Below are positions 1 through 64,000 of a stretch of 64,000 nt of DNA, in pieces. Origin of the DNA: Paramacrobiotus metropolitanus (Eukaryota > Tardigrada > Eutardigrada > Parachela > Macrobiotidae). Positions within the stretch are counted from its first letter, which is position 1, and the number at the start of each line of letters is the position of its first letter. The stretch is taken from assembly GCF_019649055.1 (NCBI RefSeq), contig NW_026570227.1, forward strand, positions 2,108,001 through 2,172,000, read 5' to 3'. The notes under the pieces were generated by a model that saw only the letters and a program-made list of their open reading frames with translations, was not told where the DNA came from and did not search any database. The translations under genes were made by a program, and so were the position numbers.

Positions 1-300
1 CCGGATAAAAATGCCATCTGCCTGTTCAGAGAGGTAGGTCACACCGTGTTCAGAGAGGTAGCTTACACCGTGTCTCACACCGTGTCAGTTCTGGTTACGT
101 TACTTACGTAGAAAATCGAGCTCACACTTTGGGGATTCCGCAACGACGACTTTCAGGTCGGAAGAATTTGCCAGCTGGAGCCATTACCGGATCGGATCAA
201 CGTGGCATAATGCAGCGGAAAAGGAGCCAACCTTCGTCTTATTTTGTACGAATATAATGCGAAAATGCTCTACTACGATTGTTTGGCCGAACCACCGAAA
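1..300. other. Non-coding start of window with a short tandem duplication
   Basis: No gene seen. Around positions 25-75 a roughly 24-base unit (core GTTCAGAGAGGTAG followed by ACACCGTG) occurs twice in tandem, and the ACACCGTG tail occurs a third time. Nothing else recognisable. Confidence 0.4.
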
Positions 301-304
301 TTTT

Positions 305-670
305 TAAGCACGTTACAAGCCGGTCCGGAGTTAGAGCACGATAGAGAAGAGCTAACGCATAATAAGCGCGATGTTAGAGCTTTAGCACGATGGTCACTAC
401 ACTACGTCTCCAACAATGCGTAAATGCGCTCCGCAGTTAGATTGTCCCTTACTACACCGACTGTTTTCTAGCCACCTTCCGCCAGGCAATTACGACTATA
501 CTCATTAAAATATATGGCGTGCACCAAGCCACCAGTCACTCAAAAGCATGCTACGTTTTTAAAGAGCGTGGCGTATCGTGGTGTAGTATGTTGTTTGGCG
601 TAACCCATGAATTTACATTGTTCGCTGTTCTCTATCGTGCTCTATCTTCGGACCGGCTTGTATACACGTT
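305..670. repeat. Hairpin-type (foldback) element with imperfect inverted arms
   Basis: The arm at about 312-355 (core GCCGGTCCGGAGTTAGAGCA) is matched in inverted orientation at about 620-662 (core TGCTCTATCTTCGGACCGGC) with few mismatches. The roughly 260 bases between have no coding potential. This is the structure of a short non-autonomous inverted-repeat element just downstream of the first receptor kinase gene. Target-site duplications were not resolved. The family is unknown. Confidence 0.45.
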
Positions 671-841
671 AACTCCATTTGCAATTTCTTGCTCGATGCC
701 TTAATTTGACAGTAATTTATAAAAACAAATTTTTTGCGTGAATCAGTTTTATAAGCGAAAAGGTACAAAACAGGATAAGAGTATAGAAAAAAAAACCATA
801 GGACCATGAATCTGAAAAGCGCATAGCAGTACTGAACCAAA

Positions 842-3800
842 TTATTGCGAATCGCTGCTATCCACTGCGATATAATCTTCAGCGTGCTTCATATTGAACA
901 CTACATATTGCTTGTTCAAATCCATGTACTCGCACTGTGCATCTTTGCCCACATGCGGCTCCACCTTTTGGCTGAGGGCGCTAAAGCTCGGTCGCTTTTC
1001 CGCTTCATACTCCCAGCACCCGCTCATAATTTCAAACCTACAAATTAAGAAAATTTGTTTTGGCATCACAAGAAAAATTAAAACGACCACATAGTATCAC
1101 AATTTTAACACTTAGTTTCAAAATATCGAATCAACCGGAAAAATACTCGAATGACGTACATTTCTTCCGGGCACTTGGAGGGAATTTTCAACCTCAGCCC
1201 TTTTCGTAGAGCGGCTGTAATGTCCTCATACGACAGGTTTTTGATTGTGTCATGGTACGGGATCTCCCCGTAAGAAAAGATCTCCCACATGACAATACCA
1301 AAGGACCACACGTCGGATCTCTCCGAAAACATACGTTGTTCTAAGCTTTCCGGTGCCATCCAGCGGGCGGGCACTTTAGCATTCTACAAATTCGTTCGTT
1401 ATTATATAGTACTAAACTGTAATAGCGCAATAAGTACAATAATTCCTTAATCTACTTATGTACCAGTTAAATAAAGCTAGATTTATTAATCATACCGTAT
1501 ATTTGCCTTAGTATTTTAAAAGTATTAGAGTAACGTTTCTCGTAGTATACGCTTCTCTATTGTACATGCAGTTTCTCCTCATACCTGTGATTCAGCCATT
1601 CGGTAGTAATCCGCTTTCTGTTTGGCCAGTCCGAAATCACAGATCTTCAGCACTTTATTATCGCACACTAGAATATTCCTTGCGGCCAGATCGCGGTGAA
1701 TGATGTTGTGCAGCGCCAAGTACTCCATGCCACGGCTGATCTGGTACGTGAAATTAATCAGATCTTCCGTCTTGAGCGGCCATTCCTGAGGGACATTCGG
1801 TTCCCGACCGGCAATCGAAAAGTTGACCATGCCCTCGTTCAGATAATTAGTTTCGTCGGTTTTCCCTTCGAATAATTTCCCATGCAGGCGAAGATACTTC
1901 AGCAAGCTACCATGTGGCGAAAATTCCAGGATTATGTGGAGTTGACCTTTACAAACATAACACTGTCATAGAACTCGTCTCAAAGCATCTCTAACTGCAC
2001 ATCATTAGTTGACTTTAAAGTTTATAAAGTTTATGAACACGACTAAAGTTGTAGACTGTAAACCTTAAATCATCACCAGTGATTGTAGTTAGTTGACCTT
2101 TATATAGATCCGTACATTGCAGTAAATTTCTAAGTTAGTTGTTGTCTTACCGCTTAACGTGATGCCAAGAAGGTTAACGATATTTAGATGCCGTCCAGCT
2201 TTACTGTGCACCGTGACCTCATCCATCAGCAGTTTATGCTGATAATCATCAGCGGAGTTCTTGACGCATTTGACCGCCACGACCGACGGTGATGGCCATT
2301 CCGATAAATCGTACGCTAACCCTTTCCATACTTCACCAAACTCACCCTCATCCAGTTTTTTTTCTGAAAGTAAAATCAAGAATCAAACCACAGGCAAGGT
2401 AATCAATGCAACTAGTTTCACTTACCAAATTTGAGTGATGTTCGGGGAATTTTCAGTCCAGCCGCAAGTGGTGGTATTTTCCAGGCAATGTATAGTTCTT
2501 TAATGTGCTTCTTTCGGGCATCGTCTACTTCATCGTCCACCTCGCGGATGACCTCAAAAAACGCATCGGGAGAATATGCCGGCCGCATAGGATTCACCGG
2601 CGGATAGCGACGCCGCCAGTACCACACGCCGAATAACGTAAACACCAGCGCGACGACCGCGGCCAACGCCACCCACATTTTCCACTGCACATCCTCCGAG
2701 GAACTCGTCGAGGCACCCACTCCAATAATCGGCGTTGTTGAATTTGGCGCATTCAGCTTGCGCACCGCGATATAATCCACCAGCAGTTCCGCTTCGGCAT
2801 CCACCGGTTGCGCTTGCGGGAAAATCACCAGCTCAATTAAGATCTGCATGGGCGCCGACGGAATCATCACAACCTCGGTCAGTCGGCGGATCTCCACATC
2901 GTCCACATACCAGTACATACTGTCCCGGCTCCACCGGACTTTAAACGTATGAAACTGTCCATCCAGCAAACTGCTTTGACCGGTATGGATCCAGGCTTTT
3001 TCCTTATCCACGCCGTAATTCACGCCCACATCCACACGATTAGGCTCCACATTCCGCAAATCCGCCACCGAGATGGCTTGATCACGACACGGACATGGTT
3101 CGCTCGGCGGACAAGCCGGGGACTTGTCGAAAAGGCACTCGGCATCGATTAAACGCAACATTGTAACCACCGACATTTTAGGGTCGTCCGGTAATTTCGC
3201 TCGGAATTCGACCTCACCGTAGGTGAAATTGTAATGCGTGCCGGAACTAAGATGGCTAACGTCGTAGGTCGTATGGGAGGCGCTGTCCACTTTGGTACGG
3301 GCCTGCATGTGCAGGGATCCTTCGGAGACCCACACATTCTGTTGTCCAGTATACTCTGTATAGCCTTTCCCTTTTTTGACGCGGTTGCGCACATTCCATG
3401 CACTGAGCCACGTCTGATTGTCGTTGAAATCATCACGATGCGGCTCAGTACTGGAGACGTCTATGATGAAACGGACGCGTTGAACCAGAATAAGAAACCC
3501 AAGATATAATCAAAGATATACAGTAAGAAACCCAAGCTTTCACAAGGGTTAAAAAGTTAGCTCTGGCGTTCTTCTGAAAAAAGCTGATGTTATAATTAAC
3601 TCTGCCAAGTTCTCTTCTTAGGTACAATAATAATTGTGGGTGTGTCCACGAGAGATTATCGAAGTAACAAGTCTAATAACGAAAGTGGCTGTTTTTACAG
3701 TTACGCTTTATTACGTACCGGTACATGCTCTTTCGTCATGGTACTTGGCTGGATTATTCCCGTTGGTAGCGGCCTTTAACTCAGTAGGACAGGTAAAACG

Positions 3801-5077
3801 ATCTTTCCACTGTCCTTCACAGGCCAGCTGGCGTGATACATAGCCTTTCAGCGCACGACAGCGTGTCCACGCGGTAGTATCGTTGCCGGTTGGTTCGTCT
3901 ATAACAATCAAAATTATGGGTTACCCATAATTTTTGGTGAGATTCTTAACATTTTTGGACCCGGATGTGCACTGAACAGTGAGTGCACATCCGGGTATTC
4001 ATATTAGCAGCGTAAACTAACCAATCACGAGCGTATATTGGAATTTGATCTGATGGCTCTTGTCGACGGGTTTTGCATGGCGGGTCAAGTTCAGCATCAG
4101 TGTGACATTGCGGTGGAAATTCGCCGTCCGAAACTGCCCCACACTGGTGGCCGAATTATCCACATCGTGGCGGATGACTTTCAACAGCGATCCGCTGCCG
4201 TTCGCTACGTGCTGGTACACTTTCATTTCGTCATCTTCCGGCATCGTGGATTCCCTGGAGAGAAGTCGTTAATATTGCAACGGTATCTTTTTTTATCTTT
4301 CGTGACTTAAATGGTGGAAGTTTTTTTGGCCGGCTTTGTGCGAATTGACACATTTTATGAGTAGAAAAAATTAGTGAATTAAGGGTAAAGCGCGATACAC
4401 TGCGCTTCGTAATATTTCAACATAGCAGTTCTTAAAAAATATGCCGATGAGCAATTTTATGTCAAAAAGATTACAGATGATACGAAGTTTTGGTTATTTC
4501 TTAATTGTAAAACTGCTATTCAGAAACCATGATTCATAGTTACTAGAATTCTTAACCGGTGCGGTTAGTTAACGTCGCTGTATCAATCAAATTAATCTAA
4601 ATAATTTATTCAGTACATTAGCGGAAACCGGTAACATTGCCTGGAATTACATGTACTTATGTCAAATATACGTTCATCAAGCGTTTGAAGTGCTTATTGA
4701 TCTAAGTGCTGATTTGTGCATTGTGTGACTCACACGATGTTAATATATACACTACAGGTCCCATTGATGGCAGGGGGCGCAACAATCGTTACTACCACCG
4801 AACAGGATTGCTCGGGATAGTTGAATAACATGAAGCTGCCACCGTATCTGTCATTCTCGATAATCAGTGGCTCTTGATTACAGTACCGCTCCAGAAGGGG
4901 ATCGGTTGTATCTGAAAACCAAAAGTGTTTTATCAAACAACCGACACGACAAGTACTGCAGAACTAACCTGTTATGTTGACTGGAAAAGCAGCCACCGGC
5001 GGCCATAAAGAAAGACTCAATATGGCAAAATTTATTAAAATAAAACCGCGGAGATCGTACGAGTAAGATATATACAT
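842..5077 (-). CDS. Receptor tyrosine kinase with CUB-like and catalytically dead GH16-like ectodomain (gene A)
   Basis: Nine exons on the minus strand: 4969-5077, 4734-4911, 4022-4254, 3719-3898, 2426-3460, 2151-2363, 1585-1946, 1160-1383, 842-1037. They total 2730 nt, 909 aa plus stop, with every phase matching and GT-AG borders. Order: signal peptide (~1-30), CUB-like domain (~40-173, Cys and N-glycosylation sites), four-Cys module (174-233), GH16-like fold (~234-470, with [13 protein letters not shown] and WYVDDVEI hallmarks), membrane helix (~496-516), kinase domain (~580-850) and a tail with YMDL and DYIAV tyrosines. Catalytic kinase residues are present: Lys610 in VAVK, HRD Asp735, DFG Asp753, and a YY pair at 763-764. 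The first glycine of the P-loop is Asp. The GH16 ExDxxE acids are replaced (AISVAD). Probable plasma-membrane receptor. The ligand is unknown; glucan binding is inferred from the fold. The start is the ATG opening an in-frame signal peptide. Confidence 0.85.
3909..3996. repeat. Two palindromes in an intron of gene A
   Basis: In the intron 3899-4021 there are two near-adjacent perfect inverted repeats: a 12-base arm pair around 3909-3934 (AAAATTATGGGT and its complement) and a 15-base arm pair at 3959-3973 and 3982-3996 with an 8-base loop. The role is unknown. They could be tiny element remnants or secondary structure in the pre-mRNA. Confidence 0.6.
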
Positions 5078-6500
5078 ATTGTACACCACAGAGATTAAGA
5101 TGCGGTTAATAGCAAGCGCATTACATTAATGCTGTTTAAATGTTAATTAAGAAAGTGTGCATAGTGGTAAATCTATTACACGTTACGCTACGCCGTCGAC
5201 TTGATTAAAGCTACCATGCAACTGTGTAAATTGTTGATTACTTGCTACAGAGAATGCTGTCGCAGCGTGCATCATTAGCCTGGTGATAATTATCAAGTGC
5301 AAAGGTTTAGTTTAATGATAGTATCGCACGAGGACCGCTAACTCATCTCCCTTGTGAACAGTACATAGGAGAAAAAGTTGTTGCGTGCTTTCAGGACGAT
5401 TCATAGTAAACCGGTATACTATTACCGCTGATAAGCTTGAAGAGAGATTTTCGATACGGCAATTTACGCGTTTAACGGGAGGCGGAGCGAAGAAAGAAGC
5501 CACCGTCAACGGCGGAAATGGGTAGCTACTAATAATACGGTTTCGTACACCATATGGAAATCTTCTTTTTGAATTTCTACGTTGTACAGGTACAGATAGT
5601 TATAAAAAAAAGCAGAAATTCATCGCCATCCCTGTTTGCTACACGTGATGAATCGATTCTTGCGATAAAAAAAAACTTCGATTTCTACAGTAAATATCTC
5701 GACATAAATTTGCAACGCTCAAGAAGAAATGACTACCTTCGCACGCGGTTCATCCTGCGCAATAATTGGACAGTGGACATTGTGTAAATCGCACCAAATA
5801 AGTCTTGCGAGGAGATGCGGCCTGTGATTAAAAAATTGCGCGGCGCAGAAATTGTTCATCCAGTCTGCCATTGGTTATATCTGCACAAACCAGCCCGGAG
5901 ATAACCGCCGCTGAAACTACTGCTGCTGAATGGGTGGTCTCGGCACTGAAGTGGTCTCCGCTACGCGTAACCTTGATGGAGCGTGTAATAATAGATAAAA
6001 CGGTGGAGGAGACATTAAACGGCGGCATGGCGCAGTATCTCTCTGCAGTGTGACTTCTTTTGGCTTCCGTCATGAACAGAATTTTTCTCATCATCAGATT
6101 GTGCTCTTGTCGCATGTCTAGTGCGATACATAAACCTTTCCTTGTGGCTATCGTACTTGTTAGAATCGGTTAGATTTGCAAGTAGTCTAACACTTAAAAA
6201 AGATTATTATTCGTTTTATTTCCAAATTACTGACCAGTGAGTACAGAGTTTGGGCAGCCACTCTCAATCGCACAGCCTCTCTTAAAGCAAAAGCATCGAG
6301 AGCTCTTAATTTCGATCACACGAAGTCGGGTTTACATGAGTAGAAATTTAGTAGGGCGGGAGGGGCACTGAAAACCCAAGAACTCCAATATCCAATTACT
6401 TCCGGCCACGTAATAATTTCTTTTTATTGTTATTAACACACCATAATACCTCCCTGTAGCAACGTTTCTTTACAAACAATCATGCCACGTCATCTTACTT
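5078..6500. other. Upstream region of gene A; no gene supported
   Basis: This is the 5' flank of gene A. The stretch about 5287-5545 (marker GCACGAGGACCGCTAACTCA) is clearly similar to about 8306-8480 upstream of the broken kinase copy. Weaker similarity continues to about 6100 versus 8900. Short open frames on both strands are not supported by composition or similarity. A TATA box or start site was not pinned down. Confidence 0.5.
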
Positions 6501-6504
6501 AATA

Positions 6505-7167
6505 ATTTGGCCCTTTTCTGCAGCCATAAGCAATCTGGCCACTTCTTGTGGGTTTTACAGTAATAACATTGCGGATATGAAGAAGTGCTAAGCCACTAAG
6601 CGCTCTTCTGTTTTCAAACGCCGTACGCCGTAGCGCCCACTAATATGTTTTCAAACGCCGTAGGGCATAGAACGATCGCTCGCACAGTCGCCCTCAGCAA
6701 CACTAACAGGAAGAACAGCAAATATATGAAGCAATGTATGGATCGTCGGGTAACACTCTTGTGGGCATTTATGCAAGGCTGTAACGATCGTGTTTGGTCC
6801 GTCTGCTTTCTCAAAGGCTTTCCAGTAAGATTTCCACTGGATGTACTCGCTCTGAAAATACAGTCCATTTTCTGCTAAGCCGTTCTCGTACTGCTTGACC
6901 GTCGCAGAAAATTCATGGAACTCTCCGGTGACACTACGTAGCGTGGTAACAAGGCTCCAATGATCGTCGCACGCTCAACCGCCGCCGATTCAACGAAGCA
7001 ATGCTGATGCGGTAGTATTCTTCTGGATCCTCCGTTTGGATATTAGTGCGATGCCGCTGCAGCCCTGTACGCCTGGGTATCTTTTCTTCGATGCCGGCTG
7101 CCTCCTCAAACTCTGCGACTGCTTTGTAAATTTCCGAAAATACTTCTTGTATATCTGATAATCCCAT
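6505..7167 (-). pseudogene. hAT-family transposase remnant (C-terminal part)
   Basis: Minus-strand translation gives the stretch HRTNIQTEDPEEYYRISI, typical of the domain preceding the C-terminus in ZMYM1/hAT-like transposases. It is followed about 70 codons later by CYPTIHTLLHIFAVLPVSVA and an ALRRLK segment, the hAT dimerisation signature. The frame changes near 6690 and a short segment around 6610-6670 is duplicated, so no functional protein is made. It sits just downstream of the broken kinase copy 7180-8114 and may be the insertion that disrupted it. Full-length elements are much longer and no terminal repeats were found. Confidence 0.7.
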
Positions 7168-7179
7168 TAAAGTGTCCCC

Positions 7180-8114
7180 AAGAAGTGTAGGTCATTGGCT
7201 CAAATTCTTTGGGACACCTTAATGGGATTTTCAGTCGTAATTCGTTCAGTAACGCTGCTATATCTTGATAGCGTCGTGCTACGAAATGTCCCCGTAAGAA
7301 AAGATCTCCCACATGACAACACCGAAGGACCACACATCCAATCGTTATGAAAGCAGCCGGTGCTTTAAACTTTCAGGTGCCATCCAGCGAGCGCGAACTC
7401 TGGCATCCTAGAAAACCCGTATAACTTGTTTAGAAAATTTAATTCCAACGCGAAAAGCTTTTGAATTTCCTCGTGATTGTGTATAAATATACAGCTTAGG
7501 ACAACATAATCTGTTTCCGCCTCGGTAATGCTTAAACTGCAACAAAGACTTAGTAACTGAGTGTTCGTGAAAGCGTTCGTACTTTATAAGCGTAGTGTAC
7601 CACTATGCGATTCAGTGGCAGAAATATGTGAATTAAAAACCCGTTTTCTCAGTATGAAAAAAAACGGATTTTTACTTCGTCTCCATTACGTTTCTCTACC
7701 CCCTACTCTAGTTTATACCTGTGATTCGGTTATTCGGTAGTAATCAGGTTCCTGTTTGGCCAGTCGGAAAATGCAGATCTTCAGCCACATGTTATCGCAC
7801 ACAAGAATATTCCGCGCAACCAGATCGCGGTGGGTAATGTTGTGAAGTGCCAAGTACCCCAAGCTCCGGCTAATCTGGTTGGCGAAATTAATCAGATCGT
7901 CCCCGAAGATCGGATAAATTTCGTCTACCACATCAGCCGGGGAGCAGCCAGTCTTTCGAGATGTTCGATTCTTTTCTAGCAATCGCAAAATTTGCCATGC
8001 CCTCGTTGAGGTAATTGGTTTCGCTGGCTTTTTCTTCAAATAGTTTTTCGTGCAGGCGGAGGTACTTAAGCAGGCTGCCGTGTAAAGCGTATACCAGGAT
8101 TATATGGCGTTGAC
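7180..8114 (-). pseudogene. Broken receptor tyrosine kinase copy (kinase C-lobe exons only)
   Basis: Two exons equivalent to kinase exons 7 and 8 of genes A and C remain: 7719-8114 (acceptor AAG before GTCAA, donor CAG/GTATAA) and about 7180-7407 ([21 protein letters not shown]). The catalytic core is ruined: HRDLAARN reads HRDLVARN and DFG reads IFR, and stops interrupt the second exon. All upstream exons (signal, CUB-like, GH16-like, membrane, N-lobe) are missing. The segment similar to gene A's 5' flank lies directly upstream (8306-8480), so an internal deletion removed them. The terminal exon is replaced by hAT-like sequence. A dead paralogue between two intact ones. Confidence 0.85.
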
Positions 8115-8305
8115 CTTCGTAAACGAGCTACCGTTATAGAATTCGTCTCAAAAAAACTTTTGGCAAATACATAATCAGATGACGCTGTTCGATAATCATA
8201 AAGTTGGTGCGTTTTTTCGTTTTAAATCGCGAACCGACGATATCATTTATAGTATATTTGAGTTAACCTTTACGGAAACTTAACATCTTTACCGCCAGTA
8301 GATGA

Positions 8306-8900
8306 TTATCAAGTACAAAGGATCGTTACGATAGTATCGCACGAGAACCGCTAACTCATCCCCGTTGTGAACAGTGCACGATTGTAATAGTAAACCGGCA
8401 TAGTATTACCGCTGATAAGCCTGAAAAGAGATTTCACGAAACGCCGGAAATAGCTGCTAATGATAAGGTTACACCTATATGGAAATCTTACTTTTGCATC
8501 TGTACACTATACAGTCAATAAATAAAACGAGTTATAATTCAACTTAAAAAGGGCAATCTATGTGCGGCTGTGCCTGTCTAGGAACAATTCTTTTGACAAT
8601 TCTTCTGACTTCTAGGAACAATTCTTTTGACTGAGAAGAAGTTTCGAAAAAAAGGCGAATAAATTTGCGCCGCGTAAGAAGACATGATTCCATCCAGTTT
8701 CCTATTGTGGGTTGTTGAACCCATGGTCTGAAGAGCGTCCCAACGTTCGTTCTTTCGACAATCAGTGTAATTTCCCTAACTATGGTATACAAAACCCACC
8801 TGCCGCCATGATAGCCGCTGCCGCAGCACATCCGGTCCGCTGCATATTTCCGTGCCCGGGTCAAGAAGTGGTGGTCATTGCGTTTATACGTTGCAATCAT
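8306..8900. repeat. Paralogue of the gene A 5' flank
   Basis: The stretch 8306-8480 matches 5287-5545 (shared marker ATAGTATCGCACGAG and the following CCGCTAACTCATC), with weaker similarity onward. It marks the duplicated promoter-side flank of the broken kinase copy. A minus open frame at 8544-8900 lies inside it and is not supported as a gene. Confidence 0.55.
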
Positions 8901-9344
8901 TAATGAGAAAACGTTTGTCGAAAGACAGCACTAAATGGACAAAACCGTGGCATGCTACAGTATGTCTCGGTGTAGCTCGTTTGGCTTTTGCCACGAAACA
9001 AATTTTACTACCAGGCAATTGTGTTCGATCCGCAAGTTAAATGAGATGTTTATATGTATATTGCCTTTGTGACTATGGTTTTCGTAAGATGGAATACTAA
9101 GTCACAAAAGCCTTTAAATAGGCTAAAAATAACATTTTAAATAATATTTTTAACCTATTCATTTGACTTTCCAGTTACCAAGTACGTACAACAAAGTTCA
9201 AAGCCACACCTACAGTTTAACCATAATATTATGCAGACGGTTTTATGCGTGTAATAATTTTTAATAAAAAAAAATACAAAACATCAGAGCAGTACAGACT
9301 GTACAATGAACCAGTAAAAGGAGAAAATAAATAGCAGAATATTG
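8901..9344. other. 3' flank of gene C; nothing further seen
   Basis: AT-rich sequence. Just beyond the stop codon of gene C on the minus strand an ATTAAA sits near 9265, which could be the poly(A) signal. No gene. Confidence 0.3.
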
Positions 9345-12300
9345 TTAAGCACCGCTTTCCACTGCAATATAATCTTCAGCGTGCTTGATATTGAACATCA
9401 CATATTGCTTGTTCAAATCTATATACTCGCACTGAGCATCTTTTCCCACATGCCACTCAATCCGCTGCCTCAGAACACTAAAAGTTGGTCGCTTCGCCGC
9501 TTCATAATCCCAGCATTCGCGCATAATGTCATCTCTACAATGTCGTGAAATACAAAGAAATATAGATTATTCGTAATTCCTAATCGCAACTATGAAAATC
9601 AATGACAAATGCAAGATACATATTTATTGTAATTAAGACATGATATTCCAAGCCTTCGAAAGGTCAAAGTTGCGAATTACTGGATGTAGTGACGTACACT
9701 GCTTTGGGACACTTTAGTGGGATTTTCAGCCGTAACCCGTTCCGCAACGCTGCTATGATATGTTGGCACACCAGGTCTTTGATTGTATCGTGATATGGGA
9801 TGCCGCCGTACGAAAAGATCTCCCATGTGACAACACCGAAGGACCACACATCGGATCTCTCCGAAAACAGTCGCTGCTCATAACTTTCTGGTGCCATCCA
9901 GCGAGCGGGAACTCGGGCGTCCTAGAAATTCGTTACGATTTACTCGCAATACTTTATGGAAGCTTCTGTAATTCCTCGTATCTGTAGCTTCACATCGATG
10001 TGCAACTTAAGGAGAATTTATACTATGGTAGCAAGATCGAAAATGAGATTTTCGAAATTCTACAGTGTAATAAGAAGGGTTACATCTATTAGTAGGCGAA
10101 AGTTGAGTAAAATTAGGTAGCAACGAAAAAAGTTATTCAAGTTTTTTCGTTGCCGACCAGGGGCGATTTGGCGGGCTGGCGCATCTTTCTACACTACTGC
10201 CACCTGTGGTCAAAATCAGTGAAAGAAAGATTGCTTTAAGAAGCGCTTCTTCTATTCTGGAAGATGCCTTGTGGTTGTTATATATACCATGCGAGCTTGC
10301 AAGTGTGATAGGAGCAGAGAAGGCTCATGTTTACACAGTGAGGACGATTAGAGCATGACAAAGGCGCCAGACAATGGAAAGACATAGCGCTGTCCCGTGA
10401 GTGCACATGAAAGAGTGGCCAAAGTCCACTCTTCGGTGTGCACACAATCTGGTGTGGCGGCACTGTAGGCGCAGAATAGGTAAGACCAAAGGAAAGCGCA
10501 GAACAAAAGAAGGTTCTTCGCCACGTTCTGAAAAATTTTCCAAAAATGACTTCTAAACTCAATAACAATTTTCAAAGATGTCAGAAAATTCTGACATTTG
10601 ATCAGATTTAAGAAAAATCATTTTCAAGAAGAATTGTGGAGCGTTTTCGCAGAAAATGTTTATATATTCTGTAAAAAATAAAAGAAAGTAACTTTGGGTG
10701 TCAAAAAGTTTGTTTTTTTCAAGAATGGTTGAGTTTTTTGGGAAAAACGCTCCACAGAACTTTAGTTATTTTAGCGGAGCACATCGCTACGTTTGAAAAA
10801 AAATTTTCAAAAATCTGCTTGAATTGTTATTGCTTCCGGAAAATAACGGCTTTTGATCAGTGACTTTTACATTTTAAAATTGTCCAACCAATTTCAGACT
10901 TACAATGTATGTAATGAAAATATCATAGTGTTAGGTCAGATGTGTAGTTAAGATGCAGCACAAGCGCGCGCATTGTGCCAGTGAAAATAGTCGAAAGAGG
11001 TCGAAATCGGTATAATCTCTTCTTAAGATGGCAAAAAATATGCGATTCCGCCTCGGTATTGCCTAAACCGCAATTACGTGATTCCGTGTTAATAAAGTGT
11101 ACAAACATATACAGTAATATGAGTTCCACTCCGACATATGTGACGCAGACTGCAGTTTTCTCAGTAATTACTTAGAACGAATTTTTCGAGTGGCCTAAGT
11201 GGATGTCACCATCAAAATGTTAGACAGCTGGTCCACTAGTCGCGCATGCCATAAATAATGATTTCTCCAATACATTTCTCCTACAGTACTGTATATACGG
11301 ATTGTACAATACCTGTGATTCAGTCATTCGGTAGTAATCAGGTTTCTGCCGGGCCAATCCAAAATCGCAGATCTTCAGCACTTTGTTATCACAAACCAGA
11401 ACATTCCGAGCGGCCAAATCACGATGTATAATGTCGTGCACCGCCAAATATTCCATACCCCGACTGACTTGATAGGTGAAATTAATCAGGTCTGCCGTTT
11501 TGAGCGGCCATTCTTTCGGGATGCTTGATTCCCGGCCATCCATCGTAAAATTCGCCATGCCCTCGTTCAGATAACTGGTTTCGCTGGTTTTCTCTTGAAA
11601 TAGTTTGTCGTGCAGGCGGAGGTATTTGAGCAGACTGCCGTGTGAAGAGAATTCCAGAATTATATGGAGTTGACCTTAATAAACATACTCGTGTAAACGC
11701 GTAGCACACTGCATTATAAAACTCGTCTAACCGTAAATGACTAAATGTAAATGCGTAAAAGCAAATAAATGCTAAAAGCTGCTCGGTAACCACAACTTCT
11801 TATTGCTGCAGCTGTTCGTTTTGAACCGTAAAATATGTATTATCTATAGACTATGGCCTCGTCTCGAATTCGAAGCGAATCTAGCTTTGGTATGATTGCT
11901 CAACCGCACGAGGTGGCTGCATGCAGTGGCCACGCCTACAGATACGGTACGCCAAGCCACCTCGCGAGGTGGAGTTGCTGTATGCTACTTCGAATTCGGG
12001 ACAAGGCCTATGATTACGAGTATATAATATATATTGCAATAAAATTTTTATGATTACACGAGACATTACGAAAGCTAAGGCATAAAATCGAACTGGCAGC
12101 CTGTACGATGACGTCACGGTAGGGGAGACCCCATGTTATGAAGTCCATAGGCTTGCACACTTTTGCGTTCCAGCAGAACGAATTTTCCTGGTGTCTAAAT
12201 GATTTTTCTTCTGTTTAAAACTCAAAACATTATGCTCCCTCACCGTCCCCAAAATTCTAGCGGTAAAAGTGAGTTATCGCACACTTTGGCCTCTCAAATG

Positions 12301-15300
12301 GTGGATCCAAAAGCCAAGGTAGTGGTGAGTCTTGGAAGAGTGGTTAAGCTGTAACCACTGTCGTTTCCGTTATGATTAAAGTCCAGGAAACAAAGTCAAG
12401 TAAAATATAACTTTCTGGACTCATTTCAGAAAATGAACACACACTGATAGTCAGCAACTTGGTCGGAAGACCGTAGCCGTCCACAGTAAATCCACACCAC
12501 AAGTGCAGGCTTCTTCCATAGACTTCCATGTTAACTGAAAACACTCATATCGCATCCAGTTTGCAACGGATCCGCGCTAACTCAGCATAAAAAAAAATAA
12601 CAAATTATTCTCTTTCTTTTGAGATGTTTCTGTAGGCTTATTAACAAAAATACAAGGAATTCTAGAATTTCAAAGTTGTATGTAAGTCTACCGGCAACAC
12701 AGTGCACCGTCTCCACTATCCCGACTTCATCGCAGTCGATTTTATGCCTTAGCTTTCGTAATGTCTCGGATTACACTATACCATAACATTACTAAACTAA
12801 CGTAATAATATATATGACAGGTTGGTAATATTAATTTATTATGTTAGTTTAGTAATGTTATGTTATTAATATTAGTAAGTTAATAATGATAGTTATAGTT
12901 AGTGATATTATGAGTATACAGAGTAGGGGGCAAAACTAAGCGTGTTCCACGGTTCCCCTGTATACATAAATGAAGTAATATCCGTCGTTATTGGGGTTTA
13001 CCGCTTAATGTGATGCCTAGAAGGCTGACAATGTTCAAATGCCGGCCAGCTTTACTGTGCACAGTGACCTCATCCATCAACAGTTTATGTTGATAATCAT
13101 CCGCGGAGTTCTTGACGCACTTCACCGCCACGACCGACGGTGATGGCCATTCCGATAAATCGTACGCTACTCCCTTCCATACTTCGCCAAACTCACCCTC
13201 ATCGAGCTTCTTGTCTACAATTGTGGACAAGAATTTCACTTGAAACTAGAAACTGCCACAGCAAGGATCAAGACGCCGGCAAAACAACAAATGCAGCTGG
13301 TTTCTTCCTACCAAATCTAAGCGACTTCCGGGGAATTTTTAGTCCAGCTGCCAGTGATGGCACCTTCCATGCCATATACATTTCCTTGATATGCCTTCTT
13401 CTAGCGTCGTCCTCTTGATTGCTCACTATGTCAAAGTACACGTCCAGGGCGTTCGCCGGCCGCATGGGGCTCACCGGTGGATTCCGCCGTCGCCAGCACC
13501 ACACTCCTAACAACGCAAACACCAGCGCCACCACACTGACAAGCGCCACCCACATCTTCCATTGTGCATCCTCGGGACTGATTAGCGATGCACCCGCCGG
13601 GCTCATAGACGACTCAGAGGATGTCAACGGTGTCAGCTTGCGCACGACGATGTAATCCACCAACAGTTCCGCTTCAGCATTCATGGTATGGCGTTGCCGA
13701 AAACTGTCCAGTTCAATTGAGATCTGCATGGGCGTCACCGGGATCATCCTGGGATCGGTCAGCCGGCGAACCTCTAAATTATCAACATACCAGTGTATAC
13801 TGTCGCGGTCCCACCTCACTTTAAAGTTATGAAACTGTCCATCCAGCAAACTGCTTTGAGCGTTGTGCATCCAGGATTTTCCCCTGTCCTTCCCGTAATT
13901 CACGCCGATAAACACGCGACTGGGTTCGACGCTCCGAAGATCCGCCACGGAAATGGCTTGGTCGAGACATGCCGGGGACTGGTCGAAGCGGCATTCGGCA
14001 TCGATTAAGCGCAGCATGGTCATCACCGACATGTTGGCACTGGCCGGTAATTTCGCCCGGATTTCAATTTCCCCGTAGGTAAAGTTATAATGCGTACCAG
14101 AACTTATATGGCTGACGCTGTAGCTCGCATGTGAGGCGTTGTCCACTTTAGTGCGAGCGGGCATGTGCAGATATCCATCGGAGGCCCACACGTCATGATG
14201 TCCGGTCAGTATTGTGTAGTCTGTCCTTTTTTTAAAATGGTTGCGCACACTCCATGTGTTGCGCCAAATCTCGTCGTCGTTGAAGTCGTCGCGATGCGGC
14301 TCGGTATCAAAGACCTCTACGATCAATATGCCGCACGCTTTATCGCACCACACAGAAACCTGGAGTGTGGTATATGTACGTACAGATATAGCAGTGGACT
14401 GTACAATGTCACTGTACTCTGGACCTAGCAGCTGATGTACGAGTGCTCATTGTGCTGTTAAGTATTATTCATAAATTCGTAATAGCCGCGAGCTGGTTAA
14501 TAAAATACATTAACCGCTAAATACGCCACAGGGAGATCAAAGAAGTGCTATTCGGCCTTGTTACTTAAAGGTAAGTGTAGAAACTGTGGGGAGACCGCAA
14601 TGACGCTACCAAATTTAGCGGCTGATGTTGCTAAATATACTTGGATGAGTCTCATATTTCGGTCACTTCAAATATACGGTGTTTTACTTCGGTCACCGGT
14701 CACTTACACCACCCCCCATGTGGCAAAAATAGCTGATCGCACGTGTCCTTTATGTGTTTCTCACTGGTCTGTAGTCACAAAACAAAATTGAAAATGTTGA
14801 AATTTTAAATTTTTCAAGTCTGTAAACGCGGAAGACCGGTTATTTTACCTTGCACCCGGTCCAATTAGTGTTCTTACTTTGGTTTTTCTATGGAAGTTTT
14901 TTATGAATCCATGAGCGAAGTTTTTACTATGAAAACTATTTATTTCTAATATTTTGTTTGTCCGAAACTTTTGGCACTAAGTGACCGAAATATAAAACAG
15001 TATACTTAAAGTGACCGAAATATTAGACACATCCAAGTACAGATTGAACATTTTTCAGCAAATGAGGGTAGCACCCAATTATGGTAGATACTCTTATCCC
15101 TGAGGCTTTTATTAAGTCGCGCCATTGGCACTTCCACTGGCGTGACTTAATAAAAAACGACCCGTCGCGAGACCCCTGTCTATTTTCAAAATAATTCCAG
15201 TCCGCACTTTGTCTCCAAACACAAAGGAAGTATTTCTCAGGTCAGTGCTTCCGCCTTTGACTACTCGCAGTCTCTCATAAGAATCTCAGAACTTACCGGT

Positions 15301-18300
15301 ACACGCCCTCACATCGTGGTATTTGACTGCGTTATTCCCGTTGACGGCGGTGTTCAGTTCGATCGGGCAGGTAAAGCGGTTGATCTTTCCGTCACAAGCC
15401 AACCGACGCAACACATAACCTCTCAGGGCACGACAGCGTATCCATGATTTAGAGTAAATGCCAACTGGCTGGTCTGCAACAAAACCAATAATTTCTTGTC
15501 GTGTCCACTATCAATTTCACCGCTTTCTCGCTTGCTTTTTCGTGCGTCCAAAGAAAGACCGCCGTAAATTTTCTTTTTTTAATTTTTGGAAAAGGCATCG
15601 TAGTGGGTCAGGATTCTCGCTTGGATTATCTTTCCGGTGTGTATTCGGGACCGGATATATTGTACTCTGTACACACAAACTTGTCCCGTAATTTCTGGCG
15701 CATTAACTCAGCGACAAATCGTTCATAGCAGAACTTGACGCTAAATGCGTGCTATCTGATTCGGCAGAACGGGACAAGCTCGTACATACGATTATTACTT
15801 TTTACATACTCGTGCTACAGAGTAGTTCTGACTGGTGTACAGAATTACTTTTACCGTATCAGTCTTTTCGCTGCATTGTAATATCACTGTTTGCTTATCA
15901 CAACCTGGTCTAATGCATAGAAAAGGCGTTAATCAAAAAGGCGCATGTGAACGCTGATATGCATTTAAATTAACTGTACATATACACTGTGCACGTTTCG
16001 TACCAAAGAAAAGTGAGTCGTTTTTCTCTCCTTGTAGTCACAGTATACATCTGTATACATCTGTAGACGCCCTGTAGACAGCCCGTAGACATCCCTGTAG
16101 ACATACTGTAGTCATCAGGTTTCTTAAGCTTCTTAGGTTCTCTTAGGATGTGTACAGGTTGTCTACAGGTTGTCTACAGGTTATCTACAGATGTCTACCG
16201 CTGTATACAGGCAGGTCTTCTTAGGTTCAGCTCGATGTCTGCCTGTACACACCGGTAGTAATCTTTAGACAGCCCGTAGACACACTGTAGACATACTGTA
16301 GTCACCTGGTTTTCTAGGTTTTCTTAGGAGTTAGGATGTATACAGGTTGTCTACAGGGTGTCTACAGGTTGTCTACAGATGACTACAGCGACTACAAAAA
16401 GGAAAAAAAGGTTCCAGTTTTTTTCTTTGGTACGAAACGTTCCATATATAACCAATCTGCCGCATTGGAGCAATTTTTTAAACGTCCACCTCCACCAGTC
16501 CACCTTTCTGTGAGTTATGTGTGTTTTACTAATGCGATTACCGAAGTATACTAACAAATCACGAGAGTGTACTGGAATTTGATCTGGTGGCTCCGATTAA
16601 TGGTATCCTTTTGTCGGATTAAGTTCAACGTAAGCGTGATATTATGGCGGAAATCCGTGGTCTGAAATTGCCCAACACTGGCGACCGAATTATCCACATC
16701 ATTACGGATGACTTTTAACAACGATCCGCTGCCGTGTTGATACACTTTTAATTCATCATTCTCCGGCATCGTGGATTCCCTATAGAGAGGCCGCAAATTT
16801 TGCACCGAGCTGTGGTTAATCAACAGATTGTATACAAACTTGTCCCGCTGTTTCTTAAGTAAAGGGTTTAAGATACGTATAAGTCGCATTTAGCGCGAAG
16901 TCTGCGCTATGAACGAGTGCCTCACCACTAATTCCGGCACAAGACAGATTTACTCTTGTCAATATTCAATCTTTAAACTCGTAGTCAAAATTGCAGATAC
17001 TTTAGATTTTAGAAATTTGTCTTGTGGATATGATTTTTTGTTCGGATGAATTCTATTGCACGAAATTTCCCAGTGCGCCAATAGGATATTTTTCCCTTTC
17101 GCTGCGAAGGGGGCTACGGAGGATCTAACCGTGCCACTGTACCACGGAGAGGGAAAGTGGCACGGAAGCTGAAGCTGCTCGCGGCGCCCTGAACTTTGCA
17201 TTCCCGAGGATGCAATAGGTCGGTCGTTCTTTTATCAAAGACTTATCATGTCCATGATCAGCCTTGCATACACTGCAAAAAGCCTTTCACACAGGGAGAT
17301 ATATGCTGGATATGCTGCTCACACCCGGTCATGTTCCCGCAAGCATACCGAGGGTTCTTCCTTTACTTAAACTACTGTATATTACCGCCACCTGGGAAGG
17401 CCCTGAAACATCCGTTACGTTCGTTCGTGGAGGGAGACTAATTTGACACCCCGAAAAGAGGGCCGAAAGCTGTGCGGCGGCAGTGTGCTAGGCTCATAAC
17501 GCAATTAATTAGAAACTGCGCACCAATTCAGCGGAGAGCTGGATCGCTTTGTTTTTGATTGATTGATTGATTTAATTTCGAGTAGCCAAGCCCGTAAACG
17601 GGCACTCTCACATATCCTTATCCGTTGAAGAACATCAAATATGCTAAGGCTAGTCAAGTCACCACAACTCGTTAAACACCAGTAATACGTACGCTTGAGA
17701 AGCAACACGTCACAGAATTGCTGTAGGCTAATACGGGCACAAAGCTACGTCATGCACAAGGCACAAAGCCACAGAACAACAAGATCAGTATCACTCTATA
17801 TCGTATCCGTATCAAAGTTGAGTCGAAGTTGAGGCCCCTTCGTACGTCCACGTACGGCATCGAAGTGGTGAGTTGATCCACGTAGAATCCGTATTGACCA
17901 CAGGCGTCGAGGAAACGTACACGCCACTCCGTACGGTCAGCGCTGATGCCGACTAACCACTTCGCACACAGCTTTGCGGGCCATGCACTCGCAGCCTGAA
18001 CTCAGAGTGGTCACCCATCCAAATCCAAACCGCGCTCGATGTAGGCTATCTTTCAAAATCCGAAGATCCATCCATTTAGCTACACGGAGTGTGGCTAAAT
18101 GCTTTGACACTTCCTCCTTTGCTGCTGGCGCCTACTGCTTTGACACTTCCTCCTTCGGAAACCCTGCGCAGAGAATCCGTTGCCGCACATATCCGAAAAC
18201 ATCTTGCGGACTTGTCCATAGAGAAGCGCCAGGCAATCCAGGCAATTTTTTATACAATTTTTTATACATTTTGGCGGGACGATGAAGTGAGAATTAGCGT

Positions 18301-19767
18301 CGCACTGTGATTCGGCCTTCCATTAGTCAAGCCGGTTGAGCAGCCTAACTATGTGAGCTGCGCTAGCCGAGTTGAAGCAAATGGCCACCACGGTCTGTCC
18401 TGTACAAGTAGCAAAGGAAGGTGGTCCGGGAATCTTGAACTGCACAATGTGACTAAGTGAGGTAGGGAAAGCTCGGGTTTTCATCGTCAGATTGAGCCAC
18501 CGGGATTATCACTCAAAGATAACAACCGGCCCGACGGCATGACGCTGATACCCGTGTGTGACGGAAAAGCGGTAGCACGGGGCGCTACCTGCTGGGACAC
18601 CGTAGCTTTCTCGCAGGTTAAAGCCAGCTCGAAGAAGTCAGTTAACGTGGCACAACTGACGGACTACAGTAAACGTGGGAAGTGTGGATTTCTGGAGAGT
18701 ATGGGTATCTGTTCTACCCGCACGCAGTCGAGACATTTGGAACCTTCGGGCCTGTCTTTGCTGAGATGATACGTTTCGTAGGTAGGAAAATTCGCGATGC
18801 GACCGGCGAATTCTCCATCTGCGCTTTCCTTAGACAACGTTATAGTCTGGCTGTTGTTAGAGCAAATGCGGCTGCTGTCTTGGGTACATTAAACGCGCGG
18901 CCGAAAGTTGGTAGTGACAGCAATGATTTTTGTTGTTTTTTCAATGTGCAAACTGCAAAGTTAAACTTTTTAATTAGTGTCTATCAGCGCAGGCTTGTTG
19001 TTACGCTAATTGGCTACTGCTTGAATAAAAATTTCATATTTAGGGTAAATATAAAAGAGAAAAGTTTATATTTTATAATTTATATGGATGGTTTGATTCA
19101 GATCGATATTTTGCATGCATCAGCCATGTGAAATTCACGTACAGTACCTACCGGTAAAGCGTAAATAATGCGGCGTTGCGCGCCATGGTATGGAGTTGGG
19201 CAAAATTCGTGAATTTGTAATTTGGCGTTTGTGTTGATGCGTTAGAAACCACGAGACAAGTTTGTACAACAGTATAGATATGCAGCAATCATTAATTCAC
19301 CCCTCAGCAGTAAATAAAAATTATGTTTTCCGATTTAATTCCGCTAGACACTTTCATGAAGCGCTTTCAGTATTTCCTGTGTACTGGCTTATGTCGCAGT
19401 GTACAGAGTAGTGGGACTTACGCGATATTAAAATATACACTACATGTTCCAGTGATGGCAGATGGCGTGACGATCATCAACGTCACAGTGCAGAATTGCT
19501 CCAGATAGTCGGATAAAATGAAGCTGCTGCCGTATCTGCCATTATTGATAATCAGCGGCTCTGTATTGCAGTACCGTTCCAGATGTGGTACACTGGTATC
19601 TGAAAGCAGAAATTTCTGTCGTCCTTGGAAAGCTATTAAAGATTCTGCAGAAATCAACCTGTTTTGTTAGGTGGGGAAGTGGACACCAGTTTCCAGGAAA
19701 GAAATACAACAGCAGAATATGTAAACAGAACTGTATGGAGATGGGACACAAATAAGTTATACATCAT
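9345..19767 (-). CDS. Receptor tyrosine kinase with CUB-like and catalytically dead GH16-like ectodomain (gene C)
   Basis: Paralogue of gene A with the same nine-exon plan: 19659-19767, 19422-19599, 16556-16779, 15297-15473, 13312-14316, 13002-13214, 11313-11674, 9698-9921, 9345-9534. They total 2682 nt, 893 aa plus stop, all phases consistent. The first (109), second (178), sixth (213), seventh (362) and eighth (224) exons have exactly the lengths of gene A. Order: signal peptide, CUB-like (~37-170), four-Cys module (~171-229), GH16-like (~230-457), membrane helix (~485-504), tyrosine kinase (~566-835), tail with YIDL and DYIAV. Kinase Lys596, HRD Asp721 and DFG Asp739 are present. The P-loop again starts LDEGEFG. 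GH16 catalytic acids are missing as in gene A. Introns are much larger than in gene A because of inserted elements. Probably the same signalling role. Confidence 0.85.
10560..10900. repeat. Inverted-repeat-rich AT segment in a gene C intron
   Basis: Arms TGTGGAGCGTTTT at about 10635 and AAAACGCTCCACA at about 10746 face each other, and a near-palindrome lies at about 10578-10595. Probably a decayed non-autonomous DNA element in the intron 9922-11312. Ends were not defined. Confidence 0.35.
11851..12012. mobile_element. About 160-bp foldback element in a gene C intron
   Basis: Both ends carry near-complementary arms: CTATGGCCTCGTCTCGAATT at 11851 and CGAATTCGGGACAAGGCC ending near 12010, a few mismatches over about 26 bases. 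A second, internal inverted pair (CACGAGGTGGC and GCCACCTCG) lies between. Small MITE-like hairpin. The family is unknown. Confidence 0.5.
12059..12768. mobile_element. 710-bp non-autonomous DNA transposon with perfect 33-bp inverted ends
   Basis: The left end 12059-12091 (begins CGAGACATTACGAAAGC) is the exact reverse complement of 12736-12768. Immediately outside, GATTACA occurs directly on both sides (12052-12058 and 12769-12775), a 7-base target duplication. The interior has no transposase coding, so it depends on an autonomous partner. It lies in the 11675-13001 intron of gene C. Duplication length does not assign a superfamily with certainty. Perfect ends argue for a recent insertion. 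Confidence 0.85.
12782..12862. repeat. Long AT-rich hairpin
   Basis: The arm CATAACATTACTAAACTAA (12782) faces its complement ending near 12862. Extended stem of about 27 bases with one mismatch, loop about 25 bases. It lies just outside the 710-bp element and may be a second nested hairpin element. Confidence 0.6.
14640..15037. mobile_element. About 400-bp Tc1/mariner-like MITE
   Basis: Ends of about 55-60 bases are inverted and imperfect. Both start CTTGGATG and contain ATATTTCGGTCACTT. A TA dinucleotide flanks each side (14638-14639, 15038-15039), as expected for Tc1/mariner target choice. There is no coding capacity. It sits in the intron 14317-15296 of gene C. Confidence 0.75.
15107..15155. 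repeat. 18-base hairpin in a gene C intron
   Basis: Arms 15107-15124 and 15138-15155 (TTTTATTAAGTCGCGCCA against its complement) pair with a single mismatch around a 13-base loop. Function unknown. It lies downstream of the TA-flanked MITE in the same intron. Confidence 0.6.
15993..16440. mobile_element. 448-bp foldback element with perfect 20-bp ends and internal subrepeats
   Basis: The ends ACGTTTCGTACCAAAGAAAA (15993-16012) and its exact complement (16421-16440) bound a stretch packed with short repeats. TGTAGACA-type units fill the left part of each half and GTCTACAGGTT-type units the right, giving two consecutive hairpins. No transposase and no clear target duplication. It lies in the intron 15474-16555 of gene C. 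The architecture resembles foldback transposons, whose ends are built of subrepeats. Confidence 0.75.
16850..17960. other. Intron sequence of gene C; no gene supported
   Basis: Part of the 16780-19421 intron. A (GATT)n microsatellite occurs near 17555-17575. A plus-strand open frame at 17196-17441 has CxxC pairs but no recognisable fold or splice context. Nothing else identified. Confidence 0.4.
18470..18905 (+). pseudogene. Non-LTR (LINE-like) retroelement fragment, C-terminal ORF2 region
   Basis: Plus-strand translation reads [14 protein letters not shown] and then, in another frame after about 18680, [19 protein letters not shown] and [18 protein letters not shown]. This series is common at the C-terminus of invertebrate reverse-transcriptase elements. 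The frame break and absence of the RT core show a dead fragment. It is antisense to gene C inside its largest intron and explains part of that intron's length. The exact clade cannot be given. Confidence 0.6.
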
Positions 19768-21017
19768 GTTGTACAAAATATTAACCGCTACAATGCGGCC
19801 AACATAGCCTGCAAAGTTAAATTACTGGCATCCATTTGTTGGACTGCACATGGTGCACGTTGGCTGACTAATGTAACACTAACATGACACTTGTGGAGAA
19901 AGCCTGCAAGTGGAAGCGCTAAGGCAATTAGCGTCATTAACTCAGGGTGTATTGTTTTATCTGATCTGCTAAAGATGGAATCATTAACAGTTTTCCGACG
20001 GTGAAGTCGTGGACCACGAGGGTTGCATTATTTTAATTCCGGCTAATTCACGGTATTGCAGTCTACATGGGCATGTCTCGTACAGTATTACTGCGATAGC
20101 ATTGCCTGATATATGTGGAACCGGCGTCACAAACAGGTCGACAAAAAGAGGGACAACTAACCAACCGGTAGTCGGGAGCGGTTGACATGCCGCTAAAAAA
20201 TATAATGCCAATTTGGGTCGACGATGCAGTACGCTCTCGTGCATGTGCTACCGGCTGACTTTTTGTGTGCAGACGTCGCCGGTCCTGGCGGTCCATAATG
20301 TCCATTATTTATGAGCATGTATGTAATAAAAATTTGTTATTTTACGAGTATCATGTGTATGCTACTACAAGAGCATTAACGGTTGCTGTGTTTATGCAAC
20401 GTAAAAGTATTATTTTTTGATTGTAAATGGATTGTTAAAATTTTTTGATTTTTGATTGTAAAGCGCTTTGAGAAATTTTACAGCCTACTTTGTATGCATG
20501 GATGGAATGGGGAATCTGTAATACAAACGCTTATTGCTGCATTCGGCAATGTTGCTCACCAGTCATGAGCAAGCCTCGGCTTGTTCAGATTGACGTATAG
20601 GCGGTATAGCTGACTCACATACCGTTAGTGGCTGCTCAGCTGCTGGCTGCTGCTAATCAAGATCCACTTCAGCAACAGTTCGATAGTGCAATAACATGGG
20701 AAGTTAAATTGTATGTACTGTATGTCAGTCGTGTATAACAATGGCGACAGTGCATATGAGATTTTAATCACACTGTAATATGTATCAAATTGCACAAAAT
20801 GTCCACAGCAACAATAGGGAAAGCTCTCACAATTTCGGGAAGAACTTTTTGAGAAAGGGTTAAAACGCGTGCGGAAATAATTTATTATAATTATAATTAG
20901 CGACAGTGCGTACTGTATTTACTGGCAGCGCATTATACTGTACAAATTTTTTGCATAGATCCATGAAATCAGAATGAGAAAAGGAGAGCAGGCAGAGTGC
21001 CTGAAGAAGACTGTTAA
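19768..21017. other. Upstream region of gene C; no gene supported
   Basis: 5' flank of gene C and 3' flank of the first defensin-like gene. Short open frames near 19984-20305 on the minus strand overlap in several frames and show no recognisable content. No promoter motif could be fixed. Confidence 0.4.
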
Positions 21018-21323
21018 TCAAGTCATACAGACGCACTTAACCGGCGTTCCCATGCACAGACCAGCGATACTTCCCCTGCCGATACACCATTGGCTGCATT
21101 CTTCCGGCTTTTCGTCCTCGCAGAGCTGGTGAACTTGTGTGCCGATGAGGATCACGGCGGAACTATCCACGTTAGCCGACATCATCGGAATGGCCGTCGT
21201 TGACGATTCCCTCTGTTCCTCCGATGCCGACGTATCGGTTGGTTCGGGTTCGTCGCTGTCGGAGGTGAGCGTCGGTAGTATACAGCCGGTTAGAATCAGA
21301 ATAATCCAGGCATACGCAGGCAT
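21018..21323 (-). CDS. Secreted six-cysteine CS-alpha-beta (defensin-like) peptide precursor 1
   Basis: Single open frame of 101 aa from an ATG that opens a signal peptide (MPAYAWIILILTGCILPTLT). An acidic, Ser/Thr-rich propiece follows, and then a C-terminal module with spacing C-x7-C-x3-C-x9-C-x6-C-x-C. The CxxxC and CxC pairs are the cysteine-stabilised alpha-beta signature shared by invertebrate defensins and related peptides. The mature part likely spans about residues 65-101. A paralogue lies at 22329-22679 in the same orientation, with the MGTPVKC loop conserved. Likely secreted host-defence peptide; activity not shown. No intron in the frame; the 5' UTR was not mapped. Confidence 0.7.
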   Translation of the reverse strand: MPAYAWIILILTGCILPTLTSDSDEPEPTDTSASEEQRESSTTAIPMMSANVDSSAVILIGTQVHQLCEDEKPEECSQWCIGRGSIAGLCMGTPVKCVCMT

Positions 21324-22328
21324 GGTGGATAGTAATGCAACGGCGGCGATTGTGGTAATTTACCGCAATAATTCGTCACTATCACGCAACAGCGCTTCAT
21401 GTCTGTATTTTGCGTGCTACTAGTTGGCAGTGAAGTGCTAGGAAACAGTGTGAAATATACTGAGAGAATAACCCATGTGAAGCGAGCGTTACGGGCCAAA
21501 GGTCAATTTGGGGAAGATCTTATCCACGCGCAAGCCTTCCAGCCTAATTAACGGCTTGTCTTATTTGTACCTACAACGCCGGAATGCCGGTTGCATCAGC
21601 GAATAGAATATACTGGGTAATTTGCAGAGAATGTAACATTACAACGGCTCAGTGTTATACAGAGTATTACCGCGTGGTAGCCGGAATTATTTTTTACTGG
21701 ACGGACATGTCTTTCATTTCATCCTAACGATGAATGTACTGTATTCTGGCAAACGGTCGGCCAGCCGGATTAACACGATCGTTACTTCGATGACTTTCGT
21801 TTTTATCGGTTTCATAATTGTATAGCAGACTGCGCTATATGATTTTGCATGAGGAACGCGTAGGTGCATTATCAGCCCCTCTGGCGCGCGGCTACTTGGA
21901 GCAACGACAGCTGACGGAAGTCAGCAGCTGCATTTTCGATAATTTTTTATTTGAGCAGGAAGTTTGTTGTATACTTCGTTTACTGCTTTCTTTTCTTGTG
22001 TACTCTGGGATAAAGTTTCTACATGTTTTAACATTTATTTATGCAGCAGTAATAACTTGGTTTTCAATGAATCAAAGCGGAAAAATTTGTTTGCTAGATG
22101 CATTTAACAAGCTATACATTGTGCACTTTCGATGCACAGTGTATTTTTTATATCCGTAATCCACAATCCGGTTTATCGCACATTAATTAATTCGTTGGCA
22201 CAATTATCGGGATATTAATTTTAACAATAAAAAGAAGTATCATCTACACAAAAAAATTCTAATAATTTATTATTTGAGCGAAAGGCATGTAAAGAAAATC
22301 TGAGAATTACGTTCAAGCACATCTGGGA
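21324..22328. other. Spacer between the two defensin-like genes
   Basis: About 1 kb, AT-rich. A plus open frame at 21818-22159 shows no recognisable family and is not called. No motif identified. Confidence 0.35.
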
Positions 22329-22679
22329 TTATCGCTTCCGGTTATCTTGGCACAAACATTTCACCGGCGTCCCCATACACATCCCGCGGCCGTTACGATG
22401 CATCCCCTTACAGTGGTTATTGCAGGCCGTTTCGTCGTTATTCTCGCAGTAGCGATGCACGGTGCCATCCGCCCCGGTGTACGTGTTTTCCAGGGGCGAC
22501 CACGCCGACATGTGGCCCCCGGGTTCCGGTGTCTCCGACTCCTCATGCTCCCCTGGTGCGACTGTCGGGGTGTCGTCGGCCTCCGCCACCAAGTCGGGGT
22601 CCGTGTACATTTCATCCGAATCGGCGCTGACGATTGTTATTGATAAACAAATTAGGAGAAAAGAGATGATTAAGTGCAT
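22329..22679 (-). CDS. Secreted six-cysteine CS-alpha-beta (defensin-like) peptide precursor 2
   Basis: 116-aa open frame with an N-terminal signal peptide (MHLIISFLLICLSITIVSA), an acidic Glu/Asp/Pro-rich propiece to about residue 75, and a C-terminal module C-x7-C-x3-C-x10-C-x6-C-x-C ending in a basic QDNRKR tail. It shares the MGTPVKC element and cysteine plan with the 21018-21323 peptide, so the two are tandem duplicates about 1 kb apart. The GC-rich coding part contrasts with its AT-rich flanks. Expected to be processed and secreted. An antimicrobial role is inferred from the fold only. Confidence 0.7.
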   Translation of the reverse strand: MHLIISFLLICLSITIVSADSDEMYTDPDLVAEADDTPTVAPGEHEESETPEPGGHMSAWSPLENTYTGADGTVHRYCENNDETACNNHCKGMHRNGRGMCMGTPVKCLCQDNRKR

Positions 22680-23868
22680 TATTGCGGCTAAGATTATTAT
22701 AAATTCTGTGTGATTAAAGTATGTTCGATGTTGTGGTTTTGTACAGCACGCGGAAGGAGTGAATGATAAAACTGTCTGCCTGCAGTGCCACCACTCGTAC
22801 GCCGCATGGAATTAACGGATACGAGGAATGAGTGATTTGCTTTGATGTTATCTAGCGCTGATTAATCAAGGGCTGGAAGTAGCTCGCACTTTGCAGTACG
22901 CTTTCGCATAATAATAATTATGGCTCATTCGGCAGTACCGACTACGCATGTATTGTAAAAGACGCTTTTAGAGACGCCGGCTCGTAATGTTTGCAGACTA
23001 TGTATTGAACATATACTGTACCTGCATATCTACACCTGCATGTCTATACTATATACGTGAAATGTAAAACACAATTTACACACATACGAAAATGTACAAT
23101 ACCGGATCGTAGAAAGTCGATACTTTGTTTTAAAACTTATTGCGTAAACCAGGTGTACCCGCTCTCTGTCGCGCAAAGCAGGCCTCGCGTGGGTGAATAC
23201 AACCGGAAATTGAATATCTTTATATGGTTACAAAAAGACTTTGCTACAAATAAATTCCGCAATTGAAAACGTTTCAACATAGTGTGAGCGCTAAAATAAA
23301 CTAAGAAATGTTTTCATTGCTTCCCTTACTTCGTAGTTCTTATGATTACGAATATACGGCACGATCTTCTTCCACAAATATAAGCCCTGGCAGCCCTTCC
23401 GGAAGCAGCATTGATCCGAGCCCTCCGTAAATTATGGAGTTATTCATTTGTTCAAAGTCCATCCTTGCAGAAGATTTTAACTGTTAGGAAAAGAACGTTA
23501 GCCTTGTGTTGTACGAATTTCAGCTTTCCGATAATTGCGCACAGTTTATACTACGAGTACATTCAAGGCAACCTGGGCGATTTTAAGTTTTATCGGTCCT
23601 GCAACCACTACTTGTCAAATGAATATATTATGCACTGTAGTAATCGTATTTTAATGATTTTGTATGTCTCTACGTGCTATTGTGTACGCCATAACTTTGA
23701 TTTAATGTTTAGGGAGCTTTGATTAGTTTATTACATTAAAAGAAGCAATTATTATCACCATGTCGTCGATCAACCATTGGTACCAAGATTAGTCAAATAA
23801 TCATAAATGTAGCAAAAATTATTATGTGGTTAGACTATTGTAAAGGACAGTAGCGGCAATACAATGAT
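22680..23868. other. Intergenic; no gene supported
   Basis: Between the second defensin-like gene and the last GPCR exon. A plus open frame at 23411-23722 has no recognised content. Several ATATACTGTACCTGCATA-like short repeats lie near 23010-23050. Nothing else. Confidence 0.35.
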
Positions 23869-26294
23869 TTAATAAGAACCGCGGCACCGTTGCACCATTC
23901 TGACCAAGGCCTTGCGTAGACCTTGTAGCGTAGTTAGAAAGATAATCGGATCCACAATACTCTGCAGGACGGTGAGAATGTACAGGATGATAAAGGTGCG
24001 TTCGGAGAAGAAACGGAAAATGGATCCCATGCTTAAGTAGAACGCCGCCGGGATCATTAGAAAGGTGTAAGACACGGTAAACAAAGTCACAGTCAGGAAA
24101 GGACCAGAAGACAACGGCCGGTCGCGATTGTTCTCTACAAAGCACAAACCGGGTTTCTTGCAATTATTATTTACCATATTACAATTACCAGCATATTAGT
24201 CAGTTGTTCACAGAATCCGAATTTAGATTTTCCATATTAGGAAAAACTGATAACATCCTGTATCTGTTTGTCTTTCTTAACATATGTACCGGGTGTGACC
24301 TTTGACGCTACTCCATCAGCCGGAATTTTGCGCTCGTATTGGCACTTCCCTGAGTGCAGGTTATTACGAGGACTGTTTCTTGTTCACATACTGGGAAACA
24401 CAGACACATCACTCAGAATCTGTTGTTGCGCGTCATAAAAACGCCATTCATCCTGACAACACAGTAATAACGTGTTCGCGACACACACGCAACTATTGGT
24501 AAGGAGTACACTAACAGAGATTATCAATTGTTCTCAGTGACATAACAAGTACATCATGGTTTGGCAACCTCGTACAAGAGAGCAGTTTAATTTATTACTA
24601 CGCTTAATGCATTTTGTTAAATTTAAATTTATCATGAATGCCAAACGCTTGGTTTATCAGGGCGCATATAAACCGTTTTTTGACGTTATCTGTTGAAATA
24701 ATTTATACTTTTATATACAAAAACTGTTGATCCGTAAGCTGGTCGCCAGTGCCACCGATTACTAAATTCCAGTCACATAATAAAATTATGATTCTTCGCT
24801 GATTTCGATTAAAGAATCATGTGTCATACGGCATTAAATTTAATGGGTTTCGGTTTTTACAATGTTTTATTAGTACTTATCTATATCGTCGTACATGAAC
24901 GTACATAATAACACACTACGAGGTATTAAGAATAATACACTAATAACACACTACGAGGTTTTTACGAGGTATTAAAAACTGTTTAATTGGAAGAAACAAT
25001 TACACGATACACTTGGCCATCAAAGCCTACTGACGGCTGCATACCTGATCGGTTCGCGTGGGCCAGATACGAGCGCATCGTATGTCCGCTGCTCTTCTGC
25101 GTAGAATGGCTTACGTGTGTCACCGCGGGATTTAGCCGGCGCTGCTTCCGGTACTTATACAAAATTACCGGGTACGACGCCACAATCAGCACCTCCAGGA
25201 CGCAGATAATCGTGGCGCACACTGCGATGGCCGTCATTATCATCCGACTGCTCGGTGTGCTCAGTGTACACTGATACCTAATATAATAAATTCATTAAGA
25301 ACATGAAGTTCGTTATATGTACATGGAGATCTTTACATGCATAACCAGCTAGTGGTGGAATACGTTTTTGCTTTGAACTGTACTATATGTAGGTCTTGGT
25401 TTCGATTCCCGAGATTAACCTTATGACCTTACATGTATCTCATAAAGTTAAACCGAAGAAAAGTATTAAACCTTTATACAATAATAATGTATTTGCTGTT
25501 GTGTTGATGCGATAGAAATTACGGAACAAGCATATACACAGAACAAGCATATTACGGAACAAGCAGCTTGTACATTGAAAAGCATATGCTGCTGTAATTA
25601 GATACTAAAAGTATTACCGGTAGTACTGCAGTGCCGGTCCGTATACTTCCCGCAGCACAACCACCGGCAACATCGTCACATGCGTCATCAGGAATGCCGC
25701 GCCGCACAGAATGACGGCCAGTCGGGGAGTGTGGAAATCCCGGTATTCCACAGGAAAAACGATGGCCCAGAAGCGGTTGGCCGTTATTAGAACATGACAG
25801 AAGATGGCCCACGGTCCGATAATGTAAACACCGTAGAGATAGAAAGCGCAGACGTGCTCTCCCAGCCAGAAACGGTTGTAACCGCTTTGCACGAGGTACA
25901 GCGGGGTGTTGACGACGAAGGAGGTGACGATGCAGAGAGACAGATTTAAGACATATAGATAAAAAGCGTTGTGCAAGAGACTGTAGTTTGTGAGGATTAG
26001 CAGACAGGTTAGACCGTTGAGAAGGAGGGAAACCGTAGCGAACACCACGTCCAGAATCTGCGGCATCCCGAAGATGTAGCGTAACGGTGGTAACAGGATG
26101 GCGGTCCCGTTGGTTGCATTGGTAAAAATGGTCTCATTGGATTTCCCCATTAGGGTTTGGCTGATTACACTGGAAACGGTGGTCGCATTGACTTCTTCAA
26201 TAATTGCTTCGATTTTCACAAGTAGCGGCGATAATGAGGTCATTGTCCCATTAGTGACACCGGTAACCACAGACGTCGCATTGGAAGTCTCCAT
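23869..26294 (-). CDS. Class A (rhodopsin-like) G-protein-coupled receptor
   Basis: Three exons, 25618-26294, 25006-25277 and 23869-24134, total 1215 nt (404 aa plus stop) with matching phases. The N-terminus bears six N-glycosylation sites. TM1-TM4 are in exon 1, TM5 in exon 2, TM6-TM7 in exon 3. TM1 has the Asn of LLLNG. The TM3 Cys (HVCAFY) can pair with the ECL2 Cys (YQCTLS). DRY is NRF, and NPxxY is DPIIF, so the class A switches are modified. TM2 lacks the usual Asp. A short C-terminal tail (RCRGSY) follows. Ligand unknown. Start chosen at METSNATS because glycosylated ectodomain follows; an upstream in-frame ATG at 26459 is possible. The exon 2 donor (GTGTAA) is the weakest border. Confidence 0.8.
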
Positions 26295-26603
26295 AGTCAC
26301 ACGCTTTGCTATGATTAAACCAAACACTGTCGTTGTGTACAAAAACGGCGATTGATAATCATGGAATTGCTTGGGTAAATCTGGAAGCCGGGTTTTACCC
26401 TGGTTTTGAAATGAAGCCACAAAAATCGTAGGTTGTGTAGGATTATAACGGTTACACATTACAATACAGCACGCGACTACTTCGTGTACAAAATGAGAAA
26501 CAGAGGTGCAGCCGGATTTATAAGGCATTCGCTGCCGGCAATTAGAATGAACAGCGGGACATCCATTAGCCTGTCGCGTCGCGTTAGAATAAGTTACTTT
26601 CAC

Positions 26604-28077
26604 GGTGACATAAATACTTTTTAATGTATCGCATTATGGGTGCTTATAAATGACCGGAAAGAGCTCCAATGTGGGATCAATATACACTATTGGATGCTGC
26701 ACGTGCATGTACGTGTTGCACATTTATCATGTAAGAGCATAGCGTAACCAGCCGGTATACATCCTCACACTTGATGAAGTTTCCGCTTGATAAAGCATTC
26801 GGTGGGCAGTATCCTGATTCCGTGATGTTAAAATTTAAAAAAAGCTAAAGATTTATTTACTTAAATAATATATGGCAAACAGTCGGACATGCCTAGTGTC
26901 GAATAAGCATGGTGCACATGTTTGCATTTCAACCTTTTGGAATCGAATTTCATTCCGAATGTTGTGTGTATATGAAGCATAAACGGTTTTCACGCCAGTA
27001 TATGCAGGAATGTGATAAACCGATGTAAAAAATTCGGGAGACTATTTTGTCTTGTGTGCCTTTTACAGCAAAAGTTTAAAAACTCTTTTATTTAATATCT
27101 TTTAAATACATCAGTTAACAGCTGCAGAAATTACACGTGTACCGCAGTGTCGGTAAATTTTTTTATTGCCTCTGAAAACCAGTTTCCATGATGTTATTAC
27201 GTACTCCAGTAAATGCTTTACATGCAGTGCTTTGCAAACAGTTTGTTTGCAACAGTAGCTGATTTTATCGGTCTCACCACTTCAAAAACTGTAATGTACA
27301 GATCTGTATTTACTATTCACTGTATAAAACTGCGAGCACGCCGCCGGTATGCGCTATACCCGGCTTATGGTAGAGGTTCGGCTTTGGTGAAAACTTGCAC
27401 AGAGCTTCATTACGGCCATCCAGAATTTTGTTGTTAGTGTAAAATGGCTGTCCTCAGGATCCATAATGTCTGCTATCTGTTATGTTACTTCTCCCTGAAA
27501 TTTACCGCAGTAAGAATTGTTTTCGCAAATACTGTGCATTATTAATATGCGTATATTATTACAATAATGAGTACTCATTACGTTTAACAAGATTCGTGGG
27601 TAAAAACTGGCGTGGATAGCCTGGGCGTCAATTTGGTTCGTTTCGATTTAATAAGAAGAATCGAGCGGTCTTTATACCTATTTATTATGGGCGCACCGTT
27701 TTTACAGACAATTCTTCGTCAAAATTTGTATGTGAAAACGGTCATTAATTTATGTGAATTTTTAAATAAGTACTAATTTTCCACGAAGATCTGTCTGTAT
27801 AACTATGCGCCGATGAGTATTTAAACCGTTTGAAATCTTATTTCACTAATATCCCAACTGGATGTTCGCTTAACCTGATTTCACGCCAACGAATACCAAT
27901 TAAGGTACCTGGCCAGGCTGGCCGTATATGGAATGTATTAGGATTCGTTTTACAAAGCTTTTAGGAATGGAATGATCAATCGCAATACCTTTAGCAAGGG
28001 GACCTGAATGTGAAGGATTTACCGGGTCAAATCCCATAACACGATGGATTATGAATCTATGTTAATTGTCATTGCAG
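26604..28077. other. Intergenic and putative upstream intron of the lectin gene
   Basis: No exon could be defended here. The lectin exon at 28078 needs an upstream exon on the plus strand carrying a signal peptide, and I did not find one with confidence. The plus open frame 27213-27437 is not convincing. Confidence 0.4.
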
Positions 28078-28602
28078 GCAACGGACAGCCACCAGTCTCT
28101 CGCTTCACCAAGCAAGACAAGAGGAATGTGGAATCTACCTTCACCGCTGCCTAATCCGCCGGATGAAGTTGACGAGTGCCCATTCTGCCAGAAACCCATC
28201 GACCCACCCATCTTCTCCGTCAGCATTCCGCACGGACGCACCCGGAAATTAATTTGCCCAGCGGGTCCCGAGCGACCCAATGACGGGCTACCGGAACGCG
28301 GAAAGATGGCATGGGGACCGACGTTCGCCCGGGTGGTGGCGGCTGAATACAGTGCTACCGCCCAGGAAGAGCGTCTGCTAGAAACAAGCAAAACGGTGGA
28401 TCCGGCGTGCCCAGATCTGGATGTCCTAGCCAAAGTAAAGGAGACGTGTAATGGAAAGGTTACGTCCTGTTCGTTTAAGGCGGACGATCCTTCGGTAAAA
28501 GCCGGCTGCTCCGGCCGCCCGTTGCTGGTGTATGTGGAGTGCCATCGTCCAGGCGGCGCTCGCGCTACATCTGTGTTGTCGATGACCAGATTTGCCGCAT
28601 AG
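28078..28602 (+). CDS. SUEL-type (galactose/rhamnose-binding) lectin-domain protein, terminal exon
   Basis: The exon opens after a good acceptor (TTGTCATTGCAG) in phase 0 and ends at TAG, encoding about 174 aa. From about residue 55 the order KLICPAG, ARVVAAEYSA, a mid Cys, VKETCNGKVTSCSF, a Cys, and RPLLVYVEC follows the SUEL/galactose-binding lectin plan (L.C..G, V..A.YG, C.GK..C.V, C.G..K.L.V.Y.C). A Pro-rich N-terminal part has a CPFC pair. Such lectins are usually extracellular and often tandem or fused to other modules. Upstream exon(s) with the signal peptide are not identified, so the gene is partial. The GC-rich exon stands out from AT-rich flanks. Confidence 0.6.
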   Translation, partial: ATDSHQSLASPSKTRGMWNLPSPLPNPPDEVDECPFCQKPIDPPIFSVSIPHGRTRKLICPAGPERPNDGLPERGKMAWGPTFARVVAAEYSATAQEERLLETSKTVDPACPDLDVLAKVKETCNGKVTSCSFKADDPSVKAGCSGRPLLVYVECHRPGGARATSVLSMTRFAA

Positions 28603-29200
28603 CTGACGTGTTTTGAAGTACAGAGGAATCCGTGTCCATGAGAAAAAGATAGTGTAGAAAATTTTTTTGCCTGATTTTTAAATCACTATTTAACCGTTCT
28701 AGCACCACGGACGGTTATTTCTGGTCGAAAAGCTTTCAAACTTTTTTAGAATTGTTATAAAAATACGGTGCTTCGTTAAACCTTTACGTTTTGCTTCAGA
28801 TTATTGATTTATAGGATCTTTCGTATTATCTTTCCTATCTAACGTGGAATAAAATTTGACCATTGGCCATGACTGTGGGCCATTGGGTACGTTTTGGGAC
28901 CTAAGTCGTACTTGCCAGTACTTACCAACCCATGCACAAAAAACGATAAGCACGTTTTACATAGTGATTTTATTATTTTTTTGTTATGGAATTAAAAGAT
29001 GAGCAGCAGAATTGATCAAACGCTAGTTAAAATACCACGGCATCAACTAGTGAATCGTGAGCATAATATAAGAGACTTGTTCAGCGCGAAAGGCTGGTAA
29101 TAATAACCTTCACGAACAGTAGCGAGTTCGCAGCTGCGAACGTGGCTGTTATCCAAGGCTGCTTTGAGCTACATAGTATTATCATCTCGATACAGTACCG
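28603..29200. other. Intergenic; nothing recognised
   Basis: AT-rich sequence downstream of the lectin exon. No coding or repeat signal recognised. Confidence 0.3.
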
Positions 29201-29209
29201 GAAACTGCC

Positions 29210-29551
29210 AAAGTGGGGTAGCAAGAGAATGGTTAAAATAACTGACTTGTTGACTAGCAACCGAATTTGCCATCGGCATACCCTAAGCTGGCTAAGCATA
29301 ATTCACAATCATAGGTAATCATCACGGAGCGCAGCGATATTCTGTGGTACTGTACTGAAATTAACTACAAAGTACAGTAAATAAATGTAACTACATGTAC
29401 TGCAGTATGCAAACGGCACTGTAATAAACCTGCATAATGACTTACGTTTATTTTCTTTGGAATCTTTTGATGTATCTGTAATCGCCTTAGTTTTTTATTT
29501 AGTTTGTAATGCTGCCGCCAACAATTCATTGACTTGTTAATAGTATCCGGT
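29210..29551. repeat. Dispersed repeat, left part (paralogous to 53545-53720)
   Basis: Shares GTTAAAATAACTGACTTGTT and the following GCAACCGAAT and TATTCTGTGGTACT segments with 53560-53700. It ends exactly where the LTR element begins. Together with 47736-47960 it represents a pre-insertion locus related to 53.5-54.4 kb. Confidence 0.65.
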
Positions 29552-29888
29552 TGTGAGCGGGGGTTCACTAGCGTTCACGTCCACGACGCTACGCCAGCTG
29601 GATTACGTGTCTGTGTTGTGTCTCGCTCTGATTGGCTAGTGGGCGCGGCATAGCACGTGCTGCACAGTGTTACACACTGTTGAATTGGCTCTACGATTTG
29701 CGATCGAGCTGCGCCGATCACTTGTTGATTTCTGTTGTGCAGATTTTCAATATTATTAAAAGTTGGCTATTAGCGGTGCGACGTCTCGCGATTCCGCGTA
29801 GTTCGCTATACATATCGCATAGCTCACTCCACGGGATAGATTCCGTTTCTGTCTCCGTCCCTGGATCCATTCTGGATCTAGCATTAGA
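29552..29888 (+). repeat. 5' LTR
   Basis: 337 bases starting TGTGAGCGGGGG and ending ATCTAGCATTAGA directly before the primer site. Identical to 47399-47735 by eye. A TATTAAAAG run near 29753 could serve as a TATA-like element. U3/R/U5 borders cannot be set from sequence. A plus open frame starting inside it is incidental. Confidence 0.95.
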
Positions 29889-29899
29889 TGGTAGCAGAG
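29889..29899 (+). other. Primer-binding site for initiator tRNA-Met
   Basis: TGGTAGCAGAG immediately after the 5' LTR is complementary to the 3' end (CTCTGCTACCA) of animal initiator tRNA-Met, an 11-base match. This is where minus-strand DNA synthesis would start. The next base departs from the tRNA. Confidence 0.85.
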
Positions 29900-31559
29900 C
29901 CGACAGCGGTTCTCTGACTGAATTGTGTCAGGCAAAGTTGGCCTGTTATCTGATGTGTTTTCTGTGACCAGTAAGGCACAGGTCCGTGCAACAGCAAAGC
30001 GCACACCACAAGCGGTGCAACTCCATCGGGACGCGGATTTCCAGCTTTGGTTTTCGGTACAGTGTCTTCAGCGAAGACCTGTGCTGTTTCCTCAGCTGAG
30101 CAAGAGTACAAGAGTTCAGTCGTCAGTGTTCCTCGGTGTAGAGTCTTCAGCGAAGACCTACACTGGTGTCACTGATACTCGGCAAGGATTCAGCGAATCC
30201 TAAGCCGTGGGCCACAAGCGGCGAAGCGCCAAAAGGGGTGCACGGGACAAGACCAGATCAGACTCCTCCAAACTGGAGTAGAGCGCCACTACTGTTGCTA
30301 CGGCAGTCAGCCGGCACAGTAACTGACTAAAAGCGTGCGGCACAACCGCTACGGAAAAGCGGCAGCGCGGGAACGGAGTGTGGAGAAGAATCGGATCATC
30401 TGGATCATTTCCCCGCGGAACGGACGGTGAACAGGTAGAAAAGCCGTTATTAATTACGGGATTGGTTAGATGGTAAAATCGTCAATTTTTATTGGTCCGT
30501 ACTGAGCTGAGCATAGAAGTAGGCGGAGTTTTGCACGCGGCACGCATGTCTGGCCGTTGACCGTGACGTCAGGCTGATATAAAATTTAAGTGGCCTAATG
30601 TGATTGGTCAGTTATCTGAGCTGTGATTGGCTGAAATCTGAACTGAATATTTTGAGCTAGTCGACCAATCAGAACGAAGTAAACAACGTAAATGGGGATT
30701 TTCCGCTGAACTTGAGTTGTAACGAGAATTTCGACTTGAGACTAGATATTTGAAAGGAAAAGTGACCTTTCGAGTTAAGACAAGGGAAAAGTGACCTTTA
30801 ACTGAAATTGAGTTGGAAAGTGACCTTTAACTTGAATTGAACTGGAAAGTGACCCGTTGAACTTGAGTTGTAATGAGAAATAGGAATCGAAATGAGATAT
30901 TTGAAAGGGAAAGTGACCTTTTGAGTTGAGTTGAACTGAAAGTGACCTTTTAACAGAAATTGAGTTGAAAGTGATTTTGAACTTGAAATTGAGCTGGAAA
31001 GTGACCTTTAACTGAAATTGAGCTCGAAAGTGACCTTTAAGTGAAATTGAGTCGGAAAGTGACCTTTAAGTTAAACTGAGCTGGAAAGTGACCTTTTAAG
31101 TTGAGTTGAGTCGGAAAGTGACCTTTGAGATCAGAAGTTGACCTTTGACCCCGAAAAGTGACCTTTACCGAAAAATTAAAATTGACTGAATTGACATCTC
31201 GAGTGACCTTTAAGATCTGCAAACGATCAACGGTGACCTTTATCGAAGTTAAAATTGCGTTGTAATAGTATAACGATATTAGCAGCAGTAGGATCTCATT
31301 CGTAAACGTGTTTTAAACTGTAAAAGCGGATTCGAAGTTTTGTCTGAAAAGTGACCTTTAGGGCAAATCTCTCGAAGTTTTTATTGAAAAAGTGACCTTT
31401 AAACGGAACTTAGTCGAAATTTTTCAACCGAAAAGTGACCTTTAAAAGGGACTTAAAAAAATTTCGAACTGTAAAGTGACCTTTAGGACAACTGAATAAA
31501 CCATACGATAACGTGTGTGTGAGAACAATTGGCAGGAGCGTCAAAGTTATCCGATCAAC
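29900..31559 (+). other. 5' leader of the retrotransposon
   Basis: About 1.66 kb without a sustained open frame. The first half (about 30020-30380) contains GGCCACAAGCGGCGAA and CTACGGCAGTCAGCCGGC, which recur in the 3' repeats at 46.1-46.6 kb. The second half is the TGACCTTT array. Expected to hold packaging and dimerisation signals; none is recognised by name. Confidence 0.6.
30761..31485 (+). repeat. TGACCTTT octamer array in the leader
   Basis: About 18 copies of TGACCTTT, mostly within AAAGTGACCTTTAA, spaced roughly 25-60 bases in a degenerate tandem (spacer often TGAATTGAGTTGGA-like). All face the same way. The complement is AAAGGTCA, the NBRE nuclear-receptor site. A few decayed copies (GTGACCCGTT, GTGATTTTGA) lie within the array. 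Confidence 0.9.
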
Positions 31560-31850
31560 ATGGACAAAGACAATGTGGAACCGACATCTAACAGCAGCCA
31601 GGGAAGCAGGAGCTCCCGCGGATCACAGCAAGGCGCAGTCGATCCGTATAAGAAGGAATACAAGTCGCTCGCGCGTCCAGTCGGACACGATAGACAGACC
31701 CGAGCGGCTGTGACCTTTGCAAGAAAGGACAGCAAAGGCAGTGACATGACAGTACATACCAAGTGGCGCTCGGAGCTATACAGAACGAAGAGAGCTCCAG
31801 CGGTGACGGAAAGCAAACTCCCGCGTCTGCGGCGGGAGGCAAACCGATGA
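31560..31850 (+). CDS. gag: gag, N-terminal segment (frame-broken)
   Basis: First good ATG after the leader (MDKDNVEP, 31560). It encodes a Ser/Gln/Arg-rich stretch of about 97 aa. The open frame then ends at 31850 while the next gag frame already runs from about 31763, so a single-base frame break lies near 31780. No domain is recognised in this part. Start chosen because it is the first ATG downstream of the repeat leader. Confidence 0.6.
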   Translation: MDKDNVEPTSNSSQGSRSSRGSQQGAVDPYKKEYKSLARPVGHDRQTRAAVTFARKDSKGSDMTVHTKWRSELYRTKRAPAVTESKLPRLRREANR

Positions 31851-33292
31851 ACCAGAAAAAGGTCACTGGTGAGGATGGAACCACAAAAATGGAAGCGGAG
31901 GCAGTTGGGGCATCACAGTTGGATGCTACCATTGTCAGAACAGAAGAGCAGGATAAAAACGCAAACCCGGCTCAAGTGGAAATGGAAAAGACAAAGGTTA
32001 CCGAAGAAGAATTGGCTGAGCTCGGATTGAGTGACCTTTCGCTGAATGACAAAGCGGCAGACGATGACCTTTGGGCAACTCCAATGGTCTCAGATGAGTC
32101 CAATGAATCATATTTCACGGACGATGAAACGACTATGAATATGTCATTCCAATCCGCAATGAGACAAGCTGACCGTGCTGAAGGGATGACACCTTTCAAA
32201 GAGATACCGGAGCACCTTATTGAACGGACAACAACAGGAAAGGTCATCAACGTACAACCACCGTCACCTAACAGTCCCACGTCAACTCTGAAGAGACGCG
32301 TGAAGGAGTTGGAAGAAGAACTTGAAACCAAGGAAAGCCTGGTGGCGAAGAAGAAACAGGAATATCAAAATCGGATAGGATCTCTGGATGCTCGTATCTA
32401 TGAACTGGAGCAACAACAAGCTGACTTGGAAAGCACAGCGGACGAATGGAAGATTAAATACGAGCGTCAAAAAGAGCTTGCTGAGGAGTACCTGAAAATG
32501 GTAGATGACAGAGAAATGGAAGGTCATCTCGCAGTCAGTGACCTTAACGAGTCAGCCGAAAGGTCACGGCACTTGGCGGAATTGAAGGACGAGTGTGACA
32601 AATTGCGTCAAAAGGTCACCGAAGCCGAAACTAAACGGGACGAATACGCCGCCAACCTAGCAGAGGCTACACAACGATTGACAAAGTTGGCGACGGAAAC
32701 GTTTAAGCTCAGGAATGACCTGAAGCTGCGGGAGGAAGATGTCAGCACCCTGCAACACGAGTCGAAAGGTCACCAGAAACGGGCAGACGAAGCTGAAAAG
32801 TTACGCAACGACGCAATCAAAGAGATGCGCGAGGCAAGAGACATTACAGCCACTGAAGGGGAACGCCTGAAAGAAGAAATCGAAAAGGTCAACCGGGAGA
32901 ATGAAAAGGTCATGGTAGACATTGAAAAGGTCACCAAGGAGGGACTTAAATGGCAGAAGGAAGCACGTCGAATGGACACAATGGTTACAGCATTGGAGCG
33001 GAAGGATAAAGTGTGGCAGCAACAAGTCGCAGAAAAGAGCCAGGAAGTTACGAGGCTAAATAGCGAACTACTCGAAATGACTACCACAGCACTGGCAAAG
33101 GATGATGAGTTGATCGCGATCAAGAATCAGCTGAGAGCAGCCGCTGGACAATATAAGCAACTTGAAAAAGAAACAACCGAGCTGGTCGAGCACATCAAAA
33201 GATGGAACAGGATAACGAAAAGGTCACGCAGCAAGAGACGTTTAAGCTGCACGAACACCTACGAAAGGTCGACTTGGAAAATTCCGATTTGA
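31763..33292 (+). CDS. gag: gag, long coiled-coil segment
   Basis: About 500 codons rich in Glu, Lys, Gln and Ala with continuous heptad character (for example LKRRVKELEEELETKESLVA) from about 32270 on, predicting a long parallel coiled coil. The segment before it is acidic. Ty3 Gags are usually compact, so a coiled coil of this length is unusual and may drive assembly or bind host filaments. The first codon in the open frame is GTG and is not a real start; the segment joins the 31560 part. The frame ends shortly after a break near 33195, with the coiled coil continuing in 33202-34374. It contains about ten in-frame AAAGGTCA octamers. Confidence 0.75.
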   Translation: MALGAIQNEESSSGDGKQTPASAAGGKPMNQKKVTGEDGTTKMEAEAVGASQLDATIVRTEEQDKNANPAQVEMEKTKVTEEELAELGLSDLSLNDKAADDDLWATPMVSDESNESYFTDDETTMNMSFQSAMRQADRAEGMTPFKEIPEHLIERTTTGKVINVQPPSPNSPTSTLKRRVKELEEELETKESLVAKKKQEYQNRIGSLDARIYELEQQQADLESTADEWKIKYERQKELAEEYLKMVDDREMEGHLAVSDLNESAERSRHLAELKDECDKLRQKVTEAETKRDEYAANLAEATQRLTKLATETFKLRNDLKLREEDVSTLQHESKGHQKRADEAEKLRNDAIKEMREARDITATEGERLKEEIEKVNRENEKVMVDIEKVTKEGLKWQKEARRMDTMVTALERKDKVWQQQVAEKSQEVTRLNSELLEMTTTALAKDDELIAIKNQLRAAAGQYKQLEKETTELVEHIKRWNRITKRSRSKRRLSCTNTYERSTWKIPI

Positions 33293-34374
33293 AGAGGCAA
33301 AGAGAGGAACTTCAGCTGCGAACTAAACGCCTTGAGGACGAGAATAAAGTCCTCCAGATGTCAAACAAACATAAGGATGAACAACTCGTTCAACATGGAG
33401 TCAAGGCAGCAACAGTGGAGTCTCCCCCGCCCAGTTACAGTAAAGCACATGAAACGGGCACGGGTAAAAGCTTCCACTTCGAGATGCCACTGCGAACCGG
33501 TACGGGCACCGGAAGTGTCAAAAACGAAAAGGATAGTGAAAAGGTCAAAGATGACAAAGAGCCACCATCAGGAGGCTATCCGCACATGAGTCACGGCGAT
33601 CCCTCCCAATTTCCCCCGCATATTGAAACGAATGTGTATATTGACGAAAGGCTCAGGGACAGACCCCCCAGTCGACAAGAACGCCCTCGGAAGTCCCGTT
33701 ACGGAAAGGCGAAACGAAACCAAAATGATGATGAAAATAGCGAAGAAGAGGATGACCTGACAGCAGAATCGACAGCGGCGCAATTGACAAAAGCGCTCAA
33801 CTCGATGGCTCGGAAAACGACGTTAGTGACCTTTGACGGAAGTCGCGATGCAGTCAATGGCTGGACACAACTGGTCCGAGACACTCAGCGAACTTATCAA
33901 CTTACGGACGACCAGGTCCTGATCGAAATAGCTAGCGCGGTGAAAGGACCAGCAAAAACTTGGTTCGAAGGCGAGAGGGAAATCGCACTCCAGGAAGAGA
34001 TGGAGTATACGATAACAGAATGGATGAACAAATTCAAAGACGAATACGGTGACCGTGATGAAGAAGTCCTCGGCTTACGAGAAGCCATGGCAAGGAAATT
34101 TGACCTTGGAAAGGAATCTCTTGATCAGTTTTATCAAGCGATCATGAAATACAAGGCGAAAAGGATTATTACTGAGAAGCAAGCAGTCGGCTTCCTTATC
34201 GAAGGATGCAGAGCGGACAGTGACCTTTATAAGGCACTGCGCACACAGCAGTGTAGAACGCCAAACCGAAATCAAAGATTTCTTCCGACATTGGTCAGCT
34301 GGAGAAGAAAAGTACAAAGCACCGAAAGGTCAACGCAACCAGGACTATGTCACAATTCGCACAGGACAAGTTGA
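33202..34374 (+). CDS. gag: gag, capsid-like segment
   Basis: Starts with the tail of the coiled coil, then a Pro/Gly/Lys linker (33420-33720). From about 33760 to 34250 follows a retrotransposon Gag core: LVTFDGSRDAVNGWTQLVRD, VKGPAKTWFEGE, WMNKFKDEYGD, and FLIEGCRADSDLYKAL, in the order found in Ty3 capsid-like proteins. The frame breaks near 34250 and continues in 34220-35335. In the virus-like particle this would form the shell. Confidence 0.8.
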   Translation: MEQDNEKVTQQETFKLHEHLRKVDLENSDLKRQREELQLRTKRLEDENKVLQMSNKHKDEQLVQHGVKAATVESPPPSYSKAHETGTGKSFHFEMPLRTGTGTGSVKNEKDSEKVKDDKEPPSGGYPHMSHGDPSQFPPHIETNVYIDERLRDRPPSRQERPRKSRYGKAKRNQNDDENSEEEDDLTAESTAAQLTKALNSMARKTTLVTFDGSRDAVNGWTQLVRDTQRTYQLTDDQVLIEIASAVKGPAKTWFEGEREIALQEEMEYTITEWMNKFKDEYGDRDEEVLGLREAMARKFDLGKESLDQFYQAIMKYKAKRIITEKQAVGFLIEGCRADSDLYKALRTQQCRTPNRNQRFLPTLVSWRRKVQSTERSTQPGLCHNSHRTS

Positions 34375-35335
34375 GAATGTGCCACAACAAAGGATTGCGG
34401 CAGCACCGGTTCAACAGGCGGTTGAATACCGCAGAGAAGCCCCGGTGCAAGAGGTCACAAAGGAGGTGACCTTTATCGATAGCCAGACGGGACAGCCACT
34501 TACATACGCAATGGTAGCTGCGATACAGGCGGCGGCTCAAGTGAGACCGGTACCTCAGAATGTGGCTCCACCGGCACCACAGAATGTGGCCCCTATGAAT
34601 GCAGGATTACCACAACAAGGAGTGGGCAATGGAAATTTCGGTGGAAACGGATATGGTAATGGAAATTGGAATGGAGGTCAAGGGAACTTCCAGAATCAAG
34701 GTCAAGGTCAAGGCAACTTCCAGCCAAATAGGGGAAACCAGAATAACTTCCAGCAGAATCAGGGGTCACGAACGGAATTCAAGTTTCAAATGATTGATGG
34801 ATGGGTTGCAAACGGTGTACAGATGTGCCAATACTGTATGTATGGCAATCATCAGACCCAGGGATGCAAGTTCGCGAATACGCCGCCGGATCAGAACCCG
34901 AACTTGTTCGCTTTCAGAGAGTGGCAACGGCTGCGCAATTCGGGCGGCTGGCGACAGGCGGTGGCAAATGGATATGACCTGATCGCTCAATGGTATCAGG
35001 CCAAAGCGAACTTTCAGCAAGGAAACGGAAATTATGGAAACGGAAATGGTGGCCAAGGCGGTGGCAACCGTGGCGGCTTCCGCGGCGGCTTTAGAGGGAG
35101 AAACAGAGGCTTTGGCCGCGGAAATTGGAATGGCGGCAACCGAAACGGCGGAAATGGAGGCGGCCAAGGAAACTACCAACAGGGTGGTGGCCAAAATAAT
35201 GGTGGTGGCCAGAATAACGGAGGCGGGCAAAATTATGTCCCGGTAAATAACGGCGGACAAGGAAACGTGCAAGGAAACGTGCAGGGCGCGCAACAAAGTG
35301 GTGCGCCGGTTCAGGGAAACGGGCAAGATCAGTAG
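34220..35335 (+). CDS. gag: gag, nucleocapsid segment with zinc knuckle and Gly-rich tail
   Basis: After the capsid end it has a Gln/Pro/Ala linker, then one CCHC zinc knuckle (CQYCMYGNHQTQGC, spacing C-x2-C-x4-H-x4-C) near 34825-34866. A Gly/Asn/Gln-rich tail with RGG-type repeats (GGFRGGFRGRNRGFGRG) ends at TAG 35333-35335. Zinc knuckle plus RGG tail indicates RNA binding. Asn/Gln/Gly tails of this kind are prone to condensation. The pol frame begins about 85 bases downstream in another frame. Confidence 0.85.
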   Translation: MTFIRHCAHSSVERQTEIKDFFRHWSAGEEKYKAPKGQRNQDYVTIRTGQVENVPQQRIAAAPVQQAVEYRREAPVQEVTKEVTFIDSQTGQPLTYAMVAAIQAAAQVRPVPQNVAPPAPQNVAPMNAGLPQQGVGNGNFGGNGYGNGNWNGGQGNFQNQGQGQGNFQPNRGNQNNFQQNQGSRTEFKFQMIDGWVANGVQMCQYCMYGNHQTQGCKFANTPPDQNPNLFAFREWQRLRNSGGWRQAVANGYDLIAQWYQAKANFQQGNGNYGNGNGGQGGGNRGGFRGGFRGRNRGFGRGNWNGGNRNGGNGGGQGNYQQGGGQNNGGGQNNGGGQNYVPVNNGGQGNVQGNVQGAQQSGAPVQGNGQDQ

Positions 35336-35420
35336 GCACCGGTGAGCCTACTGATCGCCCCGACCCTAAACCACCGGATAAAAGGGAACGGAAAGGTCAC
35401 CACTGCAGAATGGTACTGCA

Positions 35421-38400
35421 GTGAATGTGACCACTGCAACGGCTATAAGGATGCCGTTGGCGAAGAAAGAAAGTGGACCGGCTATATGGATGCCGCAACC
35501 ACAGCAAACGGCTATATGGATGCCGCCACAGCAAAGCGAAACGGCTAAATGGATGTCGTCATTGCAAAAGGAAATTGAAACGGCTATAAGGATGCAGCAA
35601 AAAGAACTGGTTATCGGGAAACCAGTACAAGTGGATAAAAGGTCACCGCAGAATGGTACTGCGAGTGGAAACGCGCAACGGGACCAAAGGTCACCGCAGA
35701 ATGGTACTGCGAGTGGAAATTGTCGTGACGGTAGCGCGACACTGCGAACAGCGCAGCAAAATGAAAGGTCACCGCACTGCAGCGAAGAAGTGCTGGCGCA
35801 ACGACGCGCACAACGGAATGCAAAGATTAAACAGGCGTTGCTGAACCAGAAGAAACCGCAGAACGATACTGCGCAAGAGGTAAATGAGCAACATGCAAAA
35901 TTCCGGAAATACTTGGCAGAGAACGATAAGGCGAATGAGCCAAGTTGCGATTGTTACGGGGAACCAAAACTAAAGTTTTGGAATTGTTCCGAGGACGAGG
36001 AAGAGAAACTGATAAGGCAAAAATGGATGGAACAGAATATCGCTGTTACCAGTAAAGATGAAAAGTCACCTTCCGTAGGAAAAGTCCAAGTGAAAAGTAA
36101 AGGAGCAAGTGCGAACGCTAAAGGTCACGGCGACAGCGTCGTGTTAAAAGGTCAAGAAACAGACTTGACACTGCGAACAGCGCAGCAAAAGAATAGCGAA
36201 CAGGCACAACAAAACTCCGACGACTCACTTGTGGATGCAGTAACGCTGCAACGGAAGGAAATATGGCAAAAAGTGGCCTACAGACCGAATGGGAATCACG
36301 GGATGTGGATACCCGTGACACCGAAAGCGAAACAAAAAAGTGGAATGTCACAAGAAGATTACTGGGACATGCGAGAACTGCGAACGCAACATGAAAGAAA
36401 ACGACTGGAAGAATTGGTTACCGGGAAAGAAGCTAAAAGGTCACCGAACCTTGCTCCAGTATTCAACGCAACTGAATACAAGAATGCACAAGCTGACCTG
36501 AATAACCCGCGAAACGCACCACCGAAAGATAAACCGTCGAATTACGGAGAAAAAGTTCCCATACAAAAGCTGTCTAGCGGCGGATTTGTCATAAAGCGCA
36601 ATGAAAGGTCACAGGACTTAGCGCGAAATGAACAGAAAGGAGGGTCAAATGAGATGGCGCAAACACAACAGAGTAGTGCAGTTGAAAGGTCACGGGACTT
36701 CTCACAAGCGCTACAAAAGGATGCCAATGACAAGTCACCAGCCCGAACAGACGGGATGTCTTCGCAAATCGACCCGACAAAAACGAACAATGAAGTGTCT
36801 GCAAAAGTGATTGAATGGATGACCGAAAAGGGATATGATATGGTAACATATGAAAGGTCACCAAATGAGATGAAAGACAGCGAAGCAGACGACTTGAAGC
36901 AAGCTGACCAAATAACAAGTGAAGTCATTGAGAAGCTGCGGGATAAACGAAATGAAAACCGCAAAGAGGAACTGATCCACGAGACGATAAATGAAGTGAC
37001 TAAAGGTCACGGGGAAAGCACAAAAGCAAATCCGCAAGTGCAGAACGTTGAAAAGGTCACCAGTGGTAAAATGGCTGCAGAGAAGCAAGCAGATAAGAAG
37101 AAGCCGCAAAAATTCTACGACGTTCGAATTAACGTCCCACACAGGATTGACAAGCTAAGCGAAATACTGAAAGGTCACAGTACTTCAGCGAAAGGGCAAG
37201 CGCTCCCCGATATGGATCCGGGACCAGTATCGTTAATTCCTGTGAAATGTAAGATACACACATTGAAGATTCAAAACGGAAAATTGCCCAAAAGAATTGA
37301 AGCGTACACTCACGAAGTGAAAGTGGGAGATATAAAGGTCAACGCAATGCTGGACACCGGCGCTGAGACGTCGCTGATCAGCAAACCGTTTTGTGAGACA
37401 AATGGACTTCATATGCTCCCATTGCCACCAGACAGACTGGTGAAGATTAACGGAATCAGCGGAACGTCAGGATTCCTGGTGACGCATTACTGCTTAGCAC
37501 CAGTGACCTTAAGAAAAAAGACTAGTGAACACTCCTTCTACGTCCGACCGAAATGTGATGACGTACAGGTGTTACTTGGATTTGACTTCTTAGAAAAGAA
37601 ATTTGTACTGATGGATAATGAAGGGGAAGAAGAAAAAGAAGATGACCCCAAACCAGTCGCCAAAGTTCAAGTCGGAAAGGTCACCGAACTTGTAAAACAG
37701 ACGGGGAATGCTCAGACTGATAATAAGGTGCTAATCCCAGTACCAGAGGCACCGGGAAAGGAGCAGAAAAAGGTGGCGCAAAAAGAATTGTCGACATTTG
37801 AGCAGTTGAAACTGATCCAACAGGAGATCGAAAATACATTAAGCCGGACACTGCTGACACAAAAGGGAAGAGAAAAGGTCATCCCAGTACCAGAGGCACC
37901 GGGAATGACGAGAGTGCAGCAAAACGAGATTAGCCAACGGACAATCCCGGTACCAGAGGCACCGGAGAAGAAAAGTGAAAGTGGAAATGTCAAAAAAGTG
38001 AACGAGAGAAAAAAAGAACCGCTTGCGCCAGATACGGATGAGGCGATCATATTTCTCCCGGACGGGAGAAGTATGATCGCAGATAACGGTGAGCAAGGAG
38101 CCACAGAAAAAGAATATGTCGAAAAAGTTATCCCAGTACCAGAGGCACTGGGAAAGGAAAACGAAAGGTCACCAGCGACAAGAGTTGTGAACTTGAAACC
38201 AGAGCGCGCTTCGAACCTTTTCGAACCTCGATCTGCTATTGAAAATGACGAAAGGTCACCAGCACTCGAAGAGATAGCTGCCACACACAAAGGGGCGGCG
38301 GTCGCAGCAAAACAATCGCTCGTGCCTGGCATGGAGTGGGCAAAGCCTATCCCAGTACCAGAGGCACTGGGAATAAAGACGGCCAAAGTGGATAAAAAGA

Positions 38401-38924
38401 GTGAAAGCTTACGGATATTGAAACGAATAGCTGAAGAAGAACAGATGTTCGCGAGCGAAATCCGCAATAAAGCGCTTGAGCAGTTGAAAGGTCACCAACT
38501 GAATAATGGAACGGAGATTATTGAAATATCCTCCGACGAAGCGATCGTAACGGAAATCGAACGTGAGCAGAAAACCACAACACAGGAGAAGGAGGTCGCC
38601 AACCCGCAGACGAATCGAAGGATATTAACTCCAGAAGAACGAATGGGGAGTTGCGGACATGGTTACTATGAGGATCCGTGTAGAGTGCAACCACAATGGG
38701 AATGCACCGAATGTTGTCAAGACGCCTCCCAAGATGACCTTTCAGAATGGCCGAGATGTAACGCTGCATTAGCAGATCTTAAAGGTCAAGATCAAAAGAA
38801 AACGAAAAGTATCATGAGGACCAACGAAATGTGGAAGCCACACATTGAGCGGTATCATTGGAACAGATATCGGACCTGGTTGTCATGTGTAAAAAACTTT
38901 ATTACGGGAGAGGGAAATGGCTAA
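35421..38924 (+). CDS. pol: pol segment 1: repetitive N-terminal region and aspartic protease
   Basis: 1167 codons. The first 620 or so are low-complexity and charged, studded with ERSP, KGH and KVT tripeptides, all encoded by the octamer AAAGGTCA in its three frames. At about 37310-37620 lies a retropepsin-like protease: MLDTGAETSLIS active site, and LLGFDFLE near its end. After it come five copies of IPVPEA(P/L)G (about 37735-38370) and then LFEPRS. The function of the N-terminal part is unknown. It opens in a different frame from gag. The frame is lost near 38900 and resumes in 38858-39502. Confidence 0.8.
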   Translation: MNVTTATAIRMPLAKKESGPAIWMPQPQQTAIWMPPQQSETAKWMSSLQKEIETAIRMQQKELVIGKPVQVDKRSPQNGTASGNAQRDQRSPQNGTASGNCRDGSATLRTAQQNERSPHCSEEVLAQRRAQRNAKIKQALLNQKKPQNDTAQEVNEQHAKFRKYLAENDKANEPSCDCYGEPKLKFWNCSEDEEEKLIRQKWMEQNIAVTSKDEKSPSVGKVQVKSKGASANAKGHGDSVVLKGQETDLTLRTAQQKNSEQAQQNSDDSLVDAVTLQRKEIWQKVAYRPNGNHGMWIPVTPKAKQKSGMSQEDYWDMRELRTQHERKRLEELVTGKEAKRSPNLAPVFNATEYKNAQADLNNPRNAPPKDKPSNYGEKVPIQKLSSGGFVIKRNERSQDLARNEQKGGSNEMAQTQQSSAVERSRDFSQALQKDANDKSPARTDGMSSQIDPTKTNNEVSAKVIEWMTEKGYDMVTYERSPNEMKDSEADDLKQADQITSEVIEKLRDKRNENRKEELIHETINEVTKGHGESTKANPQVQNVEKVTSGKMAAEKQADKKKPQKFYDVRINVPHRIDKLSEILKGHSTSAKGQALPDMDPGPVSLIPVKCKIHTLKIQNGKLPKRIEAYTHEVKVGDIKVNAMLDTGAETSLISKPFCETNGLHMLPLPPDRLVKINGISGTSGFLVTHYCLAPVTLRKKTSEHSFYVRPKCDDVQVLLGFDFLEKKFVLMDNEGEEEKEDDPKPVAKVQVGKVTELVKQTGNAQTDNKVLIPVPEAPGKEQKKVAQKELSTFEQLKLIQQEIENTLSRTLLTQKGREKVIPVPEAPGMTRVQQNEISQRTIPVPEAPEKKSESGNVKKVNERKKEPLAPDTDEAIIFLPDGRSMIADNGEQGATEKEYVEKVIPVPEALGKENERSPATRVVNLKPERASNLFEPRSAIENDERSPALEEIAATHKGAAVAAKQSLVPGMEWAKPIPVPEALGIKTAKVDKKSESLRILKRIAEEEQMFASEIRNKALEQLKGHQLNNGTEIIEISSDEAIVTEIEREQKTTTQEKEVANPQTNRRILTPEERMGSCGHGYYEDPCRVQPQWECTECCQDASQDDLSEWPRCNAALADLKGQDQKKTKSIMRTNEMWKPHIERYHWNRYRTWLSCVKNFITGEGNG

Positions 38925-39502
38925 ACCATTGGCAGCAACGTGCGGATAACGGAATCCAAGATCCCTTTGATCCGGTAAAAACGGAACGGAAACTCGAAAG
39001 AGAGATAGACGTAATGAATGAAGAAGTACAGCTATGGGAAGAAGCGAGAATAGAACTGTTCTGGGACTTTCGCATAAACCATATGTACAAAGGTCAAGGG
39101 AGAACAGTCATATTCCCAACAGGACTTGGTACACCGGTATTTGAATCGGTGGTGGTATTCTGTAAAGCACTCAAAGATGATAACTGGCAGATATTCGACA
39201 AATACTGGAGGAAATTCGAAACGGAGATTCCAATATTCGACGCAAAGGAGATGCGCGAATTGCAAGTAACCCGGAAAAGAAGGTTACCGGGATTGATGGA
39301 GAAGAAAAAGGTGACCTTTGCACCAGATCCAGATGGAGTCGACTACCCAGAACGAGGTGGTGATACGTGGTACATGTACGAAACGATTCCGAGTGATGAC
39401 TGGGTCACCGAAGAACTCATGGCAATTGCGTTTTTGTTGGTCCCAAACGGCCTAAAGGTTACGAGACGGTCCAACAGGATGAAATTGATAAAGAGACTAT
39501 GA
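38858..39502 (+). CDS. pol: pol segment 2: protease-RT linker
   Basis: About 200 codons rich in Trp and charged residues (ELFWDFRINHMYKGQG, WQIFDKYWRKFETEIP). No family recognised. It overlaps the ends of both neighbouring frames. At its 3' end the stop TGA overlaps an ATG (39499). I read this as part of one continuous pol interrupted by indels, not as an independent gene, because it is flanked by pol on both sides. Confidence 0.55.
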   Translation: MEQISDLVVMCKKLYYGRGKWLNHWQQRADNGIQDPFDPVKTERKLEREIDVMNEEVQLWEEARIELFWDFRINHMYKGQGRTVIFPTGLGTPVFESVVVFCKALKDDNWQIFDKYWRKFETEIPIFDAKEMRELQVTRKRRLPGLMEKKKVTFAPDPDGVDYPERGGDTWYMYETIPSDDWVTEELMAIAFLLVPNGLKVTRRSNRMKLIKRL

Positions 39503-41925
39503 AAGAAGCGGAGAAGGAAGAAACAGCTAAAGAGACAGCTGAAGGAGAATCGAACGAGACGGAAGAAAGTTCAAAGTCGGCTTTCGACATCGCACGGATG
39601 TTAACAGATAGAGGTGAAATGTGGAAGAAGTTCAAAGAGGAAGTCGAAAGGATATCGAATGAACAACAAGACCCAGTAACTGAGGCAAAAAACGGGGAAA
39701 GGTCACTCGATAACGGTGAGGGATGTCCGCCGGTCGGGTTGACCGAAAAACCAGTAATGAGCCCCGAAGAAATTGATGAGTTGGAAAAGTCAAAATCGGA
39801 AGAAGAAAGGTCAAACTCCGATCAATCAGAAAGGTCACCAACGAGAATTCGGGTAGCAAGGAGTCACCCAAGAGTCGCTGCACGAAATGGGCGAAAGGCA
39901 AAAGAAGGGGACAAACCCCTGCTCAAAAATTCAAAAGTGAAAAAACTTAGCGATTCGCGGGAAAACGAAAGTGACCTTTTATCAGAAGATGAAGGAGTTG
40001 ATGAGCGCCCACTCGAAAAGGCTGATAAAGGTCAAGCTACTGTACAGGAATATGAGAGTAGTAACTCGGACTCCGAGTGGACGAGTTCAAGTGATAACTC
40101 AACGACTTCGGAAGATTCAGGCGTAAGTGACCTTTCAGAACAAGAGGACTTAATGGATCTGGATGAAGATGACGAAGTGGACGAAGAAAAAGAAAAAGAA
40201 ATTAAAGTCAGAAGATTGAAAGTGGAAAAGGCTAGAATGTCGAAAGATGTGATTAAGGTCTACAGTGACCAAAGAATTAAATTGAAACCGTCAAACTGCA
40301 CACGGGTAAAGGTCAAGATGGGAAAATATGCACCGGCTCAGAACAAGTTGATGTTTACACCGGTCCCGCAAATTGAAACCGATGTGCAACCGTTGGCAGG
40401 AGTGACGGACCACAGAGGAAAATACTTCGAAATCGTCATCGCGAATCACAGTAGCAAATATCAAATCGTGAAGAAAAATCAACTTCTTGGCTACGTGGAG
40501 CCGTATGAACATATGGAAAACGTAAAGGTTAACGCTGGGACAGTAAAGAACGTACTCGAAGACCCAGAGGTGGACGATACGACGAAAGCGGAACTGACAA
40601 AGATAATTGGAAACTTGAAATTAGGACCCGACCTAACTGAGGAACAAAAGAATGACGTGTATAACGCGTTCTGGGAATTCTGGAAGGTCTTACCCACATC
40701 AAAGAAACCATATGGAGATGTGAAAGGGGTCACTCACGTAATCGATACGGGAGATGCGAAACCAGTCAAATGTAACCCGGCCAGAACGAGTTGGACAGGC
40801 CGCGAGTTTATAACGAAGCATATTAAAGAAATGTTGGCACAAGATGTAATCGAGCGGTCGGACGCCGAGTGGAGTTTCCCAGTCGTACTGGCAGTAAAGA
40901 AAAACGGCGACGGGACAATGGGAACAAGATTTTGTGTCAACTACATTATGCTGAATAAGTTGACGAGGAAGAATAACTACCCGTTACCGAATCCGGACGA
41001 GTTGCTTGATGCGTGTGCAGGCAACAAATACTATGGAAAAATGGACTTGCAAAGTGGATTCTGGCAGATCCCAATGGATCCAGCGTCAATCAATAAGACG
41101 ACCTTTGTAACGCAAGATGGAATGTACCGGTTTAAAAGAATGCCATTTGGAGTCTGCAATGGACCAGCAACATTCCAATTGTGCATGGATAAAGTACTGT
41201 CGAAAGCGAAAAGAAAGGGTTGTGTTTTCGGGTACATAGATGACGTTATTTTCGCCGGAAAAACGTGGGCGATTTTCATGCAAAATTTGAGAAACGTCTT
41301 AATGAGTTTAGTCGAAGCGGGATTCACGATAAAGCCGACTAAATGCGAATTTGGAATGAGACAAATGGGTTTCTTGGGACATATCCTTAGTGAAGATGGA
41401 ATCCGAATGGATCCGGAAAAGGTCACCGCAGTCTCAGAATTTAAACGACCTCAAACAGAAAGGCAGCTAAGGTCATTCCTCGGACTGGCGAATTATTATC
41501 GCAAGTTCATTATGGGATATGCACAGAAGACTTGTCATTTGTATGAGCTGTTGAGACAAGACAAACAAGTAAAGAAAGACTGGACGAAAGTGCACGAAGA
41601 CGAATTCAACAGTTTGAAACAACTGTTGTGTGAAGGTCCAGTATTGGCGAAGTTTGACCCCGCAAAACCGACCGTTATTGAATGCGACGCAAGTAAAGAA
41701 GGAATTGGAGCAGTGTTGTCACAGGATGGACATCCGATTGCGTACGCGAGTCGTGTTCTACATGGTGCTGAAAGGAATTACGGTGTGACGGAATGGGAAT
41801 GTCTGGCAGTGGTCTTTGCTGTCAGAAAATTCAAGCCATTTATCGACTATGCGGAATTCACCGTAAGAACGGATCACCAGGCGCTGACCAACTTACTAAG
41901 GTCAGAGACGAATAAAGTGGAATGA
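39499..41925 (+). CDS. pol: pol segment 3: reverse transcriptase and most of RNase H
   Basis: 808 codons. A Ser/Glu/Asp-rich acidic region (39500-40250) precedes a Ty3-type RT: RFCVNYIMLNKLT, KMDLQSGFWQIPM, FKRMPFGVCNGPATFQ, the catalytic YIDD at 41233-41244, FLGHILSEDGI and FLGLANYYRKFI. RNase H follows with IECDASKEGIGAVLSQDG, YGVTEWECLAVVFAV and RTDHQALTNLL. The RNase H domain is cut by a frame break at the 3' end (stop at 41923-41925), continuing in 41922-42176. Catalytic aspartates are intact. Confidence 0.95.
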   Translation: MKEAEKEETAKETAEGESNETEESSKSAFDIARMLTDRGEMWKKFKEEVERISNEQQDPVTEAKNGERSLDNGEGCPPVGLTEKPVMSPEEIDELEKSKSEEERSNSDQSERSPTRIRVARSHPRVAARNGRKAKEGDKPLLKNSKVKKLSDSRENESDLLSEDEGVDERPLEKADKGQATVQEYESSNSDSEWTSSSDNSTTSEDSGVSDLSEQEDLMDLDEDDEVDEEKEKEIKVRRLKVEKARMSKDVIKVYSDQRIKLKPSNCTRVKVKMGKYAPAQNKLMFTPVPQIETDVQPLAGVTDHRGKYFEIVIANHSSKYQIVKKNQLLGYVEPYEHMENVKVNAGTVKNVLEDPEVDDTTKAELTKIIGNLKLGPDLTEEQKNDVYNAFWEFWKVLPTSKKPYGDVKGVTHVIDTGDAKPVKCNPARTSWTGREFITKHIKEMLAQDVIERSDAEWSFPVVLAVKKNGDGTMGTRFCVNYIMLNKLTRKNNYPLPNPDELLDACAGNKYYGKMDLQSGFWQIPMDPASINKTTFVTQDGMYRFKRMPFGVCNGPATFQLCMDKVLSKAKRKGCVFGYIDDVIFAGKTWAIFMQNLRNVLMSLVEAGFTIKPTKCEFGMRQMGFLGHILSEDGIRMDPEKVTAVSEFKRPQTERQLRSFLGLANYYRKFIMGYAQKTCHLYELLRQDKQVKKDWTKVHEDEFNSLKQLLCEGPVLAKFDPAKPTVIECDASKEGIGAVLSQDGHPIAYASRVLHGAERNYGVTEWECLAVVFAVRKFKPFIDYAEFTVRTDHQALTNLLRSETNKVE

Positions 41926-42176
41926 ACCCGCGTTTGACAAGATGGGCAATGGCACTGCAGGGTCACCAATTCAAAATCGAATATAAACCGGGAAAGTACT
42001 GCGATAATGCGGACGCCTTATCAAGAGCGCCAATTGAAGGCCCAACGTGCCATGAAGAAGAATTCGATGAAATTCCGAATTTTGAAGATTACAAGAAAGA
42101 ATTCGACACGAAAGAACCAGCAATCGAAATTGGACAGCTGTTCTTACAGATGGTGGAACAGAGAGAAAACGTTTAA
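41922..42176 (+). CDS. pol: pol segment 4: end of RNase H / tether
   Basis: 84 codons continuing the RNase H end: LTRWAMALQGHQFKIEYKPG and NADALSRAP are the conserved closing motifs of Ty3 RNase H. The ATG at its start overlaps the previous stop, but the domain is split mid-motif, so this is a frame break and not a separate gene. It ends in a T-rich run near 42172 where the frame changes again. Confidence 0.85.
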   Translation: MNPRLTRWAMALQGHQFKIEYKPGKYCDNADALSRAPIEGPTCHEEEFDEIPNFEDYKKEFDTKEPAIEIGQLFLQMVEQRENV

Positions 42177-42223
42177 AGGTCACTTTAGCTACGGCGAATG
42201 AGTCGGCTGAAAATGAAGCAAAA

Positions 42224-44104
42224 GTGAACCGGGTAAAAAGCTGGTTGCCTGTTAGCGACCTAAAGGTCACCGGACTTAACGCGGAATTCGAAGATCAAAA
42301 TGGAAAGGTCACCGGACTTGACGAAACGGTGGAAAGTCGGGATGACCTTTGGGAAAAGGACAAAGTGACACAAGCGCTGAATGAGTGTCCGATCAAGTTG
42401 TTGAGATTCCCAAAACAGACAAAAAAGAGGTACAAGCCGTTACCGCGGTGCAAGGTCATCAAGGATTGGAACGAACTCAGTACGGCAACAGTCCGTATTG
42501 TTAACTTACAAGGCGATGAGGAGGAAGAAGATGACTCGAACTTGCAGTTGCGGAATAAACAGCTAAAGGATCCCCATCTGGCGATGATAATAGATGAATT
42601 GGAACATCTACCAGATGCCGAAACGCGATCGAAATTCGAAGTTCATTACCAGTTATGGAATGGCATATTGTACCGAGTAAAGGATAAAAATGGGAGACTT
42701 GAAAGGTCATATGTCGTACCGTTGTCAATGCGAAGAGCGATAATCCACGCATTACACGACGAGAAAGCGGCAGGACACTTGGGATTCGAAAAGACATTGA
42801 CAGCAATCCGACTCCGATATTATTGGGATCGGATGAGTACAGACGTGAAGAATTACATAACTGCCTGTCAAGGATGTCAATTTCGTAAGACACCGAGGAA
42901 ATGCCCACCCGGGAAATTGCAAGAGATAAAGGTCGGACATCCGTTCTTCCGGGTCTATGCGGACTTGAAAGGACCATTGCTACCGACGAAGAAACGTGGA
43001 TATAAGTACATAGCGGTGTTCATCGATCAGTTGACGAAATACGTGATTGCCGTACCAATGAAGACGGCTACAGCCAAAGAATTTGCCAAAGTGTTCGTCA
43101 AACATGTGATATTGGTACATGGAGCACCACACATCTTACACACGGATCGTGGACGGCACTTTACAGCCGAAGTTTTGACAAAGGTCACCAATGTGTTCAA
43201 GATTAGACACACATTTGGAACAGCATATCACCCAGAAGGTCAAGGCCAAGTCGAAAGACAGATGCAGACGATTGCGGATGGCTTGGCGCAATACTTGAAA
43301 GCGGGAAACGAAAGGAAGTTCAACAAGTACCTCCCATATGTCATTTCGGCGATGAACAGAGTCGTACACGCCACGACCGGATATTCAGCATATTATATGC
43401 TGCACGGCAGAGAAATGACGATGCCGGAAGACGTGGTCACAAAAACGAATATCCCGGACGATTATGGGACCCCAGATGAATGGGTGGAGACCATGAAAAA
43501 GAATTTGACCTTTGCCGAAGAGGTGGCGAGATGTAACATCAAAGATGCATATGAAAAGAATGCGGAAATCTACAACAAGAAGAAATCGGAACCGAACTTC
43601 AAAGTCGGCGACTTTGTATTGATACGGCTCCCAAAGGATACGAAACAAGGGAAGAAGGAAAACCAATCGGACTTTAAGTCAAAATATGATAAAGTATGGA
43701 AAATCCTTAGCTTCCCGCGAGCAAACGAAGCAGAGGTCATTGAGCAGAACCCAAAGAAGGAAGCGGACTTAAAGGTCGTCTCAATCGACCGCCTGAAACC
43801 ATGGCATCCACCATTGCCAGATGAAAAGTTGGAAGGCAATCCTCAAGGAGAGATGGAATCAGAGCGAAGTCCACGAAATGATTTGGATCCCCAACGCAAA
43901 TCATTTTTCGAACCACCTCTGCTACCCGAAAAGGAAAAGTCGGAAGAAGATAAACTCAGTGAAGCCGAGCATGCTCCGAAAAATGGTACCAGTCAATTTT
44001 TCGAACCACGCTCTCTGCTACCTGACACAGGTGGAGATAAACCAAAAAAGAAGAGGGGAGACCGAGGAAAGAGGATAAAGATTTCGAGACAGCAGTTACA
44101 ATAA
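42224..44104 (+). CDS. pol: pol segment 5: integrase
   Basis: 626 codons. The zinc-binding HHCC (HALHDEKAAGHLG, then CQGCQ) lies at about 42750-42885. The DDE core follows: YADLKGP (first Asp), LHTDRGRHF (second Asp), GQGQVERQ (Glu). Then a GATPYE-like region (VVHATTGYSAYYMLHG) and a GPY/F-like C-terminal module (FKVGDFVLIRLP, then IDRLKPWHPP). After 43850 it becomes charged with FFEPP and FFEPRS repeats. The open frame probably begins upstream of 42224. It closes after a break near 44050 within A/G runs. Confidence 0.95.
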   Translation: MNRVKSWLPVSDLKVTGLNAEFEDQNGKVTGLDETVESRDDLWEKDKVTQALNECPIKLLRFPKQTKKRYKPLPRCKVIKDWNELSTATVRIVNLQGDEEEEDDSNLQLRNKQLKDPHLAMIIDELEHLPDAETRSKFEVHYQLWNGILYRVKDKNGRLERSYVVPLSMRRAIIHALHDEKAAGHLGFEKTLTAIRLRYYWDRMSTDVKNYITACQGCQFRKTPRKCPPGKLQEIKVGHPFFRVYADLKGPLLPTKKRGYKYIAVFIDQLTKYVIAVPMKTATAKEFAKVFVKHVILVHGAPHILHTDRGRHFTAEVLTKVTNVFKIRHTFGTAYHPEGQGQVERQMQTIADGLAQYLKAGNERKFNKYLPYVISAMNRVVHATTGYSAYYMLHGREMTMPEDVVTKTNIPDDYGTPDEWVETMKKNLTFAEEVARCNIKDAYEKNAEIYNKKKSEPNFKVGDFVLIRLPKDTKQGKKENQSDFKSKYDKVWKILSFPRANEAEVIEQNPKKEADLKVVSIDRLKPWHPPLPDEKLEGNPQGEMESERSPRNDLDPQRKSFFEPPLLPEKEKSEEDKLSEAEHAPKNGTSQFFEPRSLLPDTGGDKPKKKRGDRGKRIKISRQQLQ

Positions 44105-44106
44105 AA

Positions 44107-44559
44107 TTGAACGCAGAAGCTGGGAATTTGGCAGAAAGGTCACCAGGAACTGAAGATGAAGTAGCCAAACGCGCTTCGCAAAAAGAACTTGAACCGAACC
44201 AAAATCCTTTTTTCGAACCACGCACTGCTACCGGAGACAAGGATGACCTTTCGAAAGAACAGACAGGCGCCGAGATATCAGAGCGCGATTCGAATTTTTT
44301 CGAACCACGCATTGCTACTGGCAATGAGAATGACCTCATAAAAAAGAGAAAGGAGGAGATAGAAGCGGTCAAATCGAAAGCTGAACAATTGGGCCGCGAT
44401 ATAGCGAAAGTCATTGAGGAGAGAAAGGTTAAACAGAAGAGAAAGAAATTGACCCCTACAGAATTGTTGACCCAGAAAGGCGAAGTGGAAGATGCGGCTG
44501 ACAAAGAACTCCTTGATCGGATAACTAAAGGACGCAAAGACAATAACCCACAAAAATAA
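44107..44559 (+). CDS. pol: pol segment 6: charged C-terminal tail
   Basis: 150 codons of Lys/Glu-rich sequence with two more FFEPR(T/I)ATG repeats and a short coiled coil. It continues the repeat series of the integrase tail in another frame. It could also be read as a small separate ORF. The shared FFEPR repeats favour one polyprotein. It ends at TAA before the 3' octamer region. Confidence 0.6.
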   Translation: MNAEAGNLAERSPGTEDEVAKRASQKELEPNQNPFFEPRTATGDKDDLSKEQTGAEISERDSNFFEPRIATGNENDLIKKRKEEIEAVKSKAEQLGRDIAKVIEERKVKQKRKKLTPTELLTQKGEVEDAADKELLDRITKGRKDNNPQK

Positions 44560-47398
44560 GATTAATGGGGGTTCATGATATTAGGAACGGAAGTTCGAAA
44601 GGTGTAAGGGTCATAAGACGTACACCGGCCAGTCGTTATCGCTTTCATTGGTAGTGGAAAGGTCACCAAACTCTGACGAAAATTCATCAAAAATGTCAAA
44701 GGTCAAAGGTCATCGAAACGGGCGTCAGAAAGGTCATTACGGATGAAAAATCAACAGAAAGGTCATCCAATCGAAAGGTCATCAGACTCGGACTGAATCA
44801 CACGGGAGAAATGAAAGGTCAAGATATGCGAATTCAAACAGAACTGCGAAAAGGTCACGGGAGTCCGGAATCATCAGAGAGGTCGAAAGGTCCTCAAAGT
44901 AGTCAGAACGGTCATCACAAGGTCATCGAAGAGGAAAGGTCATCAAAAATTGTCGTCCAGTTGAAAGGTCATCAGACTCTGAATGAAGCACAAAAAGAAG
45001 TTAAAACGTCGACCGAAGCAAAAGCGGAAAAAGTGAAAGGTCAATCGAAAGGTTAAGAGACTCTGGCAGAAATCCAAATGGAACAGCCAAAAGGTCACGA
45101 AAGATCTAGATCAGCAAAAATGAAAGGTCATCAGACGAGATTGTGAAGCCAGATCGCCGAAAACCATAAGGTCAAGTGACCAATGAACCAAAGGTCAAGC
45201 GCAAATGAACTCAAAGGTCAAATGTCAAATGAACCAAGTGTCAAGTGAAAGGTCAAGTGACAGACCAAGTGAAAGGTCACGGAACTTGACAGAAAAAGAC
45301 GAACAGCCTAAAGGTCAAGAAACATCTGAAACTGCGACGGAAGAAACTCAACTGAAAGGTCACGGGACTTCAGAAAAAGGGGAGAAAGAAAAGGTCATGC
45401 TCCCAATGGACAAGGCAGCGGCAGAAGCAGAAGCTGCATCTGCGCGACAGGTGTACCAGAAATCGTTGTTTACACTGCTGAAAGAGGCTTCAGCGACGGA
45501 GAAACCGAAAGGTCAAGAAATTTCACTGACGACCGAGAAATCAAAAGGTCACGAGACTTGGCCGCAAAAAGAGAAGACTGACTAACCGAAATTGACTCAG
45601 TCTTCGTCCGGATCATTGGCGAGATTGACAACCGATGAGAAACAGTGTCAGGAAACAGACCCAACGGACTCGGCATTCCCCCAGAAACCGGATACGTGCG
45701 GTACACCAGCGAAATGATACATGCTACCAGAACACAACAAAAATGCGTGGAGAATGGTCATAACTGAAGCGACATTGGATAATATGTCGAACAAATGGAA
45801 CGACATGACCTTTTAAGTTACAAGGCTGTCAACTTCGAACGGGAAGAACTTTGTACTCGAATAATGGCGAACAGATCAGAAACAGTCGAATGTTAATTAG
45901 TTATCGATCGAGCACTTGAACCGGTGTAAACGTCAAAAAACTTGAAAGGTCACCATGCGAGAATGAGCTTAATAATGGAACGTGAAAGGTCATCACGTTA
46001 AAGTACCGAAAAGGTCATCGGAAGCGATTATGATGGTTAAGTATAAAGGTCACGTGACATATTACTTAAACTGTATTCGTATATTTGTGGTTTTCAGTGT
46101 TTATAGCACAGAACCAGAAAGGATAAAGAAATCATGTGGAGCATTTATTGGGGTTGAAATTGATTCGGTCTACAAAGCCGGCCCCAAGGGAGTTGTTACG
46201 GCAGTTAGCCGGCTCTCCTCCTTAAGCGATTCAGTGTTATAAATTGGCAAGAGAAACTACGGTAATCAAGCCGGATCTCTTGAAGACGAAAGGGGGCCAC
46301 AAGCGGCGAAAAAGAGAAAGACAACAGGTGGAAATATTAATGGGGTTGAATTTGATTCGGTCCATTAGCCGGCCCCATCAGAGACGCTACGGTGTACTAT
46401 GCCGGCCACTCTCTCCAAGCGATTCAGTGTCAAAACTTAACGAGAGAAATAACGGTAATCAAGCCGGATCTCTCGTACCGAAGATGGGCCACAAGCGGCG
46501 AACAAGAGTAAAAGATTTAATGTGGAAGCGTCATGGGGTAAATTTAATGCGGTAGTTAGCCGGCCCCATCAGAGATGCTACGGTAAACTCTGCCGGCACT
46601 CTGGCCGCTCGAGGCATGTTGAAGTTGGATGTGCGACGGAAAGGTCAAATCGAAATCTTTATCAGGGAGGCAAGCAAAGAAGTGCTTGAAGGCCGCAGAA
46701 AATTGGCTAAGTTCCTCCATGACCTTTAATCGAAGTTTGAAGCGAAGTTGGATGACCTTTGGGATCATTACCGCCCAAGAGAGTCACCGTATTGGAATTT
46801 AAGTCGCATGACCTTTGGGACCATTAACCCAAAACGAGTCGCACATCTCAACGGATCATCCCAACAAAGGATGACCTTTACCAGGGAGGAAGCGAACTAC
46901 GCTTGTCTTAAGACGTCCCTCCATGACCTATATGGATCTCATTTTAAGTCGTACAATTGATACGCACCATATCCCAAAGATTGAAGCAGTATTCCCTAAG
47001 TCGTACTTGATACGCACCCGATTCTCAAGCGGATTGTGATGAAAGTCGCACTATGGATGCGCAGAATTGCTCGAGCGAGCGGAATGGGCCAAGGTGCGGA
47101 AAACGGTGGACAGGACCTGTGACCTGGACGAATCAGAAATGGAGGATCCTTGTCTAAATTGATTAATTGCTTCTGTTGATCTGTTTAACTGTTGATCTGT
47201 TTTTGTATTAGAATTGATATGGAATAGTATTTTGATACAGATCTCTTTATTTCACATTGTGCATTTGGAATTGATGTGATAAAATGGAATAAGAGAATTT
47301 GATGTTTTTGAGCACGCACAGACACCGGCGACCGCCGTCTTTTCGTGGATTCGGGAGTGTGTCCAGCCTCAACGGAGCTCGGCATCCCCCCAGAGGCA
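44560..47398 (+). other. 3' region of the retrotransposon, octamer-rich
   Basis: About 2.8 kb. From 44650 to 46085 AAAGGTCA occurs about 28 times, often as GAAAGGTCATCAGA or GAAAGGTCACGG, so that open frames there (44811-45056, 45205-45585) look like KGH and RSS repeats. From 46620 to 46885 the orientation flips to mainly TGACCTTT. No env-like membrane protein is present. The bases just before the 3' LTR (CCCCCCAGAGGCA) are a poor polypurine tract. Confidence 0.75.
46130..46620 (+). repeat. About 190-200-bp tandem repeat, roughly 2.5 copies
   Basis: Markers recur at near-constant distance: GCGATTCAGTGT at about 46224 and 46425, GGCCACAAGCGGCGAA at about 46295 and 46487, and TAGCCGGC(C/T)CCATCAGAG in the later copies. 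Shorter versions of the same markers lie in the 5' leader near 30208-30320. May be structured RNA. Function unknown. Confidence 0.7.
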
Positions 47399-47735
47399 TG
47401 TGAGCGGGGGTTCACTAGCGTTCACGTCCACGACGCTACGCCAGCTGGATTACGTGTCTGTGTTGTGTCTCGCTCTGATTGGCTAGTGGGCGCGGCATAG
47501 CACGTGCTGCACAGTGTTACACACTGTTGAATTGGCTCTACGATTTGCGATCGAGCTGCGCCGATCACTTGTTGATTTCTGTTGTGCAGATTTTCAATAT
47601 TATTAAAAGTTGGCTATTAGCGGTGCGACGTCTCGCGATTCCGCGTAGTTCGCTATACATATCGCATAGCTCACTCCACGGGATAGATTCCGTTTCTGTC
47701 TCCGTCCCTGGATCCATTCTGGATCTAGCATTAGA
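47399..47735 (+). repeat. 3' LTR
   Basis: Identical to the 5' LTR over 337 bases as far as I can read. Followed directly by CGGT, the same four bases that precede the 5' LTR. Confidence 0.95.
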
Positions 47736-47960
47736 CGGTTAAATACGCAGCGCAACATCAGAACTTGGCTCTTTTAAGTATTTGTGTGAATCCTGTCGAT
47801 TTATGTGGAGCAAGCAGTCGAGGACCATTCAACCAGGTAAGCGCTACATAAAAAAACACTACTCCGCGCTTGCAATTTTCGAATCCAACGGCTAATTCAG
47901 CATTTCCATGTCCCGGATTCTTTGCAGTTCCTCGGACTTCGGAGTGAGACCAATTAATAA
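47736..47960. repeat. Dispersed repeat, right part (paralogous to 54190-54390)
   Basis: Shares TGCAACATCAGAAC-like start, GTAAGCGCTACAT and GAATCCAACGG with 54190-54360. It continues the locus interrupted by the LTR element and forms the 3' end of the degenerate DIRS-like copy at 48.4-49.1 kb. Confidence 0.7.
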
Positions 47961-48418
47961 GGGTAGATTCATTTTTCTTTAAACGGTAAGCTTTCTCAGA
48001 GTAAGCTTTTTCAACTTTCGGTTCCCAGCTTTTTGAAATCATCAAAAACTGTTGGCATTACGTTTTCCATCCATGAGGTGCAGAGGTAGGGCCTTGATAT
48101 CATGTTCATATAACATTCCTTTCAAATCGATATGTGCTTTTTAAAGCGGAGCACGGTAGCAACGTGGAACGATATGATCGGCAATGCTCTTTTTGTTGTG
48201 GAACAAGTTCGTTCTTAACTCGTTAGCAACTATACTTCTATCTTTAGTTAGCTGGTGGCGCACCCACTGCTTTTCAACCCTCTGTGTACGCCCCTCTCTC
48301 GGTTGGCAGGCATTCCTCAAGCTTTCAATATCCGCTCGAGTTTCGGAATGCGAATCTCTTATTGAATCGGAAAAAGCCGGGATCTGTTATTGAGTAGGAT
48401 TTTTTTTTATTTATCTCA
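47961..48418. other. Degenerate retroelement sequence
   Basis: Lies between the dispersed repeat and the RT fragment, probably part of the same decayed element on the minus strand. No readable domain. Confidence 0.35.
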
Positions 48419-49105
48419 TCAAACCCAGTGTCCTTTACAGCCTTTTTCAGGCCGTACTGGTATCCAACGAAATGCGTGCTTCAAGTCCATTTTCGCCATT
48501 AACGCACTTTTCCCTAGCGATGGCACGATTCCGACGGCATCGTCTACAGAACAAAATTTCGTTGTATAAGGCTTACGGCAGATCGAGTCGTTAACAGAAT
48601 CGTTAAAAGGACCAGAGAATTCCATAATAAGTTTAGCCGCTCCCCTTTTTTAGAACGTACGCCAAGAAAAACAATAACGAAATTAGGTAAACGGACACAG
48701 GTAGTTAAAATGACCTTGGGTAAGTCGTAAGCTAACTTTTTTTTCCAAATACTTGCGAACAATGTCTGGCTGATCTCGCGCAGTCCGGCCGTTTGGTGTG
48801 AAACGATCTTGATTTTCATCGGTGACACCGAATGAGAACCAGTAACGCAGTCCTTCAATAAAATCGTTAACTGCAATGCGATTTGGGTACTCATGCAAAT
48901 AACGAAGAAATTTAAAAGGTCGCAGCGGGGTGAATTTGGGTACGGACTGCTAGTTTTAGTGGAAGGGAAGATGCGGGTGTGGACTCCATCAAAGCATTGG
49001 TCACAGACGTGGATTCGTCGGTTTTCTGTTGAAATATGCGAAAAAGAAGAACAAGTACGAAAATCCTCAGAAGCTGTAAAGGCCGACATCAAGAAATGTA
49101 GTTGA
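48419..49105 (-). pseudogene. DIRS-like (tyrosine-recombinase type) retroelement copy 1: gag end and RT fragment
   Basis: Minus translations include RVCDQCF-like gag text near 49010-49060, then FLRYLHEYPNRIAVNDFIEG, QPDIVRKYLEKKV, SVNDSI and ALMAKMDLKHAFRWIPVRPE. This series is the N-terminal RT region of DIRS/Ngaro-type elements. Several frame breaks and a stop after NYLCPFT show it is dead. The catalytic RT core and recombinase are absent. A second copy of the gag part lies at 54480-55350. Confidence 0.6.
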
Positions 49106-49435
49106 GAATTCCCGAGGAGCTTCCCTTTCCGTGATTTTCTTGTATAAAACGTTGCCCTTATATAATGGATTTGGCTACACGAAAATAGCCACCTAATCTC
49201 GCCCGGGTGTATTCCCTCTCGACAAAAATAGTTTGCAGCCAGTTGTTAAATTTCTCAGAAGACTCTAATTGCTTTATGATTGCTATTCAGCAACCAGTGC
49301 ATAAACTCTCTGTTGCAACAGAAAATTAATGGATTTCCGGCTTCTTTGTTTTCATTATTTGTCACTGAGCTTCAACCATGAAGTACCGTTTTATCACAGT
49401 TCTCGGTTCCAGGTTGAAGCAGAAAAATGGCAAAT
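49106..49435. other. Intergenic; nothing recognised
   Basis: About 330 bases without coding signal. A TATAAAA run occurs near 49143. Confidence 0.3.
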
Positions 49436-49797
49436 TCATGATTTACAGTAATTCACAATACTGCAGTAGTGTTCACTGTCGGTTAACGTTTGCAGCAAGT
49501 TTATTTTGACTTTTTCTGTTGGAGACTGGAGAGTATCATCTGCTACAGGTCGTTTGGGAGACTGTGGCAGTTCCGGTACATTCGCCACGATCTTCTGCAC
49601 ACGTATGGTTTCGCTCAGTGCTTCCACGTCGCCGTCATTGTTGACCATGTGAACAGCATCTATTTCAGGGGGTCTTTGAAAACAGAACAGAAGCTCATGT
49701 TTGTAATGAAGTTCTTCGATATACTTTTGAGTGATTTTCAACTCCAGTAGACGTCCAAAGGATCGAATGCGAATGCGTTCTAGTATGTACTTAATGT
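49436..49797 (-). CDS. Unassigned terminal exon
   Basis: Opens after a strong acceptor on the minus strand (TTCTTTCTTTCTAG, exon from 49797) with two bases of a split codon and runs 120 codons to TAG/TAA at 49436. The translation is balanced and protein-like (YILERIRIRSFGRLLELKIT, QKYIEELHYKHELLF, then VPELPQSPKRPVADDTLQSP). No family recognised. An upstream exon is needed but the next 500 bases upstream are simple repeat. It could be a real gene's last exon or a domesticated fragment. Confidence 0.45.
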
Positions 49798-49964
49798 CTA
49801 GAAAGAAAGAACGTGGTGTTCGGATGCGGTCACGATCACTATGTTCTTTAACAGGGTACTGTAGTATATGTATAATAAAAGGTGGTACTGTATGTACTGC
49901 AGGAAGTACGCATCTTTATTGCATCTGCACAAATCGCGACTGAACTCATAATAAAGCAACCGCA

Positions 49965-50150
49965 GGAAGTAGAACATAAGTAGAACATAAGTAGAACATA
50001 ACAAGAAGAACAAGTAGAACATAACATAAGAAGAACAAGAAGAACAAGTAGAACATAACATAAGTAGAACATAACATAAGAAGAACAAGTAGAACATAAC
50101 ATAAGAAGTAGAACATAAGTAGAACTCATAATAAAGCAACCGCAGGAAGT
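49965..50150. repeat. Simple repeat of AGAACATAAGTAGAACATAAC type
   Basis: Short purine-rich units (AGTAGAACATA, AGAAGAACA) repeat about 15 times. The same CATAATAAAGCAACCGCAGGAAGTA-like bordering segment occurs on both sides (about 49950 and 50130), suggesting a duplicated flank. The minus open frames here read Leu/Cys/Ser repeats and are not genes. Confidence 0.7.
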
Positions 50151-51070
50151 ACAACATGGCGTTGCTAGGTAGGGAGGGAAGCATCACAGAATCTCGAGAA
50201 TTCATGTACGTACGTATCGTACGCACACTCGTACATCCCAGGTACGTTGTCATGCTCATTTGCTGGCGCCTGATGCATTCGCACTATTAGAAGCCAGACT
50301 ACTCCCCACTTCCGTTGTTTGGATAGTTTCAACCACCATCATGACTTGGCGTACAGAGTACATTGCCACTCGCTCTTTGATGAAGCCACTCCACTCCGCT
50401 TATTGTATTACTGAGTGACCAAACAGTATAGACCACATCTTCGATCAATGAAATACTTCGGGAGAATTGAAAGGGGGATTTGGTTGGTCGATTTCCAGGT
50501 AAAGCTTTCGCCCGGTGAACTAGTCAGGATAGGGCCATTTTACTGATAAGCGAAGAAAACAGCTCGGTCATATACCTCACCCTCGATGGCATACACCAAA
50601 CTTGCACGTCGGTCTTCATTTGGGTTATTTTTGCAGTTGGTCAGCTTGCACTGGGCGAACTTTGCACGACCTCACTTCTGTTACGAATTCGAAAGGATGC
50701 GTCTGCTCCTGCTCTGCACCAAAGTGAAGATATTGAATCTCACCGATTTACGCCGGCCCAGGGGAGACTTCCTCGAGTGATTTGACCACTTCATGGAGCA
50801 ATGTCATTACCGAAGACGAAAGTGACCGCTATACCTATCTGTAAAAGGCCACAACGACGGTGACCTTCGTGATCACTTTAAGCGCTGTCTGCTGTTATAA
50901 ACCGTTCTTTTTAAGTTTATACTTACAAGATTTACTGCTCATGTGATCGGACTGCCGGTCCCCCAGGCGCCCCACCACTTCTCTGGGCGGTGACAACTAA
51001 TTTCAAGACAAACATCGTTTTTTTGCATTTTTGAGTAAACTGATAGCGCTGAATCCGTCACCTCATGACA
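50151..51070. other. Intergenic; no gene supported
   Basis: A plus open frame at 50586-50780 has no recognised content. Nothing else seen. Confidence 0.35.
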
Positions 51071-51074
51071 AAAA

Positions 51075-51593
51075 CACCGTTAAAATGGTCGGCGCAGTCT
51101 CTTCGGCAGCAGCATTCCAGGCGCGCAATTGTTCCAGTCGCTGCGTGAGGAGTCTAAGCAGCTCCTCATACCGGACGACACCTGCCGCGGTGTTTCGCGT
51201 GCTCCGGGCGGTTTTGCGGGCACTTATCTGGACCATGGTTTAATTTTCGGCCCGGAGAGCCAGGTCCACCTGTTGTCCGATATATGGCTGCAGCACTACC
51301 TGGCCGTTGTTGCTAGTTGATGGATAGGTACGCTGTCCCGACCAGGTAGGCGAGGCATAGGAGGAATTCTTCGTTCGGACCTGCCCGCAATTTCGCAGCC
51401 GGGCGCCGGAGGGCTGCCGTTCCCCCGAGGCCAACAAACTGGCCTCTTCCGCCGCAAGGCTACATTTACGCTCACGCGCGCGGGCTCCCTGGGCGACGTT
51501 GTGCCCGATTTCGGTAATGTGCGCTTCTAACCCGCGGCGCTGCTCCAAGTATGCCTCAACGGTGGCGCACACACGGGTCAGCTGGATGGTCAT
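51075..51593 (-). CDS. Unassigned GC-rich coding stretch (hypothetical, possibly frame-broken)
   Basis: From an ATG at 51593 a 117-codon frame with helical, Glu/Arg/Ala-rich text (VCATVEAYLEQRRGLEAHIT) runs to TAA at 51240. Directly after, in another frame from an ATG at 51237, follows VVRYEELLRLLTQRLEQLRA, also helix-like, to a stop near 51076. GC content is far above the flanks, typical of the coding exons in this window. It could be two exons, one gene with an indel, or a pseudogene. No family recognised. Confidence 0.35.
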
Positions 51594-51988
51594 TGTACAT
51601 CAGATTCGCGAAGAATACCGCCTTGTTGAGATAAGCTTGACCAAAGAATTCGACCTAATGAAGCGAGAAAAAAGTGAATATTCAAACTACAGAGTAGGTA
51701 AAGTTAACTTAATTAGTACAAAGCGAACTAAATTCTATTCTCTTGACCTCAGGGCGTCTTTTGCTGTTGCCAAGTAGCATGAATTTATCGCATTACTTAC
51801 ACATTATAGTATGTACTTGTACATGTACATATACATGCCTCTGGCGGTTGACCTTCGACCTTACAATGTCATGTGCATGCGCAGTGCCGTAATACGAGGT
51901 GTCGCTGCGCAAACGGGGTATCTATGCTTTACTTGGTAGCGGGTACCAGAAACCTTGCCCGGACAGGGCCGTGCGGGCTCCTGCATTG

Positions 51989-52336
51989 CTAGGAACCTGC
52001 ACTCTCCGGGATGCACAAACCACCGGTTCCAATCGTACCATCCCGAATGCGTCTGGATGCCATGGATACACTTGGTGAGGCACCGTATGCCGTGATGTGT
52101 TGCTTTTTATCTACGCTGAAAATGAGGAATTCAGCCTGCCCATCTCCTTGGGGGGTTTTGTAAAAGCACTTGCCAGTTGATGTTTTTGCACCACTTCCAT
52201 TGGAAGCACTGAATGGAATCGTGTTTAGCTGGCCCAGGTTTGCATCTTGTAGGCTTTGCGATTCTGTGATGAATTCCTCCTCAGACCTCAGTAGTTGTCC
52301 CGCTATTGTATAGTTGAAAAATGCGATAGCTGACAA
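51989..52336 (-). CDS. Unassigned open frame, possible exon
   Basis: 115 codons with protein-like composition (ASNGSGAKTSTGKCFYKTPQ, AEFLIFSVDKKQHITAYGAS). An acceptor-like CAACTATACAATAG lies at about 52305 on the minus strand, so the exon may begin there. It is 400 bases upstream of 51075-51593 on the same strand and could belong to the same gene. No family recognised. Confidence 0.3.
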   Translation of the reverse strand: MSAIAFFNYTIAGQLLRSEEEFITESQSLQDANLGQLNTIPFSASNGSGAKTSTGKCFYKTPQGDGQAEFLIFSVDKKQHITAYGASPSVSMASRRIRDGTIGTGGLCIPESAGS

Positions 52337-53540
52337 ATTTTCCTGGTGTTAAGAGAACGCGAGATTTCAAGATCAGCGACGCTAATCTGCCTTTGGCTAT
52401 GTAATGGCGGGCTCGGCTGCTTGATTCAGCTAACGATTTTGGAAAAAGACTAGACCTTTCTCGCAAATTGTTTAAACTTTAGACCCAGTTTAGTGTTTTC
52501 TCTACTTTAGTCGGGCTTGCCACACACAAAGTCAAAGTAGTTAAATTTTTAGAAAATGACTCTACTACTACGTAATGATGCAGTTTACGGTTACTAGACG
52601 AGCGAATTTGGCTTGTCATCTATACTGCACTGTGCGCTAGCTAAATTACATAATGTGCAGTGAATAAATCCGCTGTTTTTTTAAATTTCGGCTTCTGGCT
52701 GTAAATTAATGACCGTAACTTGTTTTTCCATAACACTAACAATAATCTGCTACAATAAGTACAGTTAGTGATGTTAATTCTGATAACTACGATAGGATAA
52801 GTACTGTACAGTGTGCACAAAACCTGGGACGACTTCGTATTTTGGGCAGCGTTCCGCTTAGCAGGATAGCTAAGCGTGCGTGTGTCTGGTACGAAGAAGT
52901 TTCTTCTGAAACGCCCAGAATGATATTGTGCTGACAAAGATTTTGTGCAGCTCTACCGTGCATAACAAATGTCCAACGGGACTGCATTACGTAAACTACA
53001 ATATGAATATTATTATTCTGCTGGTTATACTTGTAAAATACGTGTGTGAACTTCACTGTGAAGTACAGTTTTAAATATTCGTAGTTGACGGATCTAAATC
53101 AGTACAGCAGGTACCAGGTAGTGATTGCGTAATATTGTTTTTGTGTTGTACTAATAATACAGTAACACAAGTGCTGGTCGCTCTAGCGCGCGCCCAGTTG
53201 AGTTTTAGGTATGGAATTTTAATTTAAAAATTAACTTCTTTTTACTAACTGATCGAGCAAAATCAACAGATACAAATCCGATACACGCACTAAAAACTGC
53301 AGACATGAAGAAAATAATTTAGTTATACAAAAATAACTGGAAGCTGCAAGCAAGCAGACGCTGGAAATCATGATGGCGCGTAAATGCAAATGGTCACTAC
53401 ACAATTTGTACAAAATTGTGGCAAACAAAGTGTACGCTGACAATTCAAATAACACAATCATGTAAGCATTGCCAATGTGCGTATTTATAACCAGTTCCAT
53501 CATCATGCACTTATTATCGTGTTTGATGCAGTACGAGTAG
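52337..53540. other. Intergenic; no gene supported
   Basis: Short overlapping frames only. Nothing recognised. Confidence 0.3.
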
Positions 53541-53544
53541 CACT

Positions 53545-54400
53545 GAAAATTGTCAATGATGGTTAGCAAGAGAACTGTTAAAATAACTGACTTGTTGACT
53601 ACGAGTAGGCGGAGTAGCAACCGAATCTACCGTCTGCGTACCGTTTGAAAAGTAATCATCAGGAAGCGCACTTGCAGCACTATTCTGTGGTACTTTAATG
53701 TAAATAAGAGTAATTAAATGTAAGTTACTAGTAAAATTGCATAATAGAAACATGTATAATTTCTTTGTGATCCTGGATGTGCCCGTTCTCGTGTTGAGTT
53801 TTTACTCAGTTTGCGAAGCTGCGTTAATAGTTCACTGCCGTATACAAGCTTGTCCGGTAATTTCTGCCGGTTCAATACAGCGAAATATTATACAAATTTG
53901 CGTGTTACGCCAAACTCTATGCTACGGCGCGCCACGCCACACTGCTTAAATACGTAACATGCATCTGGCGGGCTGGTGGCTTAGTGCACGCCAGATAATT
54001 TAATGAGAATAACAGTAACTGCCTGGCCGAAGGTGGTTAGAAAACGGTCGGTGTAATAATGGACAATCTATCTGCGGAGCGCATTTAGGCAGTCCGATAA
54101 GCGTAGTGAGGTGGCCATCATTTTAAGCGCAAATTTCGCGCTAGCTGTATCTTTACGACAGAAATTGCCGGACAAGCTTGTACATCTCATCCGGTTAAAT
54201 GCCGCCGCAGTGCAACATCAGAACCGGGCTCTCGCACGTTTTTGTGTAAGTTTTATCGACTGATGTAGAGAAGGAGTCATGCACCATTCAGTTCAGGTAA
54301 GCGCTACATTACAGGAACAGTGCCCCACGCTTGAAATTTTGAATCCAACGGTTAATCCAGCACTTGAATGTGTCGGACATGCTCGGGCAGTGCGTGCGTT
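53545..54400. repeat. Dispersed repeat pair partner of the LTR-element flanks
   Basis: The segment 53560-53720 matches 29225-29390, and 54190-54390 matches 47736-47960. At 54189-54196 the uninterrupted ATCCGGTT stands where the other copy reads ATCCGGT, then the whole LTR element, then TAAA. This is effectively a related empty site. Confidence 0.6.
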
Positions 54401-54479
54401 TGTTGTAAAACGATCATGATGCTGGCCGGTGAGGCCGATTGAGAACCCATAAATCAAATAAAGCAGTCCTGCATAAAAT

Positions 54480-55350
54480 CGTTAACTGTAATCCGATTTG
54501 GGTACCCACGCAAATACAGTAACGAAGAAATTTAAAAGGTCGCAGTGGCGTTAATTTGGATACGGGCTACCAGTGATAGTAGAGTGGAAGGTGCGGATGT
54601 GGCTCGCATCAAAGCATTGGTCACAGACGCGGATTCGTCGATTGGGACACGGTGGCTGACACTTTTCGTCGTTGTAATCTCGACAAATCGCAGCGCGGGC
54701 CCCGCGAAAAAAATGAATGGAACGTGCAACAGAAGGTTTAACAGGTGACGACACGGTTGTAGATGGCTTTCGGCGATGAGGAAAGAACGTTGTATCCTGA
54801 TTAGTATCAGAACAAATAAAGCAGAAAAAAGATGGCTCTGCAGATGGCTTGGAACCAGGTTTTTGTTGAGTAAGTGAAGTGGTGAAGACTGTAAAAGGTT
54901 TAACGGCAGATGTAGAAGGAACCGGGCGCAGTACGTCAGCCAGAATAGTCGGATCGTCCGAAAACGTTAACCGTGCAATTCTGTTAACATTTGATAAGGT
55001 CATGCGCTCCCTAAATCGCCGATCATAATCCAAGCAAACGTATAATGGGCAAGATGATGATAATGAATAACCCTAGGATGATATCAATTTACTGTATTAT
55101 GCGAAAAAACCAGCTGCTAGATCGAGATGATGAAACACTCCATATCGAAACGTAATGAAGAGGACTTCCACCCAACCATTAAAAGAGTCGATCTTTCGGG
55201 GACATGTTGGGGACGCAGAGGGTATCAGTTTGCCGTCTGCGTCGGCCACGAATACCGTAGGTCCTGAAGAAGTAGCAATGCCACGATTCACCGGTTGCAA
55301 CTGACGTAACACGGCCAATCCGCTATTGTTTCGAAAGGTCCGGATCAAGT
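54480..55350 (-). pseudogene. DIRS-like retroelement copy 2: gag remnant
   Basis: Minus translations give PRKIDSFNGWVEVLFITFRY near 55160-55200, MDYDRRFRERMTLSNVNRIA near 55030, and a zinc-finger-like ICRDYNDEKC then RIRVCDQCFDASH near 54600-54680. They occur in the order seen in Gag proteins of DIRS/Ngaro-type elements. The RT present in copy 1 is deleted here. Frame breaks are frequent between 55030 and 55160. The region is antisense to, and shares its 3' part with, 47736-49100. Confidence 0.55.
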
Positions 55351-55785
55351 GCTGACAAACCCATGGGGCCGTTGAATAAGTGATGACTGGTGACTTTGAT
55401 AAGTCAGTGAACGGAGGCTGTGGAATCGGTCCGGTAAGGGCAAGACTCGCTCCGGTGGCAGGATAAGAACTGCTTGACGATGTTTTCTATAATATTAAGT
55501 ATTACTAGGATAGTGCACCGCTGTTGGCTTGCACTAGAAGACCGAAGCGAAGATGAACGCACTGGTCGAAAAGGCAGCGCTGACGCGGTACGGCAGTGAA
55601 GCTGTTAAACCAGCGATTTGATTTTCTTATTGGGCAATCAACTGTTCCAGTGCAGCAAGATGCAGAGAGTCTGGTGAAATTCGCGGCACCGGTACGGCGG
55701 GCTTCTTTTTGGTAACGCCGACATGCTTTTTATAAGTTTAGGACGAGTTTTGGGATCCATTTTTGCGCGAAATCTATTTTCGAAA
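55351..55785. other. Intergenic; no gene supported
   Basis: Nothing recognised; probably decayed element sequence upstream of the gag remnant. Confidence 0.3.
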
Positions 55786-55788
55786 GCT

Positions 55789-56424
55789 TTAAATGTGACT
55801 AATTACTCTGAGGACTTTGTCAGTCGTAATATATTCATATGTAACTTCATTGCCAAGATCCCTTGCAGTTGCAGGAGATCGTTCTGTGTTAATGACGTAA
55901 AATGCTTTTGCCATTAAACGCCCATAACGCAAAGCGAGCGAATAGTACTGTATGTCTGGGCGCCTTTCGATGAGCTGCGCTTTCGTTGCCATTTCACTTA
56001 AATCATTTTTCGCGGACGCCAAACATTTGCGCAAATACTGCACTGCGTGATTCGTTCTTGAGCCCGGCAGTTTCCGGACATTTGCCATCCACTGTCTGTT
56101 GGAAATACCGTACCCACGCAGTGGTGTTGATACGGATGCTCTTGGCTGTATTAAAACAAAATCCAGTATTCATTCCGTTGTACTAGGCCCTCCAAAATAA
56201 GATCGTACATACCCTAATTCCCGAGTAACTCGGGTTCTATCACAAACGCCAGGTAATGCGTAGCGCCCATGCACTCTCGAAAAAGCGCCGGGAAAATTCT
56301 CGACAAGCAGGCTGTCTACTTCCCATTTTAAGGCGGGAGGAACGACATACCAGACTGTGGTGCTAAGAATGTTTCCGGGGCGTCGAGAAATGCTGACAGA
56401 CTGGTGTAACACCTGTTTGAGCAC
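55789..56424 (-). pseudogene. Unassigned minus-strand frame with one in-frame stop
   Basis: Two open stretches (56170-56424 and 55789-56088, plus the bases between) are in the same frame and separated by one TGA at about 56170-56172. The translation looks protein-like (GYGISNRQWMANVRKLPGSR, SLALRYGRLMAKAFYVINTE). No family recognised. A decayed gene or element ORF is the simplest reading. Confidence 0.35.
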
Positions 56425-58044
56425 CAGAAGCCCGCACGAAATCCCGCACGACCTGGAAGCCCTAAAACGCTGTGGTTTGTTTATTTGTTAAACTGCCATA
56501 CTTACCCGACAAAATCCAATGGCAGTATCAACTACCATCCCTTTAAACAGGGGCTGTAGTGTTTCCAGTTTCTGTTTGCCTGACCCAAATTACATAAAAC
56601 GCTTATGAATAATTCAAGGCTAAGATCTCTGGTTCACGAAACGCTCTACCGGCGTAGTCGATCAAATGATGATTGTACGTTGCACAGAATTACATTACCG
56701 TCTGTACAAAATTCTGGTCCACCATTCTGTACCAAATAAAAACGTTCGTGGTACAAGGTTGGTCCCAGCACCGCTCAGTTTAGTTGGGATAGCTCATGTT
56801 TACGGGAAAATTCATTTTTATGTTCTGGTGTCGCAGCGAGACTTCGTTCAAGACCAAAAACTTTACTTTTTCTGTGTCATGTATAACGTATTGCAGCTAA
56901 CTGCTCTTTAATCGAAACGCAGCTAAATTCAGTAGCACAATCAACCAAGCAAATTGGACAATTTCCAGATGCCGGTTAGTCGGTTACCAAGACCACGGAA
57001 CAGATTCTCGTGAAATGCGGAAATACTGAACTCGTACGTTCTCTTACGTCCCATTTTGGATCCAGGGCTTTTCGCCAAAAATAATCCAGTTGTATACCGT
57101 GCCTACGCTACACCTTTATGAATGCTACGCTAAAGAGCGTACTGTTACTGGATAAGGGCTTGCTTGTCTCGTATACTGCCAATTTTGTTTGAATTAAGCG
57201 AAAGAAGAGGCTCTCGAATAGCGAAAAGCGAGGGATATGGCTGTTGGCTTTTCCCAAATCTATCCGCCTCTGCAACGGTTTCACCTGTAACCATTTATCG
57301 CCCGCACGTTGCAGCAGATGCATCAGTCGGTTTACGGTTGTATAGTACTTTATTCATTTATTTTGGGGCAACCATTTTGCGCTTAGCACCATTTGACCAC
57401 TAATATGAGTGGAGAGGCGTGCAGGGTCACACTTCGGCCGACGTAAAAATGACTCCCATAATCGACAGATGCGTTGCCACGCGTTAACTCAACGTTGTCC
57501 AGTGACTGAAAGATCTCTTCGTATAAATTTTTGTGCATATCGTAAAGGTGCGGCGGTAAAGGTGCGGATTAACTGGACGGTGCGTCTCATAGGCATACAG
57601 TTTATATCATGCGGGAAAATCAAAAAGGTGGATCATGCGCTTACATTAAAAATTTTCACGAGTCAGCTAAATCTTCCGCCAGTACACGCTCATGATCAAC
57701 TGATGCATACCCACAGACATGCAGCACAAAGCACACTAACTTCTTGTTTTCAGGAGCGGAACGACGGTGTTTCGTTCTTTTGGATGAAACAGACGAATCG
57801 TATTGTGAATATTTTATACAGATTCAGGGAATAACAAAAAATGTATTCATGTGTTTTTCAGTACGACTAATGGTAAGTACAAATTTACAGTAACTGCACA
57901 GATGAGTTCCGCTTTACCGTTGGAATTGCAGCTAACCTTCGCAGATTGTCCATGTCACGGTTAGATTCCCGGGAAAGCGTCGTTGAAGTGTTTTGTAATT
58001 CGGATAAACTACATAATAAATTACGAATTACGCCCGATGCAATG
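56425..58044. other. Intergenic; no gene supported
   Basis: A 141-codon plus open frame at 57409-57834 lacks recognisable domains, signal peptide or splice context and is not called. If the Ig gene at 58045-58904 continues, its downstream exons would lie here on the minus strand, but none was found. Confidence 0.35.
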
Positions 58045-58904
58045 TCACGTGATCACGCTGAGGTACGCCTCCTGCACTGCCCATTCGTGGAAAAGATCAT
58101 CGACTTTGAACCAGCATTGATAACGTCCGGCATGATGCGCCTGCACCCGCGAAATAGTCAAAGTGGAATAACAGTGGCATATTCCATCCGTGGCGGTATT
58201 AATACTTCCTTTAAATCCGTCCTTCGTGGACTTACTGTTTCTGAACTCATCGATTCCCTCAGAGTATAGTAGTTGATCTTCGTTTCTCCAAAGGAAGCGA
58301 TTTTTGAAAATACCCCTCATGGCTAGGAATTTGACGTAGCATGGAAAACGGGCGGTGTCACCCACTTGCACCGTCACGTTAGGCATCGGTGGCTGAAAGA
58401 CTTGAGGCGCGGTGAGCGTCGGACTGACCAAGAATGTTTGGGTGACCACATAGCGGTTGCCATTGTACTGTAGACATTCGTATTTGCCGGTGTGCAGATG
58501 CGAAAACTCCGGTAAATCGAACGTCAGTGATCCCGTAATCGGATTGCTTTCGACGTATGTAACATTATGGTAATAGGGTTCATCAATGGAGCTCACCAGA
58601 CAGCTGCATAGATCTACAGGGGTTTCGGTCCCGGTGACTGCGTTTCCTTGACTGTGCTCAAAACCAAATTTCCATTGACCGATAGCCGTGTTGTATTGTC
58701 GGGCATGCCGGCAAAAGCCATCGCAATATCTCCTTTGCAGCGCAGTCGAACTGTTCCTCCTTCAGGTGGCCTTATGATGTTTCCAGTTGATAATGTTTCC
58801 GCTGGTTGGGTGGCTGCCATCAATGGCTCCTTTAAATGAGCAATACCGTTATGGGCATTTTGGAAGGCAGCGTCCAGGAGTCCGTTAACTATCACACAAC
58901 ACAC
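58045..58904 (-). pseudogene. Immunoglobulin-domain protein fragment, probably receptor-like
   Basis: Minus translation shows a first Ig-like domain (PPEGGTVRLRCKG ... SHLHTGKYECLQYNGNR) and a second (PPMPNVTVQVGDTARFPCYV, FLWRNEDQLLYSEG, YSTLTISRVQAHHAGRYQCW). These contain the Ig signatures Cys, Trp and Y-x-C. The first domain is split between two frames (58614-58904 and 58045-58596) by a one-base break near 58640. The ends are open: no signal peptide upstream and no following exon. Ig pairs of this kind are found in PDGF/VEGF-type receptors and cell-adhesion proteins. I cannot tell which. It may be a gene with an assembly indel. Confidence 0.55.
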
Positions 58905-59320
58905 ACACGTGATCTCACCGATCTGTATTAAGAGTTAATACAGTACTATTGTGCGAGTTTAAGCAAAGTGTTATAAGCAAGTTATGAACTGCAGATGGAA
59001 ATCGTATTCAGCGGCATAGACATAATTTATACTAGGAAAATTCACGTTAACGCGCAATGGCACAATGAAGCGAAACGGTAAAAAATACTCCTAGTGGTGA
59101 TGTGATTTCGTTGCGTTACTGCAAAAAGTTTGTTTTTAGCAGACATAGTTCCATAAAAATGGCAGAATACACCAATTTCATGAGGCTGGTCGTTTTTCAG
59201 TTGGCCCATGGCTTTTGAATAGAAAACTGTATACGAGTATAATACCGCATACTGGTTCCCGTATCGCTGTTACCATATACCGTATTTTGTTTTTCATCGG
59301 TTTACATCGATAAAGTTACG
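58905..59320. other. Intergenic; nothing recognised
   Basis: AT-rich spacer between the Ig fragment and the hairpin array. Confidence 0.3.
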
Positions 59321-59324
59321 AAGT

Positions 59325-59505
59325 GGCTATTTTGCCGCAGTGTTTGCGGCTAAATAGCCGTTTGGTTATTTTGCCGCACTAGGGTGGGCGAAATAGCTTG
59401 TTGGCTACTTTACCGCACACTGCGTTAAAATAGCTGCACAGCTATTTTGCCGCACTAGGGTCGGCAAAATAGTCAGTCGGCTATTTTGCCACACCATTAT
59501 TGCAG
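59325..59505. repeat. Array of small hairpins built on GGCTATTTTGCCGCAC
   Basis: The unit GGCTATTTTGCCGCACTAGG and its complement-like GGCAAAATAG alternate five to six times within 180 bases, giving a chain of short stems. Not coding. May be a decayed inverted-repeat element or a cruciform-forming satellite. Confidence 0.65.
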
Positions 59506-60095
59506 CCTGTCTAGGCAGTTGCCGCGTACTTTCAATGCGCTTTGTACGGTAAAGTGCCGGAAGTTCTGTAAAACAGCGTTACTTACTTAAAACAGAATCT
59601 TACATAGCGTTACAGAGCAACAACACAATCCAACTCAAAATGTTTCGCTGTTAGTCGAATTAAAATTTATTTTCAAAGCAACCATGCGTCGAAGGTATTA
59701 GTCCAGCTTTCAGTACTGTTATCAGCAAAACAACATAGAAGCGATTGTAAACAGCTTTACTGAGAAATCAATAAACTGATGGTTGTAGCTTTGTATTTTT
59801 CAGTTTCATTCGAGCAAAGCCCGTAGGTTTACTTCCGACCACCAGGTTACTCCGCGTGGGGGTCCCACTAACAGCCGGCATCTCGGGCTACATATCCAGT
59901 CCGGTATGAAATCGTGATTACGTAGGATCACTGGCTTCCCGTATGGTCCACACTTCCGGGGCTTTTTGGCTTTGATCGAGTGCAAGCTCCACCGTCCGGA
60001 GCTCTTCGCTCGTACCGTACGAATACCGTTTCTACAACGGATAGTGTTGCCGAAGCCTATTGGGTCAAGGTCCCGTTAACAGCTGGTATGCTACA
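59506..60095. other. Spacer; nothing recognised
   Basis: No coding or repeat signal that I can name. Confidence 0.3.
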
Positions 60096-60100
60096 TATGG

Positions 60101-61500
60101 TTAGTCCAATCCGATCGTTGCGAATCGCTTAAATCGTTTGATTCGTTTCCTTGTTATAAACATTCCTCTGGGTGATGGAAGATAATAACTGTCGTTCTGC
60201 CGGGACAAATAAAGAGGTATCTCTTCCGGAGTAATCCACCGAGTTAAGGCGACCTCAAGTCGACCCAGTTTCGCAAAACCACGGCACTTGTTGGCGCCTG
60301 ATGCAACGCTCCGTTTTTGAAGCAATCCGTTTATTGTGGCACCTGTTGGGCGCTCAAGACCGGAGTGTGGTTTCACTGGGGTTCACCGCACTCCCGCCTA
60401 AAGGGCAAGCTGACCCCGGGCTTAGCTTTAATTGACTCGGAGGAAGTTTAGTTCTGGGCGCCCTTATAACTATCAGATGGGTTTATCGAGGTTAGTTCCT
60501 AGTTCTCGGCTTCTGTCAGTCGGGTCTGAACCGGTTAGCCTTACCGTAGCTCACAGAAGACGTCCCCAAACCGGATCTTTCTGTGATTTCCATTCTTGTA
60601 CACAGGAAGCCATGGGTTATCGAAAAATATTCTGCCGATGCCTCCATTATCAAGATGGACATTATCAACTTTGACGGTTCGGGAGCTTCTAAGTTTTGGG
60701 CTTTTGGAGTATTTGCAGAGGATTCATTTAAGGCTTTACTGAGAAATCTTTTCGCGGTTTCGACCAGCATTCCATCGGCTGTACACACGGTGAAGGGTCC
60801 AGAAGGCGATGTTTGTGGCACTTTTGGTTTGGTCGGATATTGGCACAGGCGGGTCAGATGACGTTGTTGGCGCCGATCGATTTGGTGGCGTTATTGACAC
60901 CAGACATCCCGGCAACATTATTGCTATTGGGTAACACGGCTCCAATTTGGATGCCGTGTAGTTCAATAAACATATTTTTATCCGTTTGAGACCCACTAAA
61001 GCCTGTTTGGACTACCATAGTGGATCTCAACGCCGGTGTGGTTGCTTCGTCCGGTAAGCCAAACTTGTCACGGGTGGCCACTAACCATATCCGGAGCGAG
61101 GCCACGGCGTTATCGTCGTCAGTGTGCCTAACGGTATCTTGCGTTTGGGTCGCCCGGCTGCGTTTTTGTTTCCGGGTGGCTCGGTTCTGTGCAGTCCGTC
61201 CAAGGTTGTCTAGTCGGGTCGCAGTTCGCCGGCGCAATTTTTGGCAGCTGCAGCCGATCTCGCTATGGTTAGTTTTCCAACTACTACGATTAGTACGGTC
61301 AAACTCTGGGCTTTTAGTCCGAAAAACGTTTTTTTGCCGGGCGGAAACTTATTGGCGCAATGTCGGGCACATGCACTTTGTGGCTGTTTCTTGGTTTCTT
61401 CCGCTCTCCCTGTGACGATTTTCTGACGCAGAGCGTTACCCTTATCCGGTGCTTTGGTTAGTGGCAGGAAGTCAGTTGAGCCACAATGCTCACTGACCAT
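60101..61500 (-). pseudogene. Unidentified cluster of overlapping minus-strand open frames
   Basis: GC-richer block with open frames 61210-61500, 60854-61237, 60736-60996, 60516-60821 and 60101-60376, switching frame as one gene with indels would. One part has a basic segment (RATRKQKRSRATQTQ) followed by Asn/Gly/Ala-rich text, and another reads EPSKLIMSILIMEASAEYFS. A basic arm followed by a beta-rich region is reminiscent of RNA-virus coat proteins, but I see no diagnostic motif, so this is only a suggestion. It may be an endogenised fragment or a decayed host gene. Confidence 0.3.
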
Positions 61501-62024
61501 ACACGTTTTCCATCTGTCAACTAATATGTATTAGTTGATGTTTGTGGTGGTATGACCTTATGGCTGTTTAATAAACTAAGGTGACGCTAGACCCAATCAA
61601 CCTCAATCACGATAACCATTATCTAAAGTTCTAAACTCATTCAAACTAGCAGAGCAACAACACCAAGGCTAAGAAGATATTCCAGAGAACACTTTCAGAA
61701 CAAGAAATTCCAGAGCTGCTAGCCATGCAAGATGACACTAAATCATTCACCAGAAGTTCTCTTCCCTTGAGCACTCAACAGTGATTTTTTGATACAGAAT
61801 ATGAAAGATGAGAGAACACGCCTTCAACTCACAGACAAGATAGAAACCAGACAGACAGACTTATTTATTGATTGTTTTCTGAGAGATTAAAGTCCACTTC
61901 ACACATCTATAAATGGTGAACACTTCCATGCCACATCCTTGATCTTCCTCTACTCACTTTCCATAGGATAATCCCAACACTTGCTGTCTACCATCTTTCC
62001 TTTATCTACCGTCTTTCCATCATC
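61501..62024. other. Non-coding spacer before the hairpin
   Basis: No gene seen. Sequence composition shifts to CA/CT-rich. Confidence 0.3.
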
Positions 62025-62063
62025 CTCGTATTGATCAGCATACGTTATGCTGATCAATACGAG
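62025..62063. repeat. Perfect 18-bp hairpin with 3-base loop
   Basis: CTCGTATTGATCAGCATA (62025-62042) and its exact complement (62046-62063) surround CGT. It sits about a dozen bases before the minisatellite. It could be a cruciform, an element end, or an assembly junction. Confidence 0.85.
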
Positions 62064-62074
62064 CATGATTCATA

Positions 62075-62857
62075 CGGCACGGCACAGCCGGGAACGGCAC
62101 AGCCGGGAACGGCACAGCCGGGAACGGCACAGCCGGGAACGGCACAGCCGGGAACGGCACAGCCGGGAACGGCACAGCCGGGAACGGCACAGCCGGGAAC
62201 GGCACAGCCGAACGGCACAGCCGGAACGGCACAGCCGGGAACGGCACAGCCGGGAACGGCACAGCCGGGAACGGCACAGCCGGGAACGGCACAGCCGGGA
62301 ACGGCACAGCCGGAACGGCACAGCCGGGAACGGCACACGAACGGCACAGCCGGGAACGGCACAGCCGGGAACGGCACAGCCGGGAACAACGCCGGAACGG
62401 CACAGCCGGGAACAAACAGGCGGCACAACAGCCGGGAACAACACAATGGAACGGCACAGCCGGGAAACGGCACAGAACAACACAGCAGGAACAACACAAT
62501 GAACAACAGCCGGAACGGCACAGCCGGGAACGGCATTGGGAACGGCACAGCCGGAACGGCACAGCCACCGGAACAACACAACAGGAACAGCCAACGGCAC
62601 AGCCGGGAACAACACAGCCAGGAACAACTGCATGAAGGGCAGCCAGAACGGCACAGCCGGGAACGGCACAGCCGGAACGGCACAGCCGGGAACGGCACAG
62701 CCGGGAACGGCACAGCCGGAACGGCATGGGAACAGCACAGCCGGGAACGGCACAGCCGGAACGGCACAGCCAAAGGAACGGCACAGCCGGGAACAACACA
62801 GCCGGGAACGGCACAGCCGGGAACGGCACAGCCGGGAACGGCACAGCCGGGAACGGT
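62075..62857. repeat. 15-bp GC-rich minisatellite (GGAACGGCACAGCCG)n
   Basis: About 50 units of GGAACGGCACAGCCG. They are near-perfect in the first 260 bases and then increasingly broken by GGAACAACACAGC and 14-base variants. The unit has no stop in five of six frames, so long open frames appear on both strands (GTAQP, RHSRE and AVPFP repeats). This is expected from the repeat and is not evidence of a gene. A lone GGAACGGCACAG recurs at about 63973. Confidence 0.95.
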
Positions 62858-63450
62858 CGACACTAAGTCCTTCTTGAACAGGGCAACAAGATGCCAAATG
62901 CAGCAGAACCACGCCAACAGCCACCACAAGGCGATACATCATCAAGGATTGAATAGGAGTTTTAAGATAATTCTATTCTACGAGTATAATTCTATCGTTA
63001 TGACATATAACTATATTTCCTTTATAATTATTTCCATTATAGTTATAACATCTGCACAGTCGGAAAATTAGCTCTGGCAGGATTGAAAGAAGACTCGTTG
63101 GAATCAGTTGGATTAAGATTTCGCCTTCTTTTGGATTTTTGTGCAAGGCTAGCTGTCTATAGTCTATTGAGGATAGAGGAAGAACGCTCGGCTCATTTGA
63201 ACAAAGCGCAGCGAATTGAGCACAACTTTGAACTTGCTGCTCGCCACAAAGGGCTCGGGTAAATCACTGTTAAGCATATTTGATTCCAAAAATCCAACAC
63301 CACTTCTTAGTGGTACCGGAAACGCGCGATCGGTGCAAAAATAAGGACGTGGTTAAGCAACGGCTCACGAGTCACGACATTTCGTCGACTACGAGTAACA
63401 TTCCGACGACCGACACAATGTCAGCCACCCTACTTCGAATAACAAATAAA
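62858..63450. other. Spacer after the minisatellite
   Basis: Contains a short AT-rich block (62950-63060) and no recognisable gene. Confidence 0.3.
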
Positions 63451-63454
63451 AAGT

Positions 63455-63685
63455 CAAAAAAACATAAGATATCATAAGAAAACAAAACTAAACATAAGAA
63501 GATATAAGAAAACACGAGAAAAAATAAAAAAGCATAAGAAAAGATAAGAAATCGTACGACAACATAAGAACAGATATTATAAGAAATACGAGTAACATAC
63601 CACAATAAGTAAGAAAACATAATAAAACTTCAGAAAAGATTAGAAAACATAAGAATACATAAGTAAGCATAAGAAAACTTAGACG
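63455..63685. repeat. A-rich simple repeat of (A)ACATAAGAAA type
   Basis: About 20 degenerate units of AACATAAGAAA. The minus open frames here encode Phe/Leu/Ser runs and are artefacts. Similar in style to the repeat at 49965-50150. Confidence 0.75.
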
Positions 63686-64000
63686 GTTCGAAATCTTGGC
63701 TGTTCGAAGCAGTGATGGTCGACGAAATGGCGGGTCACCATTACACCTACCACATCATTGAAAGCTTCTCGGCGAACAGCAGTCGCCCTTCAAGTCACCT
63801 ATGTCTAATCATCTAATCGAACTTGATACGCGATTTATTAGCGCCTATACGAAAGACGGACTCGTTTGATATTGGCATGGAACGTGGTAGTTGTGCTTGT
63901 GCCTGATCGAATCATCGACGGGCTAGTTTAAGGCACGATACAAGCGACGTCACGGATATTAAGCGCATGGAGGGAACGGCACAGTTGCAAAAGTGTGCTT
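63686..64000. other. Window end; nothing recognised
   Basis: No coding signal. One minisatellite-like GGAACGGCACAG lies near 63973. Confidence 0.3.

Follow-up and report, generated by a model that had tools for sequence, protein, structure and literature searches.

The spreading of transcription-factor sites by mobile elements is already known, and two described systems come close to the one reported here (PMC6927752, PMC2374998). The gypsy insulator of Drosophila, which lies in the 5' UTR of an LTR retrotransposon, is described as a cluster of 12 Su(Hw) sites in 340 bp (PMC2374998), and the Helitrons of Caenorhabditis are reported to supply a large share of the genomic sites of a stress factor, in the form of heat-shock elements (PMC6927752). 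The binding word considered in this work is the NBRE, given as AAAGGTCA (PMC4777543, PMC6912296) and recognized by receptors of the NR4A/NGFI-B/HR38 type; the JASPAR consensus for NR4A2 is AAGGTCAC (PMC9067626). Described NBREs lie in the promoters and enhancers of host genes, whereas around 100 of them fill a mobile element of the tardigrade Paramacrobiotus metropolitanus, its coding sequence included. Like the gypsy insulator, this LTR retrotransposon carries a leader cluster of sites for a host protein, in this case 18 sites in 722 bp with predicted binding; it differs in the word itself, in having 89 more sites outside the leader array, and in the constraint seen at synonymous positions. 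The likeness to the Helitrons lies in the spreading of stress-factor sites by a mobile element; however, those are DNA transposons with heat-shock elements, and ours is an LTR retrotransposon with about 100 sites per copy.

The element occupies positions 29552 to 47735 on the plus strand of the 64-kb stretch of DNA that we analyzed (the window), and its LTRs and its order of protease, reverse transcriptase (RT), RNase H and integrase, common to the Ty3/Gypsy family, identify this 18.2-kb element as a Ty3/Gypsy retrotransposon. The terminal repeats share 300 identical bases in the repeat search and 337 on reading, where the outer bases were set (29552-29888 and 47399-47735), bearing out the boundaries proposed in an earlier sequence-only reading. 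A candidate 4-bp target-site duplication, CGGT, was read around this one element copy at 29548-29551 and 47736-47739, and a candidate primer-binding site, TGGTAGCAGAGCC, adjoins the 5' LTR at 29889-29901. The leader array (30763-31484) holds 18 copies of TGACCTTT, all on the minus strand, and is partly a 29-bp tandem repeat. The coding part (31763-44556) consists of several overlapping frames in this copy and contains 44 plus and 12 minus sites in all three frames. Within it lie an aspartic protease domain (37314-37598; residues 645-739 of the frame 35382-38921), RT and RNase H domains found by domain search (40897-41865), and the zinc-binding and core domains of integrase (42716-43234; residues 211-383 of the frame 42086-44101). 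The 3' region (44557-47398) adds 27 plus and 5 minus sites, and neither LTR of this copy holds any. Both the leader and the 3' region consist in part of tandem repeats. Compared with Ty3/Gypsy elements in general, this family measures 18-26 kb between the outer LTR ends, has coding sequence upstream of gag that by eye resembles a coiled coil, and is set apart by its motif load. Rfam at the gathering threshold and a tRNA scan gave no match in the 64-kb window.

Exact counting agrees with the hand count of the sequence-only reading, which had put about 18 sites in the leader, about 90 elsewhere in the element and a handful outside it, in great excess over chance. The window contains 112 occurrences of AAAGGTCA/TGACCTTT, against a mean of 2.58 and a maximum of 7 in 100 dinucleotide-preserving shuffles. 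The element accounts for 107 start positions (71 plus, 36 minus), and the remaining 45.8 kb for 5. An order-2 Markov model of the element's own composition predicts 1.63 plus and 0.22 minus sites, so that, relative to composition, enrichment is greater for minus sites than for plus sites. Exact words also outnumber one-mismatch words in this copy, 107 to 40. The median gap between sites is 79 bp and the density is uneven, with the dense leader array at one extreme and, at the other, a 1.1-kb gap over the RT (no site from 40316 to 41417 in this site-poor RT/RNase H region); leader sites track the 29-bp repeat, and outside the leader the gaps vary widely, without clear phasing. An array at 62079-62856, considered as the leader of a second motif-rich element, was rejected, as inspection of its sequence suggests an ordinary minisatellite.

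The motif is a property of the family. All seven of the further copies examined, from 14 that have two LTRs, carry it at 76-101 sites per copy; copies devoid of the motif would have spoken against the sequence-only reading. The longer copies have an extra 4 kb, with 6-8 additional sites, and three additional open reading frames. The three extra frames of one longer copy gave nothing above the Pfam cut-off, and when the C-terminal 183 residues of the third frame were compared with solved structures, no match was better than E 0.14. A more distant family of Gypsy elements in this genome had no site in the 35 kb read, all of it outside the leader, and no strong word peculiar to this family (L050-L056) stood out.

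Comparison of copies that are 83.5-94.3% identical demonstrates that the sites are constrained as nucleotides. Across copy pairs that are related and thus not independent, 76-92% of motif words were unchanged, compared to 33-79% of letter-permuted words, and the flanking bases diverge at or near background while the eight motif bases do not. Within the genes, only 15 of 930 synonymous third-codon positions in motifs had changed, where some 199 changes were expected, and synonymous codon shuffles gave 4.7 plus and 0.4 minus sites against the 42 and 12 observed, with all frames used. The words thus stay unchanged while their surroundings diverge, even within genes, and therefore something reads them. 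Some sites are newly gained, two of them lying three substitutions from the state of the other copies; local gene conversion may be the source of such multi-base gains. These data bear heavily on the proposal that the word has no function, having multiplied through tandem duplication or copying and reached the different copies by common descent. The tandem repeats of the leader and 3' region would fit such a history, but sites within unique coding sequence in three frames, near-frozen third positions and the contrast between motif and flank make it extremely improbable.

Selection on the encoded KGH, ERS and KVT peptides was also considered, and is unsupported given the codon shuffles, the use of all frames and the near-frozen third positions; sites also occur in both strands and in the untranslated parts. 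A deeper lineage seen as protein, P0003 (identical at 263 of 517 aligned residues to the part that precedes the RT), has three matches to KG[HQ] where 0.2 are expected, five to [EKQ]RS (0.9 expected) and five to KV[TIMNSKR] (2.4 expected; P 0.08). Among three other proteins of the window's family, the KV pattern is without excess in P0001 and P0011 and the RS pattern in P0023, and the excess of the KG pattern in P0001 is weak (P 0.116); none of the three patterns is in excess in the distant P0002, P0018 and P0004.

The identity of the reading molecule can be approached through the near-variants of the word. Most of these follow a single spectrum common to the plus and minus orientations, which favors a reader of double-stranded DNA; we consider a double-strand reader well supported, and the word is probably read in this form by a sequence-specific protein. 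The sequence-only reading had also raised use of the motif in RNA. Such use could rest on pairing of leader TGACCTTT with body AAAGGTCA or on an RNA-binding protein, and would serve the packaging of the very long genome RNA. Leader and body sites are indeed complementary, because the leader sites are all minus and the body sites mostly plus, and the near-variant AAAGGTTA, a form compatible with G-U pairing, shows enrichment in the plus orientation only (36 against 5.5 expected; 1 against 1.0 in minus). However, A>G and C>T differences in motif orientation, a class that G-U pairing would tolerate only in plus, make up 16 of 28 differences in plus and 12 of 19 in minus, and the variants tolerated only in minus, AAAAGTCA, AAAGATCA and AAAGGCCA, occur once each against 1.8, 1.3 and 1.1 expected. 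The leader RNA is of ordinary stability (z -0.88, 20 shuffles), and it is the minus orientation that is the more enriched relative to composition. Apart from AAAGGTTA, which fits RNA pairing, these observations disfavor a role in RNA, which we hold to be quite improbable.

The bases in and around the word match, in the strict sense, the NBRE named by the sequence-only reading, with binding predicted. An A is required at the first base; C is the commonest base after the word, as in AAGGTCAC, and G is nearly excluded from this ninth position (2 of 734 sites, whereas other TCA words are followed by G in 156 of 670 cases). Within the coding part, a preceding T is not favored (10 of 56 sites). In the genome AAAGGTCAC occurs 19,414 times, with 3,461 expected. 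The consensus of FTZ-F1/ERR-type receptors has C in place of the first-base A; a site of this type was rejected, with TCAAGGTCA showing no genome excess (1,777 against 1,953 expected). The host has an NR4A/HR38 orthologue in three exons at C45:296815-298439, whose closest solved chain is NGFI-B 1CIT, and NR4A/HR38 is the likely reader. The reader might instead be a different double-strand DNA-binding protein: another of the host receptors that, from their assigned families, presumably read AGGTCA-like sites, a zinc-finger protein, or a protein of the element, which has long stretches with no Pfam match and, in the longer copies, the three further frames. We think this doubtful, as the length of the word and its first and ninth bases agree with the NBRE and TCAAGGTCA is not in excess; for an element-encoded reader in particular, the window copy and two other 18-kb copies examined keep the sites with much less sequence at the extra-frame region.

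We propose that this family is selected for 76-107 exact NBREs per full-length copy, each AAAGGTCA with C, T or A as the next base, that extend from the leader across the coding part into the 3' region and are read as double-stranded DNA by the host NR4A/HR38 monomer. With many receptors bound along it, the integrated DNA would form a single enhancer or anti-silencing platform that spans the element and works in cis, so that transcription of this unusually long (18-26 kb) element would follow the sites and times of NR4A activity. The NBRE word, the host orthologue and the nucleotide constraint lend partial support to the sequence-only reading; the binding of NR4A and its cis-activating effect are what we infer, and we place the proposal as a whole somewhat short of probable. 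Against it stand the absence of sites from the LTRs, the expected location of a promoter, the lack of any need for body sites in an ordinary promoter, the plus-only enrichment of AAAGGTTA predicted by G-U pairing, and the further host receptors noted above. Titration of the receptor, another suggestion of the sequence-only reading, may be a side effect; it is unlikely to keep single sites in single copies, because its effect in trans would be common to all copies.

The distribution of sites also suggests a role for incoming cDNA, in which a DNA-binding protein of the host that bears a nuclear localization signal, NR4A or another, would coat the 18-26 kb linear DNA and aid its nuclear entry or protect it. 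Sites across leader, coding part and 3' region, in both strands and all frames, spaced at a median of 79 bp and missing from the LTRs, are consistent with a coat, as is the addition of 6-8 sites with the extra 4 kb of longer copies. The uneven density, from the dense leader array to the 1.1-kb gap over the RT, is less so, and we regard this role as unlikely.

Taken together, the notable feature here is the maintenance of about 100 exact sites per copy across a whole element, synonymous positions of its genes included, and this points to a function that needs sites over the full length, unlike an ordinary promoter. Whether a retrotransposon can depend on a single host receptor bound densely to it thereby becomes testable, and the family offers a natural case in which many genomic sites for one receptor are probably parasite-derived. 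A bolder and rather unlikely possibility is that the element uses host NR4A itself as a coat, with 76-107 monomer sites over 18-26 kb serving cDNA nuclear entry or an open, receptor-defined chromatin block; if this were true, the element may supply more than half of the genome's NBREs, and retrotransposition would be tied to a stress-response receptor in an animal noted for withstanding drying.

The sequence-only reading was that the retrotransposon at 29552-47735 is saturated with the octamer AAAGGTCA, with about 18 sites in its leader and about 90 in the remainder, and exact counting bears this out. The window contains 112 copies of the motif on both strands, far above the mean of 2.58 (maximum 7) in 100 dinucleotide-preserving shuffles. 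Within the element there are 107 motif starts (71 on the + strand and 36 on the -), against 1.63 and 0.22 expected from an order-2 Markov model of its composition, and the other 45.8 kb of the window hold five; with both strands pooled, AAAGGTCA is the top-ranked 8-base word of the element. The sole motif-free stretch of more than 1 kb, at 40316-41417, overlies the reverse transcriptase (RT) domain, as if coding constraint left no room there.

The element (+ strand) is bounded by LTRs at 29552-29888 and 47399-47735 (337 identical bp, 300 of them delimited by repeat finding and the remainder by reading), with CGGT flanking both ends. Pfam domains lie in Ty3/Gypsy order (aspartic protease, RT, RNase H, integrase), and the top three database matches are proteins of the tardigrade Paramacrobiotus metropolitanus. 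In the window copy the coding part is broken into several overlapping frames, which may be real frameshifts or assembly errors; the longest open frame around the RT has 841 residues, versus up to 3124 in other copies. A 193-bp unit occurs twice at 46208-46602, in the 3' region, and its words gccggc and aagcggcgaa reappear in the leader near 30200-30400. Elsewhere the window contains a minisatellite in which ACGGCACAGCCGGGA is repeated about 53 times, A-rich on one strand (62079-62856), a 39-bp tandem unit whose consensus resembles an inverted repeat (TGGCTATTTTGCCGCAC...GTGCGGCGAAATAGCCGGT; 59324-59494), and three short arrays of 11-bp units, two of them built from AGGTTGTCTAC and the third, in roughly opposite orientation, from GTAGACATCCT (16043-16378).

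The 169.8-Mb assembly (533 contigs, the window lying within contig 7) yielded at least 41 matches to the LTR (40 of 311 first-look candidates scored) and at least 106 to the RT (106 of 1700 scored), with 87-100% identity among the RT matches listed; the LTR search revealed two LTRs in at least 14 further copies. All seven copies inspected contain the motif. Non-overlapping counts on the + and - strands, made on pieces of these seven of the 14 two-LTR copies, were 65 and 36 in C55m, 66 and 30 in C370, 61 and 28 in both C55p and C87, 65 and 26 in C7b, 61 and 23 in C181, and 57 and 19 in C3. The longer copies mapped (C55p, C181 and C3) carry about 4 kb after the integrase part with no counterpart in the window copy, and more unaligned stretches closer to the 3' end. 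In C55p (24 kb), ORFs of 235, 529 and 871 residues lie in and around this extra 4 kb, after the integrase part (L036, 4771-9673); none has a Pfam match above the cut-off, and the tail of the third resembles a winged-helix domain by eye, without database support. A more distant Gypsy family of the host, represented by protein P0002 (55% identity over 60% of the query), has no AAAGGTCA in either orientation in the parts covered, which are six loci totalling 31.3 kb around the integrase and RT, plus a single gag-protease stretch of 4 kb. Protein P0003, which is closer to the window family than P0002, shows an excess in two of the three kinds of peptide that the motif can encode.

Genome-wide, AAAGGTCA occurs 42,562 times versus 15,522 for the reversed word. 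If the latter is a fair background, we estimate an excess of about 27,000, which would correspond to some 250-350 copies' worth at 76-107 sites each.

To assess constraint, we aligned the window element, in two pieces, to each of the seven copies (identity 83.5-94.3%) and compared motif words with control words of permuted motif letters having at least four differences from the motif. Counting sites within aligned blocks (46 of 107 fell beyond them in C3, for example), the motif was unchanged at 92/105 sites in C55m (permuted words, 560/718), 92/105 in C370 (391/717), 68/82 in C55p (272/642), 67/82 in C87 (284/642), 64/84 in C7b (218/662), 66/83 in C181 (231/644) and 47/61 in C3 (222/551). These seven comparisons are not independent, because the copies share kinship, and the effect is smallest for the most similar pair. 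Per-base identity is 0.94-1.00 in the eight bases of the motif versus 0.73-0.98 in the flanks, and it rises at the ninth base in most of the comparisons. At synonymous third positions within coding-part motifs, excluding codons with differing or unaligned first two bases, the seven copies show 1/149, 7/140, 3/132, 2/138, 1/131, 1/133 and 0/107 changes, where the same codons outside motifs predict 7.1, 28.0, 30.9, 31.4, 39.3, 37.2 and 24.8, respectively. The ORF pieces of the window copy hold 42 + and 12 - sites, against means of 4.7 and 0.4 (maxima 12 and 3) in 1000 synonymous codon shuffles, with the + sites distributed over the reading frames as 10, 15 and 17.

The window copy has 107 exact words versus 40 with one mismatch (24 variants, both strands summed), and in eight copies the following base is C in 433, T in 166, A in 133 and G in 2 of 734 cases, while G follows other TCA words of the element in 156 of 670. 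Near-variants counted over the eight copies, where homologous sites are counted repeatedly, are enriched in both orientations for GAAGGTCA, TAAGGTCA, AGAGGTCA, AAGGGTCA and AAAGGTCG, and clearly in + only for CAAGGTCA, AAAGGTTA and AAAGGGCA. RNA pairing tolerant of G-U would favour A>G and C>T differences at + sites only; in motif orientation, with one count per position, these make up 16/28 differences at + sites and 12/19 at - sites. The leader RNA has no unusual stability (z -0.88, 20 shuffles). Action of the motif's reader on double-stranded DNA is well supported.

Sites also turn over. In window coordinates, the motif occupies 124 different positions across the eight copies; among the 66 aligned in all eight, 27 are present throughout, 17 are missing in one copy, 17 are mixed and five occur in a single copy (four in C7b, one in C181). 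These counts omit the remaining 58 positions, and coverage of the 3' region is thin, with 108 of 224 cells empty for its + sites. At two of the five single-copy sites, three substitutions separate the word from what most of the other copies have there. Gains of this kind suggest either selection that favours new sites or local conversion.

FTZ-F1 sites read YCAAGGYCR and ERR sites TNAAGGTCA. The words of the element require A as their first base, and T precedes the motif at 10/56 coding sites and 12/19 sites in the repeated leader. Genome-wide, TCAAGGTCA is not in excess (1,777 versus 1,953 for its reversed control), while AAAGGTCAC (19,414 versus 3,461) and AAAGGTCAG (4,042 versus 2,427) are. 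Eight AAAGGTCAG at steps of about 91 bp, among the matches listed, lie on contig C1 (2537724-2538368) and probably form a satellite that has no relation to the element. Judged by sequence, the host possesses an NR4A orthologue at C45:296815-298439, where the matches comprise three short pieces, among them VVRTDSLKGRRGRLPTKPK; for 43 residues of the second, the closest solved chain is NGFI-B (1CIT). Among 12 host receptor loci we take two to be ERR-like (L059 and L062, from the translated DNA-binding domain and extension) and one FTZ-F1-like. In published work, 42 C4-type zinc-finger proteins are reported for this species (PMC12941274), AAAGGTCA is given as the NBRE bound by NR4A monomers (PMC4777543, PMC6912296) and the JASPAR NR4A2 consensus is AAGGTCAC (PMC9067626). 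We consider NR4A a rather likely reader of the motif, its binding being predicted.

The sites are dense, exact and conserved; they turn over to some extent, and their ninth base is under constraint. We infer that they benefit their own copy in cis, because a trans effect common to all copies could hardly maintain single sites. On integrated DNA they could make the whole length of the element an activating or anti-silencing block, with which the dense leader array (30763-31484) fits; in layout this array is like the gypsy insulator (PMC2374998). Alternatively, they could support a coat on the element cDNA, and the spread of sites across coding sequence together with the motif-free LTRs fits this at least as well as an integrated-DNA block. 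Among the open-licence papers listed by our searches, no title or abstract opening described a retrotransposon similarly loaded with NR4A sites. Mobile elements that spread stress-factor sites are already known (PMC6927752); compared with such site-spreading elements, the present family is extreme in the number of its sites and in the constraint upon them.
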